Positions 1 to 64,000 of a stretch of 64,000 bases of DNA are shown piece after piece. Both the position numbers and the translations under genes were made by a program. The notes under the pieces are model-generated. The model saw only the letters and a list, made by a program, of their open reading frames with translations. It had not been told where the DNA came from and made no database searches. This stretch comes from Lentibacter algarum. GTDB taxonomy: Bacteria > Pseudomonadota > Alphaproteobacteria > Rhodobacterales > Rhodobacteraceae. The stretch lies in the NCBI RefSeq assembly GCF_018860975.1, contig NZ_JAHKQI010000010.1, positions 496,001 to 560,000 on the forward strand, in the 5' to 3' direction. The first letter of the stretch is position 1. Each line of letters starts with the position of its first letter.

Positions 1-1593
1 CGGGCAATCATCTGCAATCGTCCCGATGGCGAAGGCGCAGACCAGCCCAGTTTCGAAGAAATTGAGAAGGCGGCGAAGAAAGCGGGCCTTACCGCAGTCT
101 ACCTTCCAATTGCAGCTGGGATGGTCACAGATGAAAACGTAGAAGAATTCGGTGCGATCCTAAAGGAACTGCCACGACCCGTTTTGGGCTATTGCCGATC
201 CGGCACCCGTTCAGCGACGCTCTGGTCCTTGCACGAAGCACAAAAACGCCCGTTGCCTGAAATTCTGGCGGCCACAAAGGCCGCGGGCTATGACATGAAC
301 GGTGTCGCGCGCCGTGTCGCAAACGGAGGCAAAACGCCAACCCAACAGGGCGATGCGAAGTTTGATGTCGTGATTGTGGGTGGTGGGGCTGGCGGTATCG
401 CTACCGCGTCTAGTTTGCTCGCCCGTAAGTCGGGACTTTCGATTGCTATCATCGACCCCTCCGACGTCCATTACTATCAACCGGGTTGGACCATGGTTGG
501 CGGAGGGGTGTTCGACGCACGCGACACCGCGAAGACGATGGGATCGCTCATCCCGCGTGGCGTGAGGTGGATCAAAGCAGCGGTCGCCGCGTTTGAGCCA
601 AAGAACAACGCGGTCATTCTCGACGGTTGTACAGTGGTCACCTACGATCGCCTTGTTGTGGCTCCGGGGCTGAAGCTTGATTGGGGTGCAATTGAAGGGC
701 TCGAAGACACGCTGGGCCGCAATGGCGTGACGTCGAACTATCGCTACGATCTTGCGCCCTACACGTGGCAGCTTGTTCAGGAATTGAAAGAAGGCCGCGC
801 ACTGTTTACCCAGCCGCCGATGCCTATCAAATGCGCAGGTGCGCCGCAAAAGGCGATGTATCTGTCAGGTGATGCTTGGTTCCGTAACGGAGCGCTCAAA
901 GACATTGATATTCAATTCATGAATGCGGGCGGGGTTCTGTTCGGGGTGAAGGAATACGTTCCAGCATTAATGAAATACATCGAGAAATACGATGCGACGC
1001 TGAATTTCTTCCATACGCTGACATCCGTTGATGGTGCGGCCAAGAAGGCGACGTTCAAAGTGGCCAAGCCGGACGCCGATCCGACGGAAGTTACCGTCGA
1101 TTTCGACATGATGCATGTTTGCCCACCGCAGGTTGCACCAGATTTCATTCGCGTTTCTCCTCTTGCCGACGCCGCCGGCTGGGTCGATGTCGATCAAGCA
1201 ACGCTGCGGCATAGGACCTTTGACAACATCTGGGCCTTGGGTGACGTGATGAACGCGCCAAATGCCAAAACGATGGCCGCCGCCCGCAAGCAGGCCCCGA
1301 CCGTCGCCGAGAACATCGTGGCCGACATCAATGGCGGTTCGCCGGTGGCGCAATATGATGGCTACGGGTCCTGCCCTCTGACAGTCGAGCGCGGTAAAAT
1401 CGTACTGGCCGAATTTGGCTATGGCGGCGCGCTCAAGCCGAGTTTTCCATCTTTCCTTCTGGACGGTACGAAGCCAAGCCGCGCGGCATGGTTCCTCAAG
1501 GAAAAGATACTCCCGCCGATCTACTGGCAGGCCATGCTCAAGGGCAAAGAATGGCTGGCCAAACCCGAAGAGATCAAGGTTTCCGTTGAATAA
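1..1593 (+). CDS. Blh-type domain fused to sulfide:quinone oxidoreductase (5' end outside window)
   Basis: The frame is open from the first base, so the gene begins before the window; the visible part ends with TAA. The first ~100 visible residues resemble the Blh/DUF442 (TIGR01244) phosphatase- or rhodanese-like domain, with a CRSGTRSA loop whose Cys codon is at base 193. From base ~362 the FAD-binding motif VVIVGGGAGGIA opens a sulfide:quinone oxidoreductase-like domain. Cysteines in KCAGAPQK (base 832) and HVCPPQ (base 1120) fit the redox-active pair of the family. The expected role is oxidation of sulfide (or a persulfide) with electron delivery to quinone at the membrane. A SulP-type anion transporter follows on the same strand 122 bases later, a frequent pairing in Rhodobacterales. 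Family assignment is firm; the exact sulfur substrate is inferred. Confidence 0.88.
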   Translation, partial: RAIICNRPDGEGADQPSFEEIEKAAKKAGLTAVYLPIAAGMVTDENVEEFGAILKELPRPVLGYCRSGTRSATLWSLHEAQKRPLPEILAATKAAGYDMNGVARRVANGGKTPTQQGDAKFDVVIVGGGAGGIATASSLLARKSGLSIAIIDPSDVHYYQPGWTMVGGGVFDARDTAKTMGSLIPRGVRWIKAAVAAFEPKNNAVILDGCTVVTYDRLVVAPGLKLDWGAIEGLEDTLGRNGVTSNYRYDLAPYTWQLVQELKEGRALFTQPPMPIKCAGAPQKAMYLSGDAWFRNGALKDIDIQFMNAGGVLFGVKEYVPALMKYIEKYDATLNFFHTLTSVDGAAKKATFKVAKPDADPTEVTVDFDMMHVCPPQVAPDFIRVSPLADAAGWVDVDQATLRHRTFDNIWALGDVMNAPNAKTMAAARKQAPTVAENIVADINGGSPVAQYDGYGSCPLTVERGKIVLAEFGYGGALKPSFPSFLLDGTKPSRAAWFLKEKILPPIYWQAMLKGKEWLAKPEEIKVSVE

Positions 1594-1715
1594 GCGACTG
1601 CCTTGAATGGTGCCGCAGTCCGTCTGGTTGTCCTTGCCACGGCGGTCTGCGGTCATAAAATTTACCGACGCCCACGCGAGATGTGCCAAGCGCCGCCATT
1701 TCTGGACCAACTGCC

Positions 1716-3446
1716 ATGAGAACACTTCGCCAATTCCTCCCAATCCTTGATTGGGGCAGCCGCTATGATCGCAATGCTTTATCAAATGACATGATTGCAG
1801 CTGTGATCGTGACAATTATGCTGATCCCGCAATCTTTGGCCTATGCTCTGCTGGCCGGACTGCCGCCTGAGGCGGGTATCTATGCGTCCATTGCCCCCAT
1901 CGTTCTTTATGCGATCTTTGGCACAAGTCGCGCGCTCGCGGTTGGCCCCGTCGCAGTCGTGTCGCTTTTGACGGCGTCGACCATCGGTCAAGTGGCCGAA
2001 ACTGGCACGGCCGGGTACGCCATTGCTGCTTTGACCCTGGCGTTTCTGTCTGGTGGATTTCTGGTGCTGCTTGGCGTCTTTCGGTTGGGGTTCTTGGCCA
2101 ACTTCCTGAGCCATCCCGTCATCGCAGGCTTCATCACAGCCTCCGGTATTCTGATCGCCACGAGCCAGCTGAAACACATCCTGGGTGTTGATGCGCACGG
2201 GCACACATTGCTGCAGATGCTTGGGTCGATCTTCGAACACCTGGGACAGATCAACTGGATCACCGTTGTCATCGGGGTTGTCGCAACTGGGTTCTTGTTC
2301 TGGGTCCGTAAGAACCTCAAACCCTTGCTCAACAAACTGGGTCTGTCCCCACTAATGGCGGATGTACTGACCAAGGCTGGGCCTGTCGCGGCTGTTATTG
2401 GCACCACATTGGCTGTCTGGACTTTCAATCTTGGGGATCGCGGTGTCAAAATCGTCGGCGACGTCCCGCAAAGCCTGCCCCCGCTGACGATGCCCAGCCT
2501 ATCCCCTGATCTCATAGAGTCGCTCTTGGTGCCAGCGATCCTGATTTCCATCATCGGGTTCGTCGAAAGTATCTCAGTTGCGCAAACCCTTGCAGCCAAA
2601 AAACGTCAGCAAATTGACCCCAATCAAGAATTGATCGGATTGGGCGCGGCCAACCTTGGTGCGGCTTTCACTGGAGGCTTTCCTGTGACGGGTGGTTTTT
2701 CGCGCTCGGTGGTCAATTTTGACGCAGGCTCTGAGACACCAGCTGCCGGAATCTACACTGCCATTGGCCTTGCCATTGCCGCGTTATTCCTGACGCCGTT
2801 GGTGTATTTCCTGCCCAAGGCGACGCTGGCTGCCACGATCATCGTGGCTGTGCTGAGCCTTGTGGACCTGTCGATCCTCAAAAAAACGTGGGCCTACAAC
2901 CGCGATGACTTCGTGGCTGTGCTGGCGACTATCGTGCTGACGCTTGCCCTAGGGGTCGAGGTTGGTGTGGCCAGCGGCGTCACCATCTCGATCCTGCTAC
3001 ATCTTTACAAAACATCACGGCCTCACGTGGCCGAGGTCGGGCTTGTTCCCGGTAGCGAACACTTCCGCAATATCCTCCGCCATAGCGTTGAAACGGATCC
3101 AACACTCTTGTCGTTGCGCGTCGACGAGAGTCTTTACTTCATCAACGCGCGCTTTTTGCAGGACTTGATCCAATCGCGCGTCACAGAGGGCACGAAAATC
3201 CGCAACGTTGTGTTGATGTTCTCTGCTGTAAACGAAGTGGACTACTCGGCTCTCGAAAGCCTCGAGGCGATCAATCTGCGGCTCAAGGATATGAGCATCG
3301 GGTTTCATCTGTCTGAGGTGAAGGGACCCGTCATGGATCGCTTAAAGACATCGCATCTTATTAGTGACCTGAATGGCTGGGTATTTCTGTCGCAATACGA
3401 TGCGGCCAAGGCTCTCACATCTAAATCCGCAGTGAGTGGTTCATAA
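1716..3446 (+). CDS. SulP-family inorganic anion transporter with C-terminal STAS domain
   Basis: The 576-residue product has the usual SulP layout: a short N-terminal stretch (LPILDWG), about ten to twelve hydrophobic membrane segments with the conserved MLIPQSLAYALLAGLPPEAG and VNFDAGSETP regions, and a C-terminal STAS domain from roughly residue 430. I chose the ATG at 1716 because the protein then begins with the usual SulP lead; an upstream in-frame GTG at 1683 would add 11 residues of unlikely composition. SulP proteins move sulfate, bicarbonate or related anions across the inner membrane. The position just after a sulfide:quinone oxidoreductase suggests handling of sulfur oxyanions, but that is inference from context. 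Confidence 0.9.
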   Translation: MRTLRQFLPILDWGSRYDRNALSNDMIAAVIVTIMLIPQSLAYALLAGLPPEAGIYASIAPIVLYAIFGTSRALAVGPVAVVSLLTASTIGQVAETGTAGYAIAALTLAFLSGGFLVLLGVFRLGFLANFLSHPVIAGFITASGILIATSQLKHILGVDAHGHTLLQMLGSIFEHLGQINWITVVIGVVATGFLFWVRKNLKPLLNKLGLSPLMADVLTKAGPVAAVIGTTLAVWTFNLGDRGVKIVGDVPQSLPPLTMPSLSPDLIESLLVPAILISIIGFVESISVAQTLAAKKRQQIDPNQELIGLGAANLGAAFTGGFPVTGGFSRSVVNFDAGSETPAAGIYTAIGLAIAALFLTPLVYFLPKATLAATIIVAVLSLVDLSILKKTWAYNRDDFVAVLATIVLTLALGVEVGVASGVTISILLHLYKTSRPHVAEVGLVPGSEHFRNILRHSVETDPTLLSLRVDESLYFINARFLQDLIQSRVTEGTKIRNVVLMFSAVNEVDYSALESLEAINLRLKDMSIGFHLSEVKGPVMDRLKTSHLISDLNGWVFLSQYDAAKALTSKSAVSGS

Positions 3447-3790
3447 GTTTCTGTGCCTTCGTCCAAGGCAGATCCGCCAGTTATACCGCAGCTGCGAGTG
3501 AATGCAGCTTGAGCAGTAGCTGTGCTAATAAAAGACGATTTTGACTGCGACTTGTGAATTCGACATTTGATCTCCGCTGCGGTTCTCATGAATGACCGCT
3601 TCGCTTGCTGCAAAACGGTACTATGTTTTCTGCCCACGCGGTATTTCTTACGCTGCGTGCGCGCGCAGCACAAAATAACAATGGCGGGGTTGGGCTCAAA
3701 CCGGACTTGCGGCGGTGCGGCACACAAATCTTGACCTTGCAGGCTTCGGCGCGACCAGCCGGATGACTGGTCCCAGCCCATAGCGGGCAT
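3447..3790. other. Intergenic stretch without a recognisable gene
   Basis: About 340 bases lie between the SulP stop and the broken gene that follows. An open minus-strand frame runs across it into the SulP gene, but its composition is that of an antisense shadow with no recognisable family. I see no tRNA, no clear terminator with a T-run, and no IS ends. Confidence 0.5.
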
Positions 3791-4594
3791 TCATGTTGTG
3801 AATTGGGTCAAAAACCGTGCCCGCAATTCCTCAGTCCAAACATTAAACATCTGGCATTTTGAAAGGATTAAAAACCTAGCTACTTGCTGGCAATTGTAGA
3901 CCTCATAGGGGCCAAGAAGCGCGGTATCGCCATTGAAAGCATGAGCGGTCAGAAAATTTCTTAAGTATCCACATGAGTTAATAGCATCAGGCAAGGATAA
4001 CTCGACGTCTCGCACTCTCTGACCATCGCTATAACTTGTCAGAGAGTTCCTTTTAGGGTGAGGTTTAACTTCGGTCTCATCTCCTCTAAAAATCCAATCG
4101 ATTGTTCTGTCTGGATCAATGTTCGCAACTGACAACCGCGTTCGGATGTCTTCCAAAACCCTGGGGTTCCATTCAAAAGTTTCCTTATCGTTTCACCTTT
4201 GGTTCTGGGCGCTTGATCGAATATCTAATCCCAGCTCCTCGATTGCAGAATAGACAAGGGTTACCGCAACAGACGTTCCGACATGAGATGAAAACTCGCA
4301 ACTATGCTTTTCAAAAATCTGACCATGTCGCGGATGCATCGAATGTGGGGAAACACTCTCTGTCGAAATGCTGTGAGCAAGCTTATGAATTGCATATACT
4401 AATTTTTTGTCGGGCCATGCTTTTGCTGCTATCGCTACAGCGGCTACAAGCTCTTCACGCCAGATGAATTTTTGAAAGTACCCGTCGGTTCGAAACACAT
4501 TTTGAAATAACGTTTCGCGTTCAATTGGGTCGTCCGGTATCGGGAAACCACTTCCACTAAGCCCAAACCGATCTGGAAAACTGTCTGTCGTCAT
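3791..4594 (-). pseudogene. Conserved-looking hypothetical gene interrupted by an in-frame TGA
   Basis: Two minus-strand open frames (4594-4193 and about 4192-3791) lie in the same reading frame and are separated only by the TGA at 4193-4195. Reading through gives a continuous protein of about 267 residues with no frameshift: the first part ends DIRSSAQNQR and the second continues NDKETFEWNPRVLEDIR. The start ATG at 4594 gives MTTDSFPDRF. I do not recognise the family; there is no signal peptide or obvious membrane segment. The simplest reading is a nonsense mutation in a formerly intact soluble protein, although read-through cannot be excluded. An IS3 fragment abuts its 5' side. Confidence 0.6.
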
Positions 4595-4654
4595 ATAAAG
4601 TTGGACATCAAATCGGCTTGAGCACAGGAGGCTCTGGTTCGTTCGTGTGATTGA

Positions 4655-4970
4655 TTATGCTGCTTGTTTTTGATGCTGCAAGCGGCGTTGCTCACTGCCC
4701 GACAGGGTTATGCGTAGCATGATCCCGAGAGGGGATTGTCTGTTTTTTGATCTTCTCCCTTTCCATCAGGATAGCTTTGTCGCGCCCGAAGTAGACGTCA
4801 GCGGGTGTGACGTTGTTCAGGCTCTCGTGGTAGCGCTGGTTGTTGTAATACTCGACAAAAGCCCCGATCTGGCGCTCGAGATCTCCGGGCAAGTAATAGT
4901 TTTCCAGCAGAACACGGTTCTTCATGGTCTGATGCCAGCTTTCCACTGCCCGGCAGTGGTTTGCTCGCAA
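4655..4970 (-). mobile_element. IS3-family transposase (orfB) C-terminal fragment
   Basis: The minus-strand translation contains VESWHQTMKNRVLLENYY and NNQRYHESLNNVTPADVYFG, the diagnostic end of the IS3-family integrase-like orfB. The first two thirds of the transposase, including the first two catalytic Asp residues, are missing, so it cannot be active. The normal C-terminus (RRLQHQKQAA then stop at 4655-4657) is still readable but in a different frame, so there is a frameshift near 4700-4720. The upstream edge is fused to a fragment of a SulP transporter gene. Confidence 0.82.
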
Positions 4971-5016
4971 ACCATGAGAGGGATCTTGCCTTGCGTTTGC
5001 GGATGGAATGGTGCGC

Positions 5017-5320
5017 CACGGACATTGCCACGCCTGATGTGTTCGCTCCGAGCAGGCTCGCGCTCAACGATCCGACAACAAGCGCTACGACATAGCCAGG
5101 TAATCGGCGGCTGATGCGGGTGCAGACGATCAGGCTGGCCAGCGTCACTGCCGCAATGATGATCGCATCGGGATTTACCCCGCCTATGCCCGCGACAAGC
5201 TGCCCGAGCCTGTGAAGCACACCGCCTTCACCGCCCGAAAGGCCCAATGCGGGCCAACTTGCGAGACGCCGATCAGCACAGCTGCGGCGGCGGTGAACCC
5301 GACGATCACCGAATGCGAGA
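5017..5320 (-). pseudogene. SulP-family transporter gene fragment, frameshifted and truncated at both ends
   Basis: The minus strand encodes SHSVIVGFTAAAAVLIGVSQ and then, after a frameshift at about 5245, LSGGEGGVLHRLGQLVAGI and LIVCTRISRRLPGYVVALVV. These correspond to the middle membrane segments of a SulP permease and are of similar type to, but distinct from, the intact copy at 1716-3446. Only about 100 residues remain, with no start region and no STAS domain. The 3' side runs into the IS3 fragment, so the remnant probably reflects an IS-mediated deletion. Confidence 0.7.
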
Positions 5321-5548
5321 TTGCAGAATTAGTGCAACCATCGATCATGGTTGCACACGACACCAAACTCTTACTTTTTCAATCAACCAAACGGCTCCAA
5401 TTAGGGGCCGGTCAGCGTCCGAAAAACTCTTTGCTCGCGCGGTAAGAGTATTTCTATGGAAAACTAACTACCATTCATTTCAAAATACCTGACTAATTCG
5501 GGCCACCCCTGACCAAGGAACAGCCCTAACGATTGTAGCCGCAATAGG

Positions 5549-5980
5549 TTAGTCACGCACAACCATAACTGAGCAATGTGCATGCCGTACAACGCGCGCA
5601 GCGGTCATGCCGAGCAAGAATTCCTTCATGCCTTCTTTATGCGCTGCCAGCATGATGAGGTCCACGTACATTTCCTTGGCCACATCTACAACCTTGGAAT
5701 AGGACCTGCCGCTCGCTACATTGACTGTACTTGAAATTTCCGACGGCACTTTCTTGGCGATCAATTCTTGCAACTGCTTCTCGGCCAAACCGGCATAATG
5801 CGCTTTCACATCGTCGAAGCGATCTATCATTGCACTGTCCAGATCAACATCAATGACGTTAAGAAATGCCAATGTCGCGCCAGTGTTTTGCGCCATCTCG
5901 ACTGCTGACTCAAGTAGAAGCGCGTTGTCTTGCTTTTGATGAATATCCAATGGAACTAGTATTTTTTTAGGTGTCGTCAT
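5549..5980 (-). CDS. Universal stress protein (UspA family)
   Basis: The 143-residue product begins MTTPKKILVPLDIHQ, the classic UspA beta strand, and ends with the nucleotide-binding type segment GMTAARVVRHAHCSVMVVRD. The length is normal for a single-domain Usp, which is a soluble cytoplasmic protein. It lies 70 bases downstream of the NhaC-type antiporter on the same strand, separated by a strong hairpin, so the two may be cotranscribed with attenuation. Pairing of a Usp with an ion transporter gene is common and suggests modulation of the transporter or a shared stress response, which is inference. Confidence 0.9.
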   Translation of the reverse strand: MTTPKKILVPLDIHQKQDNALLLESAVEMAQNTGATLAFLNVIDVDLDSAMIDRFDDVKAHYAGLAEKQLQELIAKKVPSEISSTVNVASGRSYSKVVDVAKEMYVDLIMLAAHKEGMKEFLLGMTAARVVRHAHCSVMVVRD

Positions 5981-6022
5981 TTTGGTCCCCTTTGCTCTTT
6001 GGCTTTGAGAAATCGGAAAGGC

Positions 6023-6041
6023 CCCGCATTTTGCATGCGGG
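6023..6041 (-). terminator. Hairpin between nhaC-type gene and usp gene
   Basis: A perfect 7-bp stem (CCCGCAT and ATGCGGG) with a 5-base loop lies 10 bases after the antiporter stop codon. On the minus strand it is not followed by a clean T-run, so it may be a weak terminator or a stabilising 3' hairpin that sets the level of the downstream usp gene. Confidence 0.5.
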
Positions 6042-6050
6042 ACCCCATGT

Positions 6051-7544
6051 TTAGCCGAGATTGAGTGCCGATGGCTTGACCAGGCTGCCGGGCACCATGA
6101 CCCCGTCGATCAGGACGTTCTCATCGAGCTCTTTCCATTGAGCCAAGTCGCCCTCGGTCGATTTGGGGACAAATGCTCCCGTGAATGCATAGGCTATGTC
6201 AATCACGATAGAAGCCCAACACGCAATTGCCCAAGGCAGATAGGCCAACGTGGCCACACCCAAGGTGGCTGCGACGAAAACACCGCCTGAAGACCAAGGG
6301 ATAAGCGGAGCCGTTAGAGTGCCACCATCTTCCATGGTGCGCGACAAAGTCGAGACGTGAATGCCTTTACCGCGGAAAGCAGGTGCGAACATCCGGCCCG
6401 GAATCGCCATCGCAAGATATACATCCCCTGTGCTGACATGAAGGCCAAGCACCGAGAACAAAGAGGCAAGCATTAGTTGCCCACGCGTCTTAGCAAACGA
6501 CACAATCTTGTTGAGGATTGTCTCAAGGCAACGTGTCGACTCTAACAAGCCCCCAAAAGCCAACGCGACCAAGATCAAGGTCACGGCCCAGTTCATGGAC
6601 ATGATGCCGCCTTTGGACAGTAAAGCATCGACTTCAGCGACGCCTGTATCTGCCTTATAGCCGAACAGCATTGTGTTAAAAACGTCGTGAAGCCCGGCAC
6701 CTTGCAGAGCCATCGCACAAACCGCACCAGCAAGCACACCAGCAAAAAGACCCGGAAGAGCAGGCATTTTTTTGAGTGCCAGGACAGCAACAACCACCGC
6801 GGGCAATAACGCAAGGAAGCTCAAAGAATACTTGTCTCGCAAAGTATTTATTGCGACATCCAATTTTACTTGATCAATTGCTCCATCCGCAAAGCTTAGC
6901 CCGAAGTATAGATATGCAGCCAGCGCAAGAAGCATAGCGGGAACCGTCACGGGCATCATGTTGCGAATATGTGTGAACAAATCAGTCCCGACAACAGCAG
7001 GCGAAAAGTTCGTCGTGTCTGATAGCGGCGACATCTTGTCACCAAAGAATGCGCCAGAAACAACTGCACCGGCCGTCATATGAGCAGGAACGCCCAGACC
7101 TTCGCCGATGCCGATCAGGGCCAGACCCATTGTACCGGTCGTACCCCAAGATGTCCCCGTTGCGATGGAAACAACCGAACAGATGATACAAGCAGCAAAC
7201 AGGAAGTAGCCCGGATCAAGCACTTGTAGACCGTAGTAGATCATCAAGGGCACAGTGCCCGCATGAATCCAGGTGCCGATGATCATGCCAATAGTGTAGA
7301 GAATGAAAATAGCGGGTAGTGCGACGTGGATCACGTTGAACATGCCGTCTTGCATTTGCTTCCAGCGATATCCGCGCCACCACCCAAAGGCGGCAGTTAT
7401 GAACACACCAATGGTGAGTGGAATATGTGGCGACACGTCGCCGTAATAGAAAACCTGCAGCGCCACCAAGGCGATTGTGATGAGCAAAGGCGCGACCGCA
7501 AATGGAAGCGTAGGCCTTTCAATTTCCTGGATTTCAGTAGTCAA
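6051..7544 (-). CDS. nhaC: NhaC-family Na+/H+ antiporter
   Basis: The 497-residue product is strongly hydrophobic with about twelve membrane segments and carries NhaC-family stretches such as ISVVSIATGTSWGTTGTMG-like and FGDKMSPLSDTTNFSP. Such proteins exchange sodium for protons across the inner membrane, in line with a marine host. The chosen start is a TTG at 7544, giving MTTEIQEIER; it is supported by a near-perfect Shine-Dalgarno sequence (AAGGAGGA, 7549-7556 on the complement) five bases upstream, and no better ATG lies nearby. A usp gene follows downstream. Confidence 0.9.
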   Translation of the reverse strand: MTTEIQEIERPTLPFAVAPLLITIALVALQVFYYGDVSPHIPLTIGVFITAAFGWWRGYRWKQMQDGMFNVIHVALPAIFILYTIGMIIGTWIHAGTVPLMIYYGLQVLDPGYFLFAACIICSVVSIATGTSWGTTGTMGLALIGIGEGLGVPAHMTAGAVVSGAFFGDKMSPLSDTTNFSPAVVGTDLFTHIRNMMPVTVPAMLLALAAYLYFGLSFADGAIDQVKLDVAINTLRDKYSLSFLALLPAVVVAVLALKKMPALPGLFAGVLAGAVCAMALQGAGLHDVFNTMLFGYKADTGVAEVDALLSKGGIMSMNWAVTLILVALAFGGLLESTRCLETILNKIVSFAKTRGQLMLASLFSVLGLHVSTGDVYLAMAIPGRMFAPAFRGKGIHVSTLSRTMEDGGTLTAPLIPWSSGGVFVAATLGVATLAYLPWAIACWASIVIDIAYAFTGAFVPKSTEGDLAQWKELDENVLIDGVMVPGSLVKPSALNLG

Positions 7545-7556
7545 TTCGTCCTCCTT

Positions 7557-8209
7557 ATTATCGTAGATCGTTCATTGGGCTTTAGCGGCCAATTGGGTTT
7601 TGGATTGCTGCGCTCAAACTGCGCTCTTTGCGGAGTCACCGACAAACAGGACACATCGAAAAAACGTATCTCGCCCTGCCCCAAACTGATAACCGCTGTG
7701 ATTCGTTCGCACCTTCCAGCCAACGCTGAAGTGGCGAAACTTCGCGTCGCAGTTTGACGGGCAGAATGTCACTTTAGTTGTGGGAGACACCATAACAATG
7801 CTCGCCGATAGGGTCGCAAAAGTGGCAGGCGATCAAAGCCTCCGATGTGTTTTGGCACAGGCATCATAAAAGCTCGCGCCGTTTGAAAGGCAGCAGAGTC
7901 ACGAAAAGCAGATGCAATCAGAATGGTGCCAGACTTCACGTTTTCACCCCCCTCGTGAAATGTTCCGTGTTAATAGAAATTTGCCGGGCACTGGAACAAG
8001 AGCATTGTCGGGAGACATGTATTCCGTTTGGTTACCAATATTTTTTTGGGGGGGGGAAACGGTTTGCTTTAGATTGCACTGAATCGTAGCAATGTAGTGC
8101 GCACCTCGGCCTTCGAAACATTCTGTCTAGTCAACTTGCATTGACCATAACGTGAGTAATGGGGGTCGATTCCGGTTGGGGGCGGAATCGTATCATAAGC
8201 TCTTTGGGT
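7557..8209. other. Gene-poor stretch between nhaC promoter side and Tn3 debris
   Basis: No convincing gene is seen. The part next to 7557 must hold the nhaC promoter. A run of ten G residues follows a T-run near 8041-8056. From about 8070 to 8209 an open minus-strand frame continues from the Tn3 fragment, but its sequence no longer resembles a transposase. Confidence 0.5.
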
Positions 8210-8957
8210 CAGGCCAATCTGGGCACGCCGCTGCATGTCGGCATCAAGCAACCAGTCTATAATGAAGAGCGAGCGCTCGATGCGGCCGATTTCCCGAAGG
8301 GCTATCGCCAACTCATGCTGGCGGGGATAGGATGCAAACTTTCGCAGGATCTGGCTGGGCGGCATGATGCCTGCGACCATGGTGGCCGCGCTTCTTAGGA
8401 TATCCGGCCAGTTTTCAATGATCGTGTTTTCTCTAATTTTGCCACCAATCAATCCCTTCAGTTCTTTCGGTGTAGATGCTGGATCGAAGACATACAGACG
8501 TTTGGACGGCAGATCGCGAATGCGTGGGATGAACCGATAGGTCAGAAGTGAAGTTACAGCAAAAACGTGATCTGTGAAGCCGCCTGTATCTGCATATCGC
8601 TCGCGTATTATTCGACCTGTCGGGTTCATCAAAAGACCGTCGAGAATATAGGGCGCTTCGCTGACTGTCGCGGGAATGTCCTGTGTTGCAAAGGGGCTGA
8701 ATTGATCCGAGACATGGGTGTAAGCCTTCAGCCCCGGATCGTTACCATATTTCGCATTGATGAGATTCATGGCTTCCCCCTGGCGGGTCGTTGAGAAGAA
8801 TTGACCGTCGCTCGATGCGGTCACATCGGCACCCCAAAAAAGTGCCATAGGCAAATTTGATTGCGCCTCAATCACCGTCGCCAAAGCTTGATTGATAGCA
8901 TCGCTTTCAATGTGTCAGCGCGACAAGCGTGAGAGCTGGAAATACTCATGGGTATCT
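8210..8957 (-). mobile_element. Tn3-family transposase (tnpA) internal fragment
   Basis: The minus-strand translation includes ADVTASSDGQFFSTTRQG, DQFSPFATQDIPATVSEAPY and RSLFIIDWLLDADMQRRAQI, hallmarks of the C-terminal third of Tn3-family TnpA. The N-terminal two thirds are missing and the protein stops resembling TnpA after AQIGL (~8210), so the real C-terminus is also lost. An in-frame TGA at 8915-8917 falls where the family has Trp before His-Ile/Leu (R-stop-HIESDA). The fragment continues, in the same frame, from a truncated molybdopterin oxidoreductase at about 8957. It cannot transpose. Confidence 0.83.
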
Positions 8958-10381
8958 GCCCTCTCCAGTGTTGTCGTAACCGGCAAGATGATTTTCGCAT
9001 GGCGTGCCGTCGCATTCCAACATATTTCATTCACAATGATCATGTCTGGTTTGATCCAGGCCTGCCGCAATCTGTTGAGATCTTGATGATGGTGAAATGG
9101 ATTCCCCCCCTGCCTACCAGATAAGATGCGTATCTGGATAGGTATGTTGGCCCCCATTGTAGCCAAAAGTGCCACCGGGGTTTTCAAGCATATCCGCGAT
9201 CCGTGGTGCGGGAATAAAGCTGGTCACATTGTTCTTTTCTTGCGGAAATGCTGCAATCTTGATCTGCCTCCGGCTGGTGTCTGTGGCGTTTTCTGCTGAA
9301 TACCCAAAACCAATGCCGGTTCCGGGTAAGCCTATACCGCCCAACAACGCCGCGAGCGCAATCGCAGCCCAATACGGTTGTTCGCCGTGATCTTGTCTGT
9401 TCAAGGACCACGCGATCGATATCATCGTTTTCTGGGTGCCCATGCGCTTTGCGAGATCGATGATCGCATCCGTAGGGAAATCGCAGATGCCAGACGCCCA
9501 TTCAGCAGACTTAACAATCCCGTCCTGATCTCCCATCAAGTAAGCGCGGAACGCATCAAACCCGACGGTGTTTTTTTTGCCAAGAACGCCTTGTCGTGAA
9601 GGTCTCGAGAACAGATTTCATACGCTAGCGCCAAAAGCAGTGCCGCATCCGTGGAAGGCCTCGGCGCGAGCCACTGCGCATCAACCTCTTCTATCAAATC
9701 CGACCTGAGCGGTGATATGTTGACGAAACGCACTCGGGTCTACCCCGCTGCACGCAACCCGTCCCGTTGGACATGTCGACCCGTGCCGCCCGGCGATATC
9801 TGACCGTTCTTAAAAGCGACCCCTCCGAATGCGACAAAGAGCTCGCAATCTGTTGCAATCGTCTCCTAGCCAGTCATTGTATCAAGGTGCCCGTGAAAAG
9901 TGCCTAAAACATGAGGCACAATCGTCTGGGCGGCACGAAAGCTATAGCCACCAATGGAATATGTGAAACCGCCGATACAATTCAGAAACCGTTTGAGTTG
10001 GCGTTGCGCATGGTGAAACCTACCTGCACTTGCCCATCCGTAAGAGCCTGCATGAATTGCCTCGTTATCATGCTCACGTATGACGCGTTTGAGTTCCTGC
10101 GAGACAAGGCGATAGGCGTTGGGCCAACTCACCTCTACAAACGATTCCTTACCTCGCCCATCACCCGATTTTCCGATTTCATTTCGAAGCCACCCTTCGC
10201 GGATCATTGGTGCCCTGATCCGCGTTGGGCCGTCGATTGCCGCAAGCATGCCTTCGCTTATTGGTGAGGGGTCGGGGTCATCACTAGTCGGATGCAGCGT
10301 ACTGATACAATCATCGTGCTTTTCGACGGTGTAGGCACCCCAATGGCTGGTGGTTCGTAGTGCGCGGTATTTCTTTTGCAT
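8958..10381 (-). pseudogene. Molybdopterin oxidoreductase (BisC/TorA-like) pseudogene, truncated
   Basis: The minus strand reads, in pieces, as a close paralogue of the intact enzyme at 14407-16689: start MQKKYRALRTTSHWGAY at 10381, then GSYGWASAGRFHHAQ, FVAFGGVAFKNGQ, STDAALLLALAYEI, MISIAWSLNRQDHGEQPYWA and GNPFHHHQDLN. Comparison with the intact copy shows a Trp codon changed to TAG at 9866-9868, another Trp to TAG at 9114-9116, a one-base gain in a seven-G run (9104-9110), and further frameshifts near 9540 and 9740. The last third is replaced by a Tn3 tnpA fragment. The gene is dead. Confidence 0.88.
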
Positions 10382-10672
10382 TGGCACCCCCCTTCGGTCT
10401 ATGCGGAAACCGAGCCCAATTTTCAAAGACAAATTGCTGTCTATCGTCGGCATCCGTCACGCCACAATCATCTATTGGGTCGGTAAGTAATCCAAACGCT
10501 CATGAGAAAGCGACGTTCAAAACTTGAGGTCGGACAGAAATTGCCAATCCCAATGCAGGAAAATTCTCGCCACTAATTACCAAATGTCATGATTGAAGCC
10601 AAAGTATTCATTTGTGCCATCATCTGTTCGTCCACACCCTAAAAAGATCAGTCCATTTGGGGAATCAAAGCA

Positions 10673-11674
10673 ATGATGTTTACTACCAGACAGAACAAGA
10701 TCACGGCCCGCAGCACGCTCACCGCAGTTCTATGCTCTTTCACGGCATTCGCGGCGTCACCCGCCATTTCAGAGACATGGGAGATGGCGACGCCCTATGC
10801 TGCAACAAACTTCCACACGCAGAACATCGTTCAATTTATCGATGACATCGCGCAAAACACCGGTGGAGAGATTGAAATCAATCTGCATCCGGGTGGGTCG
10901 TTGATCAAACATCCCGAAATCAAGAACGCCGTTCGCAGCGGTCAGGTGCAGATCGGCGAATTTGCGTTAAGCTTGCTGTCAAATGAGAACCCAATTTTTC
11001 AAGTTGATGCGCTGCCGTTTCTTGTTGGCAGCTACGAGGAGGCGGCCGAATTATGGAAGGCTTCCCGCCCCGCGACGGAGGCCGCACTAGCCGAACAAAA
11101 CATCAAAGTACTCTATGCGGTTCCTTGGCCTCCTCAAGGACTTTATGCGCAGGAAGAAGTGACCGACCTCGCGCAAATGGCGGGGCAGAAATTCCGCGCC
11201 TACAATGCGACCACAACCACAATTGCCACGCTCATGGGTGCCGTCCCTGCCCAGATCGAGGCCCCCGATCTCGCTCAAGCCTTCGTGACGGGAAGAGTGG
11301 AATCTATGATCACCTCTCCGACAACCGGCGTGACATCCAAAGCGTGGGACTATGTCGGTCATTTTCACCACATTCAGGGTTGGTTACCCAAGAACATCGT
11401 GGTCATGAACCTCGACGTCTATAACGGGCTGTCCGAGGAAACCCAGATGGCCATCATGGAAGCTGCCGAGGCGGCCAATGCCCGCGGTTGGGCAGAAAGC
11501 GAAGTACAGACCAATGACGCTCTTGCAACTCTTCAAGAGAACGGCGTTCAGGTTCATCAACCCAGTGATGAGCTCAGATCTCAAGTGCGGAGCATTGGTG
11601 ATCAGATCGTTGCGGAATGGCGCAACCGCGCAGGACCGGAAGGCGAAGAAATCCTGAAGAAGTTTGAAGAGTAA
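10673..11674 (+). CDS. TRAP transporter solute-binding protein (DctP family)
   Basis: The 333-residue product has an N-terminal signal peptide with a hydrophobic core (TLTAVLCSFTAFAASPA) and a mature region with the DctP-type start WEMATPYAA. It would bind an organic acid-like solute in the periplasm and pass it to the membrane partner. A GGGGA ribosome-binding site precedes the ATG. The fused permease gene starts five bases after the stop, so the two are cotranscribed. The ligand cannot be told from sequence; the neighbouring NIPSNAP gene and flanking molybdoenzyme genes are the only context. Confidence 0.9.
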   Translation: MMFTTRQNKITARSTLTAVLCSFTAFAASPAISETWEMATPYAATNFHTQNIVQFIDDIAQNTGGEIEINLHPGGSLIKHPEIKNAVRSGQVQIGEFALSLLSNENPIFQVDALPFLVGSYEEAAELWKASRPATEAALAEQNIKVLYAVPWPPQGLYAQEEVTDLAQMAGQKFRAYNATTTTIATLMGAVPAQIEAPDLAQAFVTGRVESMITSPTTGVTSKAWDYVGHFHHIQGWLPKNIVVMNLDVYNGLSEETQMAIMEAAEAANARGWAESEVQTNDALATLQENGVQVHQPSDELRSQVRSIGDQIVAEWRNRAGPEGEEILKKFEE

Positions 11675-11679
11675 GCTGG

Positions 11680-13653
11680 ATGACTTCTGACCCCATGCCA
11701 GTTGTCCGGACGGACCGCGGACTGATTGCAGCGTTGGTTACAGCAGGCGGTTGGGCATCTGCCGCCTGCATTGTACTCATTACATTAATCGTTTTGACGC
11801 AAGTCGGCTTCAACGTTCTGAATTCGGCGGCTGGTGTGTTTGGCAACGGACGTGGAAGTATGCAAATCCCCGCATACGCCGAATTCACCGGATATCTGTT
11901 TGCAGCCGGATCCTTTCTGGCCTTCGGTTACGCATTTCAATCTCATTCCCATATCCGGGTCGAGCTTCTTGTCAGCCGTTTGTCTACCCCGAACCAAGAT
12001 CGTTTTGGCATCTGGGCGCTGTTCTTGGCTGGCGTAATCTGCGGGCTCTTTGCGTGGTACCTTTTGGGACTGGTTCGCGCGTCGTACCGGTTTGATGACA
12101 CATCCATGGGGCTTATTCCCGTGCCGCTTTGGGCGCCGCAAGTGCCACTGTTTATCGGCATGCTTATGATGACACTCGCGATCGCGAGGGCGTGGTTTGT
12201 CATGCTGTCCACCCGACCGAAGCCAATACTAGGGCGTCTTGTATTCTGGGTCCAGATGGCTTTTCTCATCTGTCTTTTTCTGATTATCACATCCGAAAAT
12301 CTAGGCACAACAGACATTCTCAAGGCTGTCAGAAACGTGACGCGTGAAAGCACATTGATCTGGGTCAGCCTTGGCATTGGCGGTTGCCTGCTGGTGTTTC
12401 TGGCGGCTGGCGTGTGGGTCGCAATCGCCCTTCTGGTGACCTCTGCCATCGCCTTGTTGTTCTTTAGCGGGACGCAAGTTGGTGCCAATCTGGCGCTGCA
12501 AAGTTGGGGGGCGGCAAACAGCTGGTCGCTTGCCGCGTTGCCTTTGTTCATCTGGATGGGAGAGATCCTGTTACGGTCCCGCATTTCTGAGGACCTTTTT
12601 GAAGGGCTGTCGCCGCTGCTGAGCCGCCTGCCCGGCGGGCTGGTTCATGTCGGCATATTGGGGTCGGGCATCTTCGCTGCCATCTCAGGTTCTTCGGCGG
12701 CCACGGCGGCAACAATCGGTAAGGTGACGATTCCCCGTCTGCTAGAGCGCGGATACAACGAAAAGCTGGTGATCGGTGTTGTCGCCGGATCGGGCACGTT
12801 GGGCCTGCTTATTCCGCCATCCATTATTCTCATTGTCTACGGCGTCGCGACAGAGCAATCTATCTCGCGGCTTTTTGCTGCGGGAATTTTACCCGGCATT
12901 CTGCTGATGGGGCTTTTCATGTGTTACGTTGGCATACACACGACCCTGTTCCCCGCCTATACCAAGCAAGCTCGCACTGCTGAAAAAGTTGAGTGGAAAG
13001 CCAGCCTGCGGCTTATCCCCATTGTGTTGATCATTGGCTCAATTTTTGGCGTAATCTACACGGGTTGGGCCTCCCCAACGGATGCCGCGGCCGTCGGTGT
13101 TTTCTTTTCGCTGATCTTCGCCATTGCAAGTGACCGCCACGAAGGCCGCACGAGCATAGCGCCCTATATTGAAGGCCTTATGGGGGCCGTCAGGACTAGT
13201 GCAATGATTGTTCTGATCTATATCGGTGCGTCGTTTCTAACGGTTTCGATGGGTTATACAGGTATCCCACGAGAGTTGGCTTTGTGGATCAACACGCTTG
13301 ATCTAACACCAGCCCAACTGCTAATTGCCCTGACAATCTTTTTTGCCATTGCTGGCTGTTTTCTAGATGGCGTGTCCATCGTTCTTTTGACCACGGCCGT
13401 GATGGTTCCGATGGTACAGCAGGCTGGGTTCGATCTGATCTGGTTTGGCATTTATCTGGTGATCGTCGTAGAGATGTCGCAGATCACGCCCCCGGTGGGT
13501 TTCAATCTGTTTGTGATGCAAGGCCTGACTGGGAAAGATATTATTTACCTGTCAAAGGCCGCGCTGCCATTCTTCATGTTGATGTTGTTGGCCGTTGTGT
13601 TGATCTATGTTTTCCCACAGATCGTGACGTTTTTACCTAATAGCATGAACTAG
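11680..13653 (+). CDS. TRAP transporter fused permease (DctQ-DctM)
   Basis: The 657-residue product joins the small four-helix DctQ subunit (first ~180 residues) to the large DctM subunit with repeated membrane segments and DctM motifs such as GSSAATAATIGKVTIPRLLERG and GSGTLGLLIPPSIILIVYG (split here as GTLGLLIPPSIILIVYG). Fusion of Q and M is a known TRAP arrangement. It imports a carboxylate-type solute using a sodium or proton gradient. The gene follows the binding protein by five bases and is followed by a NIPSNAP gene 115 bases later. Confidence 0.92.
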   Translation: MTSDPMPVVRTDRGLIAALVTAGGWASAACIVLITLIVLTQVGFNVLNSAAGVFGNGRGSMQIPAYAEFTGYLFAAGSFLAFGYAFQSHSHIRVELLVSRLSTPNQDRFGIWALFLAGVICGLFAWYLLGLVRASYRFDDTSMGLIPVPLWAPQVPLFIGMLMMTLAIARAWFVMLSTRPKPILGRLVFWVQMAFLICLFLIITSENLGTTDILKAVRNVTRESTLIWVSLGIGGCLLVFLAAGVWVAIALLVTSAIALLFFSGTQVGANLALQSWGAANSWSLAALPLFIWMGEILLRSRISEDLFEGLSPLLSRLPGGLVHVGILGSGIFAAISGSSAATAATIGKVTIPRLLERGYNEKLVIGVVAGSGTLGLLIPPSIILIVYGVATEQSISRLFAAGILPGILLMGLFMCYVGIHTTLFPAYTKQARTAEKVEWKASLRLIPIVLIIGSIFGVIYTGWASPTDAAAVGVFFSLIFAIASDRHEGRTSIAPYIEGLMGAVRTSAMIVLIYIGASFLTVSMGYTGIPRELALWINTLDLTPAQLLIALTIFFAIAGCFLDGVSIVLLTTAVMVPMVQQAGFDLIWFGIYLVIVVEMSQITPPVGFNLFVMQGLTGKDIIYLSKAALPFFMLMLLAVVLIYVFPQIVTFLPNSMN

Positions 13654-13768
13654 AGTGTTTACTTGGACAAAATCTATTGTTCGAACGATCAAACCTAGGG
13701 CGTTTAGCGCATATCCCAACGGACAGGAAGCTGCCAATTAAGCAATTGTAACACAAGAGAAGAATCAA

Positions 13769-14095
13769 ATGATCTATGATCATCGAACTTATACCTGTCG
13801 ACCCGGAACCATCAAAAAGCAAATGGCCTTATACGCCGAACATGGCTGGCAAGCCCAATGCAAGATTTTGGGGTTGCCGATAATGTTTGGTGTGGTCGAG
13901 ACCGGAGACGTGAACTCTTATGTTCACATCTGGCGATATGAAGATGCAGGTGATCGCGCGCAGAAGCGCGCTGCACTCGCTGCCGATTCCGCGTGGATTG
14001 CCTATTTGAAATTGAGCGCAGAAGCAGGAAATCTGGTCTCACAAGTCAATCAAATTTTGACGCCCACCGATTTCTTCAAGTCACGGCCGGATTAA
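13769..14095 (+). CDS. NIPSNAP-family small protein
   Basis: The 108-residue product starts MIYDHRTYTCRPGTI and contains HIWRYEDAGDR, the pattern of the NIPSNAP ferredoxin-like (dimeric alpha/beta barrel) domain. These soluble proteins often accompany catabolic genes; some are thought to act as small oxygenase- or isomerase-like enzymes, but the function is generally unknown. It is the last gene of the TRAP unit and is followed by a strong bidirectional terminator, so it probably acts on the transported compound or is co-induced with it. Confidence 0.8.
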   Translation: MIYDHRTYTCRPGTIKKQMALYAEHGWQAQCKILGLPIMFGVVETGDVNSYVHIWRYEDAGDRAQKRAALAADSAWIAYLKLSAEAGNLVSQVNQILTPTDFFKSRPD

Positions 14096-14326
14096 AAACT
14101 ACCGCCGTGACCCTGCAAAAGCATTTCAAAAATATGCAACCATAACGAACCACACTGAAAACAAAAAATGAGACAAAACACATAGTTTGGATCATAATTA
14201 GAAGGCGATTACGCGTTCAGCCGTGATGTCGTTGTAGGCAACATCTGCAATCTTTCTGGAGTCAAAGGCGCTGACCAAACGACATAGATAGCGCCAGAAA
14301 GTGTGACTGAAGTAACATCACATCTA
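14096..14326. other. Intergenic region before convergent terminator
   Basis: There is no supported gene. A minus-strand stretch at about 14199-14315 reads as a ~39-codon open frame ending in DITAERVIAF that could be the tail of a lost gene, but it has no start and no identified family. Confidence 0.4.
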
Positions 14327-14354
14327 AAAAGCAGCCCTTTTGGGGGCCGCTTTT
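14327..14354. terminator. Bidirectional intrinsic terminator
   Basis: An imperfect stem pairs AAAAGC with GCTTTT and GCCC with GGGC around a TTTTGG loop with one A-C mismatch. The flanking A and T runs make it terminator-like in both directions. It sits between the NIPSNAP gene (plus strand) and the molybdopterin oxidoreductase (minus strand), which converge here. Confidence 0.75.
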
Positions 14355-14406
14355 AGGGTGTTCGTCAGATAGCGATCTGTCGGCCTGACTGTTAGCATCA
14401 AGTTAC

Positions 14407-16689
14407 TCAGATGATAACCGGACCATCATAAGCCCGAACCGCCGGGGCCGGGTCTGGCGCAGCCGCAATTTCAACCAAACAAGTAAGTGCGCTCGGCCCT
14501 TGTGCCAGACTCGATGTGCCCTTGTCCGGTGTCAGGACGTTTGGATTGCCATTGCGACAAAGCTCACCGTCTGGATCATACCAGGCGCCAGTGGGCATCT
14601 GGACGACACCTTTGCGTAGCCCATCGCTGATTTGCAGCCCCGCAATGCAGGCTCCGCGCTTATTGAACACGCGCACAAGTTGCCCGGATTTCAAGCCACG
14701 CGCTGCGGCGTCTTCGGGGTGCATGTATACCGCTTCACGCCCTGACACCTTCGCCGCGCGGCTGACCGAGCCGTGATCAAGTTGCGAATGCAACTTCGTG
14801 CTAGGTTGGTTGGATACCAGATGAAGCGGACAGTCGGTTACTTTACCGAGCCACTCGAGAGGCTCCAACCACGCCGGATGACCGGGACAATCCACATATC
14901 CAAACGCCGCAACAGTCTCTGAGAATATCTCGATTTTGCCGCTGGGAGTCGAAAGCGGGTTGGCCACTGGATCGGCGCGGAACGCTTGTAACAATATTGT
15001 CGGTTTAGCTGGTGCTGCAACTTTGAACCAACCCTTGTCTTGAAAGCTGTCCCAGTCTGGCATGTCGATTTCTTCACGTGCTGCCGACTGCCGGGTGACT
15101 TCATAGATCCAGCGCTGCCAATCTTCGGGCGATTTGTCTTCAGTAAAGGCATTTTCCACGCCCATTTGCGCGGCGATGCCTTTACAAATGTCGTGATCCG
15201 ATTTTGCCTCTCCGACAGGTTCGATCGCTTGATCCATGACCGTCTGATAAGGATCGTGCGGCGTCAACGCGATATCCGCCCGCTCCAATGTCGTGGTGGC
15301 GGGCAACACAATATCGGCATGTCTCGCGTTGGAATTCCAACACCATTCATTAACGATGATCGCTTCAGGTCGCGCCCAGGCCGCCCGTAGGTTGTTGAGG
15401 TCTTGATGGTGGTGAAAGGGATTGCCGCCCGCCCACCAGACAAGTTTGATATCAGGATAAGTAAGCCGCTTGCCATTGAAGTCGATTTCAGCACCCGGAT
15501 TCTGCAACATGTCAGCAATCCGTGCAACGGGGATATGGTCTGCAACTGAATTCCGCCCCTGCGGCATGGCGGCAACGGGCAGTTTCCGCATGCTCAGACC
15601 AACCTGATTTTCGGCACCATAACCGAATCCGATACCACCGCCGGACAGGCCAATCTGGCCGAGCATGGCAGCAAGAGCTATCCCAGCCCAATATGGTTGC
15701 TCACCATGATCCTGCCGCGTCAGTGACCATGCAACGGAAATCATCGTGCGGCCACTCGCCATACGACGAGCCAAATCGCGGATATCCTGTACCGGTAAGT
15801 CACAGATCTCGGCCGCCCATTCCGCCGACTTTGGTATGCCGTCATTTTCACCGTTTAGATAACTTGCATATATATCGAAACCAACGGCATAGTTTTCTAG
15901 AAAATCTCGATCATGCAGGTTCTGCGACATAAGCTCGTGCGCGAGGCCCAGCATCAACGCGGTATCAGTCGAAGGCCGCAGGGCCATCCAGTCTGCCTCG
16001 ACTTCTGCCATCAGATCGCCGCGCACAGGCGAGATATTTACGAAGTCGACACCTGCCGCTTTTGCGCTGCGCAGGCTGGCTTGCTGAATGTGACACCCTA
16101 CACCGCCAGCCGCAATTTGTCCGTTTTTCAGGGCGACCCCACCGAAGGCAACAAAAAGCGTCGAATCCTTAGCAATCGAATCCCATCCGGTCGTATCGGT
16201 GAACATGGCTTTGAAATTGCCGAGTACATGAGGTACGACGACTTCGGCAGCGGCATAGCTATAGGTATTAACTGACTTGGTGAAGCCGCCGATGCAGTTC
16301 AGAAGCCGTTTCAGTTGGCTTTGTGCGTGATGAAACCGTCCGGCACTTGCCCACCCGTATGACCCTGCGAAAATCGCCTGATTGCCGTATTCGGTGCGCA
16401 CCCGCTCCAATTCCTGGGCGACAAGCGCGTTTGCCTGTTCCCAGCTGACTTTGACGAAAGGCTCGTCACCCCTGCCCGTCTTCCGGCGACCTTCTAGCCA
16501 ACCTTTTCGTACCATTGGTGACGTAATTCGGGTGGGCCCGTCGAGCACATCCACAATGCCCGATCCAATGGGCGATGGATCAGTGTCCTCGCCAAAAGGC
16601 CTAAGCTTGCTCAATACTCCATCTTTGACTTCAGGATGGTATGCACCCCAGTGATTATTCGTTAATAATGGACGGTTTGGCTTGTTCAT
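14407..16689 (-). CDS. Molybdopterin-dependent S/N-oxide reductase (BisC/TorA-like), cytoplasmic
   Basis: The ~760-residue product has the DMSO-reductase family pattern: WASAGRFHHAQSQLKRLLN, then TYSYAAAEVVVPHVLG, whose Ser is the expected molybdenum ligand of the DMSOR/TorA/BisC group, then FVAFGGVALKNGQIA and GNPFHHHQDLNNLRAAW. There is no twin-arginine signal and no N-terminal Fe-S cysteine motif, so it resembles cytoplasmic biotin sulfoxide reductase BisC rather than periplasmic TorA. I chose the ATG at 16689 (MNKPNRP) because a GGAAC element precedes it; an in-frame ATG at 16704 adds five residues. It is the last gene after aapJQMP on the same strand, suggesting reduction of an imported oxidised amino acid such as methionine sulfoxide; this is inference. 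Confidence 0.87.
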   Translation of the reverse strand: MNKPNRPLLTNNHWGAYHPEVKDGVLSKLRPFGEDTDPSPIGSGIVDVLDGPTRITSPMVRKGWLEGRRKTGRGDEPFVKVSWEQANALVAQELERVRTEYGNQAIFAGSYGWASAGRFHHAQSQLKRLLNCIGGFTKSVNTYSYAAAEVVVPHVLGNFKAMFTDTTGWDSIAKDSTLFVAFGGVALKNGQIAAGGVGCHIQQASLRSAKAAGVDFVNISPVRGDLMAEVEADWMALRPSTDTALMLGLAHELMSQNLHDRDFLENYAVGFDIYASYLNGENDGIPKSAEWAAEICDLPVQDIRDLARRMASGRTMISVAWSLTRQDHGEQPYWAGIALAAMLGQIGLSGGGIGFGYGAENQVGLSMRKLPVAAMPQGRNSVADHIPVARIADMLQNPGAEIDFNGKRLTYPDIKLVWWAGGNPFHHHQDLNNLRAAWARPEAIIVNEWCWNSNARHADIVLPATTTLERADIALTPHDPYQTVMDQAIEPVGEAKSDHDICKGIAAQMGVENAFTEDKSPEDWQRWIYEVTRQSAAREEIDMPDWDSFQDKGWFKVAAPAKPTILLQAFRADPVANPLSTPSGKIEIFSETVAAFGYVDCPGHPAWLEPLEWLGKVTDCPLHLVSNQPSTKLHSQLDHGSVSRAAKVSGREAVYMHPEDAAARGLKSGQLVRVFNKRGACIAGLQISDGLRKGVVQMPTGAWYDPDGELCRNGNPNVLTPDKGTSSLAQGPSALTCLVEIAAAPDPAPAVRAYDGPVII

Positions 16690-16746
16690 GTTTCTGTTCC
16701 GCATCCGTTAGCGTCATTTATCCGCCTTTACTACTATCGTTGGGCC

Positions 16747-17499
16747 CTAGTGCCCCAACACCTGCGACAGAAAGGTTTTCGCACGTGCCGTTTTTGGATC
16801 CTTAAAGAACTCTTCAGGCGGCGCTTCTTCCACGATCTCTCCTTCAGCCATGAAAACCACCCTGTCCGCGATTTCGCGGGCAAACCCCATTTCGTGTGTC
16901 ACGCAGACCATTGTCATCCCATCCCGCGCAAGCGACGCCATGACGTCAAGCACTTCGGCGATCATCTCGGGGTCCAACGCAGATGTCGGTTCATCGAACA
17001 ACATAATCTTAGGGTTCATCGACAACGCCCGCGCAATCGCGACGCGTTGTTGTTGGCCACCTGAAAGCTGCCCGGGAAATTTATCGGCCTGCTCAGGTAT
17101 CTGGACTTTCTCCAGAAAGCCAAGCGCAATCTTCTCAGCCACGGTCCTTGACATTTTGCGCACCAACATGGGCGCAAGCGTACAATTTTCCAGTACTGTC
17201 ATATGGGGGAACAGATTGAAGTTCTGAAAAACCATTCCTGTTTCACACCGGATTTCGTCGATGTTGGACAGGTCATCATTCAGCTCGGTTCCGTAGACCG
17301 TGATGGTCCCGCTGCGATGCTCTTCAAGCCGGTTAATACAGCGGATCATCGTTGATTTCCCTGACCCCGAGGGGCCGCAGACGACGATACGCTCACCAGT
17401 CTTAACCTTTAGATTGATATCTTTCAGCGCATGAAAGTTGCCATAGAACATGTTCATTTCGCTGATCTCGATCGCGATTTCTTCGGGAGCTGTGGTCAT
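16747..17499 (-). CDS. aapP: General L-amino acid ABC transporter ATP-binding protein
   Basis: The 250-residue ATPase has Walker [10 protein letters not shown], signature [15 protein letters not shown], and Walker [13 protein letters not shown], in the polar amino acid uptake subfamily. It powers the AapQM permease at the cytoplasmic face. It starts seven bases after the aapM stop and is followed by the molybdoenzyme gene ~57 bases downstream, so all five genes probably form one transcript. Confidence 0.94.
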
Positions 17500-17506
17500 G
17501 GGTCAC

Positions 17507-18598
17507 CTACCTCGTGGCAATTGTGTGGCGTCGTTCCAGATAAGCGCCATATCGGGACAGACAGAAGACAAAGGAAAAATAGATCAAACCGATGAAGACA
17601 TAGACTTCAACGTAGGCGAAACCCCATTCGGCTGACCCGAAAGCAGCAGCACCAGATGCCAAAATTTCAAAAAAGCCGATGATCGTGATGATCGAGGTAT
17701 CCTTGAATGTCACAACGAATTGGTTGATCGTGGGCGGTAAGGCGGCGCGAAATGCCTGTGGCAAGACGATGCGCGAGACACGGTGCCAATAGCTAAGCCC
17801 AAGTGCCTTGGCTGCCTCTTCTTGTCCAGCAGCGACGGCTTGCACACCGCCGCGCAGAATTTCTGCCTGATAGCAGGCGAAGAACAATGCAAACCCCAAG
17901 ATGACCCGATAAAGCTTGTCTCCGTGCATCCAACCAGGAATGACAAAGGGCAACACCACTGCTGCAGCGAACAGGATTGTTAGCAATGGCAACGCCCGAA
18001 CGACATCAATAATAACGCCGGTGGTTTGGCTGATTATTGGCATTTCAGAACGTCGCATCAGCAACAGAATAACTGCCAACGGCATCCCAATAACCGCAAC
18101 AGAAGCAAAGACAAACACGGTCAAGGCCAGGCCGCCCCATTGATCAATGGAAACTGAGGAAAGTCCAAAAATGCCGCCTTGCATCAGGATATAGAACGAT
18201 CCGTATCCAAGCAGCCAAATCGTACCGATTTTCTTGGCGCTCCAGAAACGGGGAATACATGATAACACAACCGTTAGAACGACAGCGAAGCACCCCAAGG
18301 CGGATCTCCAATGTTCGTCATAGGGGTAGAGCCCGAATAGGATCAACCGCCAGCGAGCTGCGATGACAGACCAGCACGCACCGGCATCGTCCAATTTGCA
18401 CAATTGGTGATCTTCAGCCAGCCAAATGGCACGCAAAATAGCCCAATCGAAGGCTGTCCAAAGGACAAAAATCAGGAGCGTAAGCAATAAGAGTGAGACA
18501 GTGCCACCAATTTTGCTAGAAAAGAAGTCGCGTCGTAGGTTCAGAAACGTCGACTGAAAGAACGAAGCGGATTGCGATGATGTCATAGTTGTCTCCAT
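17507..18598 (-). CDS. aapM: General L-amino acid ABC transporter permease AapM
   Basis: The 363-residue membrane protein carries the ABC permease EAA-type loop QEEAAKALGLSYWHRVSRIV-like region and the extended N-terminal half typical of AapM/BztC, including LCKLDDAGACWSV. The start codon overlaps the aapQ stop by one base (TGATG), indicating translational coupling. It forms the membrane channel with AapQ. Confidence 0.93.
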   Translation of the reverse strand: METTMTSSQSASFFQSTFLNLRRDFFSSKIGGTVSLLLLTLLIFVLWTAFDWAILRAIWLAEDHQLCKLDDAGACWSVIAARWRLILFGLYPYDEHWRSALGCFAVVLTVVLSCIPRFWSAKKIGTIWLLGYGSFYILMQGGIFGLSSVSIDQWGGLALTVFVFASVAVIGMPLAVILLLMRRSEMPIISQTTGVIIDVVRALPLLTILFAAAVVLPFVIPGWMHGDKLYRVILGFALFFACYQAEILRGGVQAVAAGQEEAAKALGLSYWHRVSRIVLPQAFRAALPPTINQFVVTFKDTSIITIIGFFEILASGAAAFGSAEWGFAYVEVYVFIGLIYFSFVFCLSRYGAYLERRHTIATR

Positions 18599-19764
18599 CA
18601 GATTCGTAGCTGCGTGCCCTGCAGCTTGATCGCGTCATTCAAACGGTTTAAAGCCCAAGCAATAAAGTAATTGACCAGAACAAACCCACCCATCAACAAA
18701 CCGATCAGTTCAAGTGTTTGACCGCTTTGGCTAATGGACGTCGAGATAACCGCAAAATAGTCTGAAAAACCAATGGCGACCCCCAAAGTCGTTGCTTTCA
18801 TGAGCCATACATATTGGTTTATCAGCGTCGGCATTACGATCCGCACTGCCAACGGCAGGCGTATGCGCGAAAAGATATTCCATTCCGAGAGACCCACTGC
18901 TCTGCCAGCTTCGGCCTGACCTGAGGGAACCGCATTAAAGCCTGCGCGAATGATTTCGGCAATATAGGCCCCGCCATAGACTGAAATCGCAAGGATCATA
19001 GCCGAAATTTCCGTCGTAAGATTAAGACCACCACGGAAGTTCAATCCTTTAAGCGAGGGAAAAGTGACTAAGGGCAGCCCGGCCTCGCGGGTGGCTGTAA
19101 TAATACCGGCAGCCACGACGAGTCCGATACCTATGATGGCCAACGACCCATTGCGTTTTGTTTGGGCCGCAACATGATAAAAGCGCCGCGCTTTTCGAAA
19201 CCATTGCATGACAAACAAACTGGTGAGCAGAATTAGAAAAGCGGCTATTGTCCAGAGCGCTGGTACATTGAAACCTGGCATAAAGATGCCTCGACCTGTC
19301 AAAAACACGCTTTCGCCAATAGAAATTGCAGAACGCGGAGGCGGAAGCGCTCGCAACAACGCGTACCAAACGAGAAGTTGAAGAATGAGAGGGATGTTTC
19401 TGAAAATTTCGACGTAGGTCGTGCCGACGATACGTGACATCTTGTTGTCGAGGGTCCGCATGACCCCCACAATCACACCGAGCACTGTCGCCAACGGTAA
19501 TGTAATTGCGCCAAGAAGAAGTGTGTTGAGGAACCCGACGAGAATGACCCGACCATAGTTGTCCCCGGCCTCGTAAGGGATCAGCGAAAAGCCGACTTCC
19601 CAACCGGTTGTTCTTTGCAAAAAGGCAAACCCAGAGGTAATCCCTTGTGCGGCAAGATTATCCCGTGCGATTAGTATCGAGAAAATGAGAAGAAAAAGCA
19701 GTGAGCCCAAAAATCCATATTGGATGAATAGGCGTTGCACCTTTTGGTTTCGAATGGTTTTCAT
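18598..19764 (-). CDS. aapQ: General L-amino acid ABC transporter permease AapQ
   Basis: The 388-residue product matches AapQ/BztB: an N-terminal segment, a long periplasmic insert, and the C-terminal permease domain with GQAEAGRAVGLSEWNIFSRI and PLAVRIVMPTLINQYV. It partners AapM. The gene lies downstream of aapJ past a strong stem-loop that probably lowers permease expression relative to the binding protein. Confidence 0.93.
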   Translation of the reverse strand: MKTIRNQKVQRLFIQYGFLGSLLFLLIFSILIARDNLAAQGITSGFAFLQRTTGWEVGFSLIPYEAGDNYGRVILVGFLNTLLLGAITLPLATVLGVIVGVMRTLDNKMSRIVGTTYVEIFRNIPLILQLLVWYALLRALPPPRSAISIGESVFLTGRGIFMPGFNVPALWTIAAFLILLTSLFVMQWFRKARRFYHVAAQTKRNGSLAIIGIGLVVAAGIITATREAGLPLVTFPSLKGLNFRGGLNLTTEISAMILAISVYGGAYIAEIIRAGFNAVPSGQAEAGRAVGLSEWNIFSRIRLPLAVRIVMPTLINQYVWLMKATTLGVAIGFSDYFAVISTSISQSGQTLELIGLLMGGFVLVNYFIAWALNRLNDAIKLQGTQLRI

Positions 19765-19795
19765 CGCAGCGGTCTCTTCCAGTTCTGCTAATTAT

Positions 19796-19825
19796 CTACG
19801 CCTCTGGGTACATCCAGAGGCGTAG
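19796..19825 (-). promoter_or_regulatory. Strong stem-loop between aapJ and aapQ
   Basis: A perfect 12-bp stem (CTACGCCTCTGG with CCAGAGGCGTAG) encloses a 6-base loop (GTACAT). It follows the aapJ stop codon by about 20 bases and precedes aapQ by about 30. There is no T-run after it on the minus strand, so partial termination or 3' stabilisation of the aapJ message is more likely than full termination. Such hairpins are typical after highly expressed binding-protein genes. Confidence 0.75.
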
Positions 19826-19846
19826 AACAGGTTTTCCGCCTTAGGT

Positions 19847-20887
19847 TCAATCGAGAACAAGTGCGTAGAAAAGTCCGCCGTCGGACCAAAGACCATTCAG
19901 CCCTCGATCAAGTCCGTATACGCTCTCTTGGCCAAGGGAGCGTTCAAAGATTTCACCGTAGTTTCCCACTTCTTTGATCATGGTGTATACCCAGTCATCC
20001 GATAGACCGAGCTGCTCGCCCATTCCTGGCGTCACACCCAACAATTTGGCCAAAGCAGGGGTTGGGGGGTTCGCTCTGATTTCGTCAACATTGGCTTGCG
20101 TGATACCGTTTTCTTCGGCCATCAACAAAGTTGAGAACGTCCAGTTCACCACATCGACCCAATTGTCATCGCCTTGACGCATCGCCGCGGCGGTTGGCTC
20201 CATTTCCAGAACATCGGGCAAGATCATGTGGTTTTCTGCGCCATCGGGCGCTTCATTACGAACCACAGCGAGGTTTGGTCCCCACCCAGCGTACGCATCG
20301 CAACGCTGACTGAAATATGCCGCAAGGGTTTCTTCAGATTTTTCAAACGGCACCATGTCGACTTCGATACCTAGCGCTTGCATGTGGTTCGTCACTGTAC
20401 GCTCAGTGGATGTGCCCCCTTCAACGCAAACGGTTCCGCCATCCAGATCGGCAGTGGACGTGGCTCCAAGTTCCCGGCGAACGACTAACTGAGTGCCACC
20501 GATAAAGTATGGTCGACTAAATTGCAGTCCGACATCTGTATCACGTCCGAGCGTCCACCCAGTAACCTTGATGATGACATCAATGTCGCCCGATTGAATT
20601 GCTGGAAATCGCTGCGCCCAGCTGATCGGAACAAACTGCACCGCTTCCGCTGATCCAAGAACTGCGGCAGCAAGAGCACGGCACAGGTCAATATCAAGGC
20701 CCTGCCAATTCCCTTTGTCGTCTACTTCTGCGAAGCCCTTGAAGCTGCCGTTGTGGCCGGTACACAAAAGCGTTCCACGCTCTTGCACCATTTTCAAGGT
20801 TTCTCCGGCCTCAGCCATTACCTGGCTGGGTAAAACCATAGCGCCCGCAACCGCCAACGTCGCCAAAGTCCGCTTCATTCTTCTCAT
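19847..20887 (-). CDS. aapJ: General L-amino acid ABC transporter periplasmic binding protein
   Basis: The 346-residue product starts MRRMKRTLATLAVAGAMVLP, a signal peptide probably cleaved after VMAEA or nearby, followed by the AapJ-type mature start GETLKMVQERGTLLCTGH and the solute-binding motif GLDIDLCRALAAAVLG. I chose the ATG at 20887 because GGAAGGA lies eight bases upstream; the frame stays open much further upstream but that part has no protein character. It binds L-amino acids in the periplasm for AapQMP. A divergent LysR gene starts 511 bases away. Confidence 0.93.
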   Translation of the reverse strand: MRRMKRTLATLAVAGAMVLPSQVMAEAGETLKMVQERGTLLCTGHNGSFKGFAEVDDKGNWQGLDIDLCRALAAAVLGSAEAVQFVPISWAQRFPAIQSGDIDVIIKVTGWTLGRDTDVGLQFSRPYFIGGTQLVVRRELGATSTADLDGGTVCVEGGTSTERTVTNHMQALGIEVDMVPFEKSEETLAAYFSQRCDAYAGWGPNLAVVRNEAPDGAENHMILPDVLEMEPTAAAMRQGDDNWVDVVNWTFSTLLMAEENGITQANVDEIRANPPTPALAKLLGVTPGMGEQLGLSDDWVYTMIKEVGNYGEIFERSLGQESVYGLDRGLNGLWSDGGLFYALVLD

Positions 20888-21398
20888 TTTGGAATCCTTC
20901 CTATTGTGGTTCGTGGCTTTCAACGCACACTTGCTGAAACAGTAGGGTGCGTTTCGGATCGCGGACAATTTACATCGACGCAACAAACTGTTCCGATAGA
21001 TCATGAGACGACTCGAGTGGAGATGAATGCACGCAATCAATCTCTCTACAGCGCTTCCACGCTCACCGATAATATGACGCGTAGGCAAGCTCTGCCGGGG
21101 TGCCGGGTGAAATGTGCTGTGCTGGTCACAGAATGCATGAATCCATCGGAGAAAATTAATGCCTATAGATGTGATTCAAAGTGCCTTCCCAACGTCACCT
21201 CAAAACAAATTTCTATTTTATAATTAGTTAAGGGATGGGCATATGGGTTTCAAAACTGGACGTAAGGAATGTCGGGAAGCGATATTTCAAAAAACCCCCT
21301 TCATTCATTCCATTCAGTACTATGTTAGTGACAAGGCACCTAATGTTGATGTAGAGCTTTAGCGTAAATATTCCCCGCTCCTAAGGCCGGAGGTTCAG
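20888..21398. other. Divergent promoter region between aapJ and a LysR gene
   Basis: This 511-base stretch has no supported gene. It should hold the aapJ promoter (minus) and the LysR promoter (plus). AT-rich sequence around 21200-21235 could carry promoter elements. No clear riboswitch or IS end was seen. Confidence 0.45.
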
Positions 21399-22304
21399 AT
21401 GCTTGATCGACAACATATACCTTCACTGAGTATTCTTTTCGCTTTCGATGCGGCAATGCGGCATCAGAGTTTTACATTGGCCGCAGAAGAGCTGAATGTG
21501 ACTCAAAGTGCGATCAGCCGCCAGATCAAGCAACTTGAGGCCATTCTCGGAATGCAACTCTTCTTGAAGAGCGGGCGTAATGTCCGATCGACTGATGCTG
21601 CGGCGCTTTATGCAAAAAGAGTGCATAGCGGTTTAAAGGAAATCGCTGATGGCACAAAGTTCATCATGGGTCATCAAGGCGCAGAAACCGTCAAGCTCGG
21701 TGTTCTGCCAACGACATCCAGCCGTTGGCTTGTGCCACGGCTTTCCACATTTATTGAAGAGAACCCACGAATTTCAGTAGTGCTTTCGGTCCAGACCCGC
21801 CAATTTGACTTCTCAAATGCCAATATCGACTCCGCGATCCATTGCGGCTTACCTGATTGGGAAGGCGTTGAGTATGATTTGCTCGGCGAAGAAGAACTGC
21901 TTGTTGTTTGTTCGCCCGACCTCATCTCTAACCGAAAGGTCAGGTCGGTTGAGGATCTTTCACGCCACACGCTTATTACAACCAACACACGGCAAGATGA
22001 CTGGCACCGCTTTTTCCCGAAAGGTGTTGGAACACCTGAAGGCAATCGTCGGCTAGAGTTCGAGACATTTTCATCCGTCATCAAAGCCACGATGGCGGGA
22101 CTAGGTCTTGCTATCATCCCGACATTCTTGATCCGAAATGAGTTGGCGGATCGGCGGCTCGTGTCAGCATACGGCAAGAAATATCTTTCAGGCCGCGGCT
22201 ACTATCACGTCTACCCCAAGGACAGGTTGGACTATCAGGCATTTCGGTCGTTTCGAATGTGGCTCTTGAAACAGGCCCGCGAAAGCCTTCAACCGACGCA
22301 GTGA
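21399..22304 (+). CDS. LysR-family transcriptional regulator (GcvA-like)
   Basis: The 301-residue product has an N-terminal winged helix (FTLAAEELNVTQSAISRQIK) and a LysR effector domain with the GcvA-like ending VYPKDRLDYQAFRSFRMWL. It is a DNA-binding regulator expected to respond to a metabolite. It stands upstream of an HpcH-type aldolase on the same strand and opposite the aap operon, so it may control either or both. Confidence 0.92.
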   Translation: MLDRQHIPSLSILFAFDAAMRHQSFTLAAEELNVTQSAISRQIKQLEAILGMQLFLKSGRNVRSTDAAALYAKRVHSGLKEIADGTKFIMGHQGAETVKLGVLPTTSSRWLVPRLSTFIEENPRISVVLSVQTRQFDFSNANIDSAIHCGLPDWEGVEYDLLGEEELLVVCSPDLISNRKVRSVEDLSRHTLITTNTRQDDWHRFFPKGVGTPEGNRRLEFETFSSVIKATMAGLGLAIIPTFLIRNELADRRLVSAYGKKYLSGRGYYHVYPKDRLDYQAFRSFRMWLLKQARESLQPTQ

Positions 22305-22372
22305 TACGCGCAAGAAACGCTCAGAACAACATCTTCCCAGAATGCAGTCTTACTAAGAAAGCCAAGAAATCT

Positions 22373-23146
22373 ATGCAACTTCAGAAAAATGAGTTTACGC
22401 ACGCAATTACAGCCGGAAAAAAGCAGTTGGGTCTTTGGATAAGCCTTTGCAGCCCATTTGCTGCCGAAATAACGGGTCCCGCCGGTTTTGATTGGCTGCT
22501 TATCGATATGGAGCATTCGCCTAACGACTATTTCAGTGTACTTGGGCAATTGCAGGCATTTACAGCAACAAATTCCACTGCGATCGTGCGGCCTGAATGG
22601 AACGATCCAGTCATAGTCAAACGTCTTCTAGATCTCGGCGCACCCGGTCTGTTGTTCCCGATGATCCAAAACGTAGAAGAAGCGGAAAAAGCTGTGGCCG
22701 CCACACGCTATCCACCGCACGGCGTACGCGGAGTTTCTGGTGCGACCCGCGCCAACAAATTCGGACGAGTCAAAGACTACGTTGCAAAAATCGAAGAAGA
22801 AACAACCGTCATTTTGCAGCTTGAAACGCGCCACGCAATCGAAAATGCCGAACAGATCGCAGAAGTTGAAGGCGTTTCCGGCATCTTCTTTGGTCCAGCC
22901 GATATCGCAGCGGATATTGGAAAGGTCGGTAAACCGATGGACCCCGAGGTATGGGATCTTATTAAACCGGTTGCTCAAAAGCTGATCAAAAAGGGAATGC
23001 CCGTTGGTACGTTGGTGCTTGACCCTGCGTTTGCCGCAGAACTTTTGAACGAGGGATTCACCTTTGTAGCCTGCGGCACGGATACCGGATTGCTGGCAAA
23101 ATCTTCGGATAACCTGTTGGCAGATGTTCGCGGAAAGTTGTCCTAA
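22373..23146 (+). CDS. HpcH/HpaI-family class II aldolase
   Basis: The 257-residue product has the family landmarks: DWLLIDMEHSPND, RPEWNDPVIVKRLLDLGAPG, LFPMIQNVEEAEKAV, and LQLETRHAIENAE followed by FFGPADIAADIG, giving the metal-binding Glu and Asp. These enzymes cleave or form 2-keto-hydroxy acids with a divalent metal and pyruvate or glyoxylate-type partners. I chose ATG 22373 because it starts just before the conserved region; the frame is open upstream across the end of the LysR gene. A second aldolase of this family is at 51808. Its substrate here is unknown. Confidence 0.88.
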   Translation: MQLQKNEFTHAITAGKKQLGLWISLCSPFAAEITGPAGFDWLLIDMEHSPNDYFSVLGQLQAFTATNSTAIVRPEWNDPVIVKRLLDLGAPGLLFPMIQNVEEAEKAVAATRYPPHGVRGVSGATRANKFGRVKDYVAKIEEETTVILQLETRHAIENAEQIAEVEGVSGIFFGPADIAADIGKVGKPMDPEVWDLIKPVAQKLIKKGMPVGTLVLDPAFAAELLNEGFTFVACGTDTGLLAKSSDNLLADVRGKLS

Positions 23147-23201
23147 TACCGGGGACCATGCCACCACGGTGATCCCAAATTGGATTCATCAAAACGCATC
23201 A

Positions 23202-23233
23202 CCGCGCTGCCAAAAACAAAGTAGGCAGCGCGG
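23202..23233 (+). terminator. Strong hairpin downstream of aldolase gene
   Basis: A perfect 10-bp GC-rich stem (CCGCGCTGCC with GGCAGCGCGG) with a 12-base A-rich loop lies 56 bases after the aldolase stop, in the space between convergent genes. No T-run follows, so its terminator activity is uncertain. Confidence 0.5.
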
Positions 23234-23448
23234 CACACGCACCAAAATAGCATCTAATACTTGTGGCATTCTGGCCGTTAACAAGACATTCCCCAGAACG
23301 ATGTATGCGCAGCCGTGCGATTCCGCTATGGCCAAGCGGGTTAAATGGCCCTGTTTTCGGACCATGTTCCGGCAAGTTTTTGAAACCCTGTTAGCTGGCC
23401 ATCCAGGAAACAGCAGCACGCTTCCCAGATAACACTGCTATGGTGATC

Positions 23449-24732
23449 TTACCCGCGGTCTGTAACAAACTGCATCGCAGCACTGCCAAATTCATAATAA
23501 GCAGAGCGCGCCGTACGCATTCCAACCGTACTCAATTCATGCAACGGAAGCGGGAAGTCAGACAAGGGTGCCCCTTGCACATAATCTGCGCAGGCTTTGC
23601 CAATGACCGTTCCGTTGCCGATACCACGCCCATTATATCCCAGCGGAATGATCAGCCCTGCTTCAGGGCTGTGCACTCTTGGCAAATGATTGGGCGTAAA
23701 TCCAACAGTGCCGGACCAGTGGAAAGACCACTTTGCGCCCTTAACCTGAGGATAAAGACGATCCCGTGCACGCGTGACCCATGCTTGCTTGATCGCTTTG
23801 AAGGCCCACTTGAGGGATCCAGCGGAACACATTATCAGACGTCCTTTGGGATCAATGCGCGTTGAAAGCATCACAGTTCTTGTATCCCAAACGCCGTGAC
23901 GTTCCGGCACGATAGAGGCTGCCACTTCGGGATCAAGAACATCCGTAGCAACGTGAAACATCCCAACAGGAATCGTTGCTTCGCGTGTTTTCGGCAATAC
24001 ATTGTCTGAATACGCGTTGGTCGCGAGAATAACTTGTTCGGCGGAAATGGTGCCGGTGCCATGCGTGGCAACCCATTTCCCCCCAGATTTAGCAAGCGAG
24101 CCTATGCGAGCGTTCTGAAAGAGCCGCGCACCGAACTGTTGAGCCACCCTTGCCATTTCTCGGGTATAGGACATCGGGTGGATCGTGCCAGCGCGGGGAT
24201 CAAACAGACCTCCGTGCCGATAAAGCTGTGATCCGGTGAGACGTACTGTTTCCTCACCCCCAACAACCTCGCAAGTAGCGCCACGCTCCGACATTTGGGC
24301 ATGGCGTTGTTTGAGATAATCAACTTTGCCCGCATTATGCGCGAGATAGATCGTCCCGCCGTTGTAGGCATCGCAGTTCAGATTATGTCGCTTAACAAGT
24401 CCAAAGACGGCCTCTGGCCCTTGGTCCAGTGCCGCGTTCAGCTTGTCACCGGCTTTTGCACCGATCCGTTGGTCTACTTCTTGCGGGGTCAGCCAGACAC
24501 CGGGATTAACAAGTCCGGCATTCCGTCCTGATCCGCCAAAACCAAATTCTTCGGCCTCGATGACGATGACGTCGGCGCCGCCCTCCGCGAGGTGGAGCGC
24601 AGCAGAAAGTCCTGTATATCCAGCACCCACGATCAAAACATCCGCGTTTAGATCACTTATTAATTGCGGCGTTTCAACCCGTGGGACAGCTGTATGCGGC
24701 CAGAGAGGTATTTCATTTAGTTCTGACGGCAT
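23449..24732 (-). CDS. FAD-dependent amine/amino-acid oxidoreductase (DadA/PuuB-like)
   Basis: The 427-residue product has the FAD-binding motif DVLIVGAGYTGLSAALHLAEG and the DAO-type middle and C-terminal parts (GFTPNHLPRVHSPEAGLIIP, GYNGRGIGNGTVIGK). It resembles the glycine oxidase, D-amino acid dehydrogenase and gamma-glutamylputrescine oxidase group, which oxidise C-N bonds. It is the last gene of the minus-strand operon that starts at 32296, 24 bases after the DapA-like gene. The amine substrate is not evident. Confidence 0.85.
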   Translation of the reverse strand: MPSELNEIPLWPHTAVPRVETPQLISDLNADVLIVGAGYTGLSAALHLAEGGADVIVIEAEEFGFGGSGRNAGLVNPGVWLTPQEVDQRIGAKAGDKLNAALDQGPEAVFGLVKRHNLNCDAYNGGTIYLAHNAGKVDYLKQRHAQMSERGATCEVVGGEETVRLTGSQLYRHGGLFDPRAGTIHPMSYTREMARVAQQFGARLFQNARIGSLAKSGGKWVATHGTGTISAEQVILATNAYSDNVLPKTREATIPVGMFHVATDVLDPEVAASIVPERHGVWDTRTVMLSTRIDPKGRLIMCSAGSLKWAFKAIKQAWVTRARDRLYPQVKGAKWSFHWSGTVGFTPNHLPRVHSPEAGLIIPLGYNGRGIGNGTVIGKACADYVQGAPLSDFPLPLHELSTVGMRTARSAYYEFGSAAMQFVTDRG

Positions 24733-24756
24733 CAGATATTCTTTCGACGTTATGAT

Positions 24757-25659
24757 TTAGATTGAAAGTGGGACATCGAACGAAAGGCCGGCTCTGGCAA
24801 TTGTTCGCTCGAACTCATCGATGGTGTACTGATCAACCGGACCTGTTGGGGGGCGGATATAATCAGATGTGAAGATGCCACGTTTCTTGTAGACATGCTT
24901 GCGGAATGCAAGACCGGGGCCAGGCTGGAACTCATAGCGTAACAAAGACACGTATTTGTCGAAACACTCTGCGGCACCTTCGCGGTCGCCTGTTTCAAAA
25001 AGGTTGTAGATTTTGACCAACACTTCCGGGAAGGAGAAGCCAGACATGATCCCTTTGGCGCCACGCTCCATTTCTTCTAGCATATACATGGCTCCAAGCC
25101 CGCCGAATACACCCATTTTGCCATCAGCCAACGCAAGAGTCTTGGACGTCTTTGGGCCAGTAGGGATCTCTTCGAGTTTGATATAGTTCGAAACATCATC
25201 TTTCGCCATCCGCGCGATCAATTCAGGTGACATCACGATGGCATCAAACATATCTGGCAAGTCATGCAGTGCTACGGGTATGTTCACCGCGTCGTTGATG
25301 GCCTTATAGTGTGCATAGATCGCATTGTCGTTTTGAATGCTGACCGGAGCAACGAATACAGCATCCGCGCCAAGCGCCTCTGCTTCGATGGCTTGCTCAA
25401 CCGCGCCCATCGTTCCCATCGTGCGAATGCCGACCCAAACTTCCAAACCATCGCGTTTGGTGTCCATCGTCACGTTGATGATGTCTTTGCGCTCAGCGTT
25501 GGCTAACTTATGAGATTCACCCATGAACCCCATGATGTTAACACCATTGACACCCACTTCATTTTGAAATTTGATGAGCCGCTCCATGCTTTCCAGATCA
25601 ACTTTGCCGTCATCTGTAAAGGGAGTGGGTAGAATTGGATAAACGCCTTTAGGGTCCAT
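24757..25659 (-). CDS. Dihydrodipicolinate synthase-family lyase (DapA-like)
   Basis: The 300-residue TIM-barrel protein starts with VYPILPTPFTDDGKVD and has the Schiff-base lysine in NYIKLEEIPTGP. Where biosynthetic DapA has the catalytic tyrosine in a YNxP-like motif, this protein has LHDLP, so Tyr is replaced by His. It is therefore not expected to be a dihydrodipicolinate synthase but a catabolic aldolase, dehydratase or deaminase of the superfamily that works on a 2-keto acid. It lies inside the hydantoinase/aminotransferase operon. Confidence 0.85.
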   Translation of the reverse strand: MDPKGVYPILPTPFTDDGKVDLESMERLIKFQNEVGVNGVNIMGFMGESHKLANAERKDIINVTMDTKRDGLEVWVGIRTMGTMGAVEQAIEAEALGADAVFVAPVSIQNDNAIYAHYKAINDAVNIPVALHDLPDMFDAIVMSPELIARMAKDDVSNYIKLEEIPTGPKTSKTLALADGKMGVFGGLGAMYMLEEMERGAKGIMSGFSFPEVLVKIYNLFETGDREGAAECFDKYVSLLRYEFQPGPGLAFRKHVYKKRGIFTSDYIRPPTGPVDQYTIDEFERTIARAGLSFDVPLSI

Positions 25660-25677
25660 TTCAGAGATACCTTTTGA

Positions 25678-26475
25678 TTAGTTGTTTTTGACAGGAACGG
25701 TATAACCAAGAGCCAATCGACCCCCGTCCGCATAAATAGTTTCACCGGTAATATAGCTGGAATAATCGCTAGCCAGATAAAGCGCGATATCGCCGATCTC
25801 CGATGGTTCTCCCAAACGACCCAATGGGGTCCTTGCGAGAATCCCGGTTAGGTTTTCAGGGTTGGCTTTGATCGCAGCCTGCAACAACTCTGTTCCGATG
25901 GAACCGGGGCCAATTGCGTTGACACGAACCCCCTCTGCGGCAAGCCGCACGGACATTGCACGGGTCATTTGCGCGATGCCGCCCTTGGCCATGCAATAGG
26001 CAAGCTGGTTGGGCAGTGACATCACCGAGTTAACAGAGGACATGTTGATGATTGAACCCTGCTTGCCCGCTGCTACCATTTGCCGGGCGACTGCCTGAGC
26101 CATCAAAAATGCACCACGTAGGTTGACGCCCATTAGTTTGTCAAAGTCGGCAACCTCCAGCGTCAGAATATCGCCCGCAATAGCAATGCCCGCGTTATTG
26201 ACTAACACGTCCAGACTACCGGTTTGCGACACGATGCTTTCAACCAGCCTGGTACAAGCGTCAGCGTCACTAACATCCGACTGCATGGCAATCGGCTTCA
26301 CCGAGGCACCGACAGCCAAAGTATCAGCTGCCTTTGTCACCGCTTCGCCGTTAATATCCGACATGCAGACAGTCGCGCCATGTTTTACAAAAGCCTCTGC
26401 ACAAGCATAGCCGATACCCTGCGCAGCACCTGTAATCAGAACCGTTTTGCCCGAGAAATCCATCCGGTTTTCCAT
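25678..26475 (-). CDS. Short-chain dehydrogenase/reductase
   Basis: The 265-residue product has the NAD(P)-binding motif TGAAQGIG, the NNAGIA segment, catalytic Ser in NMSSVNSVMS and the active-site motif YCMAKGG (Tyr-x-x-x-Lys). C-terminal GETIYADGGRLALG is typical of classical SDRs. It oxidises or reduces a hydroxyl or carbonyl group. Its start lies four bases after the hyuB stop, so it is part of the same operon. Confidence 0.92.
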   Translation of the reverse strand: MENRMDFSGKTVLITGAAQGIGYACAEAFVKHGATVCMSDINGEAVTKAADTLAVGASVKPIAMQSDVSDADACTRLVESIVSQTGSLDVLVNNAGIAIAGDILTLEVADFDKLMGVNLRGAFLMAQAVARQMVAAGKQGSIINMSSVNSVMSLPNQLAYCMAKGGIAQMTRAMSVRLAAEGVRVNAIGPGSIGTELLQAAIKANPENLTGILARTPLGRLGEPSEIGDIALYLASDYSSYITGETIYADGGRLALGYTVPVKNN

Positions 26476-26478
26476 ACT

Positions 26479-28212
26479 TTAAGTCCTTTCCATTTTGGCA
26501 CGCGCCGCTTCGGTGGCTTGCACATCAACGTTGCCTAGTTTGTCAGAGATCACACCATAGGCATCGCGAGCTTCTTCTACGCTCACAAAACCAAGCCGGA
26601 CATCTTCGCCAACAGCTTCAGGTGCACGGGTCTGTGCTTGGCCGTAACCACCCCCACCAGGAGTGTGGAGCACAAGGCGATCGCCCGCTTCAACTGTCTG
26701 CTTGCCTTTAGACCTCAGGGTCTCGCCGTTAACTGTAAAGACCCGACCACGGTGTCCAGATGCGCCGCCTGCTTGTCCGCGCGCAGGATGATCGACCCGA
26801 TCAAACATTGCAGAAATCGCAAACGGTGCTTCTTCACGGTGAGCAACTTCAATGTGCTGTCCGGCACCACCACGGTACTTACCTGCGCCGCCTGAGTTTT
26901 CCAGATAGACCTTGCGCCAAACCACAATCGGAGCGAGTGCTTCGGAAATCTCAACTGGAACACTACGGATACCTGTCGGAAAGCCAGTCGTGTTCAAACC
27001 ATCCAGCATAGGACGCGCGCCAGTACCGCCGGTATTAAACATAGTGACTGTGAAGTTTTCGCCACGTTTGTCACTGGCAGACGTTCCGTGCCCCCCCATC
27101 AAAACAGGTGCCCAAACACTGGACGCCCCTTCTGCTGGAGCCAATGTAGGATCAACCTGATGCAAACAGCCAAGCATCACGTCGGGCAACATTTGCCCAA
27201 TCACGTGGCGTGCGCAAACGGCACAGGGTGGTTGCGCGTTTGTGATTGTTCCTTCTGGTGCAGTCACAGTGATGACACCCAAGGAACCGGAGTTGTTAGG
27301 CACTCGGTTCCCGACAACGACGCGGATACCGAACGAAGCGTAGGCCTTGGTATAGCAAAGTGGCACGTTGATACCGAAGGACGACACGCCAGATGTTCCA
27401 GCAAAATCAACACCAACCTGGTCACCCTTGATGGTCAAGGTCGCCATGATTGTGATCGGGCTTTCATATCCGTCAGTTGTCATTGAATTGGTATAAACGC
27501 CATCGGGCAACGCACGCACAGCATCTTGCATAGCAGTACGCGAGGTCTCGATGATTTTGTCGCCCAACCCATCAATCGTTTCGAGTTGGTATTCCGCCAT
27601 CATATCTATCAGGCGGCGTCCACCGTCTTCGTTACAAGCAACCAGAGAATAGAGATCACCAACCACCTGCGCGGGTTCGCGCACGTTGGCATTTACCATT
27701 TCCAGCAAGTCCGCGTTCATTTGACCGTCTGAGGCCAAACGCATCAAGGGAATATAGAGACCCTCCTCAAATACCTGCCGTCCATCAGCGGTAAAGCCCA
27801 GACCGCCAACGTCAACGACGTGGGTTGTACAGGCAAACAGGGCCACTGGCTCTGTGCCCCGGAAAACCGGTGTGACAACTGTGAAATCGTGCAGGTGGCC
27901 CGTACCCTTCCAAGGGTCGTTGGTCATATAGCTTTCACCGGGCTTCATCGTTTCGATCGGGAACTTATCAAGAAAGTGCCCTACCGATTCCGCCATAGCG
28001 TTCACGTGACCCGGTGTACCGGTCACAGCTTGAGCCAACATCTGTCCGCGAGTATTGTATACCCCGGCAGACACATCGCCCGCCTCACGTGTGGAGCTTG
28101 AAAATGCGGTGCGGATCAGCGTTTGAGCCTGCTCTTCGACCACAGCGATCAAGCGATCCCACATGATCTGCATTTGAATCTTGTTCAGCGAAGATGAGAA
28201 TGTGTCGCTCAT
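26479..28212 (-). CDS. hyuB: Hydantoinase B/oxoprolinase-family subunit
   Basis: The 577-residue product has HyuB landmarks: QMLAQAVTGTPGHVNAM, YMTNDPWKGTGHLHD, FACTTHVVDVGGLG and the C-terminal ENSGGAGKYRGGAGQ. With HyuA it forms an ATP-dependent enzyme opening lactam or imide rings, such as N-methylhydantoin, 5-oxoproline or caprolactam. Its start overlaps the hyuA stop by four bases, so translation is coupled. The true substrate is open. Confidence 0.92.
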   Translation of the reverse strand: MSDTFSSSLNKIQMQIMWDRLIAVVEEQAQTLIRTAFSSSTREAGDVSAGVYNTRGQMLAQAVTGTPGHVNAMAESVGHFLDKFPIETMKPGESYMTNDPWKGTGHLHDFTVVTPVFRGTEPVALFACTTHVVDVGGLGFTADGRQVFEEGLYIPLMRLASDGQMNADLLEMVNANVREPAQVVGDLYSLVACNEDGGRRLIDMMAEYQLETIDGLGDKIIETSRTAMQDAVRALPDGVYTNSMTTDGYESPITIMATLTIKGDQVGVDFAGTSGVSSFGINVPLCYTKAYASFGIRVVVGNRVPNNSGSLGVITVTAPEGTITNAQPPCAVCARHVIGQMLPDVMLGCLHQVDPTLAPAEGASSVWAPVLMGGHGTSASDKRGENFTVTMFNTGGTGARPMLDGLNTTGFPTGIRSVPVEISEALAPIVVWRKVYLENSGGAGKYRGGAGQHIEVAHREEAPFAISAMFDRVDHPARGQAGGASGHRGRVFTVNGETLRSKGKQTVEAGDRLVLHTPGGGGYGQAQTRAPEAVGEDVRLGFVSVEEARDAYGVISDKLGNVDVQATEAARAKMERT

Positions 28213-30314
28213 TGTGCTGCCCCTTCTGTTTTGCGCCGAATATCCAAGTAACCAAAATCGTTAGTGTAAGCCGTAAAGCGTTTGGTCAGGATCGTCGTGG
28301 TTTGGTCTTCGACAATTGCGGCGGGTCCTTCGATCTTTTGGCCAGCACTCAGCTCTGTTCTGTTATAGACCTGTGCTGTTAGGAACTGCCCGGTATCGGC
28401 ATCGAAAATCTCGCGAGTTCCTTGCGATTGCGGCACCACTGATTCAGATTTAGTGGGATCTTCCGCAGTTCTGATGCTGTCTGTGCTGGCAGTTCTGACG
28501 GTCATCGTCCATGTCAGTGCTTCTGTCCCGACTGAGGGTACTGAGCGGCTATAGTTTTTCTCGTATTGACGATCGAAACTCTTAGCCAAATCAGCCACGT
28601 CATCTTCGGTCAGTGTGCGCGCAGGAAACGAGACCGACAATTCGTGGCCCTGTCCGATGTAACGCATAAGAGCAAAGCATTCCGCTTCAAGAGGTGCCCC
28701 GAAAGAACCCTGCTCTACCACGGCTGTCGCTTCTGCACGCATGTCCTCAATCATCGTATTGATTTCAGCGATATTCGGATGAGCGAGATTCACGTGACGA
28801 CTGCGAACAACTTCGTACGCAACAGGCGCGCGCAAGAAGCCGACTGCGGAACCAACACCCGCGTTATTGGGAACGATGATACGATCAATACCAAGCTTTT
28901 CGGCCATGCGTGTCGCGTGCAAAGGTGCGCCGCCGCCTGTCGCAACGATGGTACAGGTCGCGATGTTTTTGCCGATTTCGATGGCATGTACGCGCGCTGC
29001 GTTCGCCATGTTCTCATCCACGACTTCGCCAACCGCAAATGCGGCCATAGGAGTCTCGAGGCCAAGTGCGGTGCCAATTTTTTCGTCCAAAGCACTGCCA
29101 GACTTAGAGGCGTCCAGCGTCATACGGCCACCCGCAAAGTTTGACGGGTCGATCCGGCCCATGATGACATTTGAATCAGTCACAGTAGGTTCTGTTCCGC
29201 CAAGATCATAGCAGGCCGGTCCCGGTTCTGAGCCAGCAGACTGTGGTCCGACTTTGACCCGTGCAAGTTCATCAATATGCGCGATTGAACCGCCACCAGC
29301 ACCGATTTCAACCATCTCGATTACAGGGATTCGAATTGGCATACCTGAACCTTTGAGAAAGCGATACTGGCGGTCAACTTCAAAGGCACGTGACGTGGTT
29401 GGTCTGCCATCGTCGATGAAACAAATCTTGGCCGTTGTGCCGCCCATATCATAGGCCAGAACACTGGGCAGATCACACTCACGCGCGATTTCCGCACCAA
29501 GGATCGCGCCACCGGCCGGTCCTGATTCCACCAAACGGACAGGGTACAATGACGCGGTCTCTACTGTGGTCAAACCACCACCAGAGGTCATCAACAGAAG
29601 TGGGCACGTCGAACCCAAGTCACGCAATGCAGCCTTCAACCGCATCAGATAACTTTCCATCATCGGCCGCACATACGCGTTGGCAACGGTTGTGCAGCTG
29701 CGCTCATATTCCCGAATTTCCGGTGCCACGTCGCTGGACAAGCTGATCGGCATTCCGGGCATAAGTTTGGATAGGATTGCGGCTGCCCTGTCTTCATGTT
29801 CCCGGTTGGCATACGCATTCAAGAACATGATGGCGACGCTTTCAATTCCTGCGGCCTTCAGTGTTGGCACGACGGCAGCCACTGCTGCTTCATCGATGTC
29901 CATAAGCACATCGCCTTGCGCCGACATCCGCTCTGGGATCGGCAGGCGCAGAGTGCGGTCAACCAATGGTTTTGGCTTCACAATATTGATGTCATATTGT
30001 TCAAATCGGTTTTCCATCGCCATTTCAATGACATCAACAAAACCATCCGTCGTGATCAGCGCCGTCTTCGCCCCGTTGCGTTGAATCAGCGTGTTCGTGG
30101 CAAGCGTTGTGCCATGAATCACCAAATCCACGTCCTTGATTGTCAGCCCTGCTTGATCCAAGACGATGCCGACGCCTTCCATCAACCCGCGTTCTGGCGC
30201 ATCATAATCCGTCAGAACTTTGGTTGCGCGGATACCTTGAGGTGTCTCGAGAACAACATCTGTAAACGTGCCTCCAATATCTGCAGAAAGTTTAATTCCC
30301 CCTTTATCGCTCAT
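28209..30314 (-). CDS. hyuA: Hydantoinase A/oxoprolinase-family subunit
   Basis: The 701-residue product opens with KLSADIGGTFTDVVLE, the actin-like ATP-binding motif of HyuA, followed by IHGTTLATNTLIQRNGAKTA, YDMGGTTAKICFI and VEIGAGGGSIA. The ATG at 30314 is chosen because it makes the ATGA overlap with the upstream RraA gene; the frame is open eight codons further. It supplies ATP hydrolysis for ring opening together with HyuB. Confidence 0.93.
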   Translation of the reverse strand: MSDKGGIKLSADIGGTFTDVVLETPQGIRATKVLTDYDAPERGLMEGVGIVLDQAGLTIKDVDLVIHGTTLATNTLIQRNGAKTALITTDGFVDVIEMAMENRFEQYDINIVKPKPLVDRTLRLPIPERMSAQGDVLMDIDEAAVAAVVPTLKAAGIESVAIMFLNAYANREHEDRAAAILSKLMPGMPISLSSDVAPEIREYERSCTTVANAYVRPMMESYLMRLKAALRDLGSTCPLLLMTSGGGLTTVETASLYPVRLVESGPAGGAILGAEIARECDLPSVLAYDMGGTTAKICFIDDGRPTTSRAFEVDRQYRFLKGSGMPIRIPVIEMVEIGAGGGSIAHIDELARVKVGPQSAGSEPGPACYDLGGTEPTVTDSNVIMGRIDPSNFAGGRMTLDASKSGSALDEKIGTALGLETPMAAFAVGEVVDENMANAARVHAIEIGKNIATCTIVATGGGAPLHATRMAEKLGIDRIIVPNNAGVGSAVGFLRAPVAYEVVRSRHVNLAHPNIAEINTMIEDMRAEATAVVEQGSFGAPLEAECFALMRYIGQGHELSVSFPARTLTEDDVADLAKSFDRQYEKNYSRSVPSVGTEALTWTMTVRTASTDSIRTAEDPTKSESVVPQSQGTREIFDADTGQFLTAQVYNRTELSAGQKIEGPAAIVEDQTTTILTKRFTAYTNDFGYLDIRRKTEGAAQ

Positions 30315-31063
30315 TCTGGTTCTCCCGCGGCCAACCATTCTTGGTATTCAAGCTGAACTGCCTCGTTTGGCGGATAAGTACCAAGTGCTGGGCGCCCGTC
30401 TTTTTCGATCAATTTACGTACGAAGCGCTCTAGCCTCTCCTGCTCAAACGCTGCGTCAGCAACGTCGTTAGCCATTGCTCGTGGAATAAGAATAACACCG
30501 TCTTGGTCACCCATAACAATATCGCCAGGGATGACAGCCGTGTTTCCGCAAGAGATTGGGTTCTGATAATCAGAGCTATAATGAGCATGCAGGCTGGCAG
30601 GCGCCGCTGGGCCAGTGCAATAGACAGGCAACGTGCCTTCACGCAGATCGCGCACATCACGCATCGCGCCATCAGACACAATCGCCTTAACACCCCGGTC
30701 CGTCAGTCGAATGCCAAGGATACCACCAATAGTACCAACGTCAGTTACGCCGCGCGCATCGATAACCAGAGCGTGGCCCTCACCAACCTCTTCGATCAAT
30801 TTGCGTTGTGCGTATTCTGGATCTCCAAGAACTTCCGGCACACTCAGGTCTTCGCGCATCGGGATAAACCGCAAGGTAAATGCCTCCGCAACAAATTCGC
30901 ACCCTTCAATCACCAGCGGCATTGCACCACTAATATGGCAAGCACGAATGCCACTCTTGAGGAGAATAAGCGAAACAGTAGCAGTTGATACTGCGGCAAG
31001 TCGCGAGAGAGTAGTTTCTTTCAAAACAATTTTTTGATTTGCGAGTACGAGACGGTCAGTCAT
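30311..31063 (-). CDS. RraA-family protein (possible aldolase/decarboxylase)
   Basis: The 250-residue product has the RraA-like fold motifs VIDARGVTDVGTIGG, AIVSDGAMRDVRDL and GDIVMGDQDGVILIP, with the Asp-Gly-Ala-Met-Arg-Asp segment that forms the active site in 4-hydroxy-4-methyl-2-oxoglutarate aldolase and oxaloacetate decarboxylase. Its role here is probably C-C cleavage or decarboxylation of a keto acid rather than RNase E regulation. It overlaps hyuA by four bases and follows the aminotransferase by nine bases. A paralogue is at 61433-62155. Confidence 0.87.
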   Translation of the reverse strand: MTDRLVLANQKIVLKETTLSRLAAVSTATVSLILLKSGIRACHISGAMPLVIEGCEFVAEAFTLRFIPMREDLSVPEVLGDPEYAQRKLIEEVGEGHALVIDARGVTDVGTIGGILGIRLTDRGVKAIVSDGAMRDVRDLREGTLPVYCTGPAAPASLHAHYSSDYQNPISCGNTAVIPGDIVMGDQDGVILIPRAMANDVADAAFEQERLERFVRKLIEKDGRPALGTYPPNEAVQLEYQEWLAAGEPE

Positions 31064-31072
31064 GATATTCCC

Positions 31073-32296
31073 TTAATTTAGATTAGCGATAGCAGCGGCC
31101 ATACGATCCAAGCCCTTAGAGAGCTCTGATTGACTTGCCGCAAAAGACATTCGGAAATGGTGCTCCGCACCAAAAGGCGCACCGGGCACGATAGCGACTT
31201 TTGCCACATCCAGCATGTAGCGAACAAAATCGAGATCGGTATTAATAGTGTGCTCACCCGCGGACTTGCCAACCAATCCGGCCATTGAGGCAAACAGATA
31301 GAAGGCGCCTGCTGGGGCTTGGCAACTTAGGCCCGGCATGGCGCGGATTCGATCCACCACCATATTCCGGCGGGATTGATATTCGGCGCATTGCTCTGCC
31401 AAGATATCCTGCGGTCCTGTCAACGCGGCAATCGTGGCCGCTTGGCTGATCGAACAAGGGTTCGTGGTCGATTGACTTTGCAGAGCAGCCATAGCCGACA
31501 CCAGGTCTGCTGGGCCTGCGCCATACCCAACGCGCCAACCCGTCATGGCATAGGCTTTGGAAACCCCATTCACCAAAAGGATCCGCCCAACAAGATCAGG
31601 CGCAGCTTCCACAAAAGAGACAAACTTCTTATCATCAAAAATGATTTTTTCGTACATTTCGTCACTCAGGACCATAACCTTTGGGTGCCGACGCAATACT
31701 TCAGCCAACCCCTCAAGGTCCTGTCGGCCATATACTGCACCTGTCGGATTATTGGGCGAGTTGATCATCAGCCAGCGGGTCCGATCTGTGATCGCCCGCT
31801 CAAGATCCTCAGGTTGTACCAGAAAGCCATCTTCTGCGCGTGCAGGAACTTTGACAGGTATCCCGCCAGCAATCTTAACCATCGCACCATAGGAGCCCCA
31901 AACTGGCGTTGGGACAACAACCTCGTCGCCTTCACTCAAGGTGACAGAAAGCGCATTGAACAAGAGTTGCTTGGCACCGGCGCCAACGCAAATTTGATCA
32001 ATTGCATAGTCAACGCCTTGGTCATGTATAAATTTCTGACGAACAGCTTCTCGCAGTTCCAGTGTTCCATGTACGGAAGTATACTTTGTTTGACCGGCGT
32101 GAATTGCTGCTATGGCAGCTTCCTTTACATGCACTGGCGTGTCGAAATCCGGTTCACCAGTGACAAATGCTACAATATCTTCGCCCGCAGCTTGTCGCAT
32201 CGTCGCCATCTCGAGGATGGCCATGATTGGCGACATGGGGCGTTCAGAAAATCGCACATTCAACTCCACCGATATTTGGTCAAAATCTTCGAGCAT
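31073..32296 (-). CDS. Class I PLP-dependent aminotransferase (AspC-like)
   Basis: The 407-residue product has INSPNNPTGAVYGRQDLE and the PLP-lysine motif VNGVSKAYAMTGWRVGYG, and near the C-terminus HFRMSFAASQ with the carboxylate-binding Arg. A GGAGGAAG ribosome-binding site precedes the ATG. It is the first gene of the minus-strand operon that runs to 23449, so the promoter of the whole unit should be just above 32296. Amino donor and acceptor cannot be told. Confidence 0.93.
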   Translation of the reverse strand: MLEDFDQISVELNVRFSERPMSPIMAILEMATMRQAAGEDIVAFVTGEPDFDTPVHVKEAAIAAIHAGQTKYTSVHGTLELREAVRQKFIHDQGVDYAIDQICVGAGAKQLLFNALSVTLSEGDEVVVPTPVWGSYGAMVKIAGGIPVKVPARAEDGFLVQPEDLERAITDRTRWLMINSPNNPTGAVYGRQDLEGLAEVLRRHPKVMVLSDEMYEKIIFDDKKFVSFVEAAPDLVGRILLVNGVSKAYAMTGWRVGYGAGPADLVSAMAALQSQSTTNPCSISQAATIAALTGPQDILAEQCAEYQSRRNMVVDRIRAMPGLSCQAPAGAFYLFASMAGLVGKSAGEHTINTDLDFVRYMLDVAKVAIVPGAPFGAEHHFRMSFAASQSELSKGLDRMAAAIANLN

Positions 32297-32589
32297 CGCC
32301 AGCTTCCTCCATTAGCAACGGTCCCATAGATGGGCCCTAAAAGCTTGGAGAAACAAGCGAGAAAGCCGCAAAGAACCATTCCGAATGGTCATGAACGGAG
32401 GCCTGAAACAAGTGCGGTCGCTAACCATTATTTGGGGTGGCGATCCCATGACGTTCTTCTCCCATAATGCTTCCTTCCATTCCAAAGAATAGTCCGCGCC
32501 ATCAAACGATGGGATCAAACACCTAGTCGATTTCCTTTGCAACCAATCTGAGAAACTCGTTAGGGTCAGGGCTTCGGTAACGGGGGTGG

Positions 32590-33530
32590 TTCAGTCAAGC
32601 CCTTTCTTGCAAACGATTTGATCCGCTAGGTCGGGTCGTTCATGTTTCTTGCTGCCCCAAAATTCTGTCACAGGTGCCGCGTGAGGTCTTTCGGGTGCAT
32701 GCTTCGGTTCGTGGTCAACGCTTTGGTTGCCAACATGATGCTAGTTCGATGTAATTCCGATGTGCCCACCTCATAGGCGTGCTCGACAAAGGCCGGCGAC
32801 GGTCCTGACCGCGGCATCATCGGAACCACGTCCTCGTAGGACCTCATGAACCTGCGTTCAAACAGGTAACGGTTGGGGTATCATTTCATCAGGCCGCTTT
32901 TGGTGCGGCACCTGATTGGAAGACAGTGCCATCGATCCAAATCCGATGGAGTATGACCGCGATACGGCGAGCCAGGGCGAGCATGGCAATCTTGTTGCCC
33001 CGGCGCCGTGCGAGCTCGCTCCCCAAGTTCTCAGCCAGATCGACCGACCACGATTCATCATGACAGTTGCAGCTTGCCACTATGCCCGCCTCAGGTTGAC
33101 ATCACCGGCCTTGGTAATGCCGCCAGATACATCTCGCTCACCGGATTGGTTGCGCGAAGGCGTCAGACCGATCCAAGAACCAATCCTCTTTGAAGACCGG
33201 AAGAGTACCGGATCATCGACGGCTAGCCTGGCAGCAGCGTCTCTGACGCCAACTCGGTCACCAGTTCTAGGGGCTGAAACACAATGCGCTGTGGGCCACC
33301 TGAATAGGGTCCATTGGGTCGCTGTTTGATCCACGGCCAAGCACGCGCTCTTGATCCGCGACGCATTGGTGCAATCCTGTCCGAGAAACTTCAACGCAGT
33401 TGCGGCAAGATCGCCCACGCTTCGGAGCGCCTCTTGGCACGCGGCAGCGATGGCGGGTAGGTTGCCGCTGATCAAAGAACTTCCTGGCCAGAGCGGACTT
33501 TTTCGGCATTCGGGCACAGCCACTACGGAT
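32590..33530 (-). mobile_element. IS110-family element remnant
   Basis: The minus strand encodes, over several frames, the C-terminal half of an IS110-family transposase: [41 protein letters not shown], then [20 protein letters not shown]. Frameshifts near 33080 and 33000 and loss of the N-terminal DEDD region make it inactive. The sequence between about 32590 and 32880 looks like the non-coding tail of such an element. Outer limits are approximate. Confidence 0.75.
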
Positions 33531-33749
33531 CAATGACCTGTCAGATTTTTGCAAGCTTGGTTACCAAAACACATATTAATCAGAACATCTCGAGATTCGA
33601 GGGCGACCATATTCTGGAGGAATATTTCAGGCTCGCGGGATCTTTCTTGCAAAAGTCAGAAAGCATGCCCGACCGATAGATGCCAACAATACCAACAACC
33701 GAGCTGATTGATTCAATCCAAAGTGTGTTTTCACACCCATAATCGATGA

Positions 33750-34148
33750 TCAACCTTGACTGCTCCCGACTACGGCCATCGCCTCTATTTCGACAATCAG
33801 GTCTGGTGTAGCCAAAGCCGAAATGCCTACGGTCGAGCTCGCAGGAACACCATCAGGGAAAATCTCTGAGCGTGCGCGTGAGTATTCTTTGTAGTCATCC
33901 ATGCTAGTTAGATAGGTTGTGATCTTAACAACTTCGTCAAGGGAGGAGCCGGCACTTTCGAGTGCTGCTTTGATGTTCTGAAAAATCTGTATGCTTTGAG
34001 CGTAAGCATCATTCTTGCCAACGACGTTGCCCGACTCATCAAACGCCACAAGGCCCGAAAGCTGTACGGTATCGCCCATCTTCCATCCGGCATGAAAATT
34101 GAATTTCTTAGTCCAGCCCCATCCGGGATCAACGCGCTGCCAATTCAT
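33750..34148 (-). CDS. RidA (YjgF/YER057c/UK114) family protein
   Basis: The 132-residue product contains FQNIKAALESAGSSLDEVVK and ends with PDLIVEIEAMAVVG, where the family has its conserved Arg/Glu pocket region. RidA proteins hydrolyse reactive enamine/imine intermediates from PLP or amine-oxidising enzymes. The ATG at 34148 has GGAG nine bases upstream; an in-frame start at 34175 is less likely. It is isolated between IS remnants but lies near the aminotransferase and amine oxidase operon, a sensible partner. Confidence 0.88.
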   Translation of the reverse strand: MNWQRVDPGWGWTKKFNFHAGWKMGDTVQLSGLVAFDESGNVVGKNDAYAQSIQIFQNIKAALESAGSSLDEVVKITTYLTSMDDYKEYSRARSEIFPDGVPASSTVGISALATPDLIVEIEAMAVVGSSQG

Positions 34149-34311
34149 ATTTTTCTCCACTGTTTTACACATCATACAACATCAAAGTACTGATCAGCTC
34201 GAAGACTAGGATTCCGACTAGTCGAGAACCAGTGAATTATCTTGCGCGATTGGTGCCTTCTGCTCATGTTGCTGGTGGTCATTACTAGGTGTGCTGCATC
34301 GAACTCATCAA

Positions 34312-34329
34312 ATTCCCCTGCAGGGGAAT
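34312..34329. repeat. Perfect 18-base palindrome upstream of RidA gene
   Basis: ATTCCCCTG is followed directly by its reverse complement CAGGGGAAT. It lies about 165 bases above the RidA start and could be an operator for a dimeric regulator. Confidence 0.5.
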
Positions 34330-34361
34330 AGGCAACGGCCACTTGAATTGCCCTGGAGCAT

Positions 34362-34376
34362 ATGATGCAGCATCAT
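34362..34376. repeat. Palindrome abutting the IS481 left end
   Basis: ATGATGC-A-GCATCAT is a perfect 7-bp inverted repeat with a one-base centre. Its last base is directly next to the first base of the IS481 terminal repeat. Confidence 0.5.
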
Positions 34377-34410
34377 TGTAGATATGGACAGACCCTCAGG
34401 ACACTTTCCT
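34377..34410 (+). repeat. IS481 left terminal inverted repeat
   Basis: It begins TGTAGATATG and shares the AGGACACTT-like block with the right end. The exact inner limit is approximate. Confidence 0.75.
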
Positions 34411-34412
34411 CG

Positions 34413-35308
34413 TTATTGTAGCTTGTCTCTGAGCGCTTCGTAAGGGGTCTGACCGTTATGCGCGCCGTGGGGTCTGGCGAAGTTGTAGAACCGCTCCCAT
34501 TCGTCAAGTTTAGCCTCCAGATCGACGTCGCCTTTGTAGCTAAGAAGTTGATAGAACTCTTGCTGATCAGAACGGTGGGATCGTTCGACTTTGCCGTTGA
34601 GTTGAGGAGTGCCGCGTTTGGTGTAAGCGTGCCTGATCCCGAGATCTTCGACATGCCAATGGAATTTGGCTTGGAACTCATGACCGTTGTCAGTTCGAAC
34701 CTCGCGAATGCGGAATGGGAACTTTTCGATGATGTGGTCAATGATGTCGATGGCGTTTGCCTGCGTGTGTTTCTCGTATATCTTGAGGGCGCGAACTCTG
34801 GTGGCATCGTCGATCGTTGTGTATTGGAACCGACGAACCTTTTCGCCCATTTTTCCTTTGAAGGTCAGAAACTTAACATCCACTTGAATGTGGCGCCTGG
34901 GACCTGCTTCTGATAACGTTTAGTGTGCAGCTTGCGCATTCGTGTGCCTCTGGGCAACCGGTTAAGACCGTTGCGTTTGAGGATACGGTAGACACCAGCA
35001 TCTGAGATTTTGATGCCGTGGTAGCGTGCCAAGTACCAGACGATCCTGATCGGCCCCAGATGATACTTCCGGCGCAGATACAGAACTTTCTCAACGATCT
35101 CGGGTGGCGTTTGATTAGCTGGGTTCTTGGGAATTGGCCTGGCATTCTTCAAACCCGCTTCGCCATCCTTTTGATAGGCATCGCGCCATCTATAAAAGCT
35201 GGATCTGCCAATTCCAAAATACCGGCACACCTTACGGACGTTGCCGATCTTCTCGGCGTGCTGGAGCACTCTAAGCTTGCGTTGAATGTCGCGTTCTTCG
35301 TTCGTCAT
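34413..35308 (-). pseudogene. IS481-family transposase with frameshift
   Basis: The 5' part from ATG 35308 (MTNEERDIQRKLRVLQHAEK) carries the helix-turn-helix CRYFGIGRSSFYRWRDAY and RYHGIKISDAGVYRILKRNG. The 3' part carries the integrase core with VDVKFLTFKG, RTDNGHEFQAKFHWHVEDLG and NGKVERSHRSDQQEFYQLL, providing the DDE residues. The two parts are in different frames; the break is at about 34890, where GGCGCCACATTC needs one extra base to read into the next domain. Programmed frameshifting is not the rule in this family, so it is probably inactive. Confidence 0.83.
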
Positions 35309-35341
35309 GAATACTTCCTCCATCCCAAATTAGGGAATATA

Positions 35342-35375
35342 CAGGAAGTGTCCCGAGAGTCCGGACATATCTACA
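35342..35375 (-). repeat. IS481 right terminal inverted repeat
   Basis: Its complement begins TGTAGATATG and includes CGGGACACTT, matching the left end with a few changes. Confidence 0.75.
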
Positions 35376-36067
35376 ACCAGCGAGGATCGCGGCCCCCATC
35401 AAAATGGAGGTGCCAGATGTGGGCAACACAAGAGGCGTGGCTTGCCAGATTGTGATGAGAATACCGGCAACGACCACAGAGAGGAAACCGTAAAACCCCA
35501 GCACAAGTGCGCCCAGAGATTTCGGGGCTGCCCTGCTCGCAAGGTCGCGCCCGGCGAAGCCGATCTTGCCGATAACCGCGAGGATCGACAGCATTGAAAA
35601 ACTGTCGCTGCTCGGTTGGCTAATGACCAGCCCCCCCGCAAGCCCCAGAAAGATCGCGCCCACCTACGCCAGCCAACGCGTTCACCAAAGAACAACGATG
35701 CCCCTGCGACAACAATGAGCGGTGTGGCCTGCAAAATTACGGTGGCGGCAGACAGGGCCGACAACGAGATCGCCAGGACATAGAAAAGCCGGCCGATGAT
35801 CTCGAACACCACGCGGATGCACATCGGTTTTGACAGTACATCAGGGGTCCACAGGCGTGCGCCCATAAGCAGGGCAAGACAGGCAAAGATGATGCTGCCG
35901 CCAAGCCCGAAGAGGATCAAAATTTGCCCTACCGGCAGGCTTTGCGAGACAGCTTTGACAAAGGCGTCCTCAATGGCGAACGGGGCCATTGCCCCCACAA
36001 TCCACACGCTGCCCACGCGGCTCGCCTTGGTATCTGTCGCGATGTCATTGCGCACAATTCTATCCAA
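35376..36067 (-). pseudogene. EamA/DMT-family transporter gene, frameshifted and cut by IS481
   Basis: The first ~150 residues (ILILFGLGGSIIFACLALLM, LSALSAATVILQATPLIVV, SLFFGERVGWRRW) match the first half of a ten-helix DMT/EamA exporter. At about 35660 the frame shifts and the protein goes on as GAIFLGLAGGLVISQPSSDS and LVLGFYGFLSVVVAGILI, then stops matching where the IS481 end begins. The last ~60-70 residues are missing. The start at 36067 would be a TTG. Two independent lesions make this gene dead. Confidence 0.83.
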
Positions 36068-36695
36068 AGGTTTGAAGGTTTAAGGCCCTGGCAGGCAAAA
36101 CAAGGAGCCTGAACTTATGCCTTGGTGTTTGCATTTCTTTGAGTCTCTACTGGCCTCTCGTTGTGGTGAGGAATAACGCGCGCACTGCAGCTGGGCAATG
36201 TATCTTACGCGCGGTACTAATGAGTTTATGGTAAGCATTCCTTTTCAGATCTCTAGCTTCGCATCCGTGCGTAGTCGGGATCATATGGTGACGGCGCGAT
36301 AACCTCTGCCGCGACCAGTTCACCGCAGAGGTCCAACTGCATCAAAGGAAGGCCTCAATTTTTTTACCTGAGGCGTGATGTGCCTCTTATGAGGAGTAGC
36401 CAGTGCAGCAGAAGAAATGCACCGCAGGCCACAACAAGCATGTTGCTGAGCGGCTAAGAATACCACCTAGGAATGGCCCTTGTTGAAAAGGCGGGACAGA
36501 GAAATAGACATTTTTAGTCTTTCCGAAGCTCGTCGCCTGCGCACCGTTTATTGCCATATTCTTGTACCGGAAGAGCCACATTGTTCTTTGGGCCAACGAA
36601 AAAAAGAGTTCAACGGACCTTGTGACTTTTTCGATAAGAGGCGAATTTGTTAAAGATAGAGACCTTCTGCAAACGTCGAGACGCTGAGTTCTGAG
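36068..36695. other. Gene-poor stretch between DMT pseudogene and carnitine cluster
   Basis: No protein of recognisable family is encoded in these ~630 bases. A minus-strand frame at 36596-36387 (70 codons) has no family resemblance and no good ribosome-binding site. No IS ends or tRNA were found. Confidence 0.5.
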
Positions 36696-37475
36696 CTATG
36701 AACCCTTCCAAAGGGGTTCTCGCTTTTCGGCGAAAGCTATCGCCCCTTCTAGTTGGTCTTCCGACGTATATAGCGTCCGAACCGTCTTAAGCTGGCTCTT
36801 AGTTACACGGTTCATGCTATCTTGAAAGGTGCGGTCTTCGGCATCCCGCACAATCTCTTTGATGGCGGCGTAAACCAAAGGCGGACCGCTCGCCAGCAAC
36901 CGTGCTAGGCTCCATGCCCGATCTAGCAGTTCACCGCCAGCGACAATCTCGTTCACCAATCCCCAACCCTGCGCCTCCTTGGCATCAAACCAACGGCCCG
37001 TCAGCAGCAGTTCCATCGCGATGTGATAGGGAATGCGTTTGGGCAGTTTGATGCTTGCAGCATCCGCAACTGTGCCGGATTTGATTTCTGGCAGTGCAAA
37101 CGTCGCATGATCTGCCGCCAATATCATGTCAGCGGATAAGGCCAGCTCGAGCCCGCCACCGCAGGCAATGCCATTAACAGCCGCAATGACGGGTTTGTTC
37201 AGGTCGGGCAATTCCTGCAAGCCGCCAAAACCACCAACCCCATAGTCTCCATCAACCGCATCGCCACCTGCGGCGGCTTTCAGATCCCAACCAGGGCAGA
37301 AAAACTTATTGCCGCTGCCCGTCAAAATGGCAACGCGCAGCTCAGGGTCATCTCGGAAATCGCGGAAGACCTCGCCCATTAACCGGCTTGTCGCGAGATC
37401 AATGGCGTTGGCCTTGGGGCGATCTAGGGTGACTTCCAAAACAGCGCCCTCGCGCTTGATTTTAACAGGATCCAT
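36696..37475 (-). CDS. Enoyl-CoA hydratase/isomerase, carnitinyl-CoA dehydratase (CaiD)-like
   Basis: The 259-residue crotonase-fold protein begins MDPVKIKREGAVLEVTLDRP and carries NKFFCPGWDLKAA (oxyanion-hole strand) and NGIACGGGLELALSADMILA, followed by FALPEIKSGTVADAASIKLP, which parallels CaiD. The expected reaction is hydration of crotonobetainyl-CoA to carnitinyl-CoA or the reverse. The start is set at 37475 because the upstream gene stops at 37477; the frame is open further up but inside that gene. It is the third gene of the minus-strand unit. Confidence 0.85.
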   Translation of the reverse strand: MDPVKIKREGAVLEVTLDRPKANAIDLATSRLMGEVFRDFRDDPELRVAILTGSGNKFFCPGWDLKAAAGGDAVDGDYGVGGFGGLQELPDLNKPVIAAVNGIACGGGLELALSADMILAADHATFALPEIKSGTVADAASIKLPKRIPYHIAMELLLTGRWFDAKEAQGWGLVNEIVAGGELLDRAWSLARLLASGPPLVYAAIKEIVRDAEDRTFQDSMNRVTKSQLKTVRTLYTSEDQLEGAIAFAEKREPLWKGS

Positions 37476-37476
37476 G

Positions 37477-39492
37477 TCAGGCCTTTCTAATAAGCGCATC
37501 GACCGCAATGGCACGGTCCGGAGTGCAGAGTAGCGGGTTAATTTCGACTTCACTGGCTGCTTCAGCATTTTCTAGAACGTAAGACTGGACTGCAAGTACC
37601 GCATCAATGATTGCTGCCATATTGGCGGCCGGCCTTCCACGATAGCCGTGTAGCAACGGGGCACAGTTCAAGCGGTTCAGCGCTGCCACAATGTCATCGG
37701 CATTGACGGGTAATAGCAATGAGGTCGTGTCGCGCAGTATTTCGGTCAGCACGCCACCGGCCCCTAAGGTCAATACATAGCCATGGGCCGGATCGCGGGT
37801 CACACCGACAAGCAATTCAGCGACCTGACCGACGATCATTTCCTCGATCAGTATTTCATCGGTCCCAATTGCTTTTGCGATGTCTGCGACATCCTTTGCC
37901 GCGATGCCAAGACGCACGGCTTCATGCTCAGACTTATGCGCCAACCCCACTCCCTTTACGGCAAATGGCGCGTGCAGTTCAGTGACCGCTTGGGATATTT
38001 CTGCATCGCCTCGCACAGAACGGCTTTGTGGAACCTGCAAACCATGTGCGGCCAAAGCCTCTTTGGAAACGGCCTCTGTCAGGGTCTGGGTTGCAGGCAA
38101 TGTGCCGGGCAAACAAACGGGTTCCTGCTGGGGCGGACGCAGGCGTGCGGCGGCCTCTGTTGCGGCAAGGGCTTCGTTCAATCCAAGGAATGGGACAACG
38201 CCACCGGCCATCAATTCCGCCGCCACGTCTTGCGACAATAGCTCTGGCAATGTCGCCACTACGCCAAATCTGGCAGCGGTCTGTTTACGAACTTTCAATG
38301 CCGCATTTGTTGCACAGGCCCAATCGGTAGGATCAGTGGTCGGGTAGTCAACAACTGAAAACGTCATCGTAATGTCCCCGCCCGTCATACCGGACCACGC
38401 CCGTGCCATCGCGCCCTGATCACGCCAAATGTAAGTGTGATAATCCAGCGGATTGTTCAGTGCGACCATCGGGCCCAATGCCGTGCGCAACTGGGTTTTT
38501 TGATCCGCGGACAGTTTAGGGAAATTCAACTTTTTCCCCACAGCCATGTCGGCGATCAGGCTCGCCTCACCGCCCGAGCAGCTGATGGATGCAATGTTGC
38601 CATTGGGTAGCGGCCCGTAGCAATGCAGAACCTTAAGGGTTTCCAATAGGTCAGGCAGCGTTTTCAAACGGGGTACGCCCAACCGTTCCAAAAAGGCTTG
38701 CGCACCTGCGTCGCTTCCTGCAAGCGATGCGGTATGTGACACCGTGGCCTGCCGTGCCTGTTCAGACGCACCAACCTTCAGCGCAACCAGCGGCACACCT
38801 TTCGCATGAGCTTTGGCCGCAAGATGTTCCCATTCACGCAGATCAGAGAACCCTTCGATATGTAATCCAACAGCCGTGACACGCGGATCATCAATCAACG
38901 CGGATGCGATTTGCGCCTGCGAGGTTTGGGCCATGTTGCCACAGGTCACCATATAGGCAATCGGCAAACCGCGTTTTTGCATGGTCAGGTTGATCGAGAT
39001 GTTGGAGCTTTGGGTCAGGATGGCCACCCCAGTTTCTACGCGGGTGCATCCGTGTTGGTCGGGCCATAACAACGCACCATCCAGCGCGTTGACAAAACCA
39101 TAGCAATTCGGGCCAAGGATCGGCATGGCACCTGCCGCCGCAACCAATTGCGCCTGCAGATCATTCCCTGTTTCGTCTTCTGCTACCGCCTCTGAAAACC
39201 CAGATGCAAAGCAGACAGCGCCCCCTGCCCCTAGTTTCGACAATTCGGCGACAAGCGCGATGGTGGCGTGACGGTTCACCCCAATAAAAACGGCATCGGG
39301 CGGAGATGGCAATTCTGCGACGGATTTGAACGCAGGGTATTCGCAAACCATTTCGGCCCATGGGTGCACCGGCCAAATATCACCCGCATACCCCATTTTT
39401 GCCGACTGACGGATGACTTGCTCACACCATGCGCCACCACCAATGACGGCGATGGATTTTGGTTGAAGCAAACGACCAAGACTTAGCGACAT
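37477..39492 (-). CDS. ADP-forming (NDP-forming) acyl-CoA synthetase, fused alpha-beta
   Basis: The 671-residue product has an N-terminal CoA-binding Rossmann part (LLQPKSIAVIGGGAWCE), a succinyl-CoA synthetase-like middle with ILGPNCYGFVNA and TVSHTASLAGSDAGAQAFL (phosphohistidine region), and a C-terminal ATP-grasp domain (PFAVKGVGLAHKSEHEAVRL, VEINPLLC). It ligates CoA to an acid with ATP to ADP and phosphate. Between the CaiD-like and acyl-CoA dehydrogenase genes it most likely activates gamma-butyrobetaine or carnitine, replacing the usual AMP-forming CaiC or the CaiB CoA transferase. That substrate is inference. Confidence 0.88.
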   Translation of the reverse strand: MSLSLGRLLQPKSIAVIGGGAWCEQVIRQSAKMGYAGDIWPVHPWAEMVCEYPAFKSVAELPSPPDAVFIGVNRHATIALVAELSKLGAGGAVCFASGFSEAVAEDETGNDLQAQLVAAAGAMPILGPNCYGFVNALDGALLWPDQHGCTRVETGVAILTQSSNISINLTMQKRGLPIAYMVTCGNMAQTSQAQIASALIDDPRVTAVGLHIEGFSDLREWEHLAAKAHAKGVPLVALKVGASEQARQATVSHTASLAGSDAGAQAFLERLGVPRLKTLPDLLETLKVLHCYGPLPNGNIASISCSGGEASLIADMAVGKKLNFPKLSADQKTQLRTALGPMVALNNPLDYHTYIWRDQGAMARAWSGMTGGDITMTFSVVDYPTTDPTDWACATNAALKVRKQTAARFGVVATLPELLSQDVAAELMAGGVVPFLGLNEALAATEAAARLRPPQQEPVCLPGTLPATQTLTEAVSKEALAAHGLQVPQSRSVRGDAEISQAVTELHAPFAVKGVGLAHKSEHEAVRLGIAAKDVADIAKAIGTDEILIEEMIVGQVAELLVGVTRDPAHGYVLTLGAGGVLTEILRDTTSLLLPVNADDIVAALNRLNCAPLLHGYRGRPAANMAAIIDAVLAVQSYVLENAEAASEVEINPLLCTPDRAIAVDALIRKA

Positions 39493-39537
39493 TCTGCCTC
39501 CTTGAAGAACTGTGAAGAAACTGAAGAGGAACGGCTA

Positions 39538-40698
39538 TCAGGCACCAAGCGGGCGTAATAAATCGCGAGAAATGATGTGACGCTGGATTTCAGACGTCCC
39601 GTCCCAAATGCGTTCAACACGCGCATCGCGCCAGAACCGCTCAATCGGAAAATCGTCCATCAAACCCATCCCGCCGAAAATCTGCAGGGTGGTATCCGTC
39701 ACCCGCGCCAGCATTTCTGAGGCATAAAGCTTGGCCGAGGCGATCTCCCGGTTTGCGGGCAACCCTTGATCCAGACGCCAGGCTGCGGCCAATGTCAGCC
39801 AATCTGCCGCATCAATTTCGGTGATCATATCAGCGATCTGAAATCCGATGCCCTGGAATTTGCCGATCGCTTGCCCGAACTGTTTACGCTCCGCCGAATA
39901 GTTTAGCGCATAGTCAAAACACCGACGCGCACGGCCAACGGAAAACGCCGCAACCGTCAGGCGGGTGGCATAAAGCCATTCATTCATCACGGCAAAACCA
40001 CCGTCCACCTCGCCCAAAACCTGTGCATCAGGCAGTCGGCAATCATCAAACGTAAGGATGTAATTCTTATAGCCTTTGTGGCTGACCGATTTGTACCCAT
40101 CGCGTACCTCAAAACCGGGCGTGCCCCGATCTACGAGGAAGGTGGTGATCCGGCGCTTTGGACCTTTGGGTGTTTCATCAACGCCTGTCGCTATGAAGAC
40201 GATGAAAAAATCGGCATGCTCCGCCCCGGAGATGAAATGCTTAGATCCGTTGACGACCCAATCGCCGCCATCGCGCACGGCCTGACATTTCATCCCGCGC
40301 ACATCTGATCCCGCGTCGGGTTCCGTCATCGCCAACGCATCCATACTTTCGCCGCGCACCGCAGGCAAAAGATACCGTTCACGCTGTTCGTCGTTGCAGG
40401 CCATCAGGATGTTCTGGGGCCGCCCAAAGAAATGGGTAAGCGCCATGGAGCCGCGCCCCAGCTCACGTTCCACAAGGGTGAAATCTATGTGGTTAAGACC
40501 CGCGCCGCCGACCTCTTCGGGAAAGTTGCAGGCATAAAAGCCCAGATCTAAGCACTTCTGCTTGATCTCTTCACCCAGCTCATGGGGCACATGACCGGTT
40601 CTCTCCACTTCCGCTTCATGCGGATAAATTTCGTTTTCCACAAAGCTGCGGACAGTCGAAGAGATCATCTCTTGTTCTTCGGATAGGCCAAAATGCAT
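39538..40698 (-). CDS. Acyl-CoA dehydrogenase (gamma-butyrobetainyl/crotonobetainyl-CoA type)
   Basis: The 386-residue flavoenzyme has DALAMTEPDAGSDVRGMKCQ, GSKHFISGAEHADFF, and the C-terminal QIFGGMGLMDDFPIERFWRD. In the motif where many acyl-CoA dehydrogenases have YEGT with the catalytic Glu, it has IWDGTSEIQR, an Asp at that position. It would introduce the alpha-beta double bond into a CoA thioester, here probably gamma-butyrobetainyl-CoA to crotonobetainyl-CoA. It is the first gene of the minus-strand unit and is transcribed away from the GlxA-type regulator at 40777. Confidence 0.88.
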   Translation of the reverse strand: MHFGLSEEQEMISSTVRSFVENEIYPHEAEVERTGHVPHELGEEIKQKCLDLGFYACNFPEEVGGAGLNHIDFTLVERELGRGSMALTHFFGRPQNILMACNDEQRERYLLPAVRGESMDALAMTEPDAGSDVRGMKCQAVRDGGDWVVNGSKHFISGAEHADFFIVFIATGVDETPKGPKRRITTFLVDRGTPGFEVRDGYKSVSHKGYKNYILTFDDCRLPDAQVLGEVDGGFAVMNEWLYATRLTVAAFSVGRARRCFDYALNYSAERKQFGQAIGKFQGIGFQIADMITEIDAADWLTLAAAWRLDQGLPANREIASAKLYASEMLARVTDTTLQIFGGMGLMDDFPIERFWRDARVERIWDGTSEIQRHIISRDLLRPLGA

Positions 40699-40776
40699 TT
40701 CTCAGGCTCCTGTCATGCGTTTCGAAGATGAAATACCAACTTGCTCTTTCACAGCATGCGGTATTAGTATTTGATC

Positions 40777-41718
40777 ATGCAGAATTGGAAAATTGAATCT
40801 CCCCCTAAGCAGGTCTTCGACATTCTTCTGTTTGATCAGTTTTCCAACCATTGTCTGGCGAATACAGTTGAACCCATGCGCGCGGTCAACGCTATAACGC
40901 GGGAAACGCGGTATAGCTGGCGGTTTTTGTCGCTGGACGGGACCACCGTGGAAAGCTCCAGCGGGATGCAGATTACGCCGCATGGATCGCTGAATAACGA
41001 AATTGGTAACATGCTATTCATAATGCCATCTTACGGTTTTCGCGATTTTGGGAATTGGAATACGTCGCGACATCTAAGATCTGCTGCACATAGGTATGAC
41101 CGCCTGGCCGGGCTCGATACGGGCAGCTGGCTTATGGCCCAGGCGGGGCTACTGGACGGTCATCGTGCCACGATCCATTGGGACGAGTTTATAAATTTTG
41201 CCGAGACGTTTCCAAATGTTGATGCGCGACGTGAGCGGTTCATCATTGACCAAAACCGCATCACCTGTTCCGGGGCGACGGCAGCATTTGATCTGATCAT
41301 GCATCTGATTGGGCAGGCCCATGGCCAGCGCCTAACAATGGAGGTTGCCCAACTGTTTATGACGCAGGATAACGCGCGTACATATGCGCCCTCCAACAGG
41401 AAAAAAAGCAAACTTGTTGATAAAGCGATCTCTGTGATGCAGGAAAATCTCGAAAAGCCACTGACCATTGGCGATGTTGCCCGCCGCGTGGGCGTGTCCC
41501 AGAAAACTCTGGAAAACCGGATGCGGGTCGAACTGAATGCCACGCCACAGATCGTCTACCGCACGCTCCGGCTTAATCTGGCGCGCAAACTAGTTTTGGA
41601 TACCGACCAATCTGTCTTGGAAATCGCCAACCGCTGCGGGTACGATAACGCAAGCGCCATGACCCGCGCCTTCAAAGCGGAATTCAACCAGACACCCCGC
41701 GCTATGCGAGGCCTTTGA
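40777..41718 (+). CDS. GlxA/CdhR-type AraC-family transcriptional regulator
   Basis: The 313-residue protein combines a DJ-1/PfpI-like amidotransferase-fold domain (FDILLFDQFSNHCLANTVEP) with a C-terminal AraC double helix-turn-helix (LTIGDVARRVGVSQKTLENR and VLEIANRCGYDNASAMTRAF). This architecture is that of CdhR, the carnitine dehydrogenase regulator, and GbdR. It is transcribed away from the acyl-CoA dehydrogenase gene 78 bases away, so the shared gap probably carries its operator. It converges with and overlaps its paralogue by 17 bases. Confidence 0.9.
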   Translation: MQNWKIESPPKQVFDILLFDQFSNHCLANTVEPMRAVNAITRETRYSWRFLSLDGTTVESSSGMQITPHGSLNNEIGNMLFIMPSYGFRDFGNWNTSRHLRSAAHRYDRLAGLDTGSWLMAQAGLLDGHRATIHWDEFINFAETFPNVDARRERFIIDQNRITCSGATAAFDLIMHLIGQAHGQRLTMEVAQLFMTQDNARTYAPSNRKKSKLVDKAISVMQENLEKPLTIGDVARRVGVSQKTLENRMRVELNATPQIVYRTLRLNLARKLVLDTDQSVLEIANRCGYDNASAMTRAFKAEFNQTPRAMRGL

Positions 41719-42706
41719 CGGCCGATGGCCCCGCATCAGACTGCGGGCCCCGCCAGAGTTTATTGGGCTGTCGCAATTCGCGGATCGAGACGCCAAAGGT
41801 GTTGGACAGCGATCTGGCAAGGGATGAGGCCGTTGAAAAACCGCATCGCATCGCTATCTGCTCGGCGCTCAGTTCAGTTTCTTCGGCAAGATAACGCGCC
41901 CGCTGCAAGCGAAACATCCTATAGTATTTGCCTGGCGTGATCCCGAGTTCCCGAACGAAGGTCCGGTTGAACGCCCGCTCTGAGAGAGAGACCTTTGCAG
42001 CAAGTTCAAAGGTCGTCAGCGGGGTTTCCATGTTTTCAGCCATCTCATTCAGAGCCATCAGGACTTTGGGCGAACATTTATGCTGTAAACGTTGCGGCCC
42101 CTGATTGATTTCCGTTTGCTTTTCGCGATCAAAGACAAACATATTGGATGCCTCAAACGCCGCGGCTGAGCCAAACAGTTGGTGAATGAGGTCAAGCATC
42201 ATATCCAGCGCTGCGCTTGCACCACCACAAGTGAGAAAACGGCCAGAGCGCACGTATCGTGTGACCGAGGTTTTCACTTTCGGAAACCCCTCTTCAAAAG
42301 CATCCAGTTCTTGCCAGTGGATCGTCGCCGTATGGCCATCCAAAAGGCCAGCCGCCGCCAGCAGCCAAGGCGCACTATCTACAGCGATGACCATATCTAC
42401 GTTACGCGCCGCACGTCGAAGTTTTCCAAGCAGATCCGGCGCAATCAATTCCCTAACCTGATAGCCCGCGATGAGTATCAACTTCCGTCCAGATTCGTCG
42501 GGATCGAATGCGAGATCCGGCGATATTTTTAGACCGCTGGAGCTAAAAACCGGCCCGCCATCCAGTGTTGTAACGCGCCACGAGAAATTTGCCCCCGGTG
42601 AGCGCAATTTCACATCGCGCAGGGGTTCCATCGCATTTGCCAACACCATGTTGGAAAAACCGTTGAACAAGAGAAACTCAAACTCAGGGGCAAATTTTGA
42701 CGACAT
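41702..42706 (-). CDS. Second GlxA/CdhR-type AraC-family regulator
   Basis: The 334-residue paralogue begins MSSKFAPEFEFLLFNGFSNM and has the same two domains, with C-terminal TTFELAAKVSLSERAFNRTF and LSAEQIAMRCGFSTASSLAR. Its start is 118 bases from the truncated acetoacetyl-CoA synthetase gene that opens the BKACE/carnitine dehydrogenase unit on the plus strand, so it is the likely CdhR activator of that half. The 3' ends of the two regulator genes overlap by 17 bases tail to tail. Confidence 0.9.
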   Translation of the reverse strand: MSSKFAPEFEFLLFNGFSNMVLANAMEPLRDVKLRSPGANFSWRVTTLDGGPVFSSSGLKISPDLAFDPDESGRKLILIAGYQVRELIAPDLLGKLRRAARNVDMVIAVDSAPWLLAAAGLLDGHTATIHWQELDAFEEGFPKVKTSVTRYVRSGRFLTCGGASAALDMMLDLIHQLFGSAAAFEASNMFVFDREKQTEINQGPQRLQHKCSPKVLMALNEMAENMETPLTTFELAAKVSLSERAFNRTFVRELGITPGKYYRMFRLQRARYLAEETELSAEQIAMRCGFSTASSLARSLSNTFGVSIRELRQPNKLWRGPQSDAGPSAVKGLA

Positions 42707-42823
42707 TTGTTACCTTTATGACGATAAATGTGGCGAAGCAATCTAGTTGTTACGTTAGAGCTTCCTAAATCAAGCCTTCGGCGTCCTTGCCAAAACGCTT
42801 GTCCCTTATGGTGTGAATGTTCA

Positions 42824-43615
42824 ATGACCGTAACCCGCGCACTTTGGCAACCGAATCTGACTAGTCACCGTGCCCCCCTTTTATCTAGCTTTCACGCCCG
42901 TGCGCGGGAGGTCAGCGAATTGGCTTTGCCCAACTTTGAAGACCTGCATGACTGGTCGATCCGCGAAACCGGCGCTTTCTGGTCATCGGCATGGGATTTC
43001 TGCGGATTGAAAGGGCTGCAAAGTGAGCCCCACTATGAGCACTCCGTTGACGCCATGCAGGCGCGGTTTTTTCCAAACGCGCGGCTTAACGTTGTCGAGA
43101 CATTCTTGAAGAATGCTGATGATCGCAACGCAATTACCTTTATCGGCGAAGACGGCCGACATCAGCGCTGGCGTCGAGCACGCCTAAAGCGCGAAGTCGA
43201 GCAGCTTTCGGCGGCCCTGCGCCGCGAAGGCGTTACAAAGGGCGATCGTGTGGCTGGATATGCGCCCAACAGGCCCCAGACCGTCGCAGCGATGCTTGCG
43301 ACGGCGTGCATCGGGGCGGTGTGGTCATCCTGCGCGCCAGACAGCGGACCGGATGTTGTGGTCACTGCTGACTGCGTCGTCCTAGATGATGATCTTATTA
43401 AACACATCAAAGAGTGCATCCACAAAAATGCTTCCCCTCGGCATGTACCCGCATTGATTGTCTCCGTCGGCGAGATACCTCGCACAAAATCCGGCAAGAT
43501 CGCTGAACTAGCGGTCCGTGATGTCGTCAATAACCAACACATCCGCGATCTATCCGGCCTCGCCAATCCGCAAGCGCTTGATAACTTTGCGAACCTTCCC
43601 GAACTACTTATCTGA
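42824..43615 (+). pseudogene. Acetoacetyl-CoA synthetase with large in-frame internal deletion
   Basis: The 263-residue frame starts MTVTRALWQPNLTS and matches the N-terminus of AacS (FHDWSIRETGAFWSSAWDF-like, FFPNARLNVVETFL, GDRVAGYAPNRPQTVAAMLA, GAVWSSCAPDSG), then jumps directly to the C-terminus (LIKHIKECIHKNASPRHVPA, IPRTKSGKIAELAVRDVV, ANPQALDNFANLPEL). Full AacS is about 650 residues; roughly 380-390 residues are missing, including the ATP/AMP-binding SSGTTG loop. The junction is near 43345-43400 and keeps the frame. It cannot be catalytically competent. It precedes the BKACE gene by 16 bases and would have used the acetoacetate that BKACE releases. Confidence 0.85.
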
Positions 43616-43631
43616 CCAAAAGGAACACCTC

Positions 43632-44549
43632 ATGCCTCTCACAATGAACCGCGAAGTCTTTATCACCGCAGCCATCACAGGATCAGGCGGCACGCAGGAC
43701 AAATCCCCCCACGTGCCCCGCAGCCCGGAGCAGATTGCAAATGCGGCCATAGATGCGGCTAAGGCTGGTGCGGCGATTGCCCACTGCCATGTGCGTGACC
43801 CAGAAACCGGTGCGCCCAGCCGCGATCTGGCGCTTTATCGTGAGCTGACCGAACGCGTTCGCGATTCAGGAACCGATGTGGTTCTTAACCTGACAGCTGG
43901 CATGGGCGGTGACATCGTTTTTGGCAATGCCGAAGCCCCGTTTCCGCTGAACGAAGCGGCGACTGACATGGTCGGTGCAACAGAGCGGATGGCCCATATC
44001 GCCGAATGCCTGCCTGAAATTTGCACGCTGGATTGTGGTACGCTGAATTTTGCTGAGGCTGACTATGTGATGACCAACACGCCGGCCATGTTGCGCACGA
44101 TGGGTCAATTGATGACTGATCTGGGTGTAAAACCAGAGATCGAAGCCTTTGACACAGGCCACCTTTGGTTTGCGACCCAATTGGTGAAAGAGGGTATTTT
44201 GACGTCACCTGCCTTGGTGCAGCTTTGTATGGGCGTGCCTTGGGGGGCACCCAACGATCTGAACACCTTCATGGCGATGGTTAACAACGTGCCGTCCGAT
44301 TGGAACTGGTCTGCGTTCTCGCTTGGCCGCGATCAGATGCCTTATGCCGCTGCGGCAGTTATCGCGGGTGGCAACGTGCGTGTCGGTCTTGAGGACAATC
44401 TGTTCCTTGAGCGTGGCGTTCTGGCGACCAACGCCCAGCTGGTTGAAAAAGCAGTGGGCATCATCGAAGGCATGGGGGCCAACATCATCGGACCCGATGC
44501 GGTTCGTGCAAAACTGGGTTTGACCAAACGCGCTCCGGTGGCGAAATGA
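43632..44549 (+). CDS. BKACE-family enzyme, dehydrocarnitine cleavage type
   Basis: The 305-residue TIM-barrel protein has FITAAITGSGGTQDKSPHVP, GAAIAHCHVRDPETGAPSRD and VLNLTAGMGGD, marks of the beta-keto acid cleavage enzyme (DUF849) family. Family members from carnitine operons convert 3-dehydrocarnitine and acetyl-CoA to betainyl-CoA and acetoacetate. The stop overlaps the start of the carnitine dehydrogenase gene by four bases (ATGA), tying it to that pathway. Substrate assignment rests on this coupling and family knowledge. Confidence 0.9.
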   Translation: MPLTMNREVFITAAITGSGGTQDKSPHVPRSPEQIANAAIDAAKAGAAIAHCHVRDPETGAPSRDLALYRELTERVRDSGTDVVLNLTAGMGGDIVFGNAEAPFPLNEAATDMVGATERMAHIAECLPEICTLDCGTLNFAEADYVMTNTPAMLRTMGQLMTDLGVKPEIEAFDTGHLWFATQLVKEGILTSPALVQLCMGVPWGAPNDLNTFMAMVNNVPSDWNWSAFSLGRDQMPYAAAAVIAGGNVRVGLEDNLFLERGVLATNAQLVEKAVGIIEGMGANIIGPDAVRAKLGLTKRAPVAK

Positions 44550-45997
44550 GCGCGGCAACCAAAAAGGCCACAATCGTTGGCGGCGGTGTCATTGGTGGTG
44601 GTTGGGTTGCTCGGTTTTTGCTTAACGGTTGGGACGTTTCGATATTTGATCCCGATCCACAGGCCAAACGCAAGGTTGGGGAAGTTCTGGCAAATGCCCG
44701 CCGCTCCCTGCCCTCGCTCTATGACAAAGCGATGCCCACCGAAGGCAAGCTGACCTTCCATGATACGATGGCCGAGGCGGTCGCAGGCGCGATTTGGATT
44801 CAGGAAAGCGTTCCTGAACGTCTGGACCTGAAACACAAGATCCACAGGCAAATTCAGAACCACGCACCGGCGGACGCGATTCTTGGATCATCCACGTCGG
44901 GATTTAAACCTTCGGAACTCCAAGACGGTGCGCTGCGCCCCGAACAAATTGTGGTCGCACATCCGTTCAACCCGGTTTACCTGTTGCCCTTGGTTGAATT
45001 TGTACCGTCCGCAGCGACCCCTGCCGAGGTGACACAACGCGCCTCTGATTTGCTGGTTTCGGTTGGCATGAAACCTTTGGTGGTTCGCAAGGAAATTGAC
45101 GCTCATATCGCTGACCGGCTGTTAGAGGCTGTCTGGCGTGAAGGGTTGTGGCTGATCAAGGACGGCATTTGCACAACCGAAGAACTGGACGATTCCATCC
45201 GCTATGGTTTTGGCCTGCGGTGGGCGCAAATGGGTCTCTTTGAAACCTATCGTATCGCTGGCGGCGAAGCGGGTATGAAGCATTTTATGGCGCAATTCGG
45301 TCCGGCACTGGAATGGCCTTGGACCAAACTGATGGACGTACCGGAATTTACCGATGAGCTGGTCGATCTGATCGCGAACCAATCCGACACACAATCTGGC
45401 CACATGTCCATTCGGGAGCTTGAACAACTGCGAGACGACAACCTTGTCGGTATAATGCGTGCTCTCAAGAAATCCGGCAGTGGTGCTGGCGGCACAATCA
45501 ACACCCACGAGGCCACGCTGCCAAACCCAGCCCCGGTCGATCTACCGATTACTGTTCATCGCCAAGTGCCGCAAAGCTGGACCGATTACAACGGCCATAT
45601 GAATGAGGCGAATTATTTGGAAGCTTCCGCTCAGGCAACCGACCGTTTCATGGAAATGATCGGGTGTGATGCAGCCTATATCGCGGCGGGGAACAGCTAT
45701 TTCACGGTCGAAAACCACGTTCGGTTCCTGGATGAGGTGCACGAAGGTGACCCGCTGATCATCACCACACAGGTTCTGCAGGCCGAGGGAAAAAAGATGC
45801 ATCTTTTCCATCGATTGTCCGGGGCGGATGGGAAATTGGCGGCTACGGTCGAAACTCTGCTTTTGCATATGGACTTGAATGTACGCGGCACATCGCTGCC
45901 CTCAGATGAAGTGGCGAGAAAGCTGCGGGATTTTGCTGACGGTCATGCCGCCCTTCCCATTCCAGAGGGTGCAGGCCGCTATGTGGGACAAAAATAG
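44546..45997 (+). CDS. lcdH: L-carnitine 3-dehydrogenase fused to betainyl-CoA thioesterase
   Basis: The 483-residue protein has an N-terminal 3-hydroxyacyl-CoA dehydrogenase-like part (ATIVGGGVIGGGWVARFLLN, SSTSGFKPSEL, HPFNPVYLLPLVE) of about 315 residues, then a hot-dog thioesterase domain from ~residue 335 (VPQSWTDYNGHMNEANYLEA, RFLDEVHEGDPL). This is the known fusion in Rhizobiales/Rhodobacterales: NAD-linked oxidation of L-carnitine to 3-dehydrocarnitine and hydrolysis of betainyl-CoA to glycine betaine. With the BKACE gene before it, the three steps of carnitine to betaine are complete. Confidence 0.93.
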   Translation: MSAATKKATIVGGGVIGGGWVARFLLNGWDVSIFDPDPQAKRKVGEVLANARRSLPSLYDKAMPTEGKLTFHDTMAEAVAGAIWIQESVPERLDLKHKIHRQIQNHAPADAILGSSTSGFKPSELQDGALRPEQIVVAHPFNPVYLLPLVEFVPSAATPAEVTQRASDLLVSVGMKPLVVRKEIDAHIADRLLEAVWREGLWLIKDGICTTEELDDSIRYGFGLRWAQMGLFETYRIAGGEAGMKHFMAQFGPALEWPWTKLMDVPEFTDELVDLIANQSDTQSGHMSIRELEQLRDDNLVGIMRALKKSGSGAGGTINTHEATLPNPAPVDLPITVHRQVPQSWTDYNGHMNEANYLEASAQATDRFMEMIGCDAAYIAAGNSYFTVENHVRFLDEVHEGDPLIITTQVLQAEGKKMHLFHRLSGADGKLAATVETLLLHMDLNVRGTSLPSDEVARKLRDFADGHAALPIPEGAGRYVGQK

Positions 45998-46115
45998 TCA
46001 ATTTCTTGGCTGGTTATGCTTCCTCTTCTCGCAGGAGGCATGGCCAACCCTGATGGCACCTAGGAAGTTAACTCAGTGGAATCGAGGGGCGTGTTTGCGC
46101 TGGCCAAGTCAGTAA

Positions 46116-46679
46116 TTACATCGTGTCAATTGGGTCTTCTCCCAAAAGCGTTTGAAACGCGTGAACAACATCAGTAGCGCGATATTGTTGGCCAAATTTT
46201 GCACTATGTAAAAACATGCCTTCAAGGACATACATTAACAGGCCCGCTTGCATGCGTGGCAGATATTCAGACAGCATCACTTGGGTGTCTTTGGACCATT
46301 CCATGCACATTGGTCTTAGGTCGGAATCGTCCAGCCCCGACAAGTAAAAATCATAATCAACCATCATCTCGGCATGAGAATGGCAAGTGATGTGTTCCAA
46401 CACATTTGCGAGCACCGCAGAAAGAGTGCCCCCCTCCTCTGTATCATCAAGTGCAGCCCGGAACCGGTTAAAGTACCTTTCGCGCGCGGCAATAGTAGCT
46501 TCACGTATGAGTTCTTTGCGACTCTTGTAGTGGTAAGTCAATGTACCCAAACCAATGCCGGATTCCTTTGCCACCGCGCGAAAAGTAACGTTTGCAGCGC
46601 CATCTCTCTGTGCAACAGCATGTGTTGCGGCAGTAACCGTTATCCTTGAGAATGGGACTGAAGCCTTCAATGAGGTCAC
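46116..46679 (-). CDS. TetR-family transcriptional regulator (BetI-like)
   Basis: The ~187-residue protein has a TetR helix-turn-helix (VTFRAVAKESGIGLGTLTYH, YKSRKELIREATIAA) and an all-helical effector domain. The frame is open up to 46826, but that part lies inside the flavin reductase gene and has no TetR character, so I place the start at the GTG at 46679. It lies downstream of the hydroxylase genes on the same strand and may autoregulate that unit; the palindrome at 48814-48826 is a candidate operator. Confidence 0.8.
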   Translation of the reverse strand: MTSLKASVPFSRITVTAATHAVAQRDGAANVTFRAVAKESGIGLGTLTYHYKSRKELIREATIAARERYFNRFRAALDDTEEGGTLSAVLANVLEHITCHSHAEMMVDYDFYLSGLDDSDLRPMCMEWSKDTQVMLSEYLPRMQAGLLMYVLEGMFLHSAKFGQQYRATDVVHAFQTLLGEDPIDTM

Positions 46680-46749
46680 CTTATGGGTCGGGTTACAAAC
46701 TTCAAGGCCGACATAACAGCCTCCACAATCTGGGTCGAACAAGCGGGTA

Positions 46750-47238
46750 TCAAGCCTGTTCAAAGCGGCCAAAACTTCGATCAAAATAGAGCAGCGACTT
46801 GCCGGCTTCACGAAGCCTTTGATCAACGATATGTCCGATGAAAATATTGTGTGTGCCTACCGTTTGCACTTCAGCAATCTCGCAATCGCACGATACCAAG
46901 GATGTCCTCAAAGCTGGAGATCCAGTACGCAATGTTTCCCACTCCGCATGAGCATAGCGCTCGTCCATATCCTGAACCTTGCCAGCGAATACCGATGCAA
47001 GATCGGTGCTGTCATGGCGCATCACATTCACGCAGAAGCAGCCGTTGTCGACAAAGGTCCGGGTCTGCGCCGACTTTGTATTCATACAAACCAACAAGGT
47101 CGGCGGATCATCCGTCACACTGCACATGGCGGTGGCGACAAAACCGCCACGCCCCGCGGATCCATCGGTGGTAATCAGATTTACCGACCCGCAGACCCGC
47201 GCCATGCCCTCGCGGAACTGATCTATACTCAGCTCCAT
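46750..47238 (-). CDS. Flavin reductase of a two-component monooxygenase (HpaC-like)
   Basis: The 162-residue protein matches the flavin-reductase-like split-barrel family: FREGMARVCGSVNLITTDG, ATAMCSVTDDPPTLLVCMN, DNGCFCVNVMRHDSTDLASV and the GDPVxxHNIFIGHI-type ending VGTHNIFIGHIVDQR. It supplies reduced flavin to the hydroxylase encoded immediately upstream. ATG 47238 is preferred to GTG 47244 because GGAGG lies eight bases before it. The hydroxylase stop codon is only six bases away, so the two are coupled. Confidence 0.9.
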   Translation of the reverse strand: MELSIDQFREGMARVCGSVNLITTDGSAGRGGFVATAMCSVTDDPPTLLVCMNTKSAQTRTFVDNGCFCVNVMRHDSTDLASVFAGKVQDMDERYAHAEWETLRTGSPALRTSLVSCDCEIAEVQTVGTHNIFIGHIVDQRLREAGKSLLYFDRSFGRFEQA

Positions 47239-47243
47239 TGCCA

Positions 47244-48776
47244 CTACCTCCGCTTGACTGTTGAGACATCATTCGGGTTGAACATGTCATCAACGGTCCA
47301 GCCCTGCAGATCATATTCGCTCATGCAGGCTTCGACCATGCCACGTGCATGATCAAGATATCCATTCTGGCGCGCATTCGCGAGACCCAACATATGACTG
47401 ACTTCAGGTTGACCAAAGTAGTTTAATTCATACAATTCGTGCCGCGCACCAAACTCGCTCCCGATCGCATCCCACAGCAGCTTCATGGTTTTGGAACGGT
47501 CATACACCGTATGACCATCGCTACCTCGCAAGTATTTTTCAAGGTCCGGTGTGATTTCCGGGTTTTGGAGATCGACCGCATGGCTGTTCAAATAGATGAG
47601 GCCTGATGCAACCACACTTTCGATCAGGTGACGAACACGGCTGTACAACTGCGGAGCCAAAGCCGCGTAAGCGCGTCCATAGGCTTTTGAAGGAACAAAA
47701 GAATCACCGGGCCCCGGGCGGGCGTCTTCGATCATTCCGTCCCGAATAGCTGTCAGTGCGTTGCGCCAGCTCAGAACTTCACCCAAAGAAGTTTCAACGC
47801 CGCGGAATTGACCGGCACCAGTGATGTCCAGCGCCTTGCTCAGCGCGCCAACCAGAAAGTCGAGTTTGACGCTCATACGGGTAGATGCCTGCATCAAAGC
47901 ACGCCCTTCCCAAGCGGTGCCAAATTCCAAGTTATTGATCGTATCTACGTCATACACGATCACATTTTCCCAAGGGATCAACGCCTTATCCAACACCAGC
48001 ACCGCGTCGTTTTCATCGCAGCGGCTAGACAGTGGATTGTCGAACGGACTGGTCGCGACAGCAGCGTTGTACTCATACGAGGACCGGCAGTACATTTTGA
48101 CGCCTTGCCCGTTGGTTGGGCAGATGAAGGCCAGCGCAAATTTCTTATCCCGTACCGGCGCACCTGTGTGAGAGATAAACAAAAACTGAGTATGGGGTGA
48201 TCCAGTTGCCACTACTTTGGCACCGCTGATAACCAGCCCTGCGTCGGTTTCCTTCTCGACATGCATGAAAACATCGCCAACTTCTTCGATAGGCTTGGAA
48301 CGGTCCACCGGAGGATTCACGATGGCATGCGCCATATGCAGCACATTTTCCTGCGCCTTTTGGTACCAGTTCAAGGCGTTGTCTTTGTACTCACCAAAAT
48401 AGTCAGAATTCGTGCCCATCCCGACCAACAGTGCAGCTTTGTAGTCAGGTGTCCGCCCCATCCAACCAAACGACAGTTCCTGCCAAGCCTGAATGGCATC
48501 GCGCGACTTGCGCAGGTCATCTTTATTGCGCTGGACGCGGAAGGAAGCATGCGTCAAGCCGCCATTTCCAGTATCGGTAGGAACCAAAATGCGCTTGCTG
48601 AGGTTTTCGTCATGCATGGCATCGTAGAGGCGGGCCATGGATCGAGCAGAGTTGCGAAAGCCAGGGTGCGTTGTAACATCGTCAACACGTTCTCCGTGGA
48701 ACCAGACTTCACGTCCATCGCGCAGAGATTCCAAGTAGTCTGCCCCTGTTGGCAGTTTTAATGTGTGAGTGTTCAT
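47244..48776 (-). CDS. hpaB: 4-hydroxyphenylacetate 3-hydroxylase-family flavin monooxygenase
   Basis: The 510-residue protein belongs to the HpaB family: DYFGEYKDNALNWYQKAQEN, ISGAKVVATGSPHTQFLFIS, LVLDKALIPWENVIVYD. With a reductase partner such enzymes hydroxylate phenols ortho to the OH group, giving catechols. ATG 48776 is preceded by AAGGAGGGC; an open frame further up is not used. A LysR regulator is divergently encoded 210 bases away, and an extradiol dioxygenase lies beyond it. True substrate (4-hydroxyphenylacetate or another phenol) is not fixed by sequence. Confidence 0.9.
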   Translation of the reverse strand: MNTHTLKLPTGADYLESLRDGREVWFHGERVDDVTTHPGFRNSARSMARLYDAMHDENLSKRILVPTDTGNGGLTHASFRVQRNKDDLRKSRDAIQAWQELSFGWMGRTPDYKAALLVGMGTNSDYFGEYKDNALNWYQKAQENVLHMAHAIVNPPVDRSKPIEEVGDVFMHVEKETDAGLVISGAKVVATGSPHTQFLFISHTGAPVRDKKFALAFICPTNGQGVKMYCRSSYEYNAAVATSPFDNPLSSRCDENDAVLVLDKALIPWENVIVYDVDTINNLEFGTAWEGRALMQASTRMSVKLDFLVGALSKALDITGAGQFRGVETSLGEVLSWRNALTAIRDGMIEDARPGPGDSFVPSKAYGRAYAALAPQLYSRVRHLIESVVASGLIYLNSHAVDLQNPEITPDLEKYLRGSDGHTVYDRSKTMKLLWDAIGSEFGARHELYELNYFGQPEVSHMLGLANARQNGYLDHARGMVEACMSEYDLQGWTVDDMFNPNDVSTVKRR

Positions 48777-48813
48777 GCAGCCCTCCTTTGGCCTAAATAG
48801 CGCGTTCGTACAG

Positions 48814-48826
48814 ATGTACAGTACAT
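48814..48826. promoter_or_regulatory. Candidate operator palindrome in hpaB-LysR gap
   Basis: ATGTAC-A-GTACAT is a perfect inverted repeat about 40 bases above the hydroxylase start. It could be bound by the TetR regulator at 46116-46679 or another dimeric factor. Confidence 0.5.
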
Positions 48827-48843
48827 GACGATTTGGAATCTGC

Positions 48844-48864
48844 ATGGTGCAAAATACGCACCAT
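48844..48864. promoter_or_regulatory. Candidate LysR-type operator
   Basis: ATGGTGC and GCACCAT flank a 7-base spacer, an inverted repeat of the size and spacing (containing T-N11-A) expected for LysR regulators. It lies between the hydroxylase gene and the divergent LysR gene at 48987. A further half-site, TGGTGC, follows at 48867-48872. Confidence 0.6.
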
Positions 48865-48986
48865 ACTGGTGCTAGAAAAGGACAGGTGGCCTGGAGGGGT
48901 AATCCTCCCTAAAGGGGATTGAGTTCGTCGCGCGCATCGAACATTGTTGTCCAAAGTGAACAAAACAAAGTTAGATATGCATCAAG

Positions 48987-49874
48987 ATGGATACGGTTGA
49001 GGCTATAAGAACCCTAATAGCGGTTGTTGAACACGGCAGTTTTTCTGCAGCCGGGCGCCGCATTCGCGTTAACCGCTCAGTAGTTAGTCGCAGCATTGAG
49101 GCCTTGGAAGCAAGCATCGGTGTTCGCTTGGTCAACCGCACGACACGGTCTCTTAGCTTAACTGAAGCTGGGCGAATCTATTATGAAGGTGCCAAAAAGA
49201 TTCTATCCGAATTGGATCAGCTGAAAGATTCTGTCGTCGAAACAAAGACCCGGCTCAAAGGATCAATGCGAGTTTCCGCTCCTGTTCACTTTGGGGAATG
49301 GCAGTTGCTTCCGATCGTCCAAGAATTCTTGAAGCGGCATCCCGGTATCAATATGCGCTTGGAGCTAAACAATGAACACGTTGATATCATAGATGGTAGG
49401 TACGATTTGGTCGTGCGTACAGCGCCGCTTCTCGAAGATTCCTCATTTGTCGCGCGCAGAATTTCAATGAACAGCTTTGTACCCTGCGCGTCTCCTGCAT
49501 ATTGTGAAAGATATGGTCAACCCAAGACACCCGATGAACTGTCCAAGCACTTTTGTATCGCTTCTATCGGTCACTCGGGCTCAAAAAATTGGGTATTTTC
49601 CGGACCTGACCAAGTCCTCGTGTCAGTCCCTATTACGCCAAGATTGACGCTCAACGCGGGATCCGCACAAATTCGCGCTGTGAAAGAGGGAATGGGCATT
49701 GCTCTGCTGCCTGAGTATGTTGCCAAAGCTGGCGTATCTTCAGGAGAACTCGTATCTTTGTTGGAAGACTTCGAACATCAAAATTATCCGATATTTGCCA
49801 TATACCCGCACAAGGACATGCTACCAATTCGGACACGCAAGTTTCTAGATGTACTCAGTGAAGCGCTCCGATAA
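48987..49874 (+). CDS. LysR-family transcriptional regulator
   Basis: The 295-residue protein starts MDTVEAIRTLIAVVEHGSFS with the winged helix AAGRRIRVNRSVVSRSIEAL, and ends with IYPHKDMLPIRTRKFLDVLS. It is of the CrgA/AaeR-like group. It is transcribed divergently from the hydroxylase pair and faces the dioxygenase gene tail to tail, so it is the likely activator of the aromatic cluster. Confidence 0.92.
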   Translation: MDTVEAIRTLIAVVEHGSFSAAGRRIRVNRSVVSRSIEALEASIGVRLVNRTTRSLSLTEAGRIYYEGAKKILSELDQLKDSVVETKTRLKGSMRVSAPVHFGEWQLLPIVQEFLKRHPGINMRLELNNEHVDIIDGRYDLVVRTAPLLEDSSFVARRISMNSFVPCASPAYCERYGQPKTPDELSKHFCIASIGHSGSKNWVFSGPDQVLVSVPITPRLTLNAGSAQIRAVKEGMGIALLPEYVAKAGVSSGELVSLLEDFEHQNYPIFAIYPHKDMLPIRTRKFLDVLSEALR

Positions 49875-49949
49875 CCTCCCCTAAAAGGTTCGTCCGACAA
49901 GCTGTGCCGGACGAACAGGTGGGGCGAGATCGCCGTCAGGGAGGTAAGG

Positions 49950-50843
49950 TTAACTAAGTTTACTTAAACTGCCATCTTTATGTTGATGATGGTGGCCGAA
50001 TATATCATCGGGATAATATTCAGATTGCGGCTTGGGACCGACATTGCCGCCCCAGCCCATTTCGATCAGCCAGTCCGAGGGCGTATGCACATAAAACGAC
50101 ACCATGTTATCATTTGAGTGGCGACCTGGGTGGAAGAAGAAGCCCACACCTTTTTCCATAGCTGTATCGTAAGTCAGGCCAAAGTCGTCGAAGCTTTCGA
50201 ACTGTAAGCCCAAATGATAGATGCGATGTTCGTCTCCCATACCAAAAGCAATTGTATGATCACGGTCATTGCAGCCCATGAATGTTGGGCCGTTCTCAAT
50301 CCCACCCTGCTCGTTGGGATACTCAACATCGCCGCGCATGCCCAACGCCGTGTAAAAACGATAGGCCGCCTCAACATCCTTTTGCCCAAGAACAATATGG
50401 CCAAGACCCGCAGTCCCCAACACATAGTTGTGGTGCATCCTGCGTCCCGGATGGAACGGCTTGTGCCTTTCAACGCAGGGCCCATGAAAAATTTCGACGT
50501 TATATCCGTCGGGATCCTTCATTTTCAAAATCGCAGTGACCTTGCGTTCTTGAGCCTCCTCGACTGTGCCGACCCGAAAATCGATGCCAGCGGCAGTAAG
50601 CTGATCCTGCATTTGTGAAAACTCTTCACGCCCCGCGACGCGAAGGCCAAAGTAAGCAATGTTATCCTCACCAGTGGCAACAAGATCAATCCGGCGATGC
50701 CAATAGTCAGCGCGAAGTTGGCAAAGTTGATCCGTGGCGCCTTCAGCGATCTCCATTGCGAGAATATCTGTTGCAAACGCTTTCCAAGCGGGCATGTCGC
50801 TTACGCTCAACCCTAGATAGCCAAGTTCTGTTACCTGAACCAT
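49950..50843 (-). CDS. Type I extradiol (catechol meta-cleavage) dioxygenase
   Basis: The 297-residue VOC-fold protein begins MVQVTELGYLGLSVSDMPAW and has two repeats. Iron ligands of the BphC/HsaC type are visible: His in GLGHIVLGQKDVEAAYRFY, His in HRIYHLGLQFESF, and Glu in DWLIEMGWGGNVG. It would open a catechol ring next to the hydroxyl pair. I chose ATG 50843 because VOC sequence starts there; the frame is open 175 codons upstream but that part is antisense to the hydratase gene. The divergent hydratase gene starts 159 bases away. Confidence 0.92.
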   Translation of the reverse strand: MVQVTELGYLGLSVSDMPAWKAFATDILAMEIAEGATDQLCQLRADYWHRRIDLVATGEDNIAYFGLRVAGREEFSQMQDQLTAAGIDFRVGTVEEAQERKVTAILKMKDPDGYNVEIFHGPCVERHKPFHPGRRMHHNYVLGTAGLGHIVLGQKDVEAAYRFYTALGMRGDVEYPNEQGGIENGPTFMGCNDRDHTIAFGMGDEHRIYHLGLQFESFDDFGLTYDTAMEKGVGFFFHPGRHSNDNMVSFYVHTPSDWLIEMGWGGNVGPKPQSEYYPDDIFGHHHQHKDGSLSKLS

Positions 50844-51002
50844 TTTTTGCCTCCCGACTTTACGAATTGCTGTTACAAACAAACTATGTTGCCGCAGGTC
50901 ACATGCGTAGCAGAAATTCGGAACCACTGCTGCACGATCATCGCAACAATCGATTTCGAATGTACTGCTATACTTGACAACAACACAGTAGGGATACGAA
51001 AT

Positions 51003-51797
51003 TTGACACTTAGCAACCAACAGCGGCAAGCCTATGCGAAACAGCTTTATGAGGCTGAACTGACGGGCAATTGGATCGACTATCCCACAAAGGTATTTCC
51101 AGAGGTCGACATTGAAGACGCCTATGCCATCGGTCAGCACGTCACGGACCTCAAGGTCGCGGATGGACGAGTCATCAAGGGTCACAAAGTTGGATATACT
51201 TCCGCTGCGATGCGGCGGGCATTTGGTGCGGTTGAACCCGATTATGGCACTTTGTTCGATGACTGGTTCGTCGACGAAGGCACCATGATCGACAAGTCCC
51301 GGTTGAACTTGCCTTGGGTTGAAATCGAACTTCTGTTTGCACTGAAAGCCCCACTTGGCGGTCCGCATGTCAATGCGATTGATGTGATACAGGCGACCGA
51401 TTTTATCGTTCCTGCGATCGAAATATGCGACAACCGTTACAAGACGGATGATTACACAGGCGTCATCGATTCCATTGCTGATGCGGCTTCTTGTGGTTTG
51501 GTCGTCGTCGGCGGCAACCCTGTCCGGTTGACTGACGTAGATCCACGGGCACTATCGGGTGCCCTATTTATCAACGGTGAGCCCGTCGAAAGTGGCGCCG
51601 CCGCTGCCGTCATGGGGAACCCTGTAAATGCGGTTGCTTGGCTTGCACGCAAGTTGCATTCATTTGGTGTAACGATGCAGCCTGGCCATTCAATCCTGTC
51701 AGGCTCATTCATCGCTGCGCGTTCCATCAAACCTGGGGATGCGATATTGGCCGATTTCGGGCAACTTGGCCAAGTCAGCTTTGGTGTAACATCCTGA
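51003..51797 (+). CDS. 2-oxo-hept-4-ene-1,7-dioate / 2-keto-4-pentenoate hydratase
   Basis: The 264-residue protein has VIKGHKVGYTSAAMRRAFGA, DYGTLFDDWF, PWVEIELLFALKAPLGG and GHSILSGSFIAA, matching the HpaH/MhpD hydratase family with its metal-binding Glu pair. It adds water to the dienol product of meta-cleavage. The start is a TTG at 51003 with GGGATA upstream; no ATG exists between it and unrelated upstream sequence. The aldolase follows 10 bases later. Confidence 0.88.
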   Translation: MTLSNQQRQAYAKQLYEAELTGNWIDYPTKVFPEVDIEDAYAIGQHVTDLKVADGRVIKGHKVGYTSAAMRRAFGAVEPDYGTLFDDWFVDEGTMIDKSRLNLPWVEIELLFALKAPLGGPHVNAIDVIQATDFIVPAIEICDNRYKTDDYTGVIDSIADAASCGLVVVGGNPVRLTDVDPRALSGALFINGEPVESGAAAAVMGNPVNAVAWLARKLHSFGVTMQPGHSILSGSFIAARSIKPGDAILADFGQLGQVSFGVTS

Positions 51798-51807
51798 GGA
51801 TACCGAT

Positions 51808-52566
51808 ATGAACAAGTCTTTGTCACTGTTAGACCGAATCGAAACCGAGCAGACGGTTTTGGGCGCTTGGATGTTCTTTCGTGAACCGGTGATCGCCGGA
51901 ACGGCCTCCAAACAGGGGTATGATTTCGTCTGCATCGACATGCAGCACGGTATGCAAAGCTTCGGCGACATGACCAGCATGATCAATGCTGTACGGCTAG
52001 GCGACGCATTGCCGCTCGTGCGCACAGCATCAGCGGATGAAGGACTGGCAGGGCGGTATCTGGATGCAGGTGCCGCCGGTGTCATCTTCCCCATGATTGA
52101 GACACGGGAACAAGCCGAAGCCTGTGTTAGCGCATGTTTTTACCCGCCCAAGGGAGCGCGCAGTATGGGAGCCATTGGGGCCACGCTGCTCTACGGTGAT
52201 GATTATTTTGATGTCGCCAATAGCATCACCAGTGCCATCCCGATGATTGAAACCCGCTTGGCTGTGGAAAACCTAGATGAGATTCTCGCAGTTGAGGGGG
52301 TGGATATTATTTTCGTCGGGCCATCAGATTTGGCGATTTCCTATGGTTTGCCGCCCGCCAATGACAGCCCCGATCCAGAATATCAGGCAGCCCTCACCCG
52401 GATTGTTAACCGTTGCCGTGCCCACAATGTTATTGCGGGTATCTATAGCTCGGCTCTGCTGGGCCCACAACGAATCGAACAAGGGTTTCGACTGCTTTCA
52501 ATCACAACTGATTGGGACAGTGCGGTTGCTGGTATCACCGCAGATTTGAATGCAGTTCGACGTTAG
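51808..52566 (+). CDS. HpcH/HpaI-family aldolase (4-hydroxy-2-oxo-acid type)
   Basis: The 252-residue protein has YDFVCIDMQHGMQSF, YLDAGAAGVIFPMIETREQA, IPMIETRLAVENLDEIL and IIFVGPSDLAISYGL, all HpaI family marks with metal-binding Glu and Asp. It would split a 4-hydroxy-2-oxo acid into pyruvate and an aldehyde, the last step after the hydratase with which it forms an operon. A paralogue is at 22373-23146. Confidence 0.92.
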   Translation: MNKSLSLLDRIETEQTVLGAWMFFREPVIAGTASKQGYDFVCIDMQHGMQSFGDMTSMINAVRLGDALPLVRTASADEGLAGRYLDAGAAGVIFPMIETREQAEACVSACFYPPKGARSMGAIGATLLYGDDYFDVANSITSAIPMIETRLAVENLDEILAVEGVDIIFVGPSDLAISYGLPPANDSPDPEYQAALTRIVNRCRAHNVIAGIYSSALLGPQRIEQGFRLLSITTDWDSAVAGITADLNAVRR

Positions 52567-52801
52567 TACCGAGACGCAACATCAGCATGCCGGGCGTTTC
52601 GTCCTAATATGTTTCTAATTTCCTTGAACCGGCATTTCAGGCTATTTCACATGCGTGGTCGAGAGCACGCTGAGGCCCGGCGGCCCTTGCACAGGTGCTG
52701 TCCTAATCATGCACGCATCTGCAATGATCTAACAACAAACATGCCGAGTTTTTGCAACAAGTTACGGTTAATGATCGGTGAACTTTAGGGAGAAAGAGAA
52801 A

Positions 52802-53746
52802 ATGAAATCACTTTGTAAATTCGTAGTCGGATTGGGTGTGGCACTCGGCGCACCTTCGTTCGCGTTGGCGGAAGGCTATCCAGAAAAGCCCGTGTCATTT
52901 GTCGTGCCATGGGCACCGGGGGATCTTGAAGACCTGCTGACAAGAATGATCGCTGAGGAATTCCAGAACGAATATGGCGTGGCGGCGGCCGTGGTCAACA
53001 AGCCAAGTGGAGGCGGCGGCCCGTTCCCGGGTGCTGCCGAAGTCGCCAAGGCACCAGCTGATGGTTACACTGTCGGTTCCTTTGTATCTGGCGTTCCGCT
53101 TGTTGGCCCTTACGTGGGCATCCCAGAACTGACACCTGATCCGTTTGATGCTATCGGTATTTTCCTGACATACCCCTTTGTCATAGCTGCAGCAAAAGAT
53201 GCACCGTATAGCAATATGGAAGAACTGGCTGCCTATTCACAAGAAAACAAAATAGTCTTGGGTCACTACGGTAACTTCCTTCTGCCAACAAAAGTGACGA
53301 AGGCGCACGCGCAACGTGCAGGCATTCGTTACTACACAGACGCCGCTTACGATGTTCTGGACTGCAATTCGATCAGGTCCGGCGACGTGGATGTTATGAA
53401 CACCACAATTCCCGCGATATTGCCCTGCCTCGACAAAATTCAAGTTTTGGCAGCCATCACCGAAGAGCGCACCAGTTATGCACCTGACGCACCGACCATT
53501 GGTGAGGTTTATCCAGATCTGACGCTCACACTTTGGAATGGTTTGTTTGTGCACAAAGACACACCACAAGACGTGCGCGACAAGATCGCTGTAGTCGCCG
53601 AACGAGTGATGGCAGGTGAAGCCGCTCAAAAATTGGCCGCTGATACAGGTGCCGGTGTTTACTGGCAGGACGCTGAAACCTCTCTTGCACGGATACTGAA
53701 GGACGGCGAAACCAGCGCGCAGGTCGACGAAGCACTCAAAGAGTAA
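52802..53746 (+). CDS. Tripartite tricarboxylate transporter substrate-binding protein (TctC)
   Basis: The 314-residue protein has a signal peptide (MKSLCKFVVGLGVALGAPSF, cleaved near ALA-EG) and the Bug/TctC mature pattern YPEKPVSFVVPWAPGD, APADGYTVGSF and DTPQDVRDKIAVV. It binds a carboxylate in the periplasm. A TTT membrane pair follows, so the set is complete. ATG 52802 is chosen for its AGGGAGAAAG ribosome-binding site. Given the neighbours, an aromatic acid or sulfo-ester is the probable cargo, which is inference. Confidence 0.9.
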   Translation: MKSLCKFVVGLGVALGAPSFALAEGYPEKPVSFVVPWAPGDLEDLLTRMIAEEFQNEYGVAAAVVNKPSGGGGPFPGAAEVAKAPADGYTVGSFVSGVPLVGPYVGIPELTPDPFDAIGIFLTYPFVIAAAKDAPYSNMEELAAYSQENKIVLGHYGNFLLPTKVTKAHAQRAGIRYYTDAAYDVLDCNSIRSGDVDVMNTTIPAILPCLDKIQVLAAITEERTSYAPDAPTIGEVYPDLTLTLWNGLFVHKDTPQDVRDKIAVVAERVMAGEAAQKLAADTGAGVYWQDAETSLARILKDGETSAQVDEALKE

Positions 53747-53822
53747 GCCTCACACCATTGCCAAACACGGCGTTTGCGAGCCCGTGTTTGGCCCAACTAC
53801 CTTACAGAAGTGGGAGCATCAG

Positions 53823-54389
53823 ATGACGGAAAAAATCAAATCTAAAACTCTTGCGGTGTCAGATATTTTTCAACCGAAGTTTCATTCTTCGGAGATCGTA
53901 TTCGCAACGGTAATTGTCTTGCTTTCGTTGTTTCTAGCTGCACAATATAACACACAAACCAAGATCCTGGACAATCGAGAGCTGCTTGGCCAACCAGGCT
54001 TTTGGTCTTGGCTAAGTGTCTTTGGTATGGTCGTATTTGGCCTGCCCTATTTCGGGACGGTCTTGAAAAAGTTCCGCACTATCGACAGCCCGGAACCAAT
54101 TGGCAAAGAAATTATCTATTGGTTCTTGAGCCTCGAGTTTGCCTTGTGGTTCCTCGCGTATGTCATGCTGGTACCGATCGTAGGTTACATTCTTGCGACC
54201 ATCCTGTTTAGTCTCGCGCTGACGTTTCGCACGGGCTACACAGACAAGCGCTTCTATTTCTGGGCGGTCGTATTTTCTTTTGCGAATGTGATCATTTTCA
54301 AGGGTTTCCTCAAAGTCAGCATCCCCGGTGGGCAACTGTATGAGCTACTTCCCGCAGCACTCCGCAATTTCATGATCACATACTTCTGA
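53823..54389 (+). CDS. Tripartite tricarboxylate transporter small subunit (TctB)
   Basis: The 188-residue protein has four membrane segments (IVFATVIVLLSLFLAA; FWSWLSVFGMVVFGLPYF; FALWFLAYVMLVPIVGYI; FWAVVFSFANVIIFKG), the TctB pattern. ATG 53823 is supported by GGGAG upstream. The TctA gene starts eight bases after its stop. Confidence 0.88.
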   Translation: MTEKIKSKTLAVSDIFQPKFHSSEIVFATVIVLLSLFLAAQYNTQTKILDNRELLGQPGFWSWLSVFGMVVFGLPYFGTVLKKFRTIDSPEPIGKEIIYWFLSLEFALWFLAYVMLVPIVGYILATILFSLALTFRTGYTDKRFYFWAVVFSFANVIIFKGFLKVSIPGGQLYELLPAALRNFMITYF

Positions 54390-54396
54390 GGGAACT

Positions 54397-55887
54397 ATGG
54401 AAACTTTATTTTCCAGTATCAGCATTATCGCAAATTGGCAGGTGATGGCTGCTCTTGTCGCCGGTTCCATCGGTGGGGTTATCATCGGGGCTATGCCCGG
54501 CGTTGGCCCTGCTATGGCCATTGCGATCCTCTTGCCTGCAACCTTTTCAATGGAACCAATCGTCGGTCTGACTTTGTTAATGGGGGTATACGGCGCGGCC
54601 ATGTTTGGCGGCGCGATACCCGCGATCTTGATGAATGTTCCAGGGACAGCCGTTAACGCTCTTACCACCTACGACGGTTACCCGATGACCCAGAAAGGGC
54701 AAGCGGGTCGCGCGCTGTCTCTTGCCTATGGTGCTTCGTTTGTTGGTGGTGTGTTCTCGATCGTCTGTTTGATGTTGTTCTCCCCCGGACTGGCGGAAAT
54801 TGCACCGTTGTTTGGCTCACGGGAAATTTTCATGGCCGCGTTGCTTGGGGCCGTGCTGGTCGTCGTTGCACATCCGGGACAAGCGCTTCTTTCCGGTCTC
54901 TTGTTCTTTTTTGGGATGTTCTTGGCATCGGTAGGGCTTGAGAATTTTCAGATGTCGCAACGCTACACATTTGATCAGCCATGGCTCTCGTCCGGCTTCG
55001 ACATGATTGTTGTTATTCTGGGCCTTTTTGCTTTGAGCCAAGCGTTCTATTTGCTGATGTCCAAGGACAAATCTTTGGAAAGCCTTGAAACGCCCAAAAA
55101 TTTACGCAGCGGTTTGTGGGAAGTTTTTCGCCTTCCTAAGGCCAGCATAATCTCATCATGCTTTGGTGTGGTCATGGGCGTTGTACCGGGCGTTGGTCAG
55201 TTTATCGCTCAGTTCTTCGCTTACACAGTTATTCAAGGTACATCAAAAAAACCCGAGACTTTTGGTGCCGGTGCTCCAGAAGGTATCATCGCATCAGAAG
55301 CGGCCAATAACGCCGTTCCTGCGTCTGCGATGATCCCACTGCTTGCGCTTGGTATCCCCGGAGAAGCAGTGACTGCAATGATGCTAGCAGTGTTCTACGT
55401 CCACAATGTTGTCCCCGGCCCCCAGCTTTTTGTCGAAGAATTTGACTTTGTTCTGGCGCTTTACCTCTGCCTGCTGCTGGCAAATGTTATCACTCTTCTA
55501 TTCTTGTTGGTGTCGACTGGCGTTGTCGTCAAGATTGCGAAAATTCCAAATCGCTACCTTGGAATGCTGACACTCACCATGTCGTTCATCGGGGTGTATA
55601 CACTCCGGAATTCATTCACGGACTGCATCATCGCGTCAGTGTTTGGATTTATCGGCCTGATTCTAAAGCGTATGGAACTGCCGACCACGCCAATCGTTTT
55701 GGGAATGGTTCTCGGCCCGATCATGGAAGCGAAGTTCCGGACCTCAATGGCCCGCGTAGAAACGCCTCTCGATTTCATCAATCGGCCGATTTCGGGAACT
55801 ATCTTTGGCATCATCGTTCTTTGCATTGTCGCTCAGATATTTTTGAAAGTTCGTGCCGCTAGACGCCAGAAGGCTGCACAAGCCTAA
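54397..55887 (+). CDS. Tripartite tricarboxylate transporter large permease (TctA)
   Basis: The 496-residue protein has about twelve membrane segments and the paired TctA motifs GAMPGVGPAMAIAILLPATF and GVVPGVGQFIAQFFAY, with GAPEGIIASEAANNAVPASA. It is the transport core of the TTT system started at 52802. Confidence 0.94.
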   Translation: METLFSSISIIANWQVMAALVAGSIGGVIIGAMPGVGPAMAIAILLPATFSMEPIVGLTLLMGVYGAAMFGGAIPAILMNVPGTAVNALTTYDGYPMTQKGQAGRALSLAYGASFVGGVFSIVCLMLFSPGLAEIAPLFGSREIFMAALLGAVLVVVAHPGQALLSGLLFFFGMFLASVGLENFQMSQRYTFDQPWLSSGFDMIVVILGLFALSQAFYLLMSKDKSLESLETPKNLRSGLWEVFRLPKASIISSCFGVVMGVVPGVGQFIAQFFAYTVIQGTSKKPETFGAGAPEGIIASEAANNAVPASAMIPLLALGIPGEAVTAMMLAVFYVHNVVPGPQLFVEEFDFVLALYLCLLLANVITLLFLLVSTGVVVKIAKIPNRYLGMLTLTMSFIGVYTLRNSFTDCIIASVFGFIGLILKRMELPTTPIVLGMVLGPIMEAKFRTSMARVETPLDFINRPISGTIFGIIVLCIVAQIFLKVRAARRQKAAQA

Positions 55888-55905
55888 CATCAAGTGGAGT
55901 GAGAA

Positions 55906-56202
55906 ATGAGAGCAGACACAACCGCACAGGGTGTTGCCGATACAAAAATGGCAAGCCGCTACCTTCAGCAGCTATGCAAGCATTGGTCGCACAAGGCTGA
56001 AACTGCATTTGACGCTGAAAAGGGTACGATTGTCTTTGAGAGCGGAGAATCCGTATCGTTGAAAGCAGCGTTTGATCAACTCCATGTCGAAGTAACAACC
56101 AAGGACAGCGCAGGACTTGATCCTTTTTGTAAAGTTGTTGCAGAACATCTTGAGAGGTTTGGGTTTCGAGAAGATTTTTCTGTGACTTGGCAGACCGTCT
56201 AG
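55906..56202 (+). CDS. DUF2218-domain small protein
   Basis: The 98-residue soluble protein contains ASRYLQQLCKHWSHKAE and FCKVVAEHLERFGFRED, the pattern of the DUF2218 family. These proteins often sit in iron or transporter loci; the biochemical role is unknown. It follows the TctA gene by 18 bases and precedes the sulfatase by 31, so it is part of the operon. Confidence 0.8.
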   Translation: MRADTTAQGVADTKMASRYLQQLCKHWSHKAETAFDAEKGTIVFESGESVSLKAAFDQLHVEVTTKDSAGLDPFCKVVAEHLERFGFREDFSVTWQTV

Positions 56203-56233
56203 TATCCATAAACTACGATTACAGGACCATCAA

Positions 56234-57895
56234 ATGAACGTACTTTGGATCATGTGTGATCAGCTGCGCTATGACTATCTTGGCTGTACAGGGCACCCCC
56301 ACATCAAAACACCGAATATTGATGCGCTGGCAAATGACGGATTGTTGTTTTCCCATGCGTATGCGCAGTCAACGATTTGTGGTCCCAGCCGTATGAGCGC
56401 GTACACAGGACGGTACATGCGCTCGCACGGATCGACGACAAATGCCTCGCCATTGCGTGTGGGAGAGCCAACTCTTGGCGATCATCTGGCCGATGTGGAT
56501 GTGGCGGCCGTGCTGATCGGAAAGACCCATATGACACCTGATGTGGAAGGTATGCGTCATTTTGGGATAGAAGCAGATAGCCTCATTGGTGTCAGAACAG
56601 CAGAATGCGGATTCATACCCTATCACCGCGACGACGGGCTGCATCCCGCAACGTCCAATCCGGACCCGGATACCGATTACTTCAATCACTTGCGCGATAA
56701 TGGGCTTGAGGCTGACAACCCTTGGGAGGCTTTTGCCAATTCCGTCGAAGGTGAAGATGGCGAAACGCTGAGCGGGTGGTTTATGCGCCATGCCGGCAAG
56801 CCTGCGAAGGTGCCGGCAGAACTTTCGGAAAGTGCATATCTGACGGATCAAGCCATAAACTTCATGGATCAGGCAAAAGGACCATGGGTTGCGCACGTAA
56901 GCTATATCAAACCGCACTGGCCCTACATTGCGCCCGCGCCTTATCATAATATGTACAGTGTAGATGATGTCCTGCCAGCAGTACGGACGGTGGCAGAACG
57001 GCATGAAAAACATCCAGTCATAAAGGCGTATCAGGACGAACGACATTCGCGGGCTTTCTCACGTGATGAAGTACGCGACACCGTTGTTCCAACCTATATG
57101 GGCCTGATCTCCGAAGTTGATACCCAGATTGGCCGCATTATCTCGCACCTAAAAGAGAACGATCAGTATTACAAAACGATGATCGTGTTCTGCTCGGACC
57201 ACGGTGACTATTTAGGCGATCACTGGTTGGGTGAAAAAAGCCTGTTCCACGATCCTTCGGTTCGGATACCTTTTATCGTGCGGGACCCCCGTATAGAGGC
57301 AAATGTTACACGTGGGCAGATATGCAATGAGTTGGTCGAGATGATAGATATCGCGCCGACAGTGCTCGACCTATACAACTCCGAGCCCAAGGATCACATT
57401 TTGGAAGGGCAAAGCCTGCTCCCGCTCCTTGAAGGCCGCAACTATCAATTCACCCGGTCACATGTCATTTCTGAAAGTCACTATGTAGAAGATCGTGCCG
57501 GTTGGAGCCTAAACCACCCAATTCAGACCTCGATGGCGAGGATGGTCGCGAACAGGCGTTGGAAGCTGATACATTTTGAGCATGCCAATCCGATCCTGTT
57601 TGATCTAGAAGCAGATCCGGATGAGTTGCTTAATGTCGCATTGGACCCCAAAAATGCAAATATCCTGCAAGAATTGCTCGACGTTCTTCACACATGGAGT
57701 CGCAATCCTAAATCGAACATCTGTACCCCTTATGCCTATTTTGAGGACTATCAGGAACTGCAGCGGCATTACGACGAATGTGCGATGCTCGGCTACAAGA
57801 TCGGCTATTGGACAGAGGATGAGTTCAAGGAAGAGCACCGCAAACGTGATGTGTATCGACGTGGTCGATCCAAAATTGCCGATCAAGAAGGCTAA
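56234..57895 (+). CDS. Sulfatase-superfamily hydrolase, cytoplasmic
   Basis: The 553-residue protein opens with NVLWIMCDQLRYDYLGC and has CGPSRMSAYTGRY, a C-x-P-S-R motif whose Cys49 would be oxidised to formylglycine. Metal-site segments SDHGDYLGDHWLGEK and HVSYIKPHWPY are present. There is no signal peptide, so it acts in the cytoplasm on an imported substrate. It could be an arylsulfatase, an alkylsulfatase or a phosphonate monoester hydrolase. As the last plus-strand gene after a TTT importer in an aromatic cluster, cleavage of an aryl sulfate ester is a fair guess. Confidence 0.88.
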   Translation: MNVLWIMCDQLRYDYLGCTGHPHIKTPNIDALANDGLLFSHAYAQSTICGPSRMSAYTGRYMRSHGSTTNASPLRVGEPTLGDHLADVDVAAVLIGKTHMTPDVEGMRHFGIEADSLIGVRTAECGFIPYHRDDGLHPATSNPDPDTDYFNHLRDNGLEADNPWEAFANSVEGEDGETLSGWFMRHAGKPAKVPAELSESAYLTDQAINFMDQAKGPWVAHVSYIKPHWPYIAPAPYHNMYSVDDVLPAVRTVAERHEKHPVIKAYQDERHSRAFSRDEVRDTVVPTYMGLISEVDTQIGRIISHLKENDQYYKTMIVFCSDHGDYLGDHWLGEKSLFHDPSVRIPFIVRDPRIEANVTRGQICNELVEMIDIAPTVLDLYNSEPKDHILEGQSLLPLLEGRNYQFTRSHVISESHYVEDRAGWSLNHPIQTSMARMVANRRWKLIHFEHANPILFDLEADPDELLNVALDPKNANILQELLDVLHTWSRNPKSNICTPYAYFEDYQELQRHYDECAMLGYKIGYWTEDEFKEEHRKRDVYRRGRSKIADQEG

Positions 57896-58016
57896 GGCAA
57901 AAGACCACGGACATGATTGCGAACAAAAGAACTGTCAGGGTTTTCAACTATGGAACCCCTGACTAGATTTAGCACCTTCCAAACGCCAACGCGGCGAATT
58001 GCGGCTAAGGCACAGA

Positions 58017-58246
58017 CTACTTTTTGATATTCTTGTCCACAGGTTTGACCACAACACCTGCCAATTCATTCGGATGGTCAATGTTTTCCCACCGTTTATT
58101 GCTTCTGCGGTAATGAAGTATTAACTGGTGAGCGGCACAAGATAGGTGTGCCACGATGCGCCGATGGCATCCTTTTGTTAGGCCTCTAGCGTAACCATTT
58201 CACAGTTTCCGGATTTGAAGACGAAACTCACCTCAAAATTTGCCAT
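58017..58246 (-). pseudogene. Small conserved-looking gene broken by two stops and a frameshift
   Basis: On the minus strand an ATG at 58246 with AGAGGAGA upstream opens MANFEVSFVFKSGNCEMVTL, meets a TAA, continues in the same frame as QKDAIGASWHTYLVPLTS, meets another TAA, goes on YFITAEAINGGKTLTIRMN, then after a frameshift reads NELAGVVVKPVDKNIKK to a TAG at 58017-58019. The pieces join into a plausible ~75-residue protein. I do not know the family. It lies just after the aldehyde dehydrogenase gene on the same strand and was probably part of that operon. Confidence 0.6.
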
Positions 58247-58309
58247 CTAATTCTCCTCTCAAGCATCTCCTCCGTCTGGTACCAGGAGATGTTCAGTTAT
58301 CGCCGTCGC

Positions 58310-59743
58310 TTAACGATGAACGGCCTTCACTTCGAGAAAGTCATCCAATCCAAATGATCCACCTTCGCGGCTGTTGCCAGACATGCGATATCCACCGAAC
58401 GGGCTTCCGTATTTAAATTCGCCGCCATTCACATGAACCATCCCGGCGCGCAAATTCCGGATCAGACGCTCCTGCCGGACTTCATCAGTGGTATGCAGAT
58501 ATGCCGCCAGCCCGTAGGGCGTTGTATTGGCAATCTTCACAGCCTCGTCTTCGGTTTGGAATGGAATGATGACCAAAACCGGGCCAAACACTTCTTCCTG
58601 AGCAATACGCATGTCATTGCCCACTTGGGCAAAAACCGTTGGCTCGATGTAATAGCCAGCCTCGATGGCGTCAGGAGCTTTAGGCCCACCTGCAACTAGT
58701 TGTGCGCCTTCTGCGATCGCTACATTTATCAGGGTCAGAACACGGTCTAGCTGCAGGTCACTTACCAGTGGCCCAATATGTTTACCCATCATGCTTGGAT
58801 CACCAATTTCAATAGCAGAGGCCATTTCGGCCGCCATAGCAACAACTTCGTCATGCACGCTTTGTTCAACCAAAAGACGCGTTGGCGCGTCACAAGATTG
58901 GCCGGTGTTGTTCATGCAATCGTTGACTGTGCTGGCGATCGCCGCTTTCAGATCGGCATCTGCAAATATCAATGAGGGTGACTTGCCGCCCAACTCAAGC
59001 GACACACGTTTTACCGTCTCGGAGGCGGCTTTGCTGATGGCGATGCCGGCACGGGTCGATCCTGTGAAGCTGACCATGTCGACTTCTGGGTGTGTTGTCA
59101 GTGATGTCCCGACACCGACGCCGTCACCTTGAATCAAATTGAAGACACCGGGTGGCACACCAGCGGCATCCAACATCTCGGCATATACCACCGCAGACAA
59201 AGGCGTAATTTCAGAGGGTTTCAGGATGCAGGTACATCCAGTTGCAAGTGCGGGAATAACCTTGAGCGCAATCTGATTGACCGGCCAGTTCCACGGTGTG
59301 ATTAGCGCGCATACCCCAATTGGTTCAAACAGAAGCGTGTCGCCGTTTGCCAAAACCTCACGATCTTCGTGCGCCTCAAGAGCATCGATAAATGCGTCTA
59401 AATGTCCCAAGCCTGTTTCTGTTTGTTGTTCGCGCGCCATATCTATTGGAGCGCCCAATTCAGCAGAAATAGTCTGTGCCATCTCTTCATACCGCTCAAC
59501 ATAGGCTGCGCGGAAACGTCGAAGCAGGTCCAAGCGTTCTGATTTTGTGGTTTGCTTATACGTGGCGGATGCAGCCGCCGCTGCGGATACTGCCCGCTCC
59601 ACGTCGCTGGAATTGCCAAGGGTAATTTTGGCAATCTCAACTTCTGTCGCCGGATTTATGACCGGAATGATCGTATCACCCACCGGCTCACACCATTCTC
59701 CGTTGATGTAGAATCGGCGTGCATTTCCCAATAAGTCAGTCAT
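58310..59743 (-). CDS. NAD(P)-dependent aldehyde dehydrogenase 1
   Basis: The 477-residue protein has the ALDH marks ALITPWNWPVNQIALKVIPA, FTGSTRAG, VSLELGGKSPSLIF (catalytic Glu) and CMNNTGQSCDAPTRL (catalytic Cys). It oxidises an aldehyde to the acid. It overlaps the end of the second ALDH gene by eight bases, so both are translated from one message. In a meta-cleavage cluster it may oxidise the semialdehyde released by the HpaI-type aldolase or by ring cleavage. Confidence 0.94.
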   Translation of the reverse strand: MTDLLGNARRFYINGEWCEPVGDTIIPVINPATEVEIAKITLGNSSDVERAVSAAAAASATYKQTTKSERLDLLRRFRAAYVERYEEMAQTISAELGAPIDMAREQQTETGLGHLDAFIDALEAHEDREVLANGDTLLFEPIGVCALITPWNWPVNQIALKVIPALATGCTCILKPSEITPLSAVVYAEMLDAAGVPPGVFNLIQGDGVGVGTSLTTHPEVDMVSFTGSTRAGIAISKAASETVKRVSLELGGKSPSLIFADADLKAAIASTVNDCMNNTGQSCDAPTRLLVEQSVHDEVVAMAAEMASAIEIGDPSMMGKHIGPLVSDLQLDRVLTLINVAIAEGAQLVAGGPKAPDAIEAGYYIEPTVFAQVGNDMRIAQEEVFGPVLVIIPFQTEDEAVKIANTTPYGLAAYLHTTDEVRQERLIRNLRAGMVHVNGGEFKYGSPFGGYRMSGNSREGGSFGLDDFLEVKAVHR

Positions 59744-61223
59744 CGCGGCGGGGATTTAGAGGGAAACTTGCAAACCGGGTTTCAGTGTAGAACTCGCGGC
59801 TGAACATGCCGCCTTCACGGCCCTGTCCGCTGTCCTTCACTCCCCCAAACGGCTGGCGCAAATCGCGGGCAAATCCAGAATTGATCCAGATCATGCCGGT
59901 TTCCAGCCTAAGGGCCGCATTGTGCGCGCGCTCTATTGAATTTGACCAGATGTACCCCGCAAGACCAAAGGGAGAGTCGTTTGCCATACTCAACGCCTCA
60001 GCATCATCCTTGAAAGGCAAGATCACAGCAACAGGCCCAAACACCTCTTCCTGACAAATCCGGGAAGAATTCGGGGCATCGACAATCGCGGTTGGTTCAA
60101 TGAAGTAGCCTTTGTCCAATCCTTCGGGACGGCCGCCACCGAAAAGCACGCGACCTTCACCCCGTGCGATATCAATATAGCTCATCACGCGGTCATACTG
60201 GCCTTCTGAAACCACAGGTCCCAGTGTTGTTTCGCTTTCCAAAGGATCGCCGATGGTCCATGTTTTTGCCTCCGCTTCAAATTTTTTCAAGAATTCGTCG
60301 TAGATGCTTTCCTGAACTAAAATGCGCGATCCTGCGACACAGGATTGCCCCGTCGTGGAATAGATCGCAAGCGAGGCTTCTTTTGCGGCGAGGTCAATGT
60401 CGGCATCGTCAAAGATGATGCAAGCCGATTTGCCCCCAAGTTCGAACGACGTACGCTTGAGCTGTGACGCAACACGCCCAGATATATCGCGAGCCGTGGC
60501 AGGAGATCCGGTAAAGGACACCCCCGCGACATCTTTGTGACTGACCAGCGGCGGGCCTACCTCTGCGCCGTACCCCATGAGAGAGTTATAAACGCCGTCT
60601 GGCAGACCTGCCTCCTGAAATATCTCGCAAAGCACCTGAATTGACAGCGGCGACAGTTCGGATGACTTGTGAACAGCAGAGTTCCCGTAGGCGAGACAAG
60701 GAGCCATCTTCCATGTGGACAGCATAAACGGTCCATTCCATGGCGTAATCAATGCATAAACCCCCACAGGGTCTGTCATTGTGTACGTCATCAACCGGTC
60801 TTCATGGTTGAATGCATGGTCCCCGGCCTGTGCCTGCTCATCTGCAAAAAACCGAAAGTTCTGTGCCGAGCGTGCGACATAAAATGCAACCTTGCCAGAG
60901 CTGTCCAAGACAGGTTCACCCATCTCCTTTGCCTGCAAATAGGTGATTTCATCAGACCGTTTTTCAATCAAATCTGCGACCCGGTACAACACTTCTTTGC
61001 GGAACGACGGTTTCGCACGGGACCAATCACCACGCATGAATGAATCCTTGGCCGCCTTTACGGCCAGTTCAGCATCGGCGGCATTGCCGCGCTCCACTGT
61101 GCTGATGGCTTCCTCCGATGTCGGGTCTATGACCTGAAAACTTTCGCCAGACACGGAATCGCAAAACTGACCGTTTATGAAATGTTTGGCGTATGGCACT
61201 GAAAAGAAGGGAAATGTGGTCAT
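59736..61223 (-). CDS. NAD(P)-dependent aldehyde dehydrogenase 2 (HpaE-like)
   Basis: The 495-residue protein has ALITPWNGPFMLSTWKMAPC, FTGSPATARDISGRVA, SFELGGKSACIIFDDADIDL and STTGQSCVAGSRILV with catalytic Glu and Cys. The overall pattern is near hydroxymuconic semialdehyde dehydrogenases (HpaE/DmpC), fitting a role right after extradiol cleavage, though this is inference. It is the first gene of a minus-strand pair and faces the RraA gene across a 209-base divergent promoter region. Confidence 0.93.
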   Translation of the reverse strand: MTTFPFFSVPYAKHFINGQFCDSVSGESFQVIDPTSEEAISTVERGNAADAELAVKAAKDSFMRGDWSRAKPSFRKEVLYRVADLIEKRSDEITYLQAKEMGEPVLDSSGKVAFYVARSAQNFRFFADEQAQAGDHAFNHEDRLMTYTMTDPVGVYALITPWNGPFMLSTWKMAPCLAYGNSAVHKSSELSPLSIQVLCEIFQEAGLPDGVYNSLMGYGAEVGPPLVSHKDVAGVSFTGSPATARDISGRVASQLKRTSFELGGKSACIIFDDADIDLAAKEASLAIYSTTGQSCVAGSRILVQESIYDEFLKKFEAEAKTWTIGDPLESETTLGPVVSEGQYDRVMSYIDIARGEGRVLFGGGRPEGLDKGYFIEPTAIVDAPNSSRICQEEVFGPVAVILPFKDDAEALSMANDSPFGLAGYIWSNSIERAHNAALRLETGMIWINSGFARDLRQPFGGVKDSGQGREGGMFSREFYTETRFASFPLNPRRDD

Positions 61224-61432
61224 CAGAATGACGTCCTTGATATTGAACTTGAGCTGCGAAAGTGTGAAACGCCTGAGGTATCAAACATGCAAGCGAAAGA
61301 TAGACCACCTATTGTTGCAGATGTTAGGCAAGTATGTTGTTTATCCTAGTCTTTTCGCCCCCCCAAACGATCACGTATAGTTTCCTTTGTAACACGCGGC
61401 GAAGTCTCGGCGCCAAGTCTGTGGAGAATAGG

Positions 61433-62155
61433 ATGTCTGAGAATACTAGTTCGGTGCTAACGGCTGAAATCAAATCTAAACTGGCTCGTGTAACAACGGC
61501 CTCAATCAGTAGCCAATTGCAGGCGCGTGGGTACCTGAACTGCGTTATGAACAAGCTCAAACCATTGCAGGAAAACCAACGTATGATCGGTATCGCCCAT
61601 ACTTTGCGCTACCTCCCTGTCCGACCTGATCTCAATCAGTGGCACATCCGCGACGTTCAGCGTGAAACTGTCGAGGCCATAAAACCGGGCGAAATTCTGG
61701 TTATTGACGCACGGAACGAGCCTGATGCAGGCACGGTCGGCGATATCTACGCGCTGCGTGTCACAAAACTGGGCGGAGAAGGCGTCATCACAGATGGCGC
61801 GATCCGGGACACGCCAGCAATCAAAAAGCTAGGTGTGCCAGTTTATCATCAGGCATCGAATTCGTCGACGCTTGGCCGCCGCCATGCCGCTGTAGATTCC
61901 CAAATTCCGATCGCATGCGGTGGCGCGGCTGTTGTGCCCGGTGATGTCATTGTCGGTGACGGCGAAGGTGCGATTGTGATTCCAATCGCCATGGTTGAAG
62001 AAATCGCCGACGCCGCCTTGGCGATGGAAATCGAAGAGGAATTTGTGATCACACGGATTGCGGTCGGTGGCTCTACCGTTGATTATTTTCCGCTGACAGA
62101 AGAAAAGCGCGCAGAATACGAGGAATGGCTGGCTGCCAAAGAAGCGGCAGAATAG
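61433..62155 (+). CDS. RraA-family protein, second copy
   Basis: The 240-residue protein has VIDARNEPDAGTVGDIYALR, VITDGAIRDTPAIKKLG and VPGDVIVGDGEGAIVIP, the same active-site frame as the copy at 30311-31063. It is likely a 2-keto acid aldolase or decarboxylase. ATG 61433 is preceded by GGAGAATAGG. It leads a plus-strand trio with RidA (gap 4 bases) and a GlcG/HbpS-like gene (gap 4 bases). In a meta-cleavage pathway it could take the place of a missing decarboxylase. Confidence 0.87.
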   Translation: MSENTSSVLTAEIKSKLARVTTASISSQLQARGYLNCVMNKLKPLQENQRMIGIAHTLRYLPVRPDLNQWHIRDVQRETVEAIKPGEILVIDARNEPDAGTVGDIYALRVTKLGGEGVITDGAIRDTPAIKKLGVPVYHQASNSSTLGRRHAAVDSQIPIACGGAAVVPGDVIVGDGEGAIVIPIAMVEEIADAALAMEIEEEFVITRIAVGGSTVDYFPLTEEKRAEYEEWLAAKEAAE

Positions 62156-62159
62156 TTAG

Positions 62160-62546
62160 GTGCGTCGCTCCATCAATATAGCTGGTCTATCGCATTTGAC
62201 CCCTATCCCTGCGGCAACGCGGGTGGGTCCTATTATCACCTGCTCTATCACCGCACCGTACACGCCCGGGACACGCGACTGTCCCGAAGGAGCCGAAGCG
62301 CAGGTGAAGACAGTTTTTGGTCATGTTGGCGAAATGTTGGAGGCAGCAGGAGGCGATTTTTCCAACGTGGCAAAAATGACCTTTTACGCCCCCGACCCTT
62401 CAGCGATTTTCGCTGCTTTGAATTCCGTCTGGGTGGAGCATTTCCCTGATCCAGCTTCGCGCCCCTCACGTCACACAATGAAGGTGGCAGAGGATTGGGG
62501 CGACATGCTGCTGTGCGCTGATTTCTTGGCATATGTCGAGGAATAG
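62160..62546 (+). CDS. RidA-family protein, second copy
   Basis: The 128-residue protein has ITCSITAPYTPGTRDCPEGA and MLEAAGGDFSNVAKMTFYAP, typical of the RidA/YjgF family but divergent from the 33750-34148 copy. The start is a GTG four bases after the RraA stop. Within catabolic operons such proteins usually act as hydrolases of enamine-like or related intermediates. Confidence 0.85.
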   Translation: MRRSINIAGLSHLTPIPAATRVGPIITCSITAPYTPGTRDCPEGAEAQVKTVFGHVGEMLEAAGGDFSNVAKMTFYAPDPSAIFAALNSVWVEHFPDPASRPSRHTMKVAEDWGDMLLCADFLAYVEE

Positions 62547-62550
62547 GTAA

Positions 62551-62976
62551 TTGGCTGCCGATACGGCTCAGCTCACCACATTGTCTTTTATGGGCGCGCA
62601 GAAGGTGCTTAGCGCTGCCATACAACATGCACAGGAAATTGGAGTGCCGATGTGCATCGCAATAGTAGATGTACGTGCCGTACCAATTCTGACCGCCCGC
62701 ATGGATGAGGCACCCTTTGGAGCTGTTCCGATATGCCTCAACAAGGCACGCACGGTTGTTGGCTTCAATGGATTTGCAACGGCTGAGTGGTGGCCTTCTA
62801 TTCAAGACGATCCAGCCATGGTGCACGGAATCACGCATACTCCGGGCCTTGTTATTTTTGGCGGTGGTGTAGGGCTTTTCAAAGGCGATATCCTGTTGGG
62901 GGCTATCGGGGTCAGCGGCGGCGAATCATCCGAAGATGAAACAGTCGCAGCAATTGGTGCTTCTGCATTGCCTTGA
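62551..62976 (+). CDS. GlcG/HbpS (DUF336) family protein
   Basis: The 141-residue protein has LSAAIQHAQEIGVPMCIAIV, DEAPFGAVPICLNKARTVVG and VIFGGGVGLFKGDILLGAIG, the pattern of the GlcG/HbpS/PduO C-terminal-like family. The function of such small proteins in catabolic operons is uncertain; some bind heme or corrinoids, others may assist in keto-acid chemistry. The start appears to be a TTG at 62551. It ends the RraA-RidA trio. Confidence 0.82.
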   Translation: MAADTAQLTTLSFMGAQKVLSAAIQHAQEIGVPMCIAIVDVRAVPILTARMDEAPFGAVPICLNKARTVVGFNGFATAEWWPSIQDDPAMVHGITHTPGLVIFGGGVGLFKGDILLGAIGVSGGESSEDETVAAIGASALP

Positions 62977-63067
62977 GAACCACGTGCTTTTTTGGCCGCG
63001 CAATTAGTTTGGGTATTCTTAAACGACTTTTCTTGACACCAAAAGTACCAGAGAGCCGCGATCAGTA

Positions 63068-63380
63068 ATGACAAAAAAACCTTCCATCCCTGAACCCCAT
63101 TCGCGCGTCTGAATCTGCTGGACGTTTGGGCAGTTTTACCCGTGCGGCCGAAGAACTGAACGTCATCCATTCTTCAATTTCCCGTCACATCCGTGGGTTG
63201 GAGAAACGTTTGAACGCAAAGCTCTTTCTTCTACATTAATCTGGCGTCGCCTTGACCGGTGAGGGGGAACACAATCTTGCTCAGATCACCACAGCCCTAG
63301 ATCAGATTGCCATCGCAACTGATGCGCTGACCGCTGCACCATCAGGTGTAGTCACGTTGGCGATTGAGAGTACAGAGGCA
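63068..63380 (+). pseudogene. LysR-family regulator remnant (N-terminus)
   Basis: After a one-base change in an A7 run just past ATG 63068, the frame reads LPSLNPIRASESAGRLGSFT and AAEELNVIHSSISRHIRGLE, the winged helix of a GcvA-like LysR protein. A TAA at 63237-63239 interrupts it, and it continues SGVALTGEGEHNLAQITTAL until about 63380, where IS6-type sequence begins. The effector domain is missing. It may once have regulated the RraA-RidA-GlcG unit. Confidence 0.78.
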
Positions 63381-63437
63381 AGCACTGTCAGATTAAACTT
63401 GCTTGAGGCGGGCAGGTCGAGCAATTAGCGTCTCCGG

Positions 63438-64000
63438 ATGACAAATCACTCTCCTTTCCGCTACTTCAAGACGCGCCCAGAGATCATCCGCTTGGCCGTT
63501 ATGATGTATCTTCGGTTTCCGCTTTCGCTTCGGAACGTGGATGACCTTCTGAACGAACGCGGCATCGACATCAGCCACGAAACGGCTCGATTTTGGTGGA
63601 ACAGATTTGGCCCTCTGTTTCCCGCAGAGATCCGCAAGAAAAGGGTCAGCCAGATGCGCACATATTCAAATTAGCAGTGGCACCTGGATGAAGTGTTTGT
63701 AAAAATAAATGGGGAGCAGCACTACCTTTGGCGCGCTGTTGATCACGAAGGGGAAGTCCTGGAGAGCTTTGTCACAAAGCGCCGGGATCGCAAGGCAGCA
63801 TTGAAATTCCTCAGGAAAATCATGAAACGCCATGGTCGCGCACATATCTTCGACACCGACAAGCTACGTTCCTACGGTGCGGCGATGAAGGTAATTGGCA
63901 AAGTGGACAGACAGGAAACCGGCCGGTGGCTCAACAATCGAGCCGAGAATTCACACCAGCCATTTAGACGAAGAGAGCGGGCCATGCTGCGCTTCCGCCG
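63438..64000 (+). mobile_element. IS6-family transposase, nonsense-interrupted, runs off the window
   Basis: The frame reads SPFRYFKTRPEIIRLAVMMY, DISHETARFWWNRFGPLFP, then a TAG at 63672-63674 where IS6 transposases usually have Trp, and continues QWHLDEVFVKINGEQHYLWR, DTDKLRSYGAAMKVIG and NNRAENSHQPFRRRERAML, which include the DDE residues. The left element boundary is probably near 63380 (GCACTGTCAG), and the right end lies outside. The stop codon makes it non-functional unless suppressed. Confidence 0.87.

Follow-up and report, generated by a model that had tools for sequence, protein, structure and literature searches.

Positions 46116..62976 of the window, the 64,000-nucleotide stretch of Lentibacter algarum DNA that was analysed, hold a gene cluster in which profile matches recovered every family named by a first-pass annotation. 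At its left end is a gene for a TetR-family regulator (46116..46826, minus strand; PF00440 at residues 66-110). Its open frame runs into that of the neighboring reductase, but because the TetR_N domain begins only at residue 66, translation probably starts further inside the frame. The adjacent genes encode an HpaC-like flavin reductase (46750..47244, minus strand; PF01613, 111 bits) and the oxygenase component of an HpaB-like flavin-dependent phenol hydroxylase (47244..48845, minus strand; TIGR02310, 607.6 bits, cut-off 885), whose top PDB match is 4oo2. These are followed by a LysR-family regulator (48987..49874, plus strand; PF03466 and PF00126), a BphC/NahC-type (VOC, type I) extradiol dioxygenase (49950..50843, minus strand), an HpaH-like hydratase of the FAH superfamily (50847..51797, plus strand; TIGR02312, cut-off 351), and a pyruvate aldolase of the HpcH/HpaI type (51808..52566, plus strand; PF03328; TIGR02311, 136 bits, cut-off 369). 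NCBIfam homology in the hydratase open frame starts at residue 55, and its start codon is uncertain.

A run of five plus-strand genes then encodes all three subunits of a TTT importer, namely the periplasmic binding protein TctC (52778..53746; PF03401), the small membrane subunit TctB (53784..54389; PF07331), and the large membrane subunit TctA (54397..55887; PF01970, 425 bits), together with a DUF2218 protein (55906..56202; PF09981) and a SpAS-group type I (formylglycine) sulfatase that lacks an N-terminal extension (56234..57895). Measured from ORF ends, the gaps between them are 37, 7, 18 and 31 bp. Two aldehyde dehydrogenases lie beyond on the minus strand. For the general enzyme ALDH2 (58310..59743; PF00171), none of the 25 NCBIfam models listed scores over its cut-off, and no equivalog model points to a substrate. 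ALDH1 (59736..61223) is an HpaE-like semialdehyde dehydrogenase (TIGR02299, cut-off 638) with 2d4e, an HpaE, as its top PDB match. The cluster ends on the plus strand with an RraA/HMG-CHA-aldolase-like protein (61334..62155; PF03737), a RidA-family protein (62160..62546; PF01042), and an HbpS/GlcG-like (DUF336) protein (62551..62976; PF03928).

A core resembling homoprotocatechuate degradation

The proposal of a meta-cleavage pathway resembling homoprotocatechuate (HPC, hpa/hpc) degradation, with a BphC/NahC-type dioxygenase, is supported by this gene content. HpaB, the flavin reductase, the HpaE-, HpaH- and HpaI-like enzymes, and a second aldehyde dehydrogenase are common to both, and the NCBIfam models matched best are HpaB-2 for the hydroxylase, HpaH for the hydratase, HpaI for the aldolase and HpaE for ALDH1. 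In contrast to the HPC pathway, the cluster lacks HpaF and HpaG, contains RraA, RidA and HbpS, and has a BphC/NahC-type enzyme in place of the HpaD-type dioxygenase. In the NCBIfam equivalog scan, the HpaB-, HpaE-, HpaH- and HpaI-like enzymes all scored under their cut-offs, as did the dioxygenase, so the substrate may differ from that of the HPC pathway.

The dioxygenase scores 290 bits against TIGR03213, under the cut-off of 366, and 57 bits against the HpaD model TIGR02295 (cut-off 321), which bears out its earlier description as BphC-type rather than HpaD-type. Both models align to the enzyme, and the HpaD of TIGR02295 belongs to the same VOC superfamily, so the contrast is one of subfamily. 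The open frame, at 472 aa, exceeds the gene length, and the best PDB matches are 2wl3 and 2ehz. In an alignment with these and 1han, H158, H205, H219, H251, Y260 and E270 are kept (P0001 numbering, in which nine residues precede the start methionine). By their roles in BphC, these supply the 2-His-1-Glu iron site and the His/Tyr catalytic residues. It is rare, being found in one of 394 family genomes, its own.

A scan that picks up close relatives only yielded a single relative of the core. This Albidovulum MAG contig (L003) carries all 11 core genes in a single cluster at 66-87% protein identity: HpaB (87%), the dioxygenase (84%), ALDH1 (83%), HpaC (79%), HpaH (78%), RidA (73%), RraA and HbpS (71% each), ALDH2 (70%), HpaI (69%) and LysR (66%). 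Thus, the combination of hydroxylase, aldehyde dehydrogenase, hydratase and HpaI-type aldolase is kept, and because the same eleven genes cluster again, they are grouped beyond chance. At the nucleotide level, the matches come in blocks. The contig has no TTT importer, DUF2218 or sulfatase gene, which indicates that the core can do without them and that the TctCBA-DUF2218-sulfatase run was probably added. The island is therefore composite, as had been suggested. A conserved linkage of the sulfatase and importer genes to the dioxygenase gene is not supported: the unit is missing from the Albidovulum contig, and none of 60 sulfatase regions has a BphC or HpaB match. The region is probably a catabolic island that was acquired laterally.

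The importer-sulfatase unit

The absence of the unit from the Albidovulum contig is also what would be expected if the core were a variant HPC-like pathway and the TTT-DUF2218-sulfatase run an unrelated insertion, scavenging another organosulfate for sulfur or carbon. SpAS-type sulfatases are widespread, occurring in 90 of 198 sampled family genomes, and 54 of the 60 sulfatase regions have no TctA-like gene (a close TctA is present in only two), both of which favor such an origin. However, the unit sits between the two halves of the core, directly after HpaI and on the same strand, and the company kept by its relatives makes an unrelated insertion somewhat unlikely.

The pairing of TTT importer and sulfatase occurs in three further loci, two of them among the 60 sulfatase regions. 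In L060, TctA, TctC and a sulfatase of the same kind lie near a Rieske oxygenase gene, and L111 has the same three genes with the sulfatase on the opposite strand. The third, on the Ruegeria pomeroyi megaplasmid (L010), shares TctA (62% identity), TctC (56%) and sulfatase (52%) with the island, and there too the pair adjoins ring-cleavage-type genes, which argues against an unrelated insertion. It differs from the island in that a gentisate-dioxygenase-like cupin takes the place of the extradiol enzyme, and no DUF2218 match was found in that stretch. Overall, the island sulfatase has about 50% identity to its nearest relatives in genomes and plasmids. In a further region (L116), genes for such a sulfatase, a TRAP importer and an aldehyde dehydrogenase form a group on one strand, and HpaF-like (47%) and HpaI-like genes 4.6 kb past this group again place the sulfatase near HPC-type functions.

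DUF2218 and the importer also have ties to HPC degradation. In all five Ruegeria/Phaeobacter plasmid loci opened, DUF2218 is the last gene of an HPC operon (HpaF-E-D-G-H-HpaI-DUF2218; L125, L126, L192-L194), and TctCBA lies near hpaR in three of them (L125, L192 and L193). While these operons share DUF2218, and some of them TctCBA, with the island, no sulfatase, BphC, RraA, RidA, HbpS or HpaB match was found in the stretches examined. In a tree, the sequences nearest to the island DUF2218 are two from Phaeobacter and Ruegeria that end HPC operons, a grouping with support of only 94/48. Across the family, an HpaF, HpaG or HpaH match is present in none of 40 DUF2218 regions; HpaD is matched weakly (29%) in one (L167), and an aldehyde dehydrogenase in two (L169 and L172).

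The isomerase and decarboxylase steps

The first-pass annotation had noted that HpaF and HpaG are missing, which is true of the cluster but not of the genome. In a search of the whole genome, HpaF (PF02962) was found only on contig C9, and the sole FAH-type protein in the cluster is the HpaH-like one. The contig C9 operon contains HpaF, HpaE, HpaD, an HpaG-like protein and HpaH, and it is possible, if not the favored view, that its HpaF and HpaG-like proteins supply the isomerase and decarboxylase in trans to a cluster that is not self-sufficient. An OPETD-HHDDI pair is required for efficient tri-acid decarboxylation in Acinetobacter, according to PMC12718150, which would fit this arrangement. 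RraA, RidA and HbpS would then be accessory proteins (damage control, iron or heme). This explanation as a whole is compatible with both accounts of the front end. Against it, the Albidovulum contig keeps RraA-RidA-HbpS within the core, and in actinobacterial HPC loci an RraA domain is fused to a FAH domain.

RraA is a candidate for the missing decarboxylase, judging from its sequence relationships. Its top NCBIfam match is to the C-terminal half of the FAH-RraA family model NF009399 (257 bits), and it scores over the cut-off of NF006093. An R-D pair is visible in its translation. Close relatives of RraA, and also of ALDH1, occur in HPC loci of actinobacteria. Four plasmid loci, from Paenarthrobacter (pTC2; L015), Rhodococcus (L016), Arthrobacter (L175) and Embleya (L176), have an open frame that covers both a FAH and an RraA domain, as annotated in the first two and as deduced from the missing intervening stop in the others. 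HpaE- and HpaD-like genes adjoin in all four, HpaH and HpaI are also present in three (L015, L016 and L175), and none has an HpaF match at E 1e-4. The best three plasmid matches of ALDH1 fall in three of these loci. Like the island, they combine an RraA-like domain with an HpaE-like dehydrogenase and have no HpaF match, but their RraA is fused to a FAH domain and their dioxygenase is HpaD-like. In an RraA tree that includes two very long branches, the island, HPC-fusion and sugar-acid proteins form three clades, with no sister pair apparent among them.

Proposed pathway

The directly observed features are the gene content, the core kept in one relative, the unit absent there, the signature residues, and the neighbors of relatives. 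From these we infer each reaction and substrate that follows, as well as lateral acquisition and the roles of RraA, RidA, HbpS and DUF2218. The island would break down a para-hydroxylated aromatic acid of the same type as 4-hydroxyphenylacetate, and the front end added to it would handle the corresponding sulfate ester, a reading to which we give a probability of roughly 0.45; a front end for a sulfated substrate is plausible. TctCBA would import the acid or its O-sulfate, and a cytoplasmic arylsulfatase would release the phenol, which HpaBC would hydroxylate to a catechol. The dioxygenase would open the ring to a muconate semialdehyde, and ALDH1 would oxidize the aldehyde. The resulting tri-acid may isomerize spontaneously or through RidA/HbpS, and RraA is the most likely catalyst of its decarboxylation. 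HpaH would then add water before HpaI splits off pyruvate, and ALDH2 would oxidize the semialdehyde that results.

A dioxygenase of the BphC/NahC/AkbC type would also suit a catechol meta pathway that acts on a simple phenol or an alkylphenol, and in two further meta operons HbpS-like genes adjoin those for catechol 2,3-dioxygenase. Two plasmid relatives of HpaB that were opened also lie near catechol-type dioxygenase genes, but these are intradiol. This route is nevertheless unlikely, as ALDH1 scores 557 bits against the HPC model and 438 against the catechol-pathway model, HpaH scores 245 and 182 bits, respectively, and the aldolase belongs to the HpcH/HpaI family.

The sulfatase is of the same family as the SpAS1/SpAS2-type arylsulfatases (AS/PMH group; 4upi, 4upl), sharing their CxPSR motif and K/H signature. 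In alignment with 4upi, whose nucleophile position reads A, it has the motifs C49-G-P-S-R and G96-K-T-H-M. According to PMC5488252, lysine and histidine at these two positions separate arylsulfatases from phosphonate monoester hydrolases, RlPMH having Y and T there. A phosphonate monoester or phosphodiester hydrolase is thus very improbable, despite membership of the same group and matches to 2vqr and 2w8s, given these residues and scores of 620 bits (4upi) and 554 bits (4upl) versus 212 bits (2vqr). Three PF03781 proteins are encoded in the genome, on contigs C10, C5 and C8, and the one tested, on C5, matches solved formylglycine-generating enzymes (FGEs) at 7.7e-87, so the required maturation enzyme is available. 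With a start directly at the first active-site strand, the protein is probably cytoplasmic, as was first supposed, and with the K/H signature and the FGE in the genome it is probably an arylsulfatase.

A more far-reaching version is rather doubtful. In it, RraA would take over from HpaF and HpaG together with RidA and/or HbpS, the tri-acid derived from the ring would be decarboxylated by an enzyme of the RraA family, which in actinobacteria is fused to a FAH partner, and the importer-arylsulfatase unit would feed sulfated phenolic acids directly into intracellular ring cleavage. Literature searches found neither such an extradiol middle section nor such a sulfated-phenolic entry route described.

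Marine plants and algae make sulfate esters of phenolic acids. From the literature searches, bacterial uptake and breakdown of these esters seems little described. One other bacterium shares the ring-breaking core, to which the importer and sulfatase seem to be an addition. If RraA is the decarboxylase, a reaction would be assigned to an RraA subfamily, and HPC loci without an HpaF match would be explained. A front end that works as proposed would show, for one setting, what SpAS-type arylsulfatases do physiologically.

The ring-cleavage core and its Albidovulum counterpart

The gene families named by the first-pass annotation in the island (window 46116..62976) were all confirmed at their positions with Pfam and NCBIfam. 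The top NCBIfam models were HpaB-2 for the hydroxylase, HpaH for the hydratase, HpaI for the aldolase and HpaE for the aldehyde dehydrogenase ALDH1, with each match falling under the equivalog cut-off. The dioxygenase has two domains and belongs to the VOC enzymes of the BphC/NahC type; it scores 290 bits with TIGR03213 (cut-off 366) and 57 bits with the HpaD model. Its gene, on the minus strand, is shorter than its open frame and starts at the ATG at 50843. Among plasmid records, its best match is a Sphingobium BphC (51% identity). When aligned to 2wl3, 2ehz and 1han, the enzyme retains the residues that bind iron and take part in catalysis in BphC. Overall, the most fitting interpretation of the core is a divergent homoprotocatechuate (HPC) pathway that contains RraA and a BphC-type dioxygenase, and an HPC-like core is given a probability of about three in four. 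A literature search, judged from titles and the openings of abstracts, found no paper describing the gene set of the island, and nothing was found on TTT importers combined with arylsulfatases and aromatic compounds. Nothing in the island is categorically new. Promoter-like sites were fewer than in shuffled sequence (12 vs. 16.2) and terminator-like sites more numerous (26 vs. 18.9), and neither count was used as evidence.

The core genes form a genuine unit. Genome contigs were scanned with the dioxygenase, a single-protein search that detects close relatives only; 24 stretches matched, one of which encodes a relative (84% identity). This stretch, a contig of an Albidovulum MAG (L003), possesses ALDH2, ALDH1, RraA, RidA, HbpS, HpaI, HpaH, the dioxygenase, LysR, HpaB and HpaC at 66–87% identity. 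The half comprising ALDH2, ALDH1, RraA, RidA and HbpS is inverted in the window relative to L003, and TctCBA, DUF2218 and the sulfatase lie at the junction. Searches of L003 with the window's own TctA, TctB, TctC, DUF2218 and sulfatase proteins returned no match. Between LysR and HpaB, L003 contains open frames of 420 and 347 amino acids without a Pfam match (12158–13420); by eye, the minus-strand frame resembles the remnant of an IS transposase.

Middle steps of the pathway and RraA

The island cluster lacks HpaF and HpaG. Another contig of the L. algarum genome (C9) encodes HpaF, along with HpaE, HpaD and HpaH above their cut-offs and an HpaG-like FAH protein below its own. The genome thus holds one canonical HPC operon in addition to the divergent island cluster. 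In Acinetobacter, the middle steps are reported to be mediated by CHM isomerase, OPET decarboxylase and HHDD isomerase, and the isomerization of CHM is also reported to be spontaneous (PMC12718150).

The likeliest decarboxylase of the island pathway would be RraA, for which several lines of evidence can be cited. First, the window's RraA matches the FAH-RraA family NF009399 best, over the C-terminal half of that model. Second, FAH-RraA fusions occur together with HpaE- and HpaD-like genes in four actinobacterial plasmid HPC loci, none of which has an HpaF match. The fusion is annotated as a single gene in Paenarthrobacter pTC2 and Rhodococcus, and the frame is open between the domains in Arthrobacter and Embleya. 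Three of these loci continue with HpaH and HpaI, while the Embleya locus has neither in the stretch examined. Third, the three best plasmid matches of ALDH1 fall in three of these same loci. Finally, an HMG/CHA aldolase of the RraA superfamily is described as having oxaloacetate decarboxylase activity (PMC5065237). A tree of 14 RraA sequences contained island, HPC-fusion and sugar-acid clades and two very long branches; it did not show which two of the clades are sisters. Burkholderia vietnamiensis G4 and Sphingobium yanoikuyae also have HbpS-like genes adjoining catechol 2,3-dioxygenase genes, so the island is not alone in carrying one within a meta-cleavage cluster.

The importer-sulfatase unit

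The genes for TctC, TctB, TctA, DUF2218 and the sulfatase follow one another on the plus strand, separated by gaps of 37, 7, 18 and 31 bp as measured from the ORF ends, and TctC begins 211 bp after the end of HpaI. The closest solved structures to the sulfatase are 4upi and 4upl. It possesses the motifs C49GPSR and GKTHM, and the K and H of the latter align to K101 and H103 of SpAS1 (4UPI), positions reported to distinguish arylsulfatases from phosphonate monoester hydrolases (PMC5488252). On the strength of these signature residues, a phosphonate hydrolase identity was rejected. The genome also encodes three PF03781 proteins; the one that was compared with the PDB matched formylglycine-generating enzymes.

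This type of sulfatase is common: at E 1e-120, 90 of 198 family genomes have it. Sixty sulfatase regions (L060–L119) were opened as a subset of the places listed, mostly the best-scoring ones along with a few weak matches; L064 and L103 overlap, L080 and L081 are the other sulfatase copies in the L. algarum genome itself, and L100–L102 are whole contigs of less than 9 kb. A general co-conservation of the sulfatase with ring cleavage, which the first-pass annotation proposed to look for, was not borne out, as neither BphC nor HpaB occurred in any of the 60. The neighbors were queried with five canonical Hpa proteins and those of the window itself, a set that may have overlooked further aromatic genes. 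A close TctA (at least 55% identity) was present in two regions: L060, on the same strand and with a Rieske oxygenase gene nearby, and L111, where the sulfatase is 3.5 kb off on the opposite strand and an IclR/PcaR-like regulator gene lies nearby. Four further regions had a distant TctA (30–31%). On the Ruegeria pomeroyi megaplasmid, TctA (62%), TctC (56%) and the sulfatase (52%) come after a gentisate-dioxygenase-like cupin and an FAH gene. One of the 60 regions (L116, genome G165, 2086–12267) combines on a single strand an SpAS-type sulfatase, a TRAP importer (a fused permease and an NMT1-like binding protein), an ALDH and an iron alcohol dehydrogenase. HpaF-like (47%) and HpaI-like genes stand 4.6 kb further on, and DUF3237 is also present. 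This region is a partial parallel to the island, although its importer is of another type.

DUF2218 and TTT genes also occur beside HPC operons. In all five of the plasmid loci opened among 15 listed (Phaeobacter sp. G2, Ruegeria SCSIO 43209, AD91A, THAF33 and R. conchae), DUF2218 comes after HpaF-HpaE-HpaD-FAH-HpaH and an HpaI-like frame that is absent from the gene table, and three of them have TctCBA no more than 3 kb from hpaR. A general link between DUF2218 and HPC operons was not found: 40 family regions, drawn from 56 listed places and excluding the window, gave no match to HpaF, HpaG or HpaH, with a weak HpaD match in one and an ALDH in two. The association holds for the opened Ruegeria and Phaeobacter plasmid loci. 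In a tree, the window's DUF2218 was nearest to the two HPC-linked sequences included (support 94/48). DUF2218 has been placed in metallophore and iron-uptake loci (PMC11317620), and a role in supplying iron to the dioxygenase would be a guess. In two of the plasmid loci (L192 and L193), TctCBA, an ALDH and class III aminotransferases adjoin HPC operons containing a PLP-dependent decarboxylase, a gene set that suggests aromatic-amine catabolism.

The importer-sulfatase unit was probably added to the core. Unit and dioxygenase are not co-conserved, but the unit could plausibly work together with the core, given where it lies, its resemblance to an operon, the sulfatase's signature residues and the partly parallel loci of R. 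pomeroyi and L116. The combined statement, an HPC-like core with an added importer-sulfatase front end, is tentative and falls slightly short of an even chance.

Flanks, rarity and probable lateral acquisition

A carnitine-type block flanks the island (window 36696–46000), and part of it is also present in L003 (1–3457). It encodes a carnitine 3-dehydrogenase (over its cut-off), a BKACE protein, a crotonobetainyl-CoA-hydratase-like protein, an ATP-grasp CoA ligase and an acyl-CoA dehydrogenase. Three of these genes (window 36696–40698) also flank the core in L003, where the acyl-CoA dehydrogenase is 94% identical over 184 residues, the CoA ligase 73% and the crotonobetainyl-CoA-hydratase-like protein 81%. 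The tract shared by L003 and the window is therefore larger than the island core. Synteny with six congeners did not define an empty insertion site, since the best matches of the left-flanking carnitine gene in these genomes are 61–64% identical and a second carnitine-dehydrogenase-like copy, on contig C6 of the L. algarum genome, is 63% identical. To the right, window 63000–64000 contains a LysR-like fragment, recognized by eye, and then a DDE transposase frame of the IS240 type; past the window, the contig continues for 1.3 kb.

The dioxygenase gene was found in one of 394 family genomes and one of the seven genomes of the genus, L. algarum itself in the family count, and in six of 385 genomes of a class sample, where the five besides L. 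algarum are 41–50% identical. Similarly, RraA was found in one of 198 genomes (E 1e-55), again that of L. algarum. The rarity of these two genes, together with the transposase frame past HbpS (DDE_Tnp_IS240 in Pfam), is consistent with lateral acquisition of the island.
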